Shown here one piece after another: positions 1 to 59,739 of a DNA stretch of 59,739 nt (within the stretch, counting starts at the first letter, position 1; each line of letters begins with the position of its first letter). Below the pieces are notes generated by a model. The model saw only the letters and a list, made by a program, of their open reading frames with translations. It had not been told where the DNA came from and made no database searches. The translations under genes and the position numbers were made by a program. The DNA comes from Perkinsus chesapeaki. Lineage: Eukaryota; Perkinsozoa; Perkinsida; Perkinsidae. The stretch is from NCBI GenBank assembly GCA_013115145.1, contig JAAPAO010000135.1:6747-66485 (forward strand). Direction: 5' to 3'.

Positions 1-114
1 AAGGTTGAGCGTATCTTTCAAGGTTGAGCGTATCTTTCAAGGTTGAGCGTATCTTTCAAGGTTGAGCGTATCTTTCAAGGTTGAGCGTATCTTACAAGGT
101 TGAGCGTATCTTTT
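1..114. repeat. 19-bp minisatellite, 6 copies
   Basis: Six head-to-tail copies of a 19-bp unit (core AAGGTTGAGCGTATCTTTC) run from the first base of the window to about position 114. Copies 5 and 6 differ by one or two bases. The array may continue beyond the window edge. It ends 8 bases before the putative start codon of the kinase gene. A related GAGGTTGAGCGT string recurs at about 1783 inside an intron of the same gene. 19 is not a multiple of 3, so it is not a coding repeat. Confidence 0.95.
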
Positions 115-122
115 GCATTTTT

Positions 123-4230
<4,108 letters not shown>

Positions 4231-5104
4231 GTGTATAGAGCGGACTATCCTAGCCGTTGTCTTAATTCGAGTAAGCAGCATTACAATGTGCCGCATAGTT
4301 CGTGACCACATACTGTATGTGGTTCCCCAGTGTTTAACACTGAGTGTTATTATACAGTACTTGATAATAAATTGATGATCATCTAGTTTAGATGGACGAA
4401 TTGATCTTTCGTATAAGCTTAGTAGTAGTTACGAGTGGGTCTACTGAACATTCTCTCTCCCAACTTGTTCAGGTGCAGCGTCCTTGTATCGGCCGAGAGA
4501 GGGGACAGCGTCGTCACAACAACAATTACCCCAAGCGAAGCGAGCTAGGCTGCCGAATGGTTGATAAAGTTTAATACCACATTTTCTAACGTGATGAGTA
4601 TATTGAGCATTGCTTCCAATAAAGATATTGTCTTGTTCACGGCGTGAACTTCACGCGTTCTACAAGTTCTGTGAAAGTTAGATCAGAGACTACTGCAGCA
4701 GTGGACTCAATGATGGGACCTGACAGCGCGCGCCAGAGTTGCGTCGACAGACATGGTGCAGCCTGGGGTGCTTCAAGCCATTAAACTAGGACAGTTACAG
4801 CAGCTGTGGTTGTCGATCAAGTATAATCATCGATTCGACTCGTATCGTTTAGTGACGCTTGTCAATTGTACGTGTCTATATCTTGACAAGCGTGTGGCAT
4901 GGGAATGCCAAGTTAAGAAGATGGTGAATTGCTCGGCTATGTCTCTGTCTCTGAGGAGAAGATAACTTGCACATCCTTAAGGTACAAGTCTCTCGCACTC
5001 TTTCGCTCGCCCCTCCTTCTCGAGCATGGAATCGTCCAAAAAGGAGACTGCAGTTTCTGTGAAGGGTGTTGTTATATTACGAAGCACTGTACTGGTAGTG
5101 TTTT
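4231..5104. other. Intergenic region
   Basis: Only short open frames without recognisable domains or consistent splice structure. Nothing else seen. Confidence 0.5.
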
Positions 5105-6492
5105 ATGCCCTCGATGTCGGTGGATTCATTTGCCAAATCTAACAGGCTCGTATACTTCATCCTCGGCCTCCTGGTGTATGAATGTGATGCTATAACTTCC
5201 GGAGCGGCAAATCGTGTTTTAGGTCAAGAAAGATCAATGGTGGTATCTTCTGCCACCCCTTTGAATCATTTCCTACCTTTTCAGAAACCAGAATACAAGA
5301 CAACTTCGACCTCAAACGGCACCGCATCCACACAAGTACGGTTGCTATTCCTTCAACTATCTGTGGTTCGCATTATCGTTCAGATCACTTACGGCAAGTT
5401 TGCTGGCGAGCTCGTAGAACTATCCCTCGCGAAGAACTTCGAGAAGCCGTAAGCTCTACAAGTCGAACTTCCCCTTTCCTTGGTCTTACTGTCCTCAAAC
5501 CATTCAATCGAGTGGTGCGAAGAACAGACTTGCAAGTTTACTCGCTAAGGAAGTCAACCGCTTGGATTTAATTTTGTTGTTCTTCTCTATTGCATCCGAG
5601 CTTCAGTATGTCTGATAACCTTGATTAAAAGTAGTAGCAGGTCCCCGTCGAGAAACTCACTACAGCATGATCAAGTATGGTTGGTGGATGAAGATTCATT
5701 AAGACAACTATCTTCTCCAGTTTTTGTACAATATACACAAAAGCATAAAGGGCCATTGTCTTTGGGAAAGCTTTCCATGGAGAAGACCTTCGAGAGTTAC
5801 CTCCAAGCAGTGAAGAAGAAAGGAAGACAATTTCCTGGATGCTCCATCGAAATGAATCTTAGAACGAAGTCTGTGACAGGCCTTCGATACACCGCACATG
5901 GGGCTCCTCGAGTCAGCACTTCTCTAAGGGTAGCTTACTGCACTGTCAAACGGTCTATTTAGCCCAACTATGTCAGGAAACCGCTTCACTCAGGATGAAT
6001 CTGACGATGAGGAATCCTTCGGGAGGCCTTAAGATGTCTAGTTTGGAGTTAAAACTCTTTTGGCCAGACGAGTAAGTTACAACGATTCAAAAATCTCTCC
6101 TTCGCCCCTTGCCACGCAGTGTCTGAGTTGATTTATGAGTTTTGTTATTTTTCTGTAGGAGCCCATCGGAGCCTCATTTGAATAGAAGTGTTCTGCTCGA
6201 TATTGAGTCGACAGGTCGTCGTGAGATACCCGCTGAGCAGCTTCGCGGTATCACCAAAGAAAAGTTGGAAATGGCTTGTTTAGTATTCGCTTTCGGAAAA
6301 CCCGAAGAAAAAACGATTGAGGAGATGAGACTTAGAAAGAAAAAGATACAACAATTGTTCGGCATTTCTTTCCAACCTACTGAAGATTCTCGTGAAATGC
6401 TCCTCGAATCCTTCTCCGTCTACTATCATCTAGCTAACAGTGACGATGTCGAGGGCAGATTGATTCGACCTTCGATCAAGAGGTCCGAATGA
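5105..6492 (+). CDS. Secreted multicopy family-1 protein, copy A (5 exons)
   Basis: Function unknown. Exons: 5105-5335, 5384-5448, 5642 to about 5909, 5977-6071, 6159-6492. The N-terminus is a signal peptide (basic ...AKSNR, then LVYFILGLLVYECDA hydrophobic core), predicting secretion. Exon 3 carries GPLSLGKLSMEKTFESYLQAV; exon 4 RMNLTM...; exon 5 encodes IPAEQLRGITKEKLEMACL and ends YYHLANSDD...RLIRPSIKRSE. The exon order and these blocks are repeated about 12 kb downstream in copy B, which confirms the exons. Exon 3/4 junction is less certain than the others. No catalytic motif or known domain is visible. Likely a lineage-specific secreted protein; its role (nutrition, host interaction or surface) cannot be read from sequence. 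Confidence 0.8.
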
Positions 6493-7039
6493 TGAGTGTC
6501 CATGATGATGTGATATACACAGATGTGACGTTAATGCAAGTTTGAGCGTCCTGTGTTGAAGTTGACCATCTGTTATTCCACTTAATATTCACTCATTCAT
6601 AATTATTTATTTTATATTTCTTGCTTATCTCAGCAAACCGATAAATTTTATCGTTCTATTTACAAACGACACTAACGTGAAGCCGACAGTCAATAAAAGA
6701 ATGACCATCAATTAAAAATCATCGATTTTGAAGCAATCAAATTAATTAATCAAAATCATCATTATCAAAAATTATCATTATTAAGATTTTGTCACTTCAA
6801 GTGACGGGAAAATGTGAAGTTGTCTTACTCCATGTCGACAGCTGTTGAAATAGACTCACGTTTATTCGCTTTCGTTGGATACTCTTATGGGTCTCCCTTC
6901 TCGCTTAGCGGCCTATCATCGTTGCCTTAAAGAAAGTATTCGAGCAAACGAAACGATCTAGGCTGCCACAGAAGAGGGGTTGATAAAGCGTTGTCTTGCA
7001 CGTGCGTGCAAATATCTTGTGCAATTTTGTTGTAGACAA
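6493..7039. other. Intergenic, AT-rich stretch
   Basis: AT-rich sequence around 6580-6800 with no supported gene. Confidence 0.5.
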
Positions 7040-7157
7040 ATGCGACTTCTTATAAATGTTATTTGGTTTGGCCTTGAGGTTGGCAGTTCATCACCAACAA
7101 TCGAACAGGAGGTTGCCATTTCTGAAGCATTCCCAGATCGAGTCTGTTTGCAATCAG
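7040..7157 (+). CDS. Candidate first exon of a secreted protein
   Basis: ATG at 7040 opens a frame with a short hydrophobic start (MRLLINVIWFGLEVGSS) and ends at a strong donor GTAAGT. A following exon candidate near 7230-7279 reads EYELDCHSTKWSDDPAR. The protein is not recognised and the remaining exons are unresolved. Confidence 0.35.
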
Positions 7158-7412
7158 GTAAGTTCTCATCGTCCCGCTGCTGTACCATATTGCATTCCTG
7201 TTCCGTAAGTCTCGCCAGTTTCGCGCAAACAGAATACGAGCTGGATTGTCATAGCACAAAATGGTCTGATGATCCTGCTCGAGTAGGGTTTGGGTTGTTG
7301 TTTAGCTTTCATGCCACTCTCACATCGTCACTCTACTTGTTAACCTTCAGCAACTAGATATGAAGTTGATAAATCATTTTATTAGTATTACTAAAGCAAC
7401 TTCTAGTTCCAT

Positions 7413-7439
7413 ATGCGCATTCAGAGTCTGAATGCGCAT
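7413..7439. repeat. 27-bp perfect palindrome
   Basis: ATGCGCATTCAGA, one G, then its exact reverse complement: 13-bp arms with a 1-base centre. It lies between two small secreted-protein exon candidates. Confidence 0.9.
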
Positions 7440-7510
7440 TTGTGAATTGCCGTCTGAATTTCAGACAATAAGCGCAGGACGGAGACAATTGTTGTGTCAT
7501 CACGAACTGC

Positions 7511-7642
7511 ATGGGAATACTAGTATCATTGTATTTATTATTGTATTTAGCCACGAAATCGAATGGCATCTACGAAGCTGATGAACCTGGTTGGATTGTC
7601 GTCGGCTCCGAACTGTATGCGAAGTTACTTCAACAAGCGATG
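7511..7642 (+). CDS. Candidate signal-peptide exon
   Basis: ATG at 7511 starts a clear signal peptide (MGILVSLYLLLYLATKSNG) followed by YEADEPGWIVVGSELYAKLL, with a GTGAGA donor after codon 44. Likely first exon of a small secreted protein. Downstream exons are not certain; open stretches at about 7845-7925 (IDKEAQELGLIMKDMNQLW) and 8005-8055 might belong to it. Confidence 0.45.
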
Positions 7643-7844
7643 GTGAGATCATCAGAAATTTGCCCAAAATATAGTATTATGCATTCCGAGCGTGTACCCA
7701 AATATATAGCATGTACAGTGGCACCACCTAGGAGGTCCGCTTGACTCTCCGTTCAACACTGATCATCAGTGGCTGCCGCCAAATCTATGTCAACTGAGAA
7801 CATGTTGAAGCTCTCATGATAGCGTGGAGGTTTCGGTTGAAAGA

Positions 7845-8294
7845 TTGACAAAGAGGCTCAGGAATTGGGTCTCATAATGAAAGACATGAACCAATTATGG
7901 CGCGAATTTATGATGAAAGTTTCACCACATTGAATCAAGTTTAGATCGAGTAATGGTGAAGCATCAAGTAGACGAAATGGCCAATTTTCCGAGTATACAA
8001 GCTTTCTATGATCGATGCTAAGCAGAGATTGTCGAAAGGGCAACTTTCAGGGGCATAAAAATAACAGCTCAAATGGGAAAGCCTGTTGGGGGTATTCCCA
8101 CTTTGCGTGCAACTCAGCTCTCCGCGGAGGCGCAACATGACAGAGTTATACAACAACTTGCAGCAGAACTCACCGATCATGGAAAAACGGGAAACGAAAT
8201 GAGCGGAGCGATGCAAGGAATTAGTAAACCAGTAAATACAAAGAATGTTGGAGAAGCTGAAAAGACTGAGGGGCAACATTTTCCTATCATGTAG
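7845..8294 (+). other. Open frames, possible exons or decayed gene
   Basis: Several same-strand open stretches change frame here: IDKEAQELGLIMKDMNQLW (about 7848-7904), one reading ...VMVKHQVDEMANFPSIQAF... (about 7950-8010), and one from ATG 8073 (MGKPVGGIPTLRATQLS..., 73 codons, ending ...GQHFPIM). The last two share a frame separated by one TAA. This is either a multi-exon gene whose junctions I cannot fix or a pseudogene. No domain recognised. Confidence 0.3.
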
Positions 8295-8774
8295 GCATTC
8301 AATTGGCCTTAGAATTCAATTCAGTATGGAGTTCAAGGCGGAAATGTGAGTCCCACCGTTCCGCCATTTTGTTAGACTATTGAGTATCGATAATACTTTA
8401 TATCAACATCTGTTCTTATAATCATCCTAAATAAGATAACTCGATATGCGCACTATACAATCGATAATATTCAACATTAAGCGATTACTGTGATATCGAC
8501 TATATAATATGTCTATTGGTATATAAACGTAACTCAGTGTGACAGATGTGAGGAGGAGCACTAGTTCTTCTTCACGATGCGCTCGCTGTTACACGTTTAA
8601 ATTTGGGAAAATCGAGCGCATGTTGTCGATGGCAAGTTGGGCCTCTCGGTGGTAACTATCAAATTAGTGACGTATAAGAAACAGCCGTTGCAAATGAAAT
8701 AGGATATATCTCTTCCAATCATCCCTGGTTGACTACCGAGGAGTCTGAAACTTGATAGATCAGTAATACAGCAG
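8295..8774. other. Intergenic region
   Basis: No supported gene; upstream exon(s) of the exchanger could lie here. Confidence 0.4.
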
Positions 8775-11700
8775 GTGGGACAGCTCTCCAGTTGTATCAT
8801 TAGTCTGACCTTCAATACGAATACCTTTGCTCAAGCTACACTATCGTATCGTACCCCCGAATACATCCATAAAATTGTTGCCTTTTTAGACTCTCCTAAC
8901 ACACAGCTGTCATTGAATAATGTTGATGGCCTTTTGGTCAGATTCATCATTATTGCTGTTACGGCGGGCATTCTTATCTGCTCCTTATGTGAGAATCTGG
9001 TCAAGGTTCTTCCGCCGACAGTGGCAGTGTTCAAACTAGGAATGGTAGGATTCTCTGAAGTGCGAAATCGATCATGTGATCGATTTTCAGTTATTGGCTG
9101 TTTTGATACATCATTTCCCTCTCCACAGATGGGGCGTCATAGGCGAGAGCATCGAGAGGTAAGTCTACAAGTAATTTCGTGGCGAGTGACGTTTCAGTTG
9201 GTTGATCGTGGATCCACATCTCATCTGCTTTGTATTCATCCCTATGCTCATGTTTGGCGACGTACTCGCCTTGGATGCCAACTTGGTTAGAGGAGGCCTG
9301 CTGCAGTGAGCTCGGTTGTGAATATTTCTAATACCAAGATTTGCCACAAAATTTTCTCTTACTGGAGAATACAGGAGCAACCAGATTCCTTCGGTTTGAT
9401 GGTCTTCTATGACTCCCTAACCTCGCTTGATGTTTTTACATGTTTTTATTCAACCTGCTTCATGACCATTCTACCCGAGGGTTCTAGGAATCTGGGGGTG
9501 GTCTCCTGAGACCTTCGGGCGCAGGTGTTGGAATAAAGTCGATATAGGGATGCAAAGATTGGTATAGAATAGCATTTCAGAACTGTGATTTAATCAGTTC
9601 TTTTTTTCATTGGTAAGGTGCACGTAGGTGATCCGGCCCAAAGAATATGTTTTTAAAACGGCTCTTGTCAGCAAACCGAAACGTTAATTTTACTAGGACG
9701 CTCAGGCTTAGTCTGACTGCTCCTAGCATTTCTGATTTTTTCGGGAATTCAAAGCTTGAATTCAAGGACGGTTTAAAATTATAAACCAATCCAAAAATAC
9801 ACATTTTTGGTAACCCTGGTGTATGTGTGAGTTTAACATAAATTATATCAGCACCGGCAATAGGTCAGAGAGGCACATGATTTATATTATCAAGAATCAT
9901 CACTCTGAAAGCCCTTCGTTCTCAGAGCGGTTCTTATGTCGACTGTTGGTTTCTTAATATCGGCGTTCATGTCATCATTGCCGACAAGGTGGGTCCGAAA
10001 ACTCATATGAAGACCGTGTTGGCATTTTCACAAAAGATAGAACAGCGCAGTGTGAACAGGTTTCCACATGGCTAACTGGAAGCATCCCCCTGTTGTTTAA
10101 AACAACAGTTAAAGCAACTAATTTTGAGCACGTAAAGAATCATTTAAAATAGTCGAGATGCATCATTCCATTTCAAGAACTCATTGTGCCCTGGATGATC
10201 ACGAAGAACAGGAACATTAAGTGGAGATGCTTTCCGAATGAGTGAACTGTCATCCTGATCTGTCGGATATGCCTTCATACGTTCAACCCGAAATTGCAAC
10301 CGAAGAACACTTTGTGAGAAATACGAAAGCCAATTAAGGAAGTGACTCCACATTGATAGACTATCTCCATAAGCTTCTAAATTGGCCCAGTATCTATTCA
10401 AGCTGCTCCCTGATCATCTTACTCAATACCCGGTATTATTATAGATTCCTCCCATCAACTCGTGACTGGCCAATTGCTCTCGGTATCTGTTTTGGTGCGA
10501 TAGTGTCGGGTACCGAGCCGACAGCAGCTATTTGGATACTAAGGGCCCTCGGATGTGAGCTCCCCTTCAAGTTGCTCGATATTCTGACAGATGGGCAAAG
10601 ATTCGTAGCCAACGAATCCTGGTTAACGGTGAACTACAATAGCAAAATACTAGTTCGCATTCTTAGCAAGCTCTGTCTGTCATTTGAAGCTGTCGCTTCC
10701 TGCGAGTCATGGTCCTCCTCCTCCCACTGTACTGACTGCTACACTACATCTTGGAAACGCACCACGTAGAAAAATCAAATCAGACCTCGTAAGATCCTCA
10801 TTCAGTTAGTCCGTGCTCTCGACCGTTAAAATACAAAGTGGCACACAACTAATGTTTTAGCATTTCGACATCACTAGCCCAGGCCCTGGACTCCAGGGAT
10901 TTGCCATGTTCACTGTGCTACCTCAGCCACACAAAGGTTGAAGACCTTCATCGAGACCGAAAGCCTTCTTGGTGACGGCATGCTCATCGTGTTATATTCA
11001 GTCGCTAAGACAGAGCTGGATAATCAAGTGTCACCGTATGGAGCTCGTAAGAATCATTCACGCTACTCGTTGAGGGATATCTTTTTCCGTATGGAATTAA
11101 CGGAACACATTCCCACTGATGGAGTTTTCAAATTTCTAATTTTTCTACAATCCTGTCTTGAGCAGGTATTCTACATGGGTCTACGTAATGCTCCAGCTCC
11201 CGGCTTTAGTTTTAGTCTTGTTTCAGTCGACATCGCTGTTTATGTCGTTCGTGCTGTACTCGGGTCAGTATCATTGGGGATGCTCATCGGCATGCATGGC
11301 CTAACTGCACTGGCCAAGATTAGTAACAGGTCAGTGATAACAAACCAGGAAATATGGAATATAGTCGTGTGGAAAATATGCGTGCTTTGATGATTATTAC
11401 GTGTAGCGATCGAACCTTCACTCGTTTTCCGAAGCTCCATTGCAAAGCGCTTCACCGACATGTCCGGGCACATTCAGAAATAATTTATGAGCATCTGTCA
11501 GATTCGGGCAATACGACCTCACTCTCCAAACGACCATTTCGCTGGTGATCGCCTACGCCGCATTTTTCATCGCGGAAGTGTTCTTTGGTATGTCTGGCGT
11601 AATTACGACCTTCACAGCTGGGATGATGCTATCCTGGAGGTGAGATAGTCGCCGATCAATTCTCGCGCGCCATTTAATTATCAGGATGAGACCGTTACTG

Positions 11701-14700
11701 ATAAGCAGCGATTCTATAGATTGGTTTTGGTCTGTTATGGAGTTCGTATCAAATGCCGTGGTGTTCTTCCTCGGTGGTGTGCTCTTTGGTGGGGCGTGCT
11801 ATCGTGTTGAACCTATCGAGTTTGTCTGGTAAGCCGACTTTGGGGTATTTCGAGACAGAAACATCTAAAAACGAAAAGTGTCATTCGGCAATAGTGTGTT
11901 CAATTGAGACGTTTCTTCATTGAGATCACACTGTACTACTCTTAAAAGCTTTGTCAGCTTTGAGCGCTTACTGTACGTAGTTGGAGTGTGAAGAATTATA
12001 ATTTACGGTCAACGCTTTTTATCAATATCTGTATACTAAAGGATGTATCTAGGAGTATGAGGAAATGAATATCTTCTTTCGGTTTCTGCCATTGTGTGGT
12101 TTACCATACAAAACCTAGTTTATCGCTCCAAATGCTGAACCCTTAGATCCAAATGCTCAACACTTGAAGTCGAACTTTTTGTAAGCACGCCGGGAATTAT
12201 CTCCACATGAAATCATCTTCTGGTCTCCCCGAACTTAAAAATATGATGCTTTTATTTCTCAGGCTTTTTCTATTATATATCGCTACAACGGCCTCGAGAG
12301 GCATTATGGTGTTCATCCTTTCACCGTTGATAAACACTGTTGGTGAAAAGTAAAAGTGCCCTCTCTGGGAATCGTACCGCGGACCTTTCCGTTGGTAGAT
12401 TTTCCTGGCAGGAGCTCGCCCTGTCGGCCTGGAGTGGAGGGCTCAGAGGTGGAGCTCTTTATTATTTATCCTATTTCGTTCGATGACGCATCAGGTGGCG
12501 TTTCGATGGCGTTGGCAGTTTCCCTTTCACGGTCAAACTTCCTGGACGAGGCCCAAGCCACACAGGTATTTTTCTATTACGGAGGTGGGTGAATTTTTCC
12601 GAAGCCGTGAGTAAGTTACCCTCGTTTAATCGCTTCAGGTCTGGCGTGGATGAGTCTCATCATAAATGCGATGACATGCGGCCCTTTAGTAGACTTTCTT
12701 GGACTTTCCCAGCCGCGAGTAAAAAGCCATAGTGGGGAAACTATTCACCAACTCGGAATATTTTCCCCCGCTTATAATCGTTGAAAATTTCTCTCAGTTC
12801 TCTGTACTGATTAAAATGGAAGCTGTTCGTGCATTACTTCGAAGAACAGTCTATAGCTTCGGTCCAACAGGTGAGGCAAATCGATCGTCAGGGCGTGCGC
12901 TTTTTCAAATCGCGAGCAAGGTCCTGTAGAGGAGCTCTGTCCGAATACCTGGAGGTATCTTCACGCGCAACCTGAGGTGGCAATGAACTCGGTATTGCAG
13001 CACAGGTCGAGTGCTACTGGTGGGGCGCTTTATCATCATTCATCCAAGAAGAAGGGAGCTCTTAATCGTACGCTGAAGTTGAGCGATTTCGTATCTTGCA
13101 CGCTTAACCTTTAGATGCTTCTACCAACCACAAATTTCGAAGGTCTTTGGCAGCTCTCAAAACCCGTCAAGGCTTGGCAGCCATTGCGGATGCTCCGAAC
13201 TCTGAATTGTTGGAGTCACAGAGGGAAACCTATCTCAATGTTTTGGGTAAATTACGTTAGAAATGCCTCACCTGGGGTTCGAACTTGCGTCTGTATACTC
13301 CAGGTCTTCGTAAAAACCCCGTAGGCAAGGATACTGCTAAAACCGTCTTTGGATGAAAGCCATTCCGTGAACTCGTCTGAAGTTCAATTGGCAAATTTTA
13401 AGGTTTCAGTTGGCACTGTCGGGTACCGCTGTATATATTCCTTTACAATCGGGTCCGCCCTGCCTTGTTTTTACGAAACATTTGCGATGAGGTGACCAAT
13501 GCACCTACAATAGGCTATAATAGAGGATAATAGGACCCGCCAAGTTGGTGTATTATCGTCCAGTCTCCGTAATTTTCCCGTTTTGATGGTTCACTTGGAA
13601 TGTTTTATGTCCGTGGTGATTCGGGATGCATATATTTGAAAAATGCTCCCTGGGGAATTTGAACCTGCGTACCTGTTTTAGCTGGCTTTTACAGTAAAGC
13701 ATTGAAGATAGAAGTTATACCAAATCAACCAGAGATTGCTGGACTTTTGTTGAGGACGGTAGAGCATGCCAAAGTTAAGGTAAACTGCTTGTTTTAGGAT
13801 TCATGACTCGTTTAAATGACATCGTGGCTTCACCTCTCTCTATCGTACATGGTAGAACGGCATTTAGGGTCTCTAAGCTCCGGCGGCAATGCTGTTATTG
13901 TCATTATATAGGAAAGTATCTCCCTGGAGGTATACTAGAAAGTCTGACAGAAAGTGTGTCACTAGTGCAGAGTAGGAGGACGAGATAGTTCATAATATAT
14001 GTTATTAATAAAAGAAGTATATCCTTTTCGGGCCTTTTAACCTTTGAATCTCTCATATAGTTGTTCACCTACCCATAACTAGTTTCAAGTGCATTCCTAC
14101 TCTTCAATGGCATGTGTGGCAGATATCAGTTGGCGTTCGGGATTGGAAGGCTGTACATGACTTATTAAGACGAGGCAAAGATAGACATACACAGATGAGG
14201 AATGCTATGGTACGAGAATCTATCTCACACGCGTGCATCTGACGTCAGATCGTGCACCTTTTCCTAGATTGCAGCCGAAAGACTATAGAAGTAAGTCTGA
14301 GACTTTCTTGCGCGCCAGCAAATCTTTAGGCAGTGACAGAGCTGATGTGCCCGAATTTCGAGGCGAGTGACGCTAGGACCGGGTATCAGCAACATCAGCA
14401 AAACAGCGATATCTTGGAGGAGCTTGACAAGATATTTGCCAATATGAAAGTGAGTGACATTAAATGGTTATCCTCCTCATCTTTGTTGTTTATCCTTTAG
14501 CCTGTCTGGTATGCTGTTAAAAGAGAAGTTGAAGGGCATCTGAAGGAGGCTGAGGAAATACTTGGTCAAATGCCAGCAAGAATTGTCCAACTCTCCCACA
14601 GGTTAGTTTAGTGCTATTAAATTTGCCATTCAATCCTCGCTGCAGCGCCTGTCAATTCTATCGCTAACCACGCGACTACCAGTTGAGATAATTATGAAGC

Positions 14701-15360
14701 TCTGGTGAGGGAGACTGAGATATTCCAGCGTTCTGCTCGCACTTGCTTTTCCTTCATTTTGGAACTCAACCCCCCTGCAAAATTATAGAAAAATAATTGG
14801 TAATAAATTTGTTATTATGAAAATAAATCATACCAAATTATAGTAATATCATGACTCATGCTAAGTCGCTCAGTGCAACTGAGGAGCTGCGCTGTCCACC
14901 GTAACTTCAAGGATGGGAGTTGTCGGATTATCTTTCTGATTCCGCCTCCATCAACGATCCGTCGGCCCTCGCATCTCGCTGGTTGTTTTCAGCGGCTTTC
15001 CTCGAATATATCGAGGAGATTTTATATGGTATACTATCCGCCATAACAATACAGTCGTATTATATTTGGTATAGTCTTACTGTTTCGGACCAGCAGGAGC
15101 TAAAGCCCTGTGTTTCCACCTGATTAGATACCAGAAGGTTGGTGAGGTCACACAACAACTTCAAGGGGAATTATTTGACTTGGTGGATTCAGGATTGCTT
15201 AATCAAACAGGTTAGGCAACTTTGAGTGCTCATTACCGACCGAGTTGTGTCGCTGTCTCCCTCAGAAGCCCAAGCTGTTCTAGAGCATATCGACTCTGAT
15301 GTCCGCCGACTTCAACACAATATAGAGTTCCCGGGAAGCGTCCCGGATTTGCTAGAGTAG
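8775..15360 (+). CDS. Na+/H+ exchanger of the CPA1 family (NHE/SOS1-like), many exons
   Basis: Membrane antiporter swapping Na+ (or K+) for H+, with a long cytoplasmic tail. Supported exons include 8775-9044, 9091-9158, 9198-9285, 10445-10570, about 10937-10995, 11100s-11330, about 11490-11640, about 11690-11830, about 12290-12349, 12399-12439, about 12487-12590 and about 12640-12720, with tail exons to a stop at 15358. Order of motifs matches the family: CENLVKVLPPTVAVFKLGM, then IVDPHLICFVFIPMLMFGD (the PExxLxxFLPxLLF segment), DWPIALGICFGAIVSGTEP (TM4), ETESLLGDGMLIVLY (TM5), TAGMMLSW, NAVVFFLGGVLFG, SAWSGGLRGGVSMALAV and a final SLIINAMTC..LGL helix. The tail contains Gln/Glu-rich stretches (LEELDKIF, VLEHIDSDVRRLQ). 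TM5 has GD where the family has ND, and TM4 has TEP instead of TDP. The start and several tail exons are unresolved. Three introns carry antisense tRNA-like modules. Confidence 0.9.
9045..9090 (+). other. 46-nt intron made mostly of a hairpin
   Basis: GT-AG intron whose removal joins the LGM and LLAV codons in frame. Positions 9065-9086 form AAATCGATCA, TG, TGATCGATTT: 10-bp perfect arms with a 2-base loop, four bases before the acceptor AG. Confidence 0.8.
12350..12398 (-). repeat. tRNA-like module forming a whole 49-nt intron (antisense in exchanger gene)
   Basis: The intron GTAAAAGTGCCC...GTTGGTAG lies exactly between exchanger codons VGEK and FSWQEL, in frame. Its reverse complement reads as a tRNA-like 3' half: GGTACGATTCCC (B-box-like), then a short spacer, GGGC-A-CTTTT. 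In this orientation the complement of the oligo-T tail supplies the GTAAAA donor. Confidence 0.7.
13247..13324 (-). repeat. tRNA-like module in exchanger intron
   Basis: On the minus strand: 5' GCCTACGG..., T-arm CAAGTTCGAACCCCAG, GTGAGGC, A, TTTC. The first four bases GCCT pair with AGGC at the 3' end like a shortened acceptor stem, total about 63 nt. It fills an intron delimited by GTAAAT and CCCGTAG; the reading phase across this junction is not fully resolved. Confidence 0.6.
13640..13680 (-). repeat. tRNA-like module in exchanger intron
   Basis: Minus strand: GCAGGTTCAAATTCCCC, AGGGAGC, A, TTTTTC. It lies in the intron upstream of the tail exon KALKIEVIPNQPEIAG; intron ends are uncertain. 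Confidence 0.55.
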
Positions 15361-15582
15361 GAACTGATGTTTCACTGCGCCATAAAATTAAACTCAGACG
15401 GAAGAACGACTTCTCGCTTGATGAGAAGGATTCCGGAAGTGACTGATGATTATTCAATTTCCATGACGTGACAACATTGAACACTAGATGGTGTTTCCCA
15501 TCTGTCGACTTGTGTTTGGGACTTCTGTACTATAATATTAGCGAGTAACACCGGTACCCAATTCCTGCTAGAATGGCGCGGA

Positions 15583-16434
15583 ATGTTGATAGGCATCGAC
15601 GCTCAGCCCGCTCCGGAAAATCTTTTTCCTCTACGAGTTTCTACCGTTTTATACAGTTCAATGACTGAGTCATCATCACATCTACGTTTCTGTTGTTTTC
15701 CACCAAGTAACCGTCCGCCAGTTCCCGAGAGTAGCTCTAACGGATCTAGAGTCATCTGGCACGGTGGGCTACCATATACAATTGAAGATGGTTGTGAACA
15801 TGATAACTACTCCTATGTCGAGACCGATGTCGAGCTCACACCTGAGGTAAATGTCAAAGTTATGGAGCAACCAAGTCGACCATCAATAGCAGCTGTATTG
15901 TGGCCAAGTGGACGGTTGCTTGCTCGAGCGATTGTCGAGCGTCTAGTGGTTCTGCCTTCAAAGGGAAGAGTGATTGAGATTGGTGCAGGGGTGGGGTTAC
16001 CGAGTTTGGCAGCTGCCAAGACTTATCCGGAGCTGGATGTCACTGTGACTGATAGACCAGAAGTACTTGGTTTAATCTCAGCTAATATCAAAGCCAACAA
16101 TTTGCAAGAACATGCCAGTGCGGAAGGGTTCGACTGGTCTAGTAAAGTTCATCATGACAAAATACGTGCCCAGCACTGGGACGTGGTGCTTGCGGCTGAT
16201 GTTGTCTACTTCGAAGAGCAGGATCCACTTCTGTATGCTCTTTCTGCTGTTGCCGAAGATAGACCGGACACACTAGTGGTGTTGGCTTACAGGACTCGAA
16301 CGCCGGAGGACCTCGAGTATCTTCAAGAAAGAGTTTTATCTGCATTCAATGTTGTTGATAGATTTACTATGGAAGAGCCCGGTAGCGGGCGTTCTGAGAT
16401 ACTATCATTGAGATGGGCTGGAGTGAGGAGTTGA
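15583..16434 (+). CDS. METTL21/FAM86-type (Methyltransf_16) protein lysine methyltransferase
   Basis: Single-exon 283-aa class I SAM-dependent methyltransferase, predicted to methylate a lysine of a protein substrate (chaperones and elongation factors are typical targets for the family; the substrate here is unknown). Visible: LWPSG just upstream of the core (about 106-110), motif I EIGAGVGLPSLAA (about 132-144), the acidic-loop region TVTDRPEVLGLISANIKAN (about 154-172) and the diagnostic post-motif II DVVYFEE (about 206-212) preceded by WDVVLAA. The C-terminal half forms the rest of the Rossmann fold (LVVLAYRTR). An alternative start is Met27 at 15661, which would remove a poorly conserved leader. 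It begins 222 bases after the exchanger stop on the same strand. Confidence 0.9.
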   Translation: MLIGIDAQPAPENLFPLRVSTVLYSSMTESSSHLRFCCFPPSNRPPVPESSSNGSRVIWHGGLPYTIEDGCEHDNYSYVETDVELTPEVNVKVMEQPSRPSIAAVLWPSGRLLARAIVERLVVLPSKGRVIEIGAGVGLPSLAAAKTYPELDVTVTDRPEVLGLISANIKANNLQEHASAEGFDWSSKVHHDKIRAQHWDVVLAADVVYFEEQDPLLYALSAVAEDRPDTLVVLAYRTRTPEDLEYLQERVLSAFNVVDRFTMEEPGSGRSEILSLRWAGVRS

Positions 16435-17363
16435 TTCAGCGAGTAAAGTCTGTGTTGTGCACGTCAATGCGGTGTATAGTGATTCCGGATGGGTCAAAGT
16501 ATGAACTCAACTGGATATTGGTCATAGTCAAAGGGCGCGTACTCAGTTGTTGCTCGACAGTAGTGGCGACGGTGCTCCGTTCCGTCCCAGATCCAGCGCC
16601 CACTAGTCTATGGCGAGCTTCGGCTAGCTACCTTGGCTAGCTATCGTGAGCTGTCTCCCTTCCCTCCGGGTGTTGGGACATTCTAGTCAGGGGCAGAAGC
16701 ACTCGTGCGAGGGTCGCATAGCGGAAATGAAATAAATAGTTGATTATACTTACTACGTTTAAACTTTCCACACTCATATAACTTGACGCTGAGCTAAGCT
16801 AGATTACAAAGTCAAAATACACAGAGTAATGCAGACAGCAAGTAACACAGAGCATGTCTCATCATACAGTGTTACTTGTCTGGCTACCGATATAGAAACT
16901 TAAGATTCTCAGCTGACGGTTTGCCAGAGTGTTGCAACTTGCAAGTCCAAAAACACACCTGAGGAAATCTAGATTCCAAGAGACGGGCTCCATTTGTCTA
17001 CATATTCAGGAGCAGTTCAGATCGGCGCTGGACATTTTTTGAATAGTCTGTAATCATTGATTCGGTGCGTGTGTTCGCTTGTGACTGACAAGTTTCCAGT
17101 TGTGCTTGCCTATCCTCTGATTGTTCTTGGATTGCAATACAGTATATCCTAAAGTTCATATTCCTCATGAGTAGCAACGAGGTTGTGGAGGTTACCGAAA
17201 AAAGTAGATTGCGAAGAGTAGAGTGACTTGGTGTCTCGGTATGCTTTCCGCTCGCCCTCGGGCATGGAATTGGCTACAAACGAGACTGCGGGGCCTAAGA
17301 GGAGGGTTTATGAATATGACGTTGTAATGAGAAGGATTTTGCTGCCAGTGTATCTTGTCTTTG
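16435..17363. other. Intergenic region
   Basis: No supported gene. Diverged similarity to the 5' side of family-1 copy A begins near 17220 (upstream flank of copy B). Confidence 0.5.
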
Positions 17364-18916
17364 ATGGCAATGAATCAATCCCTCAAATCTCACAGACTCG
17401 TACACATCATTCTCATTATTGTGATCTATCACTGTGATGCTATAACTTCTGGAGAGACAAGTGGCGTTCTGGTTCAAGAAGGATCAACGGTGCCATTCTT
17501 TGCGTAATTGTTAAATCATCTATTCCTCTTCAGTCACCAAGGTATTCCAGGAGAGGATACTCGGTTTCGAATGGTAGCGATTTCTCGAAAGTAAGTGACC
17601 TCTTTCGATCATGCAGCTGGCAAAAAATATACAGTATTATTCAGATAACTACTGGCTACTACACACATGCGGATGATTCGATTACACTTGCAGACATACA
17701 CAAGCTGGAATACTTTGATAGACGGTGAGCTGCAGGAGACTTGTATCGCTGCTGCATGTTGTTGATCCGGTAAATTAAATGAGACAGGTCTCCGATGAAT
17801 ATTACATCACAATACAGCCAAGTATCGTTGGTGAATGAAGATTTTCTACGAGAACTCCCTTATCTATCACTTGTGCCTAACCATCATACTCGCGAGGAAG
17901 GCCCAAGTTTGGGAAGGTTGTCGATGAAGGCTGCCTTCTCGCGTTACCTGAAAGCAGTGCAACAGAGATACAGACAAGCGCATGGGTGTTCCTACGAGTT
18001 GTATGTTCGAAAATGGTTCAGCACTAGACACTGTCTAGTAGACAGCCTTTTGGGTCACACGAAGCGGTAAGAATTGAAAGTGTTAAGTTTATCATTTCAA
18101 GATTTAGATCATCTCTTCATTTTAGGATATCGGATGGTTCAGGATGAATTTGACCATGACGGATGCTTCGGAAGGCTTTAAAATATCTTCAATAGAATTC
18201 ACATCATTTTGGCCATATGCAAAGTGAGCAAAATTCGTTGGAAGAAGCTTTTTCGTGCAAAAGAACTCCACGACGTCAGCAAGAGCTCACGCAATTGACT
18301 GATTCGTGCCGACGAGTCATGGACGTTGATTTATGGGCGCAGCGATTGCTACTGATCGGAAATAAATCTAGCCTGCTAGCCTATGAGTCATTGGGAATTC
18401 CTATCAGGAGTTTGCTCCGATATTGCTCTCGAGATTCGGAATGAGCTGTTGATGTGATTATACAATAGAAATGTTGAGAGTATATATATTTGGGTGATTA
18501 AGGAGTGTGTTCGAATATATTCATCTCTTCAATGGCATTTGATATTTCGGTATAGCTCCATCTTGCGATTATTCATCATTCTTAGTGTATCCTCCGACCC
18601 TAAGCCGAATATCGACTTCATGCGGAATCTCGAGTCTAAAAACCGGTATCGTGTTCGGCGAGAGTTGCTGGAATATCCTACCAATGAGCACTTGGATCGG
18701 GCATGTATGGTTTTCTTGGATGAAGACATTCGAACTATCAAAAGAGTTATGCAGGAAGCTCTCAGCACCACTCTCGAGTTTGTTCGCACGGACATTTCTC
18801 CTGTGACAAGGGTTGCTGAGGTCCATCGTTTAACTAGGACTTACCATCTTGCGAACAGAGATGATCGAATCAGGGGCAGCGAAAGCCGAATAATTCCGTT
18901 CGGATATCAACGCTAA
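17364..18916 (+). pseudogene. Secreted multicopy family-1, copy B, frameshifted in exon 1
   Basis: Paralogue of 5105-6492. Exons by comparison: 17364 to about 17580 (frame broken), 17645-17724, 17788-18066, 18143-18223, 18586-18916. Signal peptide MAMNQSLKSHRLVHIILIIV then CDAITSG matches copy A. The frame reaches TAA at 17505 after 47 codons, while the homologous sequence resumes in another frame (QSPRYSRR...SNG against QKPEYKT...SNG in A). A 30-bp GT..AG stretch at 17504-17533 covers the spot, but splicing it out would give the non-homologous frame, so an indel is more likely. Exons 2-5 are intact (GPSLGRLSMKAAFSRYL; MNLTMTDASEGFKIS; YHLANRDD). A pseudogene, a sequencing indel, or use of a downstream start are all possible. 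Confidence 0.7.
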
Positions 18917-19690
18917 CTTCCCGTCTCTTCCGTCCATTTATCAATATCGTGATGTATCAGCTGCGTATGGATGTTACCTTCATCTGAACCTCGTGCATCT
19001 TGTGTTCATGTGGGACATCGCCCCGGGGGCAGTTCCGGTAGCTGCCTAGGGTGAGGCAGACGATTCTCGGTGCGCCGCCAAATTGAAACCCCGCCAAAAA
19101 TGACGATGACATGGTAACGGTTACATTATAACGAGTCTGATTATAGTATAATTATGAGTCTGACTGTCAGGTGCATTTGAATAAGCGACTTAAATCAATT
19201 ATTTCCTCCAGACTCGATTGTAATGATTTATCTTGATTTATCTATCGTCAAAAATGGTGGTTTGAAGGTCGAGAAGCTCTACCGGAAACAGTGATCTAAA
19301 AGCGAGATGGGTGTTGGACCAACACTATTGGTTTTGGTCATAAACGACTTGTCTATGAGTTCATCTCATTAAGATGCCGCACTGGAGGCCCCATCAGTGC
19401 TCCAGTCTGTAGCAGCCTTGTGTTTGAACTTCAAATTTTGAAGATTACCACTCGGAACTGAGATATCTAGTGACCAAACCCTGATCACTTAGTAAGTGAC
19501 AAGTTGTTTTCATCTTTCGTCGACATTGTCGACTCGACACCAACAGTTAAGTAGGGCACCAAAAGACCGCCTCACCGGAACCCAGTGTGAGTCAGGAGTC
19601 TTCAGCGTTCCACCTTCTCTCACTCCCAAGTTGGGAGTCTCAACTGTCAACATGGAATTAATAATTCCGGATTGTCCATATGACATATAA
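18917..19690. other. Intergenic region
   Basis: No supported gene; short open frames only. Confidence 0.5.
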
Positions 19691-20029
19691 CTACTGAAAT
19701 AACGTCTTATTCATAAACCCATGAGAATGCTCTTTTTCACGACAGAAGAGCCTGCCGCTATGATTCCTCATATTGTTATTCTTCACAGCCTTTCCCAGCC
19801 AATAATCAAACACCTCATCGAACCAGGTTCGATCGTCGTCCAAGACACTAGCTAAGAGAGTATTAACTAAATACTTAATATCTCTACTATGTTGGGAATA
19901 TGAAAGACAAGAAGTGACCCAGTTCAGTGGCTGTCCTTGAGAATAAACAACATAGCGTAGACATGATGCATAGCAATGAAACATCGGGTATATAATGGGC
20001 AACGTATTCCAGCCATTAGCTTCACACAT
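19691..20029 (-). CDS. Hypothetical protein, 112 aa
   Basis: Open frame from ATG at 20029 (MCEANGWNTLPII...) rich in aromatic residues with no recognised domain. It lies downstream, on the same strand, of the decayed mobile element and may be part of it. Confidence 0.3.
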   Translation of the reverse strand: MCEANGWNTLPIIYPMFHCYASCLRYVVYSQGQPLNWVTSCLSYSQHSRDIKYLVNTLLASVLDDDRTWFDEVFDYWLGKAVKNNNMRNHSGRLFCREKEHSHGFMNKTLFQ

Positions 20030-20479
20030 TAATAAACAAGAATAAATGGAGGGATTTGGGGTCGCTCACAGGGTCACTCAAATACTAGAATATGAACTGT
20101 AGCCCGGCTATTAGCCGTCGTCACAACTCTGGTGGCAGCTTCTTGCTTCCGGACCACGGCGGTGTAGGGACATGATGTCCAGTCACGGGTGGCGAATTTG
20201 TACGAAGTAGTGGGAAAAAGTCCCAGACTTCATTCTTTCGATAGTTTATAGAGTTGAACACGGAGATTCAGAATATATCATTGAATTCGTCTAGTTCAAT
20301 GCGTACGCTAAATTACAGCTAAATCTGTTTTCTTGCATTTCGTGCAACGCGCTAGCGTGCCGAATCAGCCCTTCGTGACGTGCAGAGTCACTCGCCCACC
20401 TCTTGTTACTCTCTAGACTCAAAAGCTATATTATTCATATATCACTAGCAAAAACTCTGGAGAAAGGAATAATCTATTT

Positions 20480-21713
20480 TCAATTTTGCGCATCCGATTC
20501 CGGTGTGTCCGCTCGGCAGCTTTCTCCGGAGTCGGTGGTTTCAGACTCTTCATCAGCTGATGTTCTGGCGTCAACGTCGACTTGCCCAGCAGCATCCCAA
20601 TCAATATTCCAATTGTACGTCACCATACAATCAACCAGACGACTGCCGAAAGTACTGTTGTCTCTAGCAACCTTGAAGCGAAGGTCCCATAGCCTCTGTA
20701 CTCTAGAGTGCAACGCTTCACCAGATTGTTCGGATGAGAGGCCCAAACCGGCTCCAGGAAATCGCTCATAGTTCTCGAGATATTCAATCGTATGGTCGGA
20801 AAGGATATGGGCCTTCAAAGACCAACGAAGGCCAGCTGTTGTCCAGGAAGTGCGAACTCAATGCGTTTCTCAATTGCCGACTTCCAATCGTCGCGGAGTT
20901 CGATACCGAGACAAGTATCCTTGACGAGCTTCAGAGTCTTCATGACTTCTACAAGACTTTTGGACTTGGCCTCGAAAGGGATTTTGCCTTCCGAAACCGA
21001 GTCCAACAAACGGGAGAAAGCGTTGCCCTCGAGAGCTCCGTTAAAATACGCAGACCTGCGTATCGCGTTACTCTTTAAGGCAGTACAGTGCCGCTGGTAA
21101 ATAGAGGGGCTCTGCTCGGAAGGTCGAGCCAAACTGTACACCTTATCAGTCAAACCGAGCAGGAGATGCAACGGAGACAGCGACAGTACTTCCATAGGGG
21201 ACTTATCCCGGCATAGAACTGGCTTTTCCACAACGTTGTGCCTGTGCTCCTCCAGGTCCTCGGCATGCAGCGCCCAATTTCTGCCAGTCGCAGGCTTACC
21301 GTCACATTTAGTACCATTGACGAAGAGGCAGAAAGGACAAGGAAACTGGCTAGCAGCTGACTGGATCCCGACCATCATTGCAGACACTTTCAAATCACAA
21401 GCCACCTGTTTCGTCGAAACAGGTTCGATATCCCGCAAGCGAAAAGCTCCTGGATGGAATGGTATTCAAAAAGGGCCTTCAGGTTATGCTCGGTCTCGAC
21501 AGCCTGTCCCGTGGCAACCAGAAAGTTTTTCTCTACACTCTTCGGGCTTGGTACGTAGTTGCAGTTACCCTTCATGCTAACAATATTAACCGACAATTTC
21601 AAAAATTGCTGTCCTCCATCAAACTGGAATTTCAGTCGAGCGATGCGGTCAGCCTGCCCTTCGGTTACGATATTGAGCAGACGATTGATGTCGGAACATA
21701 GACCGTTGAGCAA
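20480..21713 (-). pseudogene. Decayed mobile-element protein (GDLK..CPxC / SEQ..E family) with two frameshifts
   Basis: Three overlapping minus-strand frames read as one protein. First (21713-21390): ARLKFQFDGGQQFLKLSVN. Second (21438-20815): VACDLKVSAMMVGIQSAAS, FPCPFCLF, LHLLLGLTDKVY, ending QQLAFVGL. Third (20818-20480): KAHILSDHTIEYLENY, GLGLSSEQSGEALHSRVQ. The order DLK..GxQS..PCPxC, then LLLG.., then H...YLE..GLxSEQxxEA is one I know from a widely dispersed invertebrate/protist mobile-element protein whose superfamily I cannot name. Adjacent frames overlap by 8 and 1 codons with a one-base phase change at each boundary, so it is disrupted rather than spliced. The acidic C-terminus (EESETTDSGESCR) is intact. 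Confidence 0.65.
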
Positions 21714-21771
21714 GGCTCGGAGTTGCGTTCCTGTTCCAAAAGAAGATTCTCACAGGCAAATATTGGACCGA

Positions 21772-21801
21772 AGAACTGGTACACTGCAGTGTACCAGTTC
21801 T
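21772..21801. repeat. 30-bp perfect palindrome
   Basis: AGAACTGGTACACTG followed directly by its reverse complement CAGTGTACCAGTTCT. It sits immediately upstream (minus-strand sense) of the mobile-element reading frame. Confidence 0.95.
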
Positions 21802-22375
21802 GGCTCGTATTGGCGGGCGCTTCGGGCAGCTAAATTGTAATGGTAATACTGCTTGTCTGGGGCACTGACCCAATGACACAAGGCTCTGCTAACGTCGCTA
21901 ATACTGTAACACTGCTAACACTATTAATCTCGCTAGCACTGATTTAACATAAAGAAACGTTACAAGGGAATCAAAGCCTTGGATTCCAAGGAGACAGAAT
22001 CTACTTGTATGCACCCATACACCCATATGGCGTCAACTCAATGGATCTGCGAATATGGGGGACAGTCTAGGGGTCTTCGCCGCCCTTTAGGTGACAGAGA
22101 GGCCCTCGGAAAGACTTATCGTCTATCGACTTGAGCCAAATTCACTAGCCACCTCACATAGCTACGTGTAATAATGCTGCGCTAGTTTATCCTACTCGCA
22201 ACTCCGTTCTTCATACCCACGCGTTCAGTATTCGGTTGCAGTGAAAACTCGTCCTTATACACCGACCTACGGACCCCGTAGTATGGAGCGCTGTGCTGGG
22301 ATTCGGTAGTCCACCCTGGCAAGGTACAGTAATGACTTCCAGAGCAAAGCGACGGGGTTTCTCTCCAATAACAGT

Positions 22376-22846
22376 CTATCGTATGCTTTTCCCCAAAGTA
22401 CTACTTGAGCCTCCCTGTCGTGCCCTAAATGCACTCCATGACTCGCTCGCCCGAGACGTGACCGCAATCGGGCATTCGGCAATTTCCATCAGGGGGTTCT
22501 CAAGCCGTTGTATTCGTTCGTCCATCAGAAACGCGATGAAGACGGCCTTTGAGGGAATTATTCTGGTTCGGAGGTTCGTGGCCTTGTCGAGCTTATACGC
22601 TGTATCGGATCCGTGAGAAAACTGGAACTCCCAGTCTAGAAGGATTGATATATTAGGCAGCATTGGCAGCAACTCGCTAGATGGATAGGACACTTCGATC
22701 TCCCGACCGATTTCTGATAGATTAAACAGCTGACCACGGATATTTTCAGGGAATAATGTAGGAGGAAACCCCTTTGCCTTCGAGCCTTCAAGGCTAAATA
22801 CGCCAGTCCATTTCATCACTGGCTGAACAAAGCGTATAGTATTCAT
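22376..22846 (-). CDS. Hypothetical protein, 156 aa
   Basis: Uninterrupted frame from ATG (MNTIRFVQPVMKWTGVFSLE...) with Pro/Ser-rich N-half and an Arg/Ser-rich end. It lies on the same strand as, and upstream of, the decayed mobile element; it may be the 5' part of the element or an unrelated gene. No domain recognised. Confidence 0.35.
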   Translation of the reverse strand: MNTIRFVQPVMKWTGVFSLEGSKAKGFPPTLFPENIRGQLFNLSEIGREIEVSYPSSELLPMLPNISILLDWEFQFSHGSDTAYKLDKATNLRTRIIPSKAVFIAFLMDERIQRLENPLMEIAECPIAVTSRASESWSAFRARQGGSSSTLGKSIR

Positions 22847-23026
22847 TAGAGTACCGTTGAGAATAACTCAAAATATAGTATTCAGCGTAATGTAGAGGTC
22901 GAAGTGGGGTATTCTGATAAAGGATGAACTAGCTTGAGAAGAATACTTGAGATAATCTCAGAATGGTTGTTGTCCTTAACGACAGCTTTAGAAGTTTATT
23001 CCTTAGCGTAATCGGAGACTCTCCTG

Positions 23027-23947
23027 ATGGTTCGCTCCTCTATTCTGCTTACAGTACACTCGGCGCTCTTGCCACGAATCACCGTTGGACTTGCAACTAC
23101 ATATTGTTATCAAGATGAAAATTATAAGTTATGCTCAACTGTCAAGCGTCGGAGTGATGGTAAAATCAACATAGACTTCGCTGCGAGAGCAGGAAGAAAA
23201 TCAGCTATAATCCAAAGTGTGGCCATGACGCCGGATGTTGTGGATGTATGGTCAATCGAAGATGTGTCTCGTAAATTCGAGGATGAATTTGGGCGCGTAA
23301 GAGTGGCTACGAGATTACAATGGCTTACTCCTAGTGAGCTCAAGATAGTGTTCTCTGGCGATAAGCAAAAGATGGAAATTTCCGATAATACCGGGAATTC
23401 TTTGACATTAACTGATATCAAAAATACGGCCACGCGTAGATCACCGACCTCGAGCAGTCTGACGCCGATCGAAGCCGCTGTGAATAAGGGTTCCAAGAAC
23501 AAGTTACCTGCTCATATTCAAGGAGGAAAATTCTGCAATGCGATGGCTGTGAATGGGGTAGACAGCCTTTGGGTTGATATAGTTGAGGCGGAGGAATCCA
23601 TAAAGGCTGCTATTAACTTCTACGCTCGGGAGGAAGACGAAGCTATTAGAAGTATTCACGGTACGGGTCTCCTACCACTTACAGTTAATACAGGATTTCC
23701 AACGTATGGGCAAGTTGAAGCTAGCCAGCTACGTTCGGAAAATCATGCACAGGAAACGATTAAGAAACTCGGAAGATTCACTGGCTTCGAGGGGATTAGA
23801 GTGGATCAGACTAGCATTGCATTCGATGATGATGTCTACATAGAACTTCAGTTCTTCATCAGCCACGAGGACCCACCGTTGGCGATACCATTATCTAAGA
23901 AGGCATGCGGACCGGTTTCCACTGAACTACCAGATGTGTCGAAATAA
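23027..23947 (+). CDS. Hypothetical secreted protein, 306 aa, single exon
   Basis: Starts with a plausible cleavable signal (MVRSSILLTVHSALLPRI..VGLA) followed by a mature region opening TTYCYQDENYKLCSTVKRR. The rest is mixed charged sequence with two Cys near the start and few later (HIQGGKFCNAMAVNGVDSLW; KKACGPVS at the end). The sequence DGKINIDFAARAG and SELKIVFSGDKQKMEIS suggest beta-rich folds, but this is only an impression. No known domain. One uninterrupted 307-codon frame among heavily spliced neighbours is unusual, and its opposite strand has only shadow frames. Confidence 0.7.
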   Translation: MVRSSILLTVHSALLPRITVGLATTYCYQDENYKLCSTVKRRSDGKINIDFAARAGRKSAIIQSVAMTPDVVDVWSIEDVSRKFEDEFGRVRVATRLQWLTPSELKIVFSGDKQKMEISDNTGNSLTLTDIKNTATRRSPTSSSLTPIEAAVNKGSKNKLPAHIQGGKFCNAMAVNGVDSLWVDIVEAEESIKAAINFYAREEDEAIRSIHGTGLLPLTVNTGFPTYGQVEASQLRSENHAQETIKKLGRFTGFEGIRVDQTSIAFDDDVYIELQFFISHEDPPLAIPLSKKACGPVSTELPDVSK

Positions 23948-24579
23948 TTTAGGATGATATCTCGAAACGACCAATATTTATCAATTACATTTATAAGACT
24001 GATGCCTCTCTCTTTTTGATGCTGTGATGTTGTACTTTGGTTGGTTGGTGTTATTATTAGTAGGCCAATTGCTGTATTTCCCAGATTATAATGAAAGCCT
24101 TTATAATGTTCCCTTAAGCTCTCTTAATACGTTTCGACTGCAGCTTTAAACTTGCGAACAAGATTAGAAAGGCTCCGTTATCATATTGAAGTTGATACTG
24201 TCTGGAGCTGAACTAAGAACATTCGAACACTGTGTGCTTTAGAGCTAGAATAATCTAGTAGAATTCTATAGCGGAACCTAGCTTCGTTTATTATATCAAC
24301 TCCTCTTCTTTTGTATTTGTATGTTATTAAAGGCGGCTTTGACGTGTGATTTCCAGCTAGTATGAGCACCTCTGATCCCACTTGACTCTAGCGAATTGTA
24401 ATAGAATTACCAAGTTTATTACTTACTAGTAGTAGACTATATACCATCGATAGTCGGCCACTGTATCGATAATCCTCAATTATCACGACGTACACTAACG
24501 CTTGTGGGTGTACGATCAGATAGGACGTGAACTCAATCAATCGCTGCTGTTATTCTGTAGAGTTATCGACATCAGTGTA
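23948..24579. other. Intergenic region
   Basis: AT-rich, no supported gene; presumably the RSPH10B promoter side. Confidence 0.5.
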
Positions 24580-27500
24580 ATGATCAGTCAGCAAGCATCT
24601 TTTGGTGAACTAGACAGTGGCGCGTCAATAGCTTCATCTCGATCATCTCATAGGAGGAGCAAAAAGAAAGGTGGTAAATGCCATCTCAAATATTAATTCC
24701 AATTCCCATTTCCTATGACGAGCCCATGGATAAGGCGGGTTCACACTAGTTCCTTACGCGGCAATCGCAAACTACGGTCCAGATATACGGGAAGTTGCTC
24801 GACCCTGAGGAAAATCTTTCATACTGTACCGAGACCGATTCAGAAATTGAGAGTTAAGAGATCCCCTATATACAGCTAGGCAGTCTGAGCTAGCCACGTT
24901 CGGGTCAGGCTGCCGCTTGCACGGGATAGTCAGGGTATCTTCGACGGGATACCACTGGCTTGGATCAATGCTGCTCAGACGATAAGCGCCGTCCGTCGAA
25001 AGAAGAAGCGTCCTACCCCGAGGAGAGAGAAATGCACAACGGAAATGTTCTGGTTGGAATCGTAGGTTTGTTAGTCCATAACAGAGCTCAGCGTTGCTGA
25101 ATCCGCTGTGGTATATATCTACATTATTAGATCAAAAAGACTCCTTTCGGAGGTGTCAACGTTGTTGGAGGTAATTGCACGTACACGTGGAAAGAGAATG
25201 ATACGAGGTAAGTCTGAAGAATGAGTATGAAGAATGAGGCCTACTGCGTACAAACCCGAATCAGCAGAGAGGGTTTGAGCAGTTTCCTGTGATAGCTGGT
25301 GCTGGAATATCAGATCATGGCTGTGCTTCATCCCATTCGATCCATTCGCTATCGAAGCGAGAATGGCCCGAAGGCGTAGCAAGTTGATTGAGCTACTCCC
25401 GGTCCTATAGGATCAATAAATGGGAGGCTTTGAGTCACCAGAAGCTTTACCTTCTTGATACAGCAAACTCTTTATTTGCAAATTCGCTAATATGTAATTC
25501 TCTTTCTTACGTGGGTTTTCTGGCAGATCCCTTTGAATAGCTACAAATTCACGAGGGTACCCCTCTCCAACCCGACAACACAACTGAATACTCCTGTTTT
25601 GAGGTACGAAGGCCCACTGAGCACATCGAAAGAAACTGAGGGGAAGCTAACGTGGTCGGATGGCTCACAGTAAGCTTTCGTTGCCAAAACGGACTTAGTA
25701 AGGACGGATGTGTCCACGATTAGACTTACGCCAGTGTGGTCGATAAAACCAATTCGTATACACAATTGTTCATATATACTATATAATATGTCCTCTATAG
25801 TAGTTAGGGGTAAGAGAGATGAGTATTCTCATTCAACTACATTATTAGAATAGATGTATCCTGTCACCTGCCTGGCGAGTAGATAAAGAATAGGTAACGT
25901 TAGCCTGCTGCCGTATTTGCACTTTCTAGCAACAGCAATGATATCTGAAACCCTGAGGGCTCAACCGAAGACGCCTCTCCAGAGCCATCCCGATGTTGAT
26001 GTTCCTCTCCGAATACAGGAATTGTATCTCTCAGTTATACCGGTGGACTGTACAACGGTTATAGACACGGTGAAGGAAGTTTTGAATCAAAAGATGGTAA
26101 GATTTGTAGTTTATAGGAGCTCGCACTCTTTGGCTCAGGTGACCTTACATACGTCGGTGGGTGGTGGATGGGTAGACGACATGGTAAAGGGACTTTGACA
26201 AAGTGGAAAGAGCGCAATGGAGAACGTCAAGTGGGTGCTTTCCAGCTACGCAGTTCGACGGCATTTTCTGAGGGTCCCATCTCGGGATTTTAACTAATAA
26301 GAACCAGAAATTGTTTAATCCCAGCTAATCATTGGTCCACCGTGGAGGATCACTGATCCTGAATCAGCTTCCTGCACAATTGGGCGAGGATAGAGAAAAA
26401 CGATTCAGAGAATGTTGTTGTCGATCTCGTAATTGATGAGCTATCATGTCCTTCAGATAGTATACCGATATACTGGTGAGTGGCGTGAAGGCTACAAACA
26501 TGGGCACGGCAAAATGGAGACGGATAAAGTGGTATATGAAGGCGAGTGGAACAACGGAGTTATCGAAGGAGAAGGAGTCATGAAATGGTGCGAACTGCGC
26601 GCTGTAGACTTGGAGCTTGCAATCAGGATTACGGAGACAGGTTTCACGGAAGTGTACACTGGCCAATTCAAGGGGGGGCTGCAGCATGGCCGGGGCGTTC
26701 ATGTGAGTGTTCGAATCATCTTATTTGCGGGAGAGTATGGATGAGTATGCTCAACCATCGCTTGAATTCCTATACCAACTACTATCTCTACTTGCCTTGT
26801 CAAAATGTATCTATATTGCAGGTGTGGCCTATTGTTGATAATGAGCCTGGCTCAGTTGGGCCCCAAATGATGAATCGTTATGAAGGAGAGTGGAGCTCTG
26901 GAATGCGCGACGGAAAAGGTAGGATTGTGGTATTAGGTTGTTTGATGAGTAAGTCTGAGTCTACAGGTACGTTCTATTATGGTGATGGCTCTATTTATAG
27001 AGGAGAGTGGAAGGATAATAAAAAAGACGGCAAAGGAGTATTTGTTGACCCTCACGGACATATGCATCGGTGTAAGGCTTACTTAACTCGGCGTCTTCAA
27101 CTCGAGTTAAAGGTTAGTAGCTCAACAGTTTATGGACAATGCTTTGCAATCCTACCGGCTGTCGTACCGTGCCCACAGATAAGTAAATTCAAAATCTTCA
27201 AAAATTAGTCATGTGTAACCTATGCCGGTCTCCACTTTGACCTGTACTCTACTTTTTTCAGATTACACCATTTAATATAGTTTACTATAGGTACGTTCGA
27301 GAGCGACCGGTGCACTGAGCGAAGCGCTATTTCACGGCTATCAGCCCAGGAGGACCTAGACGCACCGGAGAGCTTTGTGAATCCTCTTCGATCGCAGCTT
27401 GAAATCACTGACGTCATCGATGCCCTGACCGTTGAGGTAATAATTGCAATGACACTGCAGCAGCGAGATTATTGTTATTCAGCAGAATGGTGAAGGTATG

Positions 27501-30500
27501 GATGCAGATGACATCGAGCGAGAAATACTTGATGTGATCTTGCGTAACGAGGGGAAGCTGAGAGATCTTTACCAAAGGTGAGTGAAGCTGTGATTTGCAC
27601 GTCAACCACACAAATTGCCGGAGTCCGTAAAATTCCCGAACTGGAAGATCATCTCCCAGAGATGTCGGTCAATGTGAGCTCTGAGCTCGCATGGGGCCCT
27701 CCCAAGTCGACGCGACTTTCGGGAAGAAGGAATAAGTTCATTCTCTTGTGGCAGGCAGTCTGATGTCTTATAATGAGACGTAGGCTGGATCCAGATTGTA
27801 GCCTACAAAACCAGTACTAAGTTGAAAAGTGTCCTACCCTCTGTAGGAGGCTCTGCAACTGCACCTAGTGTATTCTCGGTTTCATCAGTTCGGGGTTTCG
27901 ACCAGTAGAACTTTATGTTGAGGTCATCTTCAGGTGTACCAAAATGAGCAATGATCTGTCAGAAGACAGTCATATCCTCACTGCTATGGGTCTATGGAAC
28001 TTATGCCAGGACGCCGGATACCTCACCGATGAAAACGGCGGCATTGCGTCGTTAAATCGTACGATTTGCAAGCAGTCCAAGCTAGGTGAGACTGATAGTA
28101 GGGACAGTAAGGAAGACTTGGTGTACTTAGACGCCAAAGTCGAGCTTACCGGATCTATCAAGACTGCCGTTGTTGGGGGCGATACTGACCTTGCTGGAGA
28201 GGAAGGGTGAGACTACCGGCGTCTTAGAGATAGCCTTTTGCCGGTGCTTAAGTCGTAAAGGCTTAATTGAAGGCACCGGAGTTGAAGACAGCCTTCTACG
28301 CCGTGAATAGGCTGCGCTGGGGAATCGTAGGATTTCTCTGATGCTAGTGTTTGGATAGCCTTGCAGGGAGACGCTTGGCCAGGAGGATCGAGCGACTTTT
28401 CAAATTGGAATTAAATGAGCACTTACGATTAGCAGCCGCTTATCTCCTAATTCGGCGGTAGATAGACTCGCTCGCCCGACACTCATACCGCACACAAAAG
28501 GATTCATATCATCAAGCCACGAGCCACCGCAGGTTTACTTCGCCAATGGCGTCGTAGGACTGTATCTCGCCCACATCTCTTATACAGAAGCCATCGTAAC
28601 GCAATAGTCTAGTATCATAACTATTGCAAGTGTTATGGTTGTCGAAAGGTAGATTCTCGTCGTCTTGCCAGGAATAATACAGAAATCACTGGAGGCTTCG
28701 TACTTGGACACGGCAAACTCCATGGAGACGATAGCCACGGTACGAATAACCTCTGACTTTCTCTGCTCGAGAGTTAAAGCGCTCAATTTGAGACTCCCTT
28801 CAGATCACAGACTTCACCGATTCGATTCGTTACCGTGCGATAAGCCGACGGCAGACCTCTTATCAGGGTTTGACACTCTCATGGCAGTGAATGATACCCC
28901 AATGTGGGATAATACCTACTTGTGAATTGTCTAGCACTTTGCTTTCGGCACAGCTGTAAAGTTATCGACATCCACAGCCCCGCACGGCTCATACCTCTGA
29001 GGAGCTTCTTCGAGGCCGTGGTTAAGTCACCGTCATCGCAACCACTGTACGTCAGCCTTGAGGCTTCAGGCTCGCATCTGCGCGGGTTACGGGATCCAAG
29101 AGTTCGAGAACAGAATACGGATCTTATGTGAAAGCAAGCATGAAAATGATCCATGGGAATGCTTCAACAGAGCGAAGAGCGTGCGAAACGTCGAATCTGC
29201 CAGGCATGAGTTATGCTCCAGATCCTGCCTCCATTAGAAGTAGGGCTGTCGAGAGGGTTTATGGCTTTGGTGAAGAAGAACGGAGTGATCCACAGCGAGC
29301 AGTTGCACAATAGGAGAGACAACATTTGTAGGTCTCCTGTTTCAGTGGAATGTTCATGAGAAGGGATTCACCGATAAGCTGGTCAATTCTCAATTCGATG
29401 GCCGCCTCTTCATTCTCTTCCATCACGCAGATGAGACTCACTGCAATTTGATGGGCATCATCTATATTAGAGACCCTCACTATATAGTACAGCAGACTGC
29501 TGCCAGCAGTATCGAGTAGATCTGTGCCGTAATAAATATGACGGCTTTGCGCAACCGTTGTGATACAGTATAGATCCTGCCTGAGGCTGAGTTATGGATC
29601 ACAATGGCCGATTCAATTTGAAACGGAGGCACCCGCTGCCACGTGAATCATCCGGGCACCATTTATGTGACTTATAAATCGTATATAGATTATGGGACAT
29701 AATCCATGCCTCTACAATGTGTACATCCTAATATACTCACCAGCTCATGACTATGTCTTATTGGACTAATGTGAGTACCACTCGTCTGGTGCCTATAGGC
29801 TCCCTGTCGGCTCTGCTACTTGAGATGGCCAAACTCAACCTTATCGGTGCGGAGGGTGCATCAGCACTCGAGCAAGGACTTGAGGAACGAAGTGAAGAAT
29901 GTGAAGACCAGGATGATTCAGAGTCAGTAGCGCCCGAGAATTCCGACCCAACACCCGTTTCTAGAGAAATGAAGTAAAAATATAAAATTAGTGATGTTCA
30001 CACTTTGCCGAGAAGATACTTTGACATAGAGAATGTCGAAGGCATGGACTGGAAGCTAACATGCTCTCCATGGGGGATAAGGTCCATCGCTGCCGAAGTG
30101 TTATCTCGAAAGGTACCCGACGAAGATCTCGGCGATAACGGCATGACTGAGGTAAGTGAAATTGGTAATTCTTACTGAAATCGTTAACACCAGTCAACTT
30201 TAATTGTTTGATGTGAATTCCTCGGTACAATACCAGTTATTTGACTGCATCTTGCTCGCTGGTTGAGCGATCGTTTTGATACTCCCTTGCCTGTAGAACG
30301 CCTTCCCTGACCCTCCTTGCGAGATTGAGCTAACCTTTGCCGAGTTCCAAAGACTGATAATCAGAATTGTAGAGGAACTCATCAAACAGAACCAAAGTGG
30401 CAGATCACTTGAAGCTCAACCGACAATGTGAGCAGAATATGGCCCATGTAACCAGAGTTCTTGTCAGATCATCTTGTTTGCCCATATATGTAAATGATGT

Positions 30501-30840
30501 TCTCTTGCCGGCCTTAATAGAAACAAAACCGTGAGGCACACTACTTACCAGGCATTAGACAGTGGTGATTGTTCTGCAGGTATGTCAGGCTTTCACACAT
30601 CTCCACTGAGTCGGCCGCTGAAGGAAGTAGGAATGATAAAGCAGCTGCAACACATCAGACAGAGGCCATCAGAAGCACTGAAACTAAGATGACCAAAGTG
30701 AGATATCTTTTTTGTGCCTAGCCTCACTTTCCATGTCGCAGATGAGACCCGGCATCTGGCATGGACATGACAAAGGACAGTCGGTGAATCTTAAGTTGAT
30801 TTACTCCCCTCAAGAGGAATCTCCCCAGATCTGCGCATAA
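24580..30840 (+). CDS. RSPH10B: Radial spoke head 10 homolog B-like MORN-repeat protein, many exons
   Basis: Axonemal protein of the radial spokes that coordinate dynein in motile flagella. The first exon (from ATG 24580, MISQQASFGELDSGAS...) is Ser/Lys-rich. MORN repeats follow over about 25150-27090: YEGPL..GKLTWSDGSQ, YTGGLYNGYRHGEGSF, YVGGWWMGRRHGKGTL, YTGEWREGYKHGHGK, YEGEWNNGVIEGEG, YTGQFKGGLQHGRG, YEGEWSSGMRDGKG and IYRGEWKDNKKDGKG. The C-terminal part matches RSPH10B in order: LRNEGKLRDLYQR (about 27530-27580), ILTAMGLWNLCQDAGYL (about 27975), DIHSPARLIPLRSFFEAVV (about 28970), LSALLLEMAKLNLIG (about 29800), EIELTFAEFQRLIIRIVEE (about 30320-30380). The last exons are about 30582-30698 and 30741-30840, ending SPQEESPQICA. 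Not all exon borders are fixed. Its presence indicates a flagellated stage. Confidence 0.85.
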
Positions 30841-31386
30841 GAGAGCTCACTTTTTCAAAATGCAATAAGACACAGTTGTTAAAGGAGTCAAACATGCATC
30901 CGCATCAAAATTAATTCAACTAAGTAGGGAGCCTTACAACTTGTAAGTTACAAGTGGGGCTCTTCGGTAACTTGGTGATTAGAAAGCTCGGTGACTCGAA
31001 ACCCTGATTCTACTTAGCGGTCGTAACGCGTTTCGCGGCGAAATCAGTCAGTTGCCGGGTGAGGTTATTCTAGCCCTCAGACAGCGAAATTCTGTCACTT
31101 TGTCGACCATTCAATATTATGCAACAAAAGATAGAACATATAGTTGAAACTAGATTATATCTTCCCTCGAATAGGATCATATTAACGATTGATCATTCAC
31201 AAGGGACAGTAGTAAGATTACTATGGAAAATAGTATACGCTAACATCTGAAACTGATACTAAATGGGAGCAGATCCCATCTGTCAATGCCTTCAGAATCA
31301 ATGGTGCCAGTAATCACACCATCAGGGGTATCCTCGACCGTTCAGGAGGGATAGTACAGGCTTCGCTGACGGCTAATCACAATAGA
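30841..31386. other. Intergenic region
   Basis: No supported gene. Confidence 0.5.
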
Positions 31387-31728
31387 CTAAAACGATTTAT
31401 CGGTGGTATTGTTATGACAACAGCCGCTACATATCGTGAAGTTCTGGGCGCCGCACTTTAGACCAATGCCGAAGCAGGGAGCTACTAAACCAGGGATCAT
31501 GAAGCCACCATAAGCACATGCACGGCAAAACCCACAATCACTCTTGTGACCGAGCAAGCGAGTTGGATCAGGGCCACCACGGGAGAACTTTGGAGCCTCG
31601 AAGGGCGTAGTAGATAGCTCGAGGGCTTGCTTCGACTCGACGAAGGCCTCGCTGACGCTGCCACGGAGAGTCTTTGTGGTGTAGGCTAATGCAAGAACTA
31701 CTTGTAGATAGACAAGGGGCGTAACCAT
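31387..31728 (-). CDS. Small Cys-rich secreted protein, 113 aa
   Basis: ATG at 31728 begins a signal peptide (MVTPLVYLQVVLALAYTTK). The mature part ends with a Cys cluster: DCGFCRACAYGG, APCFGIGLKC, ICSGCCHN (eight Cys within about 43 residues). This is typical of disulfide-stabilised secreted peptides. Not recognised as a known family; no neighbouring paralogue in the window. Uninterrupted single exon. Confidence 0.6.
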   Translation of the reverse strand: MVTPLVYLQVVLALAYTTKTLRGSVSEAFVESKQALELSTTPFEAPKFSRGGPDPTRLLGHKSDCGFCRACAYGGFMIPGLVAPCFGIGLKCGAQNFTICSGCCHNNTTDKSF

Positions 31729-33145
31729 GACAATAGTTAAATAAGACCAAACGGTAAAACCCTAAGAACTTCTTAATATACCAAGGCGTAGCCGGTAAGA
31801 AGCCGCCGCGTAGACTGGCGAGCTTGTAATTGGTTGCCGGCCGAGCTAGTAGAGCTAACGGCGCATTGAGTCTTATTCTAAGTAAGTGACTAATTTTCTC
31901 TTTCTTAAGTACCGAGCGTGTAGGAAGCTTTCGATAGCCGAAGATGAAGAAGGATTATAAACATCGAGGTTCGAGACTACAGGTCCTTTTCCCGTTTACT
32001 CTCAACGGAAATCTCAGCTCGGGATAACCAGTGAGCGATCTACAGCTACTCTGCACCAGAGCTAAAACGCACATCTAAGGAGGGTCTAACATCACATTGG
32101 GTAACACTGAAGTACTACAAGCTACAATGACCAAAAGCCGTAGTCACTATCAATGTACTTGACAAGCTCAGTAGACGGATGGAGCTGCTGTCGGTGAAGT
32201 CCACTCGTGGAAAACCGGTCCCTAGCTAATGCGCTGTTCTCCGCGTCACCGCCGTTGATCGCCATTGGCTTCCGAAATTCTCGGTCAGCGAGCACCCGAG
32301 CAACTGAGACTTGGATGGCAATGACCCGCAATCCGGAATTTATGACGAGCTAATCACTAGCTGCGTAACTAACCGCTGGTAAGGGTATCGCAGTGACCAT
32401 ATTTTCATGTCGGCCAAAGTGTTAGGCGCCTTTGGAGGCGACTATGTTTTGCACGTGAACGTGCTGGGGCGCGCGCAGTTTGGCCAACTCTCTATCACCA
32501 CGGGGGCTGAAGTATTGCGTTTCGCAAGGAACTATTCGAGTGAAGTGCCCTTTGCATACATTTTTCCCAGAAGAGGGTCTTATAGATTTGCAGTGTCTGG
32601 GACAGCAGCCGGCTGTTGCGCCCCGCTACAAATTCACTACAAGTCCGAATGTGCAATGATTGCATTGCAATTCCTGTAACACTCCGACTCCCAGCAACGT
32701 GAGTGCCTGACCCAGCTATTAGCTTCTCTTCTTGGAGTAAGCTACTTCTACTATAGGAACTATATACTCCCCGTAGCAGACACTTCAGGGCATGACGTTG
32801 CTCTCCCTAACCGTGACTGTCCTCATTAAAAAGAGTGTCACCCAAAGGATATTTATAATCTCTTGCCTAACCCGTTCTGGCTATTCATACTCAGCGGCGC
32901 ACAATTATTAGAATGAATGCACTAAGTTAGTAGTAAAAGGCTTACACTGTGAGGCAGTGCAAAAAGCAACTGAGAGAGGTTTAGAATTCGTTCAAACATC
33001 ATCAACTCGACATCATGGAGGTTATAAGTGTTTTTCCAAGTTACATCAAACTGAGCAAAAACGGTCGCGAGACATTAGTGGTACAATCGCATTCCAGACA
33101 GTATTCCCCCCTCCCTTGCTCAAGCAGCGCCTCTTTCACAAGTAA
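31729..33145. other. Region without a firm gene; diverged repeat and one ORF
   Basis: Contains a diverged copy (about 32040-32260) of sequence also found at 42270-42490. A 90-codon frame at 32407-32679 (MSAKVLGAFGGDYVLHV..., ATG start) is open but unrecognised. Confidence 0.4.
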
Positions 33146-34970
33146 ATGACGAGTTCTGATTCTCAATCGGACTCAATCAAAGCCGGTGTCATCGAGCAAG
33201 CTGAGAGTCTATATCACTTTAACGACTATGGAATAGTCTCAGCAGCATATCTCACTAAACCATCTCTTGAAGGTATGCCAGTCACCAGCCCAGAACGGCC
33301 TTGTGAGGTAAGAAAAGGGGGCATAAATAGCCCACGGATCAAACGCTTAGAAATCATCGCAGCCATACAACGTGTCACTCACATAGACATCAAACATGGG
33401 TTTGGTTCATGAAACTGTCCGCCGTCGCCAGACAGTCTCGTTCGAATTTGAAGTAAGAATTCCGCTACCTACGAAAGCTATTACGGTCCTGTGTATTCCC
33501 GCTGTGATCACTACAACTTTCGGGAGAAAGTTGTTTCGGACTGAGGAGTTTTCTCAGATTCTGTCGGTAGATGACGATCCTATCAATCAAATGGTCATAT
33601 CATCTGTCCTTGAATCCTCTGGGTTTACAGTCCACCAAGCCATGGACGGTTTTGAAGCTTTAGACTACATGTCCACAACAACCAAACTGCCCGATCTGAT
33701 ACTACTCGACGTGATGATGCCCGGTAGCATCAGCAACGGTTTAGTCGAATCGTTCCGAACTCTTTAGCTCAGGCATGAGCGGTTACGAGGTCTGCGCAAA
33801 GCTGCGAGCCCAGTACTCTCCTGATTTACCAATCATCATGATATCTGCCAAGAACTCAAGCGATGATGTTATCAAGGGCCTTAGGTAACAATAGTCATCT
33901 TATTCGATACATCAGCATGAAGGTACAAGTGTAACGATTATGTCACAAAGCCTTTTGAGAAAACTGAGCTATTAGCGAGAATTAGCTCACAAGTTAAGCT
34001 CCGTCAGATGGTTGGCATCCAGGTAACTTCCTTTATCACCTCTGACAGAAACTGCTAACTGTGACGACAACTGTGCTGAGAGGGGTCTCCGTTGATCCTT
34101 CTTTCCGGAGGACAATGGGTTGCCAGCAGCTTCGAGCTTGGAGAAAATCGAATCCATCTTTCCACAGGCCCAACACTGTTTGGGCGATCAATTCCGCGAC
34201 ACAAATGTTTTGTGGTAAGTGAGTGAAACTACAGAATATGTTTCACACCGGTAGCACTTTCGAAACTGAAAAGAGATCCCTGGGGAAGCGTTGTTGATGA
34301 CATGTCCAGGCAAGGCACCGGATGGCACTACGAATCGTTAATACGATCCTCCCGGATGACGTTGCCGAACAAACTACTGGGGGAATACTGGACTATTTTG
34401 CCGTACACGGGAATGTCGCTTTAGTGAACTGGTAGGAATGCGAAGTTGTATAGCACATGGCTCCACTTTGCATCAGCCACGTTGATGGTCTGAGCCTGAA
34501 GAGCCCAGGAAATGCTGTACTACTCCTAAACCGCTACTTCAAGGACCTAGACGAAAAAGTGTCCACTGATCAAAGGGTACAGAAGATCGAAACATCAACC
34601 GACGCTTATACGGTCGCGACCGGGATGTCTCCAGAAGAATGCGATGAACACATGGCTCGTGGGTTCTCATTATCGTTCTTTGGTCACTTGATCTGTGATA
34701 GATGCGTTAGAGATCGGATTGTTGATGATTGAGCTAGCTGAGGCTAACGAATTACAAGTCACGGTTCGTATCGACCATATGCGGAATGTAGGCGCTGGTT
34801 TAATCAGAACAAGCTGCCCGAGGTAAGCCATACAATAGCAAGTCAACACAAAAGGGTCTTATGATGAGAGATCATCGATACTTTCGGAACGCTATATGAC
34901 GAGCACCATGCGACATTTTGGTAGGTCCACTTATCACTTGTGATTTTTATAACTAATTTATTCAAGCTAA
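33146..34970 (+). CDS. Response regulator receiver domain fused to a class III nucleotide cyclase, multi-exon
   Basis: Predicted signalling protein making cAMP or cGMP under control of a phosphoacceptor domain. The receiver domain is in exons 33557-33723, 33773-33884 and 33923-34022: SVDDDP acidic pocket, phosphoacceptor Asp in LILLDVMMPG, Ser of IIMISAK, and Lys of YVTKPFEKTELL are all present, so it should be phosphorylatable. A linker with LEKIESIFPQAQH leads to a cyclase domain: RIVNTILPDDVAEQ, the segment CISHVDGLSLKSPGNAV, LLLNRYFKDLDE, then KIETSTDAYTVATGM and, in the next exon, RIDHMRNVGAGLI. The second metal Asp (TDAY) is there; at the first metal site the usual DIxGF reads SHVDGL. 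Earlier exons (from 33146) show no recognisable histidine-kinase domain. Exons after about 34910 are uncertain. Confidence 0.75.
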
Positions 34971-34989
34971 TTGGAAGCTATCATGATCA

Positions 34990-37703
34990 GGGTTGATTGA
35001 ATTTTACGGTTTGCATTATATTCCTCAGCGGTTCGTGGATGGTGAACAGGTACATGCTTTTCGACAACGGTACAAGATCCTCTCTATGCCCGACCAGCAT
35101 TAGCGGCACTCAAAGCATACAAATGAGTAATCTCATAACTGCTTCATATATCATTGAGATATCCTCACGGATTGTCATACAACTGTTGGTTCTTCAGGCC
35201 AAGGTGCATACGAAATCTTCCGAGGCCAGATTGAAAATATAAGCCAAGAGAAAAGTGAGCTACTCCAGCGGATCAATTTCGTTGAAGTGAAAGTTCCCGG
35301 TCCGTCTGAAAAAAGTCGGCGCCCCAGAATAATGTAGGTTAATCGTTACCTTAAGAGTCTGGTTGGTCTCCTTGAATGGGCGCTGTGCTTATACAGGTAC
35401 ACTGCCGCTTTAGGCGAGAAAGAACAGGAATCCGATGAGACGATAGACAACTGTGAGTTGGTGTATAAGTCAATTTTAAGTTTGCGTTCTTGAGCTTCCG
35501 CATCGATACTATATAATGGAACATGATAGCCTTGATGTCTAATACACCATATTAGAGTCTAACTATTTGATAAATGTAATTGAGACCACAGTACCATATG
35601 CCTTCTCAAATCCCTTCTCACCCTTCCAACATGCCTGACTTTACATTGGATCTTTTGAGTGGATGGGGTGTGCGACAGTAGGAGTTACAAGGGTCAGTCA
35701 ACTTTGCAATCTAAAAACCCCGCGGTATAATTGAGATGGTTTTTTTACAAAAGCCAAAGAATGCCATAACAAAATTGAGCGTCGATTCTCCTACTCGATA
35801 AATATACAGTATGCAGTAAACAGAAACTGTATTACAGAAGCAGTAGGCAACGAAGATAGATAGCAGATAGACTGCGGACTTAATCACTTATCTGAACTGT
35901 CACAGTAAAGAGGCATTTAGGTGATGGCCTACAGTGCAAGCTTGTACAACAAGATCAGCACGGTGAAAAGGCTCCCGAAGGATATCTCAGCGGGTTGAAG
36001 ATTCTTGCCGGTGACACTCAGAAATTGCAGGAGAGAAGGAATGAAATAGTCGATTTAAGTGGGGAAGTGGGGCGGGTAAGTATAGCTTTGCACATATGGA
36101 TTCAGCGAGGAGTTCTAACTGGAAGACAACAGCAAAGGGTTACTGTTTTATCAAATTGTATTTTACACTATCAAACTGATACGATTATCTTGTGATGGAT
36201 GGTCTCCAATTCAGTTACAGTATAACATCAATAATTTGACTAAGTGCCTCTCTCTTGCACAAAGGATAAGTACAAAGAACATTGAAGGTGAGTGGAGAGA
36301 GACGGCAGCCTTCTCAGGCTTTAGTTTGCCACCTGTACGGTCTGATTAGCGGGAGCGGTATTTTGCAAGATACCACGGATGACGAGAATCTTCTTGATGC
36401 GGAGAGACGAGCAGCATTGCACTCCAGACTTGGGTAAATTATTTCCTGCTAACCACTGGTTAATGATATAAATATATTTCATTCCTAAGAGTCGCTCCCT
36501 CCGGGGACTGCCCTATAAAAAAAGCAGGCCATTTCTGAGTTGTTCAAAGTAGGCATGGTGCACACACTACTCAGTTTGAAGATAAGCGGAACGTCCGAGA
36601 AGCGTGGGATGAACTCAGTGTTAAGATGAGAGAGAACGGAGTATGTTCACATGTACCGTGTCACGCTTCTTTGGAAGCTGTCTGAGACAGCCTGTCTCTC
36701 TGGATAGCTGAGCCAATCGAACTGGGTCTACGTTTCGTTGGCCTGTGGTTGAATGCTCCAAGATTTGGTACATCAGATCTCCGATTCGGTTGATGATGTC
36801 CTATGTTTCCTGGAGCTTCTTCAACGAAAGTGCCACTCCACTCATAAGGAGGACCGTACTCGGACAAAGAAGAGACCAGTTGGCCGGTCGAGTGGTGAGA
36901 AGCCTAAGATTGCTAAGATTAGTTCATAGAACGCTGCCATCCAGCAGGGCTGGATAGATTCTAAATCACAAATATATGCTAGCCCGCTTCGATTGAGATT
37001 ACGTAACCGGATAGCAATTGTATATTGTGCAAAACGTACAAGGTAGTTCTCCAACTATGTCACTTAATACATAGGCCCGTGTACTTCGGCTACAATACTA
37101 ACCAGTTTTCATATGGCCGAATGCGATCGCTTATTTTCGGACTTGTTCTCAACGCCATATCTACTTCCCTCGTTAGGGGTTATAGTGTATACTGTTTTTT
37201 GGAATACAGGTGCAAGGAGAAAGGTCGATAGCGGCAAGGTTCGGCATCGACAACGCGAGTTACGAGTAAGCCTCCCGAATGCTTTCGAAAACAACTGTCG
37301 TATTGTTTAGTATGAAATTCAAGAGCTCCAGAGGAAGATTAGGTCTCTTGGAGATTCGAAGCATGCTACCGATGCGCCGAAGATATCCTCATCTTGTCGA
37401 GAGAGGATCCCGAAGCCTGTCGGAGTCGAAGACTTGAGTAGCAAGGCTGTACTGAGATCCACGGAGGATCTTCGGCATCAGAACGATAATATTAGTGAGC
37501 GGTAGGGCCTCGCTTAACGGTTCAGGAAATCTGCATCAGTTTTGAGCATACTGTTATATAGGATAGCGGATATATCAAAGGAGACGTCAGCAATCAGAAG
37601 GCGCGTCTTCGCGGAGCACCCAGAAGTATTGGAGCTGGAGGAGCTAGAAAAGAGATTGGATGACCTGCTAAGGGAACGAGAAGCCATGGAGAATTCGATA
37701 TAG
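34990..37703 (+). CDS. Coiled-coil protein, multi-exon, unrecognised
   Basis: A chain of charged, helix-forming exons on the same strand as the cyclase: RFVDGEQVHAFRQRYKIL (about 35031), QGAYEIFRGQIENISQEKSE (about 35200-35290), LGEKEQESDETIDN, LKILAGDTQKLQERRNEIVD (about 35985), FEDKRNVREAWDEL, LVHQISDSVDDVLCFLELLQ (about 36760), YEIQELQRKIRSLGDSK (exon 37311-37501) and the last exon 37562-37703 ending ELEELEKRLDDLLRERE..NSI. The join 37501/37562 is in frame. Heptad-like Leu/Glu spacing supports coiled coil. No motor or catalytic domain is visible. It could be the C-terminal extension of the preceding cyclase gene; I treat it as separate because no continuous frame links them. Confidence 0.6.
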
Positions 37704-37957
37704 TTGAGAAGAGTCAAACCTATGCTGAGTTATTGTTGAGTTGACCAGTACTGGAAGTTCAATTGAGAAGTCCAAACGAAAACATGAGACCAGTACGATA
37801 TCATAAATACTGACCAAGTACGTAGCTATAAATTATACTCCAAAAAATGATGTGGAAAAATTCAAAACGGAAAATAGCCTTCAAGCCATGTATCATCTCT
37901 TGCAACTGCCCGACCCCCTCGATCGATTCAGGGATCCTCATTCAAGGAAGGGAATAT

Positions 37958-38116
37958 CATGGAGCATTATAATAGCATCTATTGTGCATGCGTGCACAAC
38001 AACTACCTCCCATGGAGCATTATAATAGCATCTATTGTGCATGCGTGCACAACAACTACCTCCCATGGAGCATTATAATAGCATCTATTGTGCATGCGTG
38101 CACAACAACTACCTCC
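37958..38116. repeat. Three tandem copies of a 53-bp unit
   Basis: Copies start at 37958, 38011 and 38064 and are identical. Each contains TTGTGCATGCGTGCACAA, an inverted repeat. A diverged relative (ATACTATTAGTATCCATTGTGCAAGC...) occurs at about 40450. Confidence 0.95.
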
Positions 38117-39540
38117 TGTCACAGGAGTCCTGTGAGATGAAACCGCTGAGTGTGGGAGATTGGAGGAAGTTCGAGGGTCCCGTGCTGGTACCAGCGGCCA
38201 GGTGGCGGATCGTAGTCATGAGACATAAAACGCGCGCTGACGGGAGCCCGAAGACCCAGCAGGTCCGCAGCTGCAACGTGAGAAGCAAAGATGATGTAAT
38301 ACATCAGATGCATTGAGACACCAACTAGGCCTCACGGCTACAAGTGCTGAGCTGCCAGGCCCAACCACACTCCTGGCAAAAAAAGAAAGGGGGGAAGCAG
38401 GGATACCACTGCGCGATGCAGACGGTGCGTAACCTGAGTTCCGACCCTGCCACCGCGGCACTAGTGGCAGTGCTTCAAAAGTCGCCAGCCGTCTAGCTCA
38501 AGACCGTAGTTCAGTCGGGGCCCGCACACTTCGTCCCGGTCCCATTCCACCGCCGAAACCGTTGGGCGACGCTCCGGTTTCGGGGGAATCTTCATAGTTC
38601 GCAGGCTGCACAGCGCACAGCGCGTCAGGATTCACCAGGTCACTCCCACTGCTGTTTTACGCGCGTCGAATCCTACGGATTTAACTTGGAAGTAAACGAA
38701 GAAGTGCTACCTGCCAACCAGGATCGATTAAAGCAGTTCTGCTGTCATTATTCACTGTCGGCATTACGACTCTTCGAAGTTATCAAGGAAATCAGGTTGG
38801 AGTGCTTGATTTGATCATCAATCGTGTTTACGTTCCGAGGGAAGAAGGCCCGAAGCTTTTGATTATCTCTTACCGCACAAACCCCATATCACAGCACTCT
38901 ACATGTTGTAGTGGAGAGCCGATACTGTAAGCATTTCCCAGACATACACTTGCACACTTATATATATTTCTTGCCGCACAATAACTGTCCCCTTAGCTAA
39001 TTGTCCAGTTATTGCTGTTGTTACTTATTGCTATTGTTGGGTACATGTTGTGTTAACTATGGATCCTAAGGAAACACCCGAACAATACCACAGTTTGTAT
39101 ACACAATCAATGCACCACGTGTTTCCAAAATAAGCATTGGTGGGAACCCTGAAAGTTAAACTCTATGCAATGCCTGGGAGATGTTTTGTCACGCGCAGCC
39201 TTTGGAGACAAAACAGGATCGTTGACCTCGTGAAAGCTTAGGTATCCGATGACTAGTGTTCAAATAAACTATTGACACAGCTGAAATACAGTGGCGTAGC
39301 TGGGTACTTGACAGTGGGGGGGCAAGGTGGGGGCAGACCTACACCGCTAAGGGTCAATTACTGTCCCCAAAACCCATACCCCATAGCACCCATACCTGCC
39401 AGCAGGAGGGGCAGCGTGGGGGGCGAGCACCGCTGCAGGGGGGCTACCAGGCTAAGGTTAACATTGGTCGTTTCACTGATTTGTGCACTTTGCTCATGGG
39501 CAGCCATAGTGTGACGCCATTACTTCTGCGATAGTTTTGG
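38117..39540. repeat. GC-rich repeat-like region, no supported gene
   Basis: Base composition is clearly more GC-rich than the flanks (38130-38660 and 39290-39480). A stretch at about 39170-39235 is a diverged match to 40545-40610 (shared TCACGCGC and GATCGTT blocks). A start CAGTGGCGTAGCTGGG at 39289 with a G-run resembles DNA-transposon termini, but no matching opposite end was found. Short frames here show no domain. Confidence 0.4.
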
Positions 39541-39584
39541 ACTTCTTAATGCTGCCGAAATTCCAAATATGATGCTACCAACTC

Positions 39585-40400
39585 AACTAACTGTGAAAGA
39601 ATGTGTTAATAGTGTTAATAACAGCATGAAAGGATATAAAAAGTATAAATTAATAAATGAAATATGAAATATGCATAAGCTCTGCAATACTGAACAGCTG
39701 GCTGCCAGCTGCTGGCATAATATCCACTATTCAGATAGTCTGTGATTGTTTTTGTATCTTGATGAGTTCTCTTTCCACAACCACATTGTAACTTGTACCC
39801 TCATCGACCTCGATAAACATGGTGAAGTCATCAGTCGAGTAGCTTCGCTCAGGACATATCGTATTCAAATCATTTATCATCATCTCTATATCTTCAAGGT
39901 CATCTTCCGTTACATGAAATACAGACTCCTCAAAATCAGGGTCTGCCTCAATACCCACAGTGCTGGAGGCCGGTCTTTTAGTAGCATTGCAGGTCACCTC
40001 CATGTTGACATATGCACCAGGAGGGTCATGGAATGTAAAATCAATATAAAGGTAAGGGTTGGTAACTTCCCCTTTGTAAGTGCCGTTCGGGTAGACGGCG
40101 TGAGACTGAGAGATCATCCAGATGAGGAGTACCGTGTAGAAGGGCATGTCCAATAGTAGAGATGTAACACTAAATACATACTTGTTCTCCTATAGCTTCC
40201 AAAGCGCAATATTCTGCCCTCACAAATAGAAATTTGGACAGCTCTGTACAGGGATCGAAATATATAGGTTCCAGTGGCTCGCAGCTGCTTCAGTGAAGTA
40301 TCGGGGGGGTCCTTCACAGTGTACCAGGTTAGAGGTGACGGCGGGGAGTGTGTGCATGCGTTTAGGGAACGCCTGCGCGATGGTAAACGCCGTTCAGCAA
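39585..40400. repeat. Segmental duplication, unit 1
   Basis: About 820 bp related along its whole length to 41090-41950, including 3' flank (AACTCAACTAACTGTGAAAG), the secreted gene and about 120 bp of near-identical upstream sequence. Confidence 0.9.
39731..40147 (-). CDS. Secreted multicopy family-2 protein, copy 1 (138 aa)
   Basis: Start chosen at ATG 40147, which gives signal peptide MPFYTVLLIWMISQSHA and a mature N-terminus VYPNGTYKGEVTNPYL. A mature protein of about 121 residues with two conserved Cys (EVTCNATK, NTICPERS) and an acidic middle (EADPDFEES, TEDDLEDIE). No known domain. It is the tandem duplicate of 41300-41719: the signal peptide and first 18 mature residues are almost identical, the remainder is much diverged. 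Ends ...IKIQKQSQTI. Probably a lineage-specific secreted protein expressed on a host- or environment-facing interface; that role is inference. The upstream 100 bp is also conserved between copies and presumably holds the promoter or a trans-splice acceptor (CTATAG). Confidence 0.8.
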   Translation of the reverse strand: MPFYTVLLIWMISQSHAVYPNGTYKGEVTNPYLYIDFTFHDPPGAYVNMEVTCNATKRPASSTVGIEADPDFEESVFHVTEDDLEDIEMMINDLNTICPERSYSTDDFTMFIEVDEGTSYNVVVERELIKIQKQSQTI

Positions 40401-40439
40401 TCGCTTCGCAACGGAAATTCTGTTGCAGAATCCCCATTT

Positions 40440-40680
40440 GTGATAGTATGATACTATTAGTATCCATTGTGCAAGCGCGACAAGTATCTCCTGCGGCCCG
40501 CAGGCTGCGGGAGCAAACGTAGAAATGTCACTTGCGTCCAATGTCTGCGATGCTTGGGAGCAGCTCTATCACGCGCCACGTTCGGCAATAAGACAAGATC
40601 GTTATGCGATGCATGCGTCCAGATCATTGTGATGCACGTACACGCAAACACAATATACAATAGACGTTCATGAACCGCTT
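40440..40680. repeat. Diverged repeat related to 37.96-39.24 kb
   Basis: Matches parts of the 53-bp unit and of 39170-39235, in the same order, between the two family-2 genes. It includes a hairpin CTCCTGCGG..CCGCAGG. Confidence 0.6.
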
Positions 40681-41290
40681 TGGGCGAAATACTGGTATAT
40701 TGAGGCCAAACGAGGCGATTCTGAGCCAGTTGTTTGTTATTTTTTTTAAATCCTAGGTAGGGAGATGTCTCTCGATGGTTAATGAACTGATTTACATAAA
40801 TCGACAGAGTATTGTCATAAATTATTACTCATAATACCATCGTAGACATGGATAGCACCAATCTCTCAAACAATCATCGAATTATAACTTATTTGAGATT
40901 CAGTGCTCTCCCCTTCCCACACTCCCGTACCATGGGTTTTTACACGGTTAAAATCGGTGAGTTATACAATTAGTGTCTGAATTTCTGACGGCAGCTTGAA
41001 TAGCGCGGGAGACGGAGTAGTTACTTTTGATATGGTCCTGGAGTTGTAAACAGTCTTGGATACAATCGGCCGGGATCATCGGTATACTAGAAACTCAACT
41101 AACTGTGAAAGAGAGCGTTGATAGTGCTACTAACAGCATGAAGATAGAAAAGATAGATGTGTCGTAATGACATGCTGAAGTCTCGAATGTTCGAAATGAA
41201 GTATGAAATATGTCTTAGCTTCGCAATACCGAATAGCGGAGCATAATAGTCACATGCTCTATGTGACATAGGTTTCCATCCAGATAGCCT

Positions 41291-41315
41291 AAAGATTCCT
41301 TAGTAAGGAATCTTT
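41291..41315. repeat. 25-bp palindrome spanning a stop codon
   Basis: AAAGATTCCTTA, G, TAAGGAATCTTT: 12-bp perfect arms. In minus-strand sense it covers the last codons KIPY and the TAA of family-2 copy 2. Copy 1 lacks it. Confidence 0.9.
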
Positions 41316-41719
41316 TGTATCTTGACAGGTTCTTGGTTCACATACACATTGTAACTAACACCCTTGTCGACCTCGATGAACACAGTGAAGTCACCTATCG
41401 AATAGTCTCGGCCAGGACACGTCATATCCAAATCAGCTGTCATTTGCTGTATAGAGTCTATGTCAATTCCCGATACATAGAACTTAGTCTCATAAGAACC
41501 CCTCGCCGCCTCAATACCCACAGTACTGGAGGCCGGCCCTTTAGTATCATCACAGGTCACATGCATGTCGACATAAGGAGTCTCTGGATAAGGGGGCTCA
41601 TAAAAGATACAATTAATGGATAGGTAAGGGTTGGTAACTTCCCCTTTGTAAGTGCCGTTCGGGTAAACGGCGTGGGACTCAGAGATCATCCAGATGAGGA
41701 GTACCGTGTAGAAGGGCAT
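41300..41719 (-). CDS. Secreted multicopy family-2 protein, copy 2 (139 aa)
   Basis: ATG at 41719 gives signal peptide MPFYTVLLIWMISESHA, one residue different from copy 1. The mature protein starts VYPNGTYKGEVTNPYL and then diverges strongly (YEPPYPETPYVDMHVTC; AARGSYETKFYVSGID; CPGRDYSIGDFTVF). Cys positions and the motif FxVFIEVD..SYNV are kept. Ends QEPVKIQKIPY at a stop inside a 25-bp hairpin. Uninterrupted, so probably functional. Function unknown. Confidence 0.8.
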   Translation of the reverse strand: MPFYTVLLIWMISESHAVYPNGTYKGEVTNPYLSINCIFYEPPYPETPYVDMHVTCDDTKGPASSTVGIEAARGSYETKFYVSGIDIDSIQQMTADLDMTCPGRDYSIGDFTVFIEVDKGVSYNVYVNQEPVKIQKIPY

Positions 41720-41950
41720 GTCCAATAGTAGAGATGTAACACTAAATACATACTTGTTCTCCTATAGCTTCCAAAGCGCAATAGTCTGCCCTCACGAATA
41801 GAAATTTGGACAGCTCTCTACTGAGATCGAACTATACAGGTTTCAGTATCTCGCAGCTACTCCTCATAGTAATAGTTCGGGGAGGATGTGCACTTAGCGC
41901 ATGCGTTCAGTGAACGCAATGGTGCACGCCGTTCACCCTTGGTGCCTTAG

Positions 41951-42865
41951 CAAGGCTGCCTAATGCGAGCCTAACTAAGTGTGGCTTATTTCAGCTCATT
42001 TCCCTATATTTCATTATCATTGTATGCATTGGTGCTCAGCGTTAGTCTTCAGAGAAGGCCGTTTGAACTCCGAACATTGGGTTATGGAAGCCATCCAGAA
42101 AGCGCGCACATTATGTGCGTAGAAGATCATCGATCGAGGGACTATAGTTGCCGAGCAACACCGCCAATACGTTCGGGTATCCGGCACAGTTATAACTTTT
42201 ATATAAGGAAGCTGCTGTCTAGGATTTGAGCTCGAGATGATCAGTGAGGGCTTCACGGAAAGCGTTTATAGTCCATTACTTCGCACCGGAGCTAAAACGC
42301 ACGCACCACAGTGCGTGTTGCATTACTCGATATGAAGCTTGTGCACTGCAACGGTACAAAGGCTTCAGTCACAATTATTTTACTTTAGCCGAAATCTGTC
42401 GGCAATGGGAGTTGCTGTCAGCAAAGACTGCTGGTGAAATATAATGCCTCCCAGCGAGTGAGCTGTTCTCCGCGTCTTCGGCGTCGATCGGTATACGATC
42501 CGAGATTCTCAGTCATGGAGGTACCTTATGCACTTGAGCTCCGATAGATGGTAACACTTCTAGCTGCTGGTTCTTGGAATGCAAGCCTGAAGCTACTCGT
42601 ATTGACAGTTGGATTTGGCGCTCAGGCAAACTTGTCTCCTTTGTGTTATAACGGTGCGCGAATTACACGATATGGTTCCATTAGAGTATAGTCCTAAATA
42701 GTTATGACTCTTTGATGTTTAAAACAAAACAAACTATTCATTGGAAACGTTAAGACAGATTGCTTATAGATCATCTGACAGTTGTATATCATCGTCAGCT
42801 TGTCCAGTAGTATCCAAAGCGAGTAAGCCACCGAGATCACGATAGTACCTACAAAAGCAACAGCT
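41951..42865. other. Region without a firm gene; diverged repeat
   Basis: About 42270-42490 resembles 32040-32260 (shared GAGCTAAAACGCAC, GCTGTTCTCCGCGTC). No supported gene. Confidence 0.45.
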
Positions 42866-45800
42866 CTACGACATAAGGCTCATATCGGAGTACCCTAAAC
42901 CACGAGATCCCATTTTAAATGAGAATCCTTCCTTTTCTCCCGAGAACGACGAAGCTTCAATGAAGTCGAGCTTCTCCTCTTGAAGTCTCAATCGCTTCGC
43001 AACAGAGTCTCCAGTTCCATCGTCACGTCGTCCTGCAGGCAATTTCCCAGATTCCAACTACTAAGGTTTCTCACCTCGCTTTCTCTCGGCTAACCTTTCC
43101 GCAGCAGCCATAGGGTCCGCCTAAAGTACACATCACGGTGACTCACGGAGAGCCCTCCAAACCTGATCGTCGTCTCCTTCCCCATCTTGCTTGTCCCTCT
43201 CCAACTGTTCGGTTATCTGATGACTTATATCAGTGGCGTTGAAATGTTGTCTGGAATATTGTGCCATAACACTTCGCCAAATCCGCCTCAATTCACGGTA
43301 TCTGACCAACTCTGGGACGACGTTAAGATCTTCATCCCCCTACGTATCAGCATTGCCGTAAGCGAGCTCGAACTCCTTCCATTCGTCCCAGAAGTTACCA
43401 ATGTAATCTTCGCTCTTTTCTTTGCCTAACATCAGTAATATTTTCGTTTATCTGTGCAAGCTGTTGTTTACTTGGGTCACAGTATTGACTGCAATGCTTC
43501 AGGATCGCACGTGCTCTATCAATCTCCCCCATCGCTCTTTCAATATTACTATACCTGCTTTAAAACCTAACCACAACTCACCACACTGCTACACCTACTG
43601 GAGACACATCTGCACGATCTGCCGGTCGCTGTCAAGAGTCGCTGATTGACACAAGTGATGTTAGAAATTTACCGACTATCTTACCAATTGCTTCTTCATA
43701 GATTGGCCTCGTAGCAGGAGCCCCGAGAAGGTCGACCGTTTTAGCGAGGAGGAGATTGTACCTTAGAAAGTATCCATTGATCTGGGGCGAGCGAGAGTTG
43801 GCTTACATGCGAACCCGCTCATTCTTTTCAACCTTGGCAACTCCACGGTGGAGAATCTTTAAAGATTCCTTTGCCAAGCCATACCTCTCCTCAAACTGGG
43901 CATACATCTGATACCTGAAATTAAGTGTCGATCCAATAACATCATCAGCCTGTCATCTTACATCATTCGACAATACTTAGCAGGGCAATGAGCCAATGCA
44001 TGATCGAATAGCTCTCGTGCACGCTCAAGCTTAGATCCTTTATAACGCTTGGTGAACTTCGATAAATAAAGTACCTAACCGCAAGGGATGATCTCTGACC
44101 AGGCCTCCGAAGTTAATAGATAGGGCAATCGGTGGCGCTCAGGATAATGAAATTGCGTGGAATGGTCGCCTCTAGCAAACCATAGCAGAGCCCTTCTCGA
44201 AAACGACATGACTTTATTCCTACCAAAAGGTTACAGTCGGAACTTTCCTTAAACTTACCCAGATATCCTTGGCATGCGGCCATCTGAACAGACTGACGGC
44301 GCGCTCGTACACTTGAAAAGACTTCTCGAAATATTTATTTTCCTCCTCAAATTGAGCATAATCAATACCTGACAGCCTCCTACTGTACAGCTAAAGATGG
44401 GAACCTTACATGTCTGCGGTGTAGCAACTTTCAAATCTATCATTCTGTCATAAACCGCGCGCGTAGTGTCCTAAAATGTACGCTTCAACGAAAGATACGT
44501 GCGCACGCGTGCATACCAAATTTTTAGCAATGAATCTTTCACAATCGGCCGCCAAGTGCCACAAGCGAACACTTCTCTGCAGCTGGGCTTGAACTGTACC
44601 AGGCTCCGCTCCCTTGTACTGCCCGACCGCGCGCCGCGAAATCTCCAACGCCTGAAATCATTAATATTCTTCTCGATTTCCACCATAACCAACCTGTTTG
44701 TTATTCTTCTGTTGGATTTCCATTTCAATCCAAGAGCACCAAATCGAGGCCAACTCATCTGAGTTTCTAAACTCTACCTTAACTGCCTTCTCATAGACCG
44801 CTCGCGCATTCGCCAGATCTTTGCCAGTATTAACGTAATAACTGAAATAACAAAAGTCCAACTGTGGTCAGTTACTCAACGGTGGTGGGAGTCTGTATGT
44901 CGACCGTTAGCTTTTTACCAACGACACTTTGTTCAATTTCGAGGGCATCACGCAGTTTACATTTTATAATAATGACTCATTTCCACAAAGCTGGCGGTTT
45001 CGGATACTTGGGCATTTCTTTAAAGGGGTTAGAAAACTTCTCCACTAGTATGAACTTCATTATCGTCTATATCTGCATGCACGTGTCGATAGGTATATCG
45101 CAACTGTTGCTGCTGCTGCTGTTCATTAGCATTTTTCCCAAAGTAAACTAGCATCAGTGCCAGAACCTCTAGTGTATCCAGCTGCACGCTGTTCCAGCTT
45201 GTCTTGAAGATATCTTCTTACTTAGCAAATTCAATCCAGAGACGGCTCAGCCTCCCATCAGCTTGATTCGGATCAACTGTCTTCACCCCCTCAGCGAAGG
45301 TTTCTGATAGGACGTCAACTCGCCACGAAACTATACTGTCAAACAAACCTTACTAATGACAGTCAGAGGGTCATCACGGAAGAGCTTGGCACGGGAGATC
45401 CACTCGGACACATTATTAGGATTTTGACGAAGTTTCACTTGAGATTGCAAATCCAATCTTCGATCGATCAACTTAGCAAGCACCTGGAAATGGCCATGTT
45501 ACCCGCATCACAACTGACAGTCCGGAATAAAGGCCATCATATAGAAGCTCCATCTTCACACTGGTCGACCGGGGAATGCTGGAGGAGAGGAAGGCAGGAC
45601 TAGTTTACTTCTTTGATGACACTATATGAGTCTCCATTATATCACGTTGCTAGGGATACTGCGACAACAAGTCAAATATAGCCATTTTAACTGTAGCAAC
45701 CCGACCATGCCTATCCAAGGTGAACGGTAGGCACACAGAATGATGGACAACTTGTCCTGGTTCACAAGGTTCATTCTTATTCCACTCCACAGAGAGTAAC

Positions 45801-48236
45801 CTTCCTTTTCTTTTCAAACTCCATTCTATCCGTTAAATATTCCTGTAATACCCGAAAATGCAACATGCCGGGATCGAACCTGCGTCCCTCACCTCGACCA
45901 GCAGATCAGCAGTCGATCCAGCTGTATCCTCTTCCCCCTCTTCGTTCTCCTCTTCCATCTCGCTGTACACAGTCACTAAGTTCTCAAGATATCTTTGATA
46001 AGCCTCGAAAACTAATGAGAAATCTCGCACAGTGGAGATGCTCTCCAATGCTTCTTCATACACATCACGAGCCTAGCGGAGCGAAGCGTTGCATGTTTAC
46101 CATGTTTAACATTTCAAACACATACCTTGCCGAAGTTGCCCAATTGGACATAGTAGTCTGCCAAGCTGTTCCATAGGCGGCCGGTTTGGTCCGAAAACTT
46201 CGCTATTGCAGAGCGTACTATCGCATCGACATCGACCGACTTAATCGATGGACCTGATGGAAACCAGTGGAAGCCGAGTGGAAGACTTAGTTACATAGAT
46301 AACCACATAAATGCTAGGAATGGTATCGCTCAATAATGCGCTCAATTACGAAGTATTTTATTTTCTTCCGCTATGTGGAAAAAACGGCGGGCGTGGGAAA
46401 CGAACCTCTGCGGGTCTAGCATTGACGATCTACCATCTCCCGAGGAGAGTCATCTCGATGGCTTACAATGGGCGTGATTGGGTATCATTATGTAAGCCTA
46501 ATATTCCCATTGTGCGACGGAGCGTATCCAATACCAATTCTTTATAGTGCGGCGCTATGCTTACCGTGTGTTGTGACCATATCGCATAGCTCCAACCAAA
46601 GTTGATGATTGGATTTACCCTCCATCGATATAAAGTCAGGATCGTTAACCAACTTCATCTAAAATGCAACTACGTGGATTCGAACTTGCGACCTTCCGGT
46701 AGAAAGGCAGGCTCCTTAACCACCGTACCAGCAGCTTCGCAGCTTCATCCCATTGATCCTCCCCTTCTAAATACGCCACATACGTCTCGGCATGTGCCGG
46801 CTCCAGCATCAGGTAGCTCCTGAAGAGCTCCCCTCCAGTCCTCACCGGAACGTTGAGCTCTCTTATCATATTCATCGCCTGAATAACAACACGACAGCAA
46901 TTATTCCCACAAGGCCTGCCGATAGAGATATGAAAACCCTGGGTGAAGCTCAGATATTTATATTGATAGAGAGCATTCAAACTGGTACCATCTTATTCCG
47001 TACAGCAGCAATCCATGTTAGTGTCATATCGTTGGTTACGCTTCTGGTTACATCCGTCTCATCTCGGGAAGCTTTCTTCGCTCCAACCGGCTCAGTTGGA
47101 AACTGTCCAACTTTCCTTCACACTTCTCTCTTTTGAAACTTTCAACTAGTGTTGGACACTAAAACCTCCGACGAGGTTCGAACGGTATTTTTAATATTCC
47201 TTACGAGCAGCCATGGACGGGAATGTGGGAAAGATACGGCAAACACGGTTATCAGGCACCCCTTCAAAACCTACCAGAGTCCAAACTCTATAGTGCTGAG
47301 TGATCGGTAAACTCCTTAAGGCCTCATAAACAACCTGAAACGTATCTTCAAAGATATCTTTCTCGACCTCACTTACGTGGCGAGTCGACGTTATCTTCAA
47401 CCGTTTAGTTAGGAACTGAATGTACTCCTCCCAAATACGAGGCATCTTGCCCATCACACAAACCGCTCTGGCGTAACACGACTCCACAACGTCATAGGCT
47501 GGATCAGTCACGCAGAGATCGGAAACCCAGGACTCCTGATGAAAATCATAAACCTTGGCATCCGAACTTCGAATCCTGGGATCCCGAAGATACCGGGATT
47601 CGAGATACCTCTGCCTAGCGGAGAGTGGTGGAATAAGAAAGAGATCTGCTCTGTCATAACAGAACAAACATGACAGTGCCCTTGGCCAGCGAATATTTCG
47701 GAAAGCGAGCCGTTTCCAAAGACTCCAAAGACTCTGCACTTGGGATCTCCCATTTCACCCAATGTGAGCCCTCGCAACTAGAGAGGCATGGAGGAGCATC
47801 ACATATACGAGGTATGCCCTTCATATCATATTTCTCAGCTAGCACTTCTCGATCGCCTATTTCGGCTAGTGAGTTGCTTACCCTTAGCTTGAGATAACTG
47901 TGCCATATCTTATAGCATCTTGGAAGCTCCCTCAGAGCTCTCTCGTGCAGTTGAAACAAAAACTCCATAAAGGCGTCCTGAAATAAATAATAACACTTAA
48001 GGCAAAAACACATTTACCTTTAAATCCGCATTTTGTTTCATTTCCATCCGTTTCGTAGTCGCCTGTATATAATACCACCACAGGCGCATCGACCCTGGGC
48101 TTCGACGAACCTCTTGTTCAAGCTCGACATCAACACATGCCGACAGATCAACAGAAATGCTCGCAGAGCTTTCTGACACCTCTAGCTGTGCTAAGGAGGG
48201 CGGCGGCGGCGCTGCACTCAACACTTTCGCAGCCAT
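42866..48236 (-). CDS. SYF1: Pre-mRNA-splicing factor SYF1 (XAB2-like) HAT-repeat protein, many exons
   Basis: Scaffold of the NineTeen complex of the spliceosome. From ATG 48236 ([14 protein letters not shown]...) exons run leftward with the family's order of HAT repeats: [86 protein letters not shown] (about 47270), [20 protein letters not shown] and [17 protein letters not shown] (junction 46729/46658), [54 protein letters not shown] (about 46030), [14 protein letters not shown] (about 44800), [34 protein letters not shown] (about 44430). The C-terminus reads [24 protein letters not shown]. Several introns carry tRNA-like modules. Exon borders in the central part are only partly resolved; identity is secure from the repeat order. 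Confidence 0.88.
45843..45898 (-). repeat. tRNA-like module forming a whole 56-nt SYF1 intron
   Basis: Minus-strand intron GTCGAGG...TATTACAG between codons TADLL and EYLTDR. It contains GCAGGTTCGATCCCGGC (T-arm with 4 of 5 stem pairs), ATGTTGC, A, TTTTC. With the preceding exon end it also resembles an A-box side (AGCTGGATCGAC). Confidence 0.75.
46379..46411 (-). repeat. tRNA-like 3' module inside a longer SYF1 intron
   Basis: Minus strand: GCAGAGGTTCGTTTCCCAC, GCCCGCC, G, TTTTTT. It is embedded in the roughly 310-nt intron between about 46566 and 46257. Confidence 0.55.
46659..46728 (-). repeat. tRNA-like element forming a whole 70-nt SYF1 intron
   Basis: Intron GTACGGTGGTTAAGG...GCATTTTAG. 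Its limits are fixed by protein homology ([17 protein letters not shown]). It has an A-box-like GTGGTTAAGG, a middle resembling an anticodon arm, GGTCGCAAGTTCGAATCC (B-box), TAGTTGC, A, TTTTAG. The oligo-T tail plus AG is the splice acceptor. This is the most complete example. Confidence 0.8.
47157..47190 (-). repeat. Possible tRNA-like module in SYF1 intron
   Basis: Minus strand: CCGTTCGAACCTCGTCGGAGGTTTTAG; same layout as the other modules but weaker and with no GCA. Confidence 0.35.
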
Positions 48237-48660
48237 TAAGGTGAGTCAATCGGCAACACTTACACGAAATTGGCGATACGTAATCGAAACGAACACGTTA
48301 CTATTGTACTTAATGTACTATATCAAGCGCTTGTGATTCATTATTTATGAAAGTGACCGATGATAAGAATCCTCGAGATACGACACGAAGGATACGCTAC
48401 TTTGACTTGAGCGCGTTTTTCACGTCCAACATTTTCTGAATTTGTTCGTAGTGAGTAGAGTCCGAAATAAAGTAGAGGACGGCGAAGTCCGAGCCCAGTC
48501 TGAATGGATGAGTACGCAACTAGCAGCTCGATGAGCTGATAATGAAAAGAGGTTGTCAAAGGGCATAAAATAAATACTGATAGGCAGCTAGAAAGACAGA
48601 AGGTTCTTCCGACCATGTAATGCCGTAACAAAGAAATAAAGGTGTATTCATAAGCACTCG

Positions 48661-49079
48661 TTAGGGCTCAATGCCAAACATAAGTACTGCGAAATATCTA
48701 CCGTGCACGGCGTAGATCCAGTTCTCTTCCAACTCCTCAAAGTTAGAGAAGTCCTCGTACTGGAAGCCGTGATGAGGACACTCATGCGTCAAACGTTTGT
48801 TCATTGCCTCCAACCTATTCAGATTCTCGTCATTGAGATCGATTCTGAACGCCCTACCCGCCGATCCCGGAGATATCACCAGATCGAACTGGCCATAAAC
48901 CGCGGGTTCAGTGGTATTGCAGATCACTTGCATGCTCACTCTTGGAGAAGGTTTAGTATCAAAGTCACACGCCACAGAGATAAAAGGGTTATTAATATAG
49001 CCTTTATAGCGGCCGACAGGTATCACCGCATCACAGAGATGCATACTAGAGAGACGAGAAGGATAATGAAGGATGCCAT
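48661..49079 (-). pseudogene. Secreted family-2, copy 3, frameshift after the signal peptide
   Basis: The mature region DAVIPVGRYKGYINNPFISV aligns with AVYPNGTYKGEVTNPYL of copies 1 and 2, and the Cys spacing is kept (MQVICNTTE; LTHECPHHG). A signal peptide MASFIILLVSLVCIS starts at ATG 49079 but in a different frame from the mature part, so one base is gained or lost between them (about 49035-49045). Downstream is an open frame of more than 120 codons to 48661, which argues for a recent lesion, a sequencing error, or an unusual splice. Lies just upstream of SYF1 on the same strand. Confidence 0.65.
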
Positions 49080-49548
49080 TTACCAGAAGAGATACCACGC
49101 CTGAAATGTTGAAGCTATCCTGAGCGAGACATCGGCGATAGCTCTTTAAGTGACGCAAAATTTCGCAGAACCGGGGGATGAAAAATCTCCCCGTGAGTTT
49201 AAATTTTGCCGAGTAAGAGAACGTGACGTTCTGAACTGTAGACCAGTCTAAGGAAAGTGACGCGCCTCAGATGGATGATGCCACCAGACTCCATTTCGTA
49301 GGACTTCCTGCACCGCAGTGGGCGTACAAAATTCAAGTGAAGAGAAATGAGGACAATATAATACAGTTAACAATTCAGCTTCGAGTAGCTCATAATGCCA
49401 GGATGCCTAGTAGGCTACCAGTTCGTCTTAAATCCAACTAAAGCCTCCCTCAAAAACACCACCACTAGGGAACGACGCTTTCAACACCAAACAGAACAAG
49501 CATTATAATATCCAAGTATCCAGAAAAAATGTTGAAATTATTTTGCCG

Positions 49549-49877
49549 TCAGTCGTCATGATGGTGATGCTCCTTTGAGGGGCCGATACCGAGCTTTCGT
49601 TCAAGCTGCGCAATCTCCTCTTTGACCTGCTTATACCTGCGGATAAAAAGCGTCACCGCTTCGGATCGAACCCATGCCCTTCCGAATGGCAGCCTTACTC
49701 TCGGTATTCTCGCTCTATCGGAACGATGTCTTTGTGGTACTTAATCTTCCGCTGGTTCTCTACGAAGAATCGTGCCTGGTACTGCTGTAGGCCCTCCCGA
49801 ATCCGAGACTTCTCATCAATCCTAATCGGACGGAAGCAAGGTTCGAATGAATGAATCCGACAAAATTTCGGTGCCAT
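49549..49877 (-). CDS. Small coiled-coil protein with His-rich tail, 88 aa, 2 exons
   Basis: Exons 49699-49877 and 49549-49636. Sequence: MAPKFCRIHSFEPCF..., then a charged helix (EKSRIREGLQQYQARFF, KIKYHKDIVPIEREY), continuing after the intron with KQVKEEIAQLERKLG and ending KEHHHHDD. Basic N-terminus could be a mitochondrial presequence. Length and helical, His-containing end recall the mitochondrial ATPase inhibitor IF1, but the conserved IF1 inhibitory motif is not evident, so I do not assign it. Its only intron is a tRNA-like module. Confidence 0.65.
49637..49698 (-). repeat. tRNA-like module forming a whole 62-nt intron
   Basis: Minus-strand intron GTAAGGCTGCC...ATCCGCAG in the 88-aa protein gene. 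It contains CATGGGTTCGATCCGAAG, then GTGACGC, TTTTT, and the acceptor. Removing it keeps the coding frame (..YRE/YKQVKEEI..). Confidence 0.75.
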
Positions 49878-50278
49878 TAAATAGAAAAAAATAGAAAAAG
49901 TGTTCCGTCAAAGTCGGAACATCCACAAGTGATCGGCAACCTAATGACTTGGAACATTTTCCACAATTTCCGCCCCCGAAGAGCGACTAAGGATTCTTAA
50001 TGACAAAAGGTGATATTATTAGACACTGCAAGAAGCTGATGCCCGGTGTCGAGTTTTCAAGTGCCACTGTCCGAGAATCTACCGAAAAACATTGATCGTG
50101 GGTCAATAATTCTGACTGGAAATATAATAGAAAGTTTTTATAGGAAAAATTTCCCATACTAGAGTTTCCCATACTGAAAAAAATATTCTATGAAAACTTT
50201 AAACATTAAAATTATTTCTTCTTATAAGAAGAGACATGAAGTGAATCCCATCATAGCAAAGATTCACAGCGCAACAAC

Positions 50279-50964
50279 TTACAGAGATTGCAGCCTCATC
50301 ATCAACCTGTTAGATGATACGCTCATCGATGGTTCCTCCTCCGGCTGCTGACCGAACCGTCCCTGAAAATAAAACTCCTCGAATGACAAGCCATATTTCA
50401 TACCGCTCTCGACTTTTCGTTGGCTGAAATGTGAGTAGGGCCTCCTCCTCCTCCTCCAGTCTCGACCTCCTCCATAGCTTGTTTGAGTCCTCGATAATAA
50501 GTATACCTAAAACACAAAAACACGACCTTTACCCACATTACCGAAAAACGCTTCATTTGTCATTCACACTCAAAACCAATAAAATTAGTTTCACAATCGA
50601 GAACTTTTTCCCATATGTTCTATAAATAACTAAATACTTGATCAACTACATTAAGCAATTACTACCACACTTCTTCCAAATCATCGAACCCTCCCCCCCT
50701 TACAGTGGTCGCATCGGCTCCTTATCAGTTCTTCCCGGCGATCGACCATGAACAGCTGTGAAGGCGACATCATACGACTGAAAGTAATATTATGGGGAAT
50801 GAGTTGGATAGTAATAGATAGAGCCTTCAAGAGATATACCACTACTCAGACATACCTTCAGCTCCTGCTTAACCCTCCGCTTTTCGTGCGACAACTGTGA
50901 TCGAGGCAAACGACCAATCTGCGACGTCCATCCATTTGTGGCATCCTCCGGCGGGAGTGACAAT
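50279..50964 (-). CDS. FAM13-like domain protein, C-terminal four exons
   Basis: Exons 50856-50964, 50704-50777, 50404-50506 and 50279-50362, joined in frame. They encode IGRLPRSQLSHEKRRVKQEL, KSYDVAFTAVHGRSPGRTDK, EPMRPLYTYYRGLKQAMEE, a poly-Gly stretch, then GRFGQQPEEEPSMSV and stop. The pattern ELKxYDxxFxxxHGRxPxxxxKEPMRPLYxxYRxLK is the conserved core I know from FAM13-like proteins of animals, fungi and protists; its biochemical function is not known. Upstream exons probably lie between 51000 and 51750 (a CAG/CTG run at 51224-51242 would encode poly-Leu in this frame) but I cannot fix them, so the 5' end is missing. Confidence 0.6.
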
Positions 50965-51849
50965 CTACACGTAAGTTTTAAAAATTATTCGGCTTCACGT
51001 CGAAGACTTCAAGACTTGAAGTTCAAGAAATATGATGTCTCGACCAGAACGTTACCGATTAGTGTTACTTCCGCAGCCCACCTAGTCTTGAAAAGAGCAT
51101 TTTGCTCGAACACTTACTTTATTAACGAAAATTTTTTAGGTGCTCACATGAGCTCGCACGAGGAAAAGGCTCTCCGCGGTGTATTTCGGAAAGAGCAAGG
51201 TAAAAGGCTGTATACTGAGCGCCGCAGCAGCAGCAGCAGCAGTTCATCACCTCCTACTATTTCTTCCCATAAAGTTTTTCTCGGCATTTTTCCTGGAATT
51301 CTGAGTAAGAAAATCCCACCACTTGGAGCGTAGTCTCGATTCTGACTTATTGAAAATATCTATATTGTTTCCTATTCTGCGCGAAATGCACGCGTAAGCT
51401 CAAGATATTTATCAATACGTCCACAAAACCCCCTACCTTTCTATAGCTTTCCTCAAATGCTCCGAGCCACTCCACCCCTCCGCATCGATATCTCCTTCAC
51501 GAGTATCGAAAGTTCTGAATGAAAAAAATCTTCACAGTGCGCACCCCTTAGATTCCTCCATCCCTCTACCTGGCATCTGACCTCCTGAAAGCAACAGCAT
51601 TACCGGCGGAATCGGCGGTCGTATCGGTGCACTTATCAACATTATTTTGCCCACCGATTTCCCTAAACCAATTGCCGCGGACTCAATACGGGATGCAAAT
51701 TCTTCGCAGTGCGCTCGGAACAAAGACTCCCTCTATTACGTTGATCGATTGAGCGTTGCCGAGGTTCCAATGGCTAAGTTCGGTTTGGTGGGCGGACCCT
51801 CGGTGGCACTCTGAGGAGGAGAAAAGTTGGAATATCAAACATTACAGTC

Positions 51850-51959
51850 AACATATTTCCTATCAAACTCCTTTCTATTATATCTCCTCCTCCGTATCAC
51901 TAGTAACATATTTCCAATCAAACTCCTTTCTATTATATCTCCTCCTCCGTATCACTAGT
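51850..51959. repeat. Two tandem copies of a 55-bp unit
   Basis: Copies at 51850-51904 and 51905-51959 differ by one base (CCTATC / CCAATC). CT-rich; likely local duplication. Confidence 0.9.
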
Positions 51960-51999
51960 ACCATTTCCCCCTCTCTATTACCTGTCCCTCACTTCCTAT

Positions 52000-53945
52000 T
52001 GAATCTCCTCCTCCCACAAGTATCTGATATCATCACCGCCCATAACCATCAAAATCTCAAACTATTACCAATACCTTCTCAAAATCATCTTCCAACGAAA
52101 CAGGTACTGTCCAGTTCTGTGGTATCGGCACCTCCGACTCAGGGACCACCTACCACGAAACAGTGACCCTTTTCAACACTATGTGGACTTCAGGAGCGAA
52201 AATTAATATCTTCACGATTGAAGTCACGAGGCAAGAGAGTGATACGAAATCTGGTGGCTCTGGGACTCCACCTCCCCGCCAGCTCGACATAGGGATTCGG
52301 CAAAGAGGAGCTAACTGAAACTGTTGTATCCAGAACGCCGACTTAAAACCATATGACTAACATCAAGGTCCAGTAGAAAGATCTGCTGAGTGTTAAACTT
52401 CATTTTCGGGACACCCACAAACATGTTCATAAATTACGCGAGGAGGACTGGTGGAAGGTATTCCTCGTATACATACTGATAATCCATTTCGATACAACGT
52501 ATACCCACAAGTGCCTCTATAATGTCAATTACTTATCCTTCCCCTAATTTACACTTATAAAATGATGACCCACACTCGAGAGCATGCTACTGGAGCCGTC
52601 ATGTTATCAACACATAAAAAATCGAATATTGTTCAAGACCAACAAGGCGTGAGCTTCATACCGACTTTTCCTCTTACCGATATCCTAGCTGCCATCAACG
52701 GTCTCATCCCCTGTCTCCTTCTATGCCAAGTATCCCTAGTGGGATTGATCAATCCTCGATCAACAGTATCAACCAAAACTCTAGTTAGTATAGCATTACC
52801 TATATCGGAATAATAACATACCACTAATGCTGCCCATACAAAATTACAATGTGTGAATTTACTAATAAAACTCTCCATCAATTTTCAACCATTTAATACT
52901 TTAACTGATGTACCAGTTATCCAGACCCAAGTGGATCCTTATGGATCTCACCAACATATTTCCCTATAAATTTCGCATAAGTTTTATATAACACTATCAG
53001 ATTAAGTCCGAAAATGCCAGAACGCAAGTTGCCCAAAATGCAATAAAAAGCGTTCCGAATGTGAAGTATTTTAACGATACAACAGTATTAGGAAAGTATA
53101 TACACAAATTTTCAGACTCGTATGTGATCTGGTTATGCCACCAGCAACCCGCTCCGTTCTGTAACACTATGGTATTAAGTCCGATATAAGGGGTGCAGCA
53201 AAAAGGGGACAACTCCTGGGATTTAGTAACGCATCCGAATTATAGCGATATTTACTCCGTATCAACTATACCGTTCTTTCTTCACTTTACCAATATAACC
53301 TTTTGCCCCCAATCCGACCAGGGATTATTTTCCGAATTTCATAATCTACAACGTGTCACTTGCCAAGCCGGAATTGTGTTTCTTGCTTCTCTGCCAGCTT
53401 CTGTGAACCCTTCCAAGAATTTGCTAATCGACCGCTGAAACATCCACGACACCGCCGATTTCGAGAAATAATATTTTTAATACCGATTCACGGGGTTAAA
53501 CGTGACGCCTCTTAGCCTCACCCCAAATTATTACAATCTTTCGGCAAAGTCGGTATGAGCGTTATCGAGGGCAATGTAATGCTCGGCAACACCGTCCTGC
53601 TCTCCTGCCCCGAGACCTTACCCTCATCACCAACTGCCATCTAGACAAAAGTGAAAACTGAACAATAATAAATAATACGATCAACTCATAACGACGATCT
53701 ATGCCGCCTCTTTTTATAAATATGTGAACTTTACTGTTTGTCACCTACAGGCGTTGGCGAGGTCAAAAATCTTGACGATAATTTTCAAAATTTACAAAAT
53801 TTTTTTTCCGCGTCTCCTGGTCACTCCGACAACCTAGATATATAACAACAGTGGGTCAATACCCTATCTGGAGCATCCCCAGGATGGGAATAGTTACTCC
53901 AAATCGAACAGCCACCCACGATGAACTCAACACAAGAAGTAATAG
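52000..53945. other. Region without a firm gene
   Basis: Short frames on both strands; one minus-strand frame near 53560-53640 (MAVGDEGKVSGQESRT...) could be an exon. No domain recognised. Confidence 0.4.
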
Positions 53946-54770
53946 TCAATCTTCTGGAGTGTCGTCCGTCGTATCTGATTCCCCATCCCCATCCTCATCT
54001 TCACTATACTCTATCAGTGTGTAATTAGGTGACACATACTTGGCATAGAACTGTCGAATGGATGAAGAATACCTGAACGGCTAAAGTAGTAAAAAGTCAA
54101 TGTCCCTCAGCATTTACCACCTGAATTTCGTAAGCGAACTCTAAACAAATATGACAACTACAATCTGCGAAAATGAAACGGTTGATCGATTTGCTTTGTC
54201 ATGACGGAATGTAACGCCATCATCATTGATCGCTTGAAAGTGTGCCCGTTGAGGGGCCAGCCTTGGGAGCTGCTCACCTTCCGTGTCCTATCACTGCTAT
54301 CACAGACGTCTTGTGCCCCGATTACCGAGTCATACGAAAAGTTACAATCATAATTTTACTGTTAACAGTACATTCGTCTAGCTAGCACTCGGTGCCGAGT
54401 ACGGTGCCGATTCCGATTCCACGCTACACTTCAATTTTAATCCACGAATTTTTCCATTTCTGATCATCTAGAATATCAAACAACTATTCGCAACAGCCCC
54501 CCAACCCCCCCGACCCGTATTACCATGACCAGCACAACAGCATTACAATTAATAATACCCCCGCCACATGACGACATATATTAGTCATCTCCTCACAAAG
54601 CGTCGAATCCATCCTCGTAACAGCTACATTAAACAGCTAGAGGTGTCAGAATAATAATGATTCCTACCTATTTGCAAAAAGCTCAAATCGTCATCCAGTA
54701 GGTTCTCATCATCCGCCAGATATCCACCCGCCGCAGATGGCTGTTCCAATCCGGGGTCGAATGATGACAT
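53946..54770 (-). CDS. Uncharacterised acidic protein, multi-exon
   Basis: First exon 54668-54770 starts MSSFDPGLEQPSAAGGYLAD then DENLLDDDLSFLQI with a GTAGG donor. The last exon 53946-54072 reads IRQFYAKYVSPNYTLIEYSE followed by an acidic tail (DEDGDGESDTTDDTPED). A middle exon candidate near 54160-54275 reads QLPRLAPQRAHFQAINDDG. No domain recognised. Internal exon borders unresolved. Confidence 0.45.
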
Positions 54771-55157
54771 GCAAAAATACTAACAGCGATATAACAAAGC
54801 CAGGATCCTATTAGTGGCTTGCAACAACTCATAACAACCGAACCCGAATTATCGAAGATTTTCCGAGTGCCAAAAATTATAATGTCCAATTATATAAGCA
54901 ACCATTCATATATCCAAGCTCAGATTGGATACTCCTAACGCCAAAACATCGTAACTTGTTTCTACACCTTTCAGAAATCTTTCTCGCGCTTTAGGCCACC
55001 TATTTGGCGGTAGGACCGGAGTATGTTAAAAGCAGCCCCCCTGGGAACATATAAAAGATGTGGAGTAATATGTCGATTGCTCTCTACTTAACGCAATAAT
55101 GACGAGCCTTTGGATAGAAACAGCAATACGAGGAATAACTCCACTGCAGAATTGTTT

Positions 55158-55200
55158 TAGAAATGCCGTGTGCCGGGATCGAACCCGCACCATCACGCGG
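55158..55200 (-). repeat. tRNA-like module at the ChaC stop codon
   Basis: Minus strand: GGTGCGGGTTCGATCCCGGC (T-arm, 4 of 5 pairs), ACACGGC, A, TTTC. It starts over the TGA of the ChaC gene. It lies in the 3' UTR, or is a last intron (GTGCCGCG..CTGCAG) that would replace the stop. Confidence 0.65.
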
Positions 55201-57038
55201 CACTCTCGATCGCTTTGTATAGCGATTCCACATGATCATCGTGAACCCCCAAGGACTCTAGACAATGCCAAAGGCGACATACCTGCAATAATAGTTTTGT
55301 GGCGCGTGACTGAACATTATATAAATATAATGAGGCGGTGGTGGCATAAAGATATTTCTTATTACATCTCCATCCCCTAAATGGTCTACTAACGTTCAAT
55401 GCCCCAACTATTACATAGTCCTTATTTGCCCCACTCGGCCCCACCGCCTTCGACACCCGTTTGGCAATCGTTTGAATGCTCTCCGGTCCAGTGAACATTG
55501 GATTCTCATCCTTATCAACAGAACCATAATAAAGATAACAATCTCCTATAATAAAAATCCACCAAAAATCACCGCACCCATATTACCAATTATTTTCCCC
55601 TTCGCATCATACAAAGTCGACACCGTTCTAGTGTACCCGTTTTTCTCCCTAATGTCGAGTATCTAATAATTATTTTCATTAACAACCTGACAAGCCATGC
55701 ATGCGCAAAGCCGGCGTTGGAAATTCCCTTCATCTTTTATGTAGGGAAAGCCCATCCAACAGTTTGTCGCCGAGGATCTACAACGTGCTGCAAGAAGTGA
55801 GGCCTTTTTTGGCACTTCGTTGGCGGAGTTCTCCAGTGAGCATTCGGTATTCCTGTCCCCAAGAAGGTCCGTGCTTGCCTCGGCCAATGATGGAATACTG
55901 TTACATTATACACTATGTTCGTAGCCAAGTCCGGAAGCACATTTCCCTACGAAGCCATCTGTTCGATCAACCACAACTCGGAGCCCAATACAAATATCAA
56001 AGTCAGACGGCAATAGGGACACTTGAAGTGCCACTTGTGTTTGAGACATTTCAACAACCGCAAGATTTCACGAGGTGGGCGGTCTTTTTTGCAATACCGT
56101 GACATGTAACATCGCGGCGACCTACTGCCTATTACCGTTATTATTATTATAAATTATTTCTTTAACTTTTATTTATATAAATTATTTCTTCAACTTTTAT
56201 TATTATAGAAGTAACCTGTACCGATAGACAACTAGTTAAGAGTTTTTCAAGAGCTCAAACTGATCAAGTTGAATTCTAACGAACACCTCAGACGGTCGAA
56301 TGACTAATCTTCTGGAGGATCGACAAACATTGAGTATCCACTTGGATTAACCAGTTAAACCCGATATGACCTTCATAGTCTCATCAAAGTTGTCATCCTT
56401 AAGAACATATGCCATGCCCCAAACACCATCGTGCTCTCCTTCATCACGATCTCTAGCACTAGTGACCGGAAGATCCTCGCAACGTAGAAGTGTGGCTACT
56501 CTGAAAAGGGATGTCAATTACAGATAAAGCGGTATAATAAATCGTAGTGATTAATGAAGTAAATAGTTAGTCATACATTGTCAAAATTAATACAAAGTAA
56601 ATTAGTGCTTTTAAGTACATGATGCTTTGTGCCCATTGAAATATCCAAAGTCCTAGATCCACAGAGAGCCTGTGTGGTGGTTAGAGGATTCTACCTGCCA
56701 GGATATGTCGGGGTGCCTCGATGATCGACACTGGACTGCCAAAACCGCCGTACAAAGCCTTTGACTTTTGCAGGAAACGAGTTAGTCTGAAGTAGGCGGG
56801 GAAATCGGTATGAGAGTGATAAAACCAAGTCAAGCTGAATGGTCCTACATAATCTAAAGCAGGTCTCCACATGATAGAGCCATAACCGAAAATAATACGA
56901 ATATCTTTTCGTTGGCGAGCAATGGGATCAACCTGATAAGAAGTCCACAGAGAGACAATGAAGGCCTACCCTAGCGGTTGCCCAGCAGGAACCATTACGA
57001 TCTAAATCAGGTGATGAGGTATCTTCGATAACTTCCAT
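55193..57038 (-). CDS. ChaC-family gamma-glutamylcyclotransferase, 7 exons, 223 aa
   Basis: Cytosolic enzyme that cleaves glutathione to 5-oxoproline and Cys-Gly. Exons: 56970-57038, 56849-56932, 56695-56786, 56371-56500, 55587-55662, 55415-55545, 55193-55282; all GT-AG, total exactly 224 codons, the usual family length. Motifs: substrate-binding IIFGYGSIMWRPALDY, KGFVRRFWQSSVDHRGTP, VWGMAYVL, ILDIREKNGYTRTV containing the catalytic Glu, AVGPSGANKDY and the C-terminal LGVHDDHVESLYKAI. Intron 1 is 37 nt and intron 5 is 41 nt, but intron 4 (55663-56370) is 708 nt and carries unrelated open frames. The class (ChaC1 or ChaC2 type) is not decided. Confidence 0.93.
55663..56370 (-). other. Large ChaC intron with open frames and direct repeats
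   Basis: Inside are a plus-strand 133-codon frame (55701-56102) and a minus-strand 74-codon frame ending NFQRRLCACMACQVVN. Near 56145-56215 an AT-rich unit (ATAAATTATTTCTT.AACTTTTATT) occurs twice in tandem. Possibly a decayed insertion. Confidence 0.45.
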
Positions 57039-57148
57039 CACCGAAAAAATTTAAAATAGCAATGACTGTTCGATGAAGTAGCGCGCGCCGGACTTACACC
57101 GTGGGAGCGCGCGCCCTAAAACAAATCGGGCTGTTCAATAGACCCGGC

Positions 57149-57181
57149 TAAGTTCGAACCCAGTAACGCTTTTCAAAACAG
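57149..57181 (+). repeat. tRNA-like module, plus strand
   Basis: CTAAGTTCGAACCCAGTAACGCTTTTCAAAACAG. It shares the GTRACGCTTTT tail with the intron at 49637-49698. It lies upstream of the Myb/SANT-like ORF. Confidence 0.5.
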
Positions 57182-57298
57182 CTTTTAAAAAGCGATCTCC
57201 GTATTGCGTTCAATAGATGTGCGGCCGAGATTCATAGTTCTTCTTAAGAACTTCTTTAGCTCAGCTACCTTCCTATTGAGAGGTTTTCAACATGCCAC

Positions 57299-57886
57299 AT
57301 GCCCGTAAAACCATCTAGTGCGGATTCTTTGACCATTACTCAAGCTAATACTAGCAAAAATATCTTCACAGAAGAGGAAACTAACTCATTGGGCAACATC
57401 ATCAGCAACGAGTCCGAGAATCGTCTACCCATTATATTGTCGAAGGGTAACTCTGCTGACGCAAGAGCTCAGCAATCTTATATTTGGAGTAAGATAGCAG
57501 AGGAGTACAACGATCAAGCTGCTGAGTTATCCTATGGTTATAGCGGACATAGGCGCATTGGAGAGCAACTAAAGCGGAAGTTTCAAGCTATTCGAACTCA
57601 AGCCAAGTCGGATGCGGCGGCTGCAAAGAACTCTTTAGCAACGACTGGAGGAGGGCGACTAGGAGTGTCTAGCTATCATAGCAGCTTCACGGTCAACTTG
57701 AGTCCAGAGGAGCTTTACGGTGTTGGCGACGCCATATTTGGTACAGTGAAGACCTCTAACCCGCAGAGTTCCGCGGCAGGGTCCTCGACCGACATCCACG
57801 ACCCGTCTTTCGGCTCATTGCCAGACAATACGGCCACAGCTAAAGTTCGTGATATCGATTATGAGGTTGAGCAGCCCGATGTTTGA
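57299..57886 (+). CDS. Myb/SANT-like DNA-binding protein, 195 aa, probably transposon-encoded
   Basis: ATG at 57299. Residues about 23-100 read FTEEETNSLGNIISNES, YIWSKIAEEYNDQ, RRIGEQLKRKFQAIRTQAK: three helices with the spaced Trp/basic pattern of the Myb/SANT-like domain found in PIF/Harbinger-type transposons and related host genes. The C-terminal half is Ser/Gly/Asp-rich. About 150 bp upstream a GGGCTGTTCAATAGA string resembles a Harbinger-type terminus, with a weaker second copy (GTTCAATAGAT) at 57209; no transposase is visible in the window. DNA-binding is inferred. Confidence 0.55.
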   Translation: MPVKPSSADSLTITQANTSKNIFTEEETNSLGNIISNESENRLPIILSKGNSADARAQQSYIWSKIAEEYNDQAAELSYGYSGHRRIGEQLKRKFQAIRTQAKSDAAAAKNSLATTGGGRLGVSSYHSSFTVNLSPEELYGVGDAIFGTVKTSNPQSSAAGSSTDIHDPSFGSLPDNTATAKVRDIDYEVEQPDV

Positions 57887-58922
57887 GGAATAAATACAGG
57901 TGGTTCAGAAGACTCGCCGAAGTTAAGAGCCGAACAGGACAAGTTCTCATCAAGCAGCCCATCGTGCAGCAATTATTGGTTTATATGCAGCCAACTTCGG
58001 ATTATTCAAAATGCGGTGGACAGAATAGGAGCGACTATTGGATACTCACCATCAACACCGCCAAAGATTCGCTCCTCCACCTCGAGCGAGAAGGATTCAA
58101 TGATGGCTTTCGCTTGGGCTGAAGCTCAGTGCCGTCGACGGGCAGGCCAGAAGCCCTTGGTTTCTGGATCAAGATTCTGGGCTAGATATATCGATACCCA
58201 ACGACCGAATGGACTTTCCTGCAGTCATACGCCTGCTGCTTATCGCAATATGTTCAACATATCGCTGAAAACGTTTATAACATAGGCTTTAGAATCGTGG
58301 AAAATTACAAATCAAGTCACACTATACCCTCCTGGATATACACCTAGAACCGCAAGCACCTCTGAATGATACATTTCACTCATTGTAAATGGTAAGACTA
58401 TGGGGAACGTTAAGGAGTCATGATATCATTTAGTACATGCTTCATTTTCAGATGCGTGGAGTTCTACGGATGGGTGCCATCAGCCGAGATAACAGTAGTG
58501 TTTCCAATAATCCACCAGTTTCCAATATTATACGTTCCGTATATACTACTATAAGTCAGTAGCACCCTCTCTATTTCAATACCCAAGGCTAGGTGGGTAT
58601 TATTATTTATTGGTATTAATCATCATTATCCTTGGTTGCGTTATTCTATAAAGTGTTATGAGCAATTCCTTAAGAGGCATCGACGACATTGAGCAAGAGG
58701 AAACTAACGGCTCCCAACAATATTATCCGCATATTACCACTACTACAAATGACAGCTACCGCGGAAACCTCAATATCTGTACTAAACGGTGCACTTGTTG
58801 AATCAGACGCACCGGACAACAACGCCAGCATGCCAAATTTGTTCGTGGAATCTACCAACTTGGCAACAAAACTTGGCCCATCTTGGCTCAAGTTGGATTT
58901 TTTTCAACTAACAACCTAAAAC
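57887..58922. other. Transposon-like region, no firm gene
   Basis: Short frames without recognised domains continue on the plus strand after the Myb/SANT-like ORF. Confidence 0.4.
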
Positions 58923-59285
58923 ATGCCAATTCCGCCGTCTGGGGAGACTCCAACCCAGCGCGGCAAACGCTCTCGTGCCTCCCCGTCGCCGAATACTACT
59001 GGACTGAACAAGAACAAGCTAAGCTGAGCCGATGAGTAAGACTTGGATGATGAGGATCAACTTGAATCCGAAGAAGCAGACGAGCAGGATGGTAGTATCG
59101 CAAGCGACGGGGCCGCGAGCGATGGGTTGGCTAGTTTTACAAATGGATATGTGCCCTTTAAGGATTTAGTACGCGAGATCGAGGATGTTGTGAATGAATG
59201 TCTCAATAGCGATCGGATTCTCTCGGATTCATTCGGCGCCAGATTGCAAGAGTCCGCAAGGGTGATACATTGGAGATGCACCTGA
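58923..59285 (+). pseudogene. Acidic ORF broken by two in-frame stops
   Basis: From ATG 58923 one frame reads MPIPPSGETPTQRGKRSRAS ... NKNKLS, TGA, ADE, TAA, DLDDEDQLESEEADEQDGS ... VPFKDLVREIEDVVNECL to a stop at 59285. Basic Ser/Pro start followed by an acidic stretch and a helical end resembles regulatory or ORF1-type proteins of mobile elements. The two stops within 15 bases suggest decay, unless a small intron removes them. Confidence 0.45.
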
Positions 59286-59289
59286 AAAT

Positions 59290-59480
59290 CACGAAAACCT
59301 GGTAACCGCCTAGTGATTACCGCGGAAATCGCGAAAAGGTAACCTACTTTACCATATCACCAAAAACCGCTAGCGAAAACCGCCATATCGCGAAAACCGC
59401 AAACCAAATATCACGATAAACCGCGTTTTTCGCGAAATGATAAATGTTTTTCGTGTTTACCATTTCACATGAAAAACTAC
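59290..59480. repeat. Cluster of AACCGC/GCGGTT motifs
   Basis: At least eight copies of short units such as CGCGAAAACCGC, GGTAACCGCC and AAACCGCGTTTTTCGCG in both orientations, giving many small hairpins. Confidence 0.75.
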
Positions 59481-59541
59481 ACCTATTTAACGCGGTTTTC
59501 ACAGTGTAAACCACGTGGTAACCGCCAGAATCTTGAAGAGC

Positions 59542-59620
59542 AAAAATGCATAGAGGTAGAATCGAACCCACAACCATCTTCTAATGAACCATGTATCCTA
59601 ACCGACTCCGTGATTTGGTT
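59542..59620 (-). repeat. tRNA-like element with A- and B-box-like sequences
   Basis: Minus strand: GAGTCGGTTAGGATA (A-box-like), TGGTTCATTAGAAGATGG, TTGTGGGTTCGATTCTACC, TCTATGC, A, TTTTTGC. The closest to a full tRNA in the window, but no acceptor stem pairs with TCTATGC, so not called as a functional tRNA. Confidence 0.6.
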
Positions 59621-59739
59621 CGCAGAATCGTGGAGAGAGCATTCGGGTTCCTGAAACGCTTTGACATTCTTTACACGAAATGCAGAAGCAGGCTGCGTCG
59701 GAGGAACGATCGACCGACAAGGCCCATATGCGCGTGTCG

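Follow-up and report, generated by a model that had tools for sequence, protein, structure and literature searches.

Copies of the element in the window

The window, which is the whole stretch of 59,739 nucleotides that was analysed, carries copies of a short tRNA-like element in genes for a Na+/H+ exchanger, SYF1 and a small protein. Its module consists of a T-arm, the 3' strand of the acceptor, A73 and TTTT in exact tRNA spacing. The original prediction listed ten sites; eight of these were supported, whereas 46379-46411 and 57149-57181 were not. R1, a 37-column, sequence-only model built from 81 training rows, matched seven of the ten, all on the minus strand and with E-values from 9.5e-9 to 1e-3 (45855-45888, 55159-55191, 13259-13291, 46661-46694, 12351-12386, 59542-59576 and 13639-13670). 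Six of these seven sat in the training set and the one at 13639 did not. The two unsupported sites gave no R1 match at E<=10. The eighth supported site, 49637-49698, has a T-run two bases out of register and scored 21.2 bits with a position matrix made from the R1 rows, a matrix used without a control. The copies are as follows.

12350-12398, plus strand: 49-nt intron in the Na+/H+ exchanger gene; element reversed, core 12351-12386 on the minus strand
13247-13324, plus strand: candidate intron of 78 nt, based on the frame, that follows the exchanger exons; core 13259-13291 on the minus strand
13639-13670, minus strand: decayed element copy (R1 15.8 bits, E 0.001)
45843-45892, minus strand: SYF1 intron of 50 nt, GTGAGG...TTACAG; core 45855-45888; splicing restores the frame
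46659-46728, minus strand: SYF1 intron of 70 nt, GTACGG...GCATTTTAG; gapless homology across the junction
49637-49698, minus strand: 62-nt intron in the gene of a small protein, GTAAGG...CCGCAG; diverged copy, open frame restored
55144-55196, minus strand: candidate intron of 53 nt, based on the frame, whose 5' splice site is weak; core 55159-55191
59542-59603, minus strand: element copy in which the D-loop and anticodon region look tRNA-like (GGTTAGGATA...GCATTTTT)

Four of the sites had been proposed to be entire introns, and homology verified two of them. At 46659-46728, where more tRNA-like sequence precedes the T-arm than in any other copy, the splice junction aligned without a gap to two solved Syf1 chains, and a HAT_Syf1_M stretch (69-122) spans junction residue 88. 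At 12350-12398, a Na_H_Exchanger stretch (8-71) crosses the junction near residue 36 and the 5' splice site GTAAAA is the complement of the T-run; these boundaries were placed by eye, and the intron script preferred 62 nt. The other SYF1 intron lies in a poorly conserved acidic stretch of the protein. Its removal restores the frame, and its end, previously put at 45898, is better placed at 45892. Splicing out 49637-49698 gives an open frame (...IEREYREYKQVKEE...), but no convincing family match was found for the protein.

The module as a dispersed repeat

The module was observed to be a dispersed repeat. In the host genome (35.4 Mb) there are 167 exact copies against none for the reversed pattern, and with up to two mismatches 1405 copies against 14 for the reversed control. 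When just the window is counted, the B-box word by itself (up to one mismatch) is only mildly enriched, with 22 matches compared to a shuffle mean of 11.7, a count matched by one of 100 shuffles. In the DNA of the loci examined, 24 exact B-box words had played no part in the choice of those loci. Of these words, 15 carry at least five of the seven letters of GCATTTT at the expected spot, one of the 15 belonging to a genuine tRNA-Arg. A single reversed word was found in the same DNA, without a GCATTTT-like tail.

Conservation across the copies is limited to about -10 to +26 around G53. The 3' end is a sharp TTTT while conservation fades near -10, and longer copies are few. The B-box and the GCATTTT end are strongly conserved, which is partly imposed by how the copies were selected, the B-box being present in all of them by selection. 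Positions 66, 67 and 69 carry only 0.06-0.16 bits amid conserved neighbours, and a single decaying master copy therefore does not explain the pattern. Subfamily copies with most of the module in common were found on different contigs. One genuine tRNA-Arg (L002:474-547) was removed from the copy set, which left 89 copies, eight of which were excluded from the R1 training by judgement; the same tRNA-Arg was still one of the 55 copies in an earlier look at splice-site words at the element edges. A consensus search of viral contigs gave no matches. A looser extended pattern gave two exact matches there, one being the 3' end of an ARAGORN-called tRNA-Leu and the other having no tRNA call. The genome has 56 RVT_1 matches.

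Element copies as whole introns

A best-scoring candidate intron that scores at least 14, with both splice sites no more than 20 nt from the core, was observed for 51 of the 89 copies compared to 79 of 900 random positions (about 9%). Splice-site words occur at the element edges in both orientations. For 11 of the 20 spliced products tested, a Pfam stretch above the curated cut-off crosses the junction, although this fraction is not a rate because the 20 genes were hand-picked from 81 candidates as recognisable coding sequence. Six of the 11 are forward (RsmB-F/NSUN, C2, MCM_OB, HAD, amidohydrolase and SYF1) and five are reverse (kinase, poly(A) polymerase, ion channel, Na/H exchanger and RRM). 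Furthermore, PDB alignments for SYF1 and the poly(A) polymerase have no gap at the junction. Many similar introns are found in unrelated genes with a likeness that reaches near both splice sites, the property by which introners are recognised. A stricter intron finder gave only 18 element introns with a median of 69 nt. This finder is still crude, and its 392 candidates in 313 kb must include many false introns; it was used for composition and length only.

Some paralogues of three of the genes have no intron at the same codon. As an example, a K channel paralogue (C187) is uninterrupted at the site twice, at 61% and 57% identity, and one further K-channel match (C1) stops exactly at the junction. 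The site is also uninterrupted in an exchanger paralogue (C540, 41% identity) and in two kinase paralogues (C28 and C422, 40% and 37%). At 37-61% identity, such sequence comparisons cannot alone separate gain from loss.

These data bear on the possibility that the introns were not made by the element, and that old fragments of a tRNA-derived SINE entered pre-existing introns which then shrank. Short introns are common in this genome, the non-element introns of SYF1 measuring 40, 42 and 53 nt. However, lengths of 40-60 nt were found for 46 of the 69 candidate element introns, and as the core takes up about 35 nt of this, a host intron of ordinary size would not fit. Together with the splice-site words at the edges in both orientations and the uninterrupted paralogues, this makes such an origin unlikely.

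Relation to tRNA genes

When R1 was run on 17 loci it gave 15 matches, eight of which are genuine tRNA genes (Gly, Leu, Ile, Arg and four Thr) matched in register, none of them in the training set. On the same loci R1 missed the tRNA-Gln genes, most of the tRNA-Arg genes and the Ile gene of L053. Within this genome, the 3' halves of the genes for tRNA-Gly(TCC) and tRNA-Leu match the element model, and ARAGORN calls these genes but not the element copies tested.

The tRNA resemblance is confined to the 3' part in most copies. Upstream of the T-arm only three of the 89 copies exceed z 3, and the mean over all 89 is z 0.33. In two window copies (46659 and 59542) the likeness may reach as far as the anticodon and D-arms of tRNA-Gly(TCC), which is their best match in one scoring. 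The upstream part of the 46659 copy scored above all 300 shuffles and that of 59542 scored 26.5, which was reached by one of 300, but the other scoring scheme gave the same two copies only z 1.6-1.7. In a shuffle test of six sequences against tRNA, those at 49637, 13247 and L099 did not exceed the shuffles. Across the genome, only six matches were found to a pattern joining a D-loop with a B-box, two of them real tRNAs. A tRNA pattern that combined a CTCAGT D-arm with a GGCA end gave no matches.

A single parent tRNA was also sought. The mean in-register identity to the eight tRNAs tried is about equal (19.4-22.6 of 35), so that none stands out and no parent can be named. This equal similarity, the diversity on the acceptor side and the undetected target-site duplications would fit a reading in which tRNA 3' fragments, either gene pieces or RNA, were captured independently at double-strand breaks with no propagating element. 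Nevertheless, the GC-A-TTTT-like end predominates among words not selected for it, as given above, whereas the tRNA-Arg, Gln, Ile and Thr genes observed have other ends, although tRNA-Gly does end in GCATTT. Since subfamily copies that have most of the module in common also lie on different contigs, we regard independent capture as improbable.

T-stem covariation was rejected as proof of a tRNA fold because pairing is no higher than in shuffles: 68.1% of cells pair, a share equalled or exceeded in 493 of 500 shuffles, compared to 71.4% in the shuffles. The T-stem and cloverleaf pairing of a functional tRNA was not found. Strong conservation of the B-box and GCATTTT end, to the extent that it does not come from copy selection, might reflect selection in place on an intronic RNA, on a splicing signal or on a small RNA gene transcribed by pol III. 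This reading is highly improbable given that copies occur in both orientations relative to the gene, that there is no compensatory pairing and that neither ARAGORN nor Rfam made a tRNA call in the window.

Search for possible insertion traces

In a partner-shuffle test for target-site duplication the longest common string was 4.01 compared to 4.04 for shuffled partners, with nothing beyond the splice consensus, in a test that is blind to a short duplication coinciding with AGGT or to boundaries away from the splice sites. The T at exon position +2 was not accepted as part of an AGGT duplication, as other candidate introns have it too (137 of 373). No terminal inverted repeats were noticed by eye in the aligned cores.

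Most classifiable introner families in a 2022 survey resemble DNA transposons, whose signatures were found in 59.2% of 130 such families (PMC9860276). An introner of this kind, with a T-arm likeness due to chance or convergence, would agree with an element that functions in both orientations, and with an unkept T-stem and hypervariable positions 66, 67 and 69, as if two short blocks were constrained. We nonetheless find it quite unlikely. The B-box, A73 and T-run stand in exact tRNA spacing, the copy-trained R1 matches genuine tRNA genes in register and, in one of the two scorings, two copies may reach the D- and anticodon arms of tRNA-Gly. Also counting against it, no target-site duplication was detected and no terminal inverted repeat was noticed by eye in the aligned cores.

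Proposed origin and comparison with known systems

We consider that the element probably represents an introner family of tRNA origin. A tRNA-derived, SINE-like element that creates introns had been proposed. The data support a dispersed family in exact tRNA register whose copies form whole introns in unrelated genes, some paralogues being intron-free. SINE-like movement is conjectural: neither a full-length active copy nor a target-site duplication was found, T-stem pairing is not kept and in most copies the 3' part alone is tRNA-like.

Each copy would comprise about 35-45 nt, namely the end of the variable region, the T-arm, the 3' acceptor strand, A73 and TTTT of a tRNA-like gene, and by landing in an exon it would create a spliceosomal intron. 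A copy in the forward orientation would use its T-run as the pyrimidine tract and the AG that follows as the 3' splice site; its 5' splice site would be of the GTRRG type and would typically lie 10-17 nt ahead of GTTCGA. A copy in the reverse orientation could take its 5' splice site, GTAAAA, from the complement of the T-run, and YAG would come from its far end. The copies might come from a tRNA-derived pol III transcript, with reverse transcription starting at the U-tail and breaking off early so that the 5' part is lost; the reverse transcriptase would presumably be that of a resident retroelement. Tentatively, and with some doubt, we suggest such an RNA-mediated introner, in which a tRNA-derived retroposon makes introns genome-wide in either orientation and its terminator becomes the 3' or the 5' splice site.

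Where new spliceosomal introns come from has long been asked, and introners are a leading answer. Introners or introner-like elements have been surveyed in Micromonas, Aureococcus, Symbiodinium, Amoebophrya and fungi, with family medians of 30-654 nt, and neither 'tRNA' nor 'SINE' occurs as a whole word in the main text of that survey (PMC9860276). The element resembles introners in its dispersed similar introns in unrelated genes, its likeness to near both splice sites and its lengths, which lie within that range. It differs from those surveyed in its tRNA 3' module, in forming introns in both orientations and in having no detected target-site duplication. Our literature search found no tRNA-derived introners. 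The many copies that appear to be complete introns in unrelated genes point to a route to new introns for which we found no earlier description. If true, an introner family from tRNA 3' ends would link intron birth to pol III retroposition and would explain ready-made splice sites from a terminator, an idea that is directly testable in a genome of only 35.4 Mb.

tRNA-derived SINEs and tRNA retropseudogenes are multi-copy, with the B-box, discriminator and T-run in tRNA register. The element shares these properties with tRNA-derived SINEs, but most of its copies have no recognisable A-box half, body or tail. Its T-stem pairing is not kept, target-site duplications were not detected and many copies are whole introns, again unlike such SINEs. 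In addition, a long repeat whose centre is tRNA-like (L100-L102 and L113) was observed dispersed over 14 places. Three of the copies examined have an exact GTCGTGGGTTCGAATCCCAC-AGGCTGCATTTT, L113 has two changes, and unlike the element this repeat is at least 271 nt long.

Copy number and tRNA register

The genome surveyed comprised 35.4 Mb in 884 contigs and includes the window as C41:6747-66485. The genes in the window, among them SYF1 and further spliceosomal and nuclear ones, mark it as eukaryotic, and their introns are short. The element module is a real dispersed repeat. The pattern GTTCGAWYCC, 7-10 nt, GCATTTT was observed 167 times genome-wide (77 + 90) and its reversed form was not observed at all, while a fixed 8-nt spacer with up to 2 mismatches gave 1405 copies (666 + 739) against 14 for the reversed control. 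The 33-nt element consensus with up to 3 mismatches gave 8 matches against 0 reversed.

When tRNA numbering is counted from G53, the 10 nt past C62 reach C72 and are followed by A73 and TTTT, which is the exact tRNA spacing. At least five of the seven GCATTTT letters were in place at 15 of 24 exact B-box words from sampled DNA, none of which had been used for choosing loci; one of the 15 is a genuine tRNA-Arg.

A set of 89 copies was collected, including 20 loci found via the spacer sequence and 8 via the consensus. Entry required a B-box-like word, at least two of four upstream letters (columns 46, 48, 50 and 52) and at least four of seven tail letters, and intron status played no part in the choice. 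The conserved stretch lies between about -10 and +26 relative to G53, with every column outside it at 0.21 bits or less, and conservation at the B-box, upstream and tail columns is inflated because copies were selected on those letters. Positions 66, 67 and 69 carry 0.06-0.16 bits. The upstream columns were 83-90% conserved in a strict set of 30 copies chosen without regard to them.

Intron architecture

Many copies look like complete introns, as near-consensus copies often consist of GTRRG, a few bases, GGTCGCAGGTTCGATTCCTGGTGGAGGCATTTT and then (T/C)AG. Among 55 copies, words resembling a 5' splice site cluster 11-15 nt upstream, where 15 were counted; the 5-nt bins between -160 and -16 hold 1-6 each. 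On the opposite strand they peak 25-34 nt downstream, with 8 and 7 words in two bins and 1-4 in each of the others. Under one scoring scheme, the best candidate intron was taken for each copy and for 900 positions drawn at random from the copies' own loci. It scored 14 or more and had its two splice sites no further than 20 nt from the core in 51/89 copies and at 79/900 random positions; with the distance condition dropped, the counts were 67/89 and 206/900. These 67 comprise 44 forward and 23 reverse orientations relative to the gene. Lengths of 40-60 nt were observed in 46 of 69 candidate element introns scoring at least 13. A stricter finder, with higher demands on the 5' splice words and on open-frame length, called 18 element introns among 392 candidates, with a median of 69 nt.

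Homology across the splice junctions

Homology confirms the predicted excision of the element. Twenty products spliced in silico were picked by eye as recognisable coding sequence from 81 candidates, and in 11 of them a Pfam match that passes the curated cut-off crosses the junction (RsmB-F/NSUN, C2, MCM_OB, HAD, amidohydrolase, kinase, PAP_NTPase, ion channel, Na/H exchanger, SYF1 and RRM); this 11/20 is not usable as a rate because the products were hand-picked. Weak matches (TPR, Band_7, SURF6 and OSR1_C) were left out of the 11. The Pfam stretch stops short of the junction in the RING and myosin products, the myosin match also being below the cut-off, and three of the 20 had no Pfam match. 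SYF1 aligns without gaps to two solved Syf1 chains over the junction of the 46659-46728 intron, as does poly(A) polymerase to a solved structure over that of a reverse-oriented element intron. The host genes are unrelated, as had been stated at the outset. Eight of the ten sites originally proposed are supported and two are not, and one boundary has been revised; the core idea of a tRNA-derived element that makes up introns survives.

Paralogues lacking the element

Paralogues from the same genome were searched for three gene families (K channel, exchanger and kinase). The K-channel paralogues on contig C187 (61% and 57% identity) are uninterrupted at the position of the element intron, and more distant matches on C446 and C828 likewise cross it. 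The match on C1 stops exactly at this position and is hence uninformative. The exchanger paralogue on C540 (41%) reads through, and kinase paralogues on C28 (40%) and C422 (37%) are continuous; a further kinase match on C457 contains an in-frame stop. Paralogues without the predicted intron favour gain, most clearly in the K channel, although any single pair could represent a loss.

Relationship to tRNA genes

The element is probably of tRNA origin. A sequence-only profile trained on 81 copies (R1) gave 15 matches in 17 loci, of which eight are tRNA genes called by ARAGORN, none of them in the training rows:

tRNA-Gly(TCC), 23.5 bits
tRNA-Leu, 19.1 bits
tRNA-Ile, 17.8 bits
tRNA-Thr (four genes), 15.1, 14.2, 13.7 and 13.6 bits
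tRNA-Arg, 13.3 bits

The tRNA-Gln genes, one Ile gene and most Arg genes in these loci were unmatched. Against tRNA-Gly(TCC), 46659-46728 aligned with a score of 56.5 (maximum of 200 shuffles, 32), and the copies at 59542 (46.5 against 42.5) and 12350 (37.5 against 35) also exceeded their shuffles; those at 49637, 13247 and locus L099 did not. With the alignment confined to the sequence upstream of the T-arm, 46659 scored 27.0, above 300/300 shuffles, and 59542 scored 26.5, with 1/300 shuffles as high. In another scoring of 89 copies against eight tRNAs, these upstream parts reached only z 1.7 and 1.6 (mean z 0.33), the three copies above z 3 were others, and no single parent tRNA stood out. 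T-stem pairing was not conserved among the copies.

A longer dispersed repeat, which spans at least 271 nt and contains the module in its tRNA-like centre, occurs at 14 places genome-wide (including loci L100, L101, L102 and L113) and is a candidate parent of the element. Its whole centre scored 45.5 against tRNA-Leu, above shuffles (38); for its upstream part alone, 62/300 shuffles were as high. Five of the 14 matches begin within the query sequence, which would fit 5' truncation, but alignment or contig ends could also account for these starts.

Possible mode of spread

Splice-site words sit at the element edges, adjoining the T-run, in both orientations. A tRNA-derived element could be transcribed by pol III, with reverse transcription primed at the U-tail and copies truncated early at the 5' end. 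The reverse transcriptase may be supplied by a resident retroelement (the genome has 56 RVT_1 matches), and selection would favour spliced insertions. No target-site duplication beyond the splice consensus was found at the candidate introns.

Introners are described in PMC9860276 as groups of similar introns whose similarity extends near the splice boundaries, with family medians of 30-654 nt. A term search of the main text of this survey found neither 'tRNA' nor 'SINE', and passages of PMC7789003, PMC12730881, PMC12768974 and PMC3488318 do not describe tRNA-derived introners. No report of them was found in the open-access papers searched, and the introns of this genome could stand unnamed in a table of a subscription paper or a supplement.

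Other repeats in the window

A possible second family of introners, unlike tRNA in sequence, carries the motif AAGGTTRAGCGTGCAAGATRC (window 1775-1809 and 13068-13114; L093:2824 and L094:473 in two sampled loci). The 1775-1809 copy is a 35-nt candidate intron inside a kinase gene, with its junction between VRM and VHRDLK; from the VHRDLK motif we take this gene to be a CDK-like kinase. With up to 3 mismatches, AAGGTTRAGCGTGCAAGATRC gave 9 matches against 0 reversed in sampled DNA; only some of the nine resemble family members, and one lies in a SYF1 exon. At window 1-113 the 19-nt unit AAGGTTGAGCGTATCTTTC is repeated in tandem (5.9 copies), and GGTTGAGCGT is common to this unit and the second family. 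A 53-nt unit is present in three identical tandem copies at 37958-38116, and a tandem duplication of about 1.5 kb was observed at 39572-41861, with matching blocks 73-91% identical. Within the 396-nt SYF1 intron, a B-box-like word at 47174-47183 (minus strand) is followed by GGTTTTAG and is possibly a decayed element copy.
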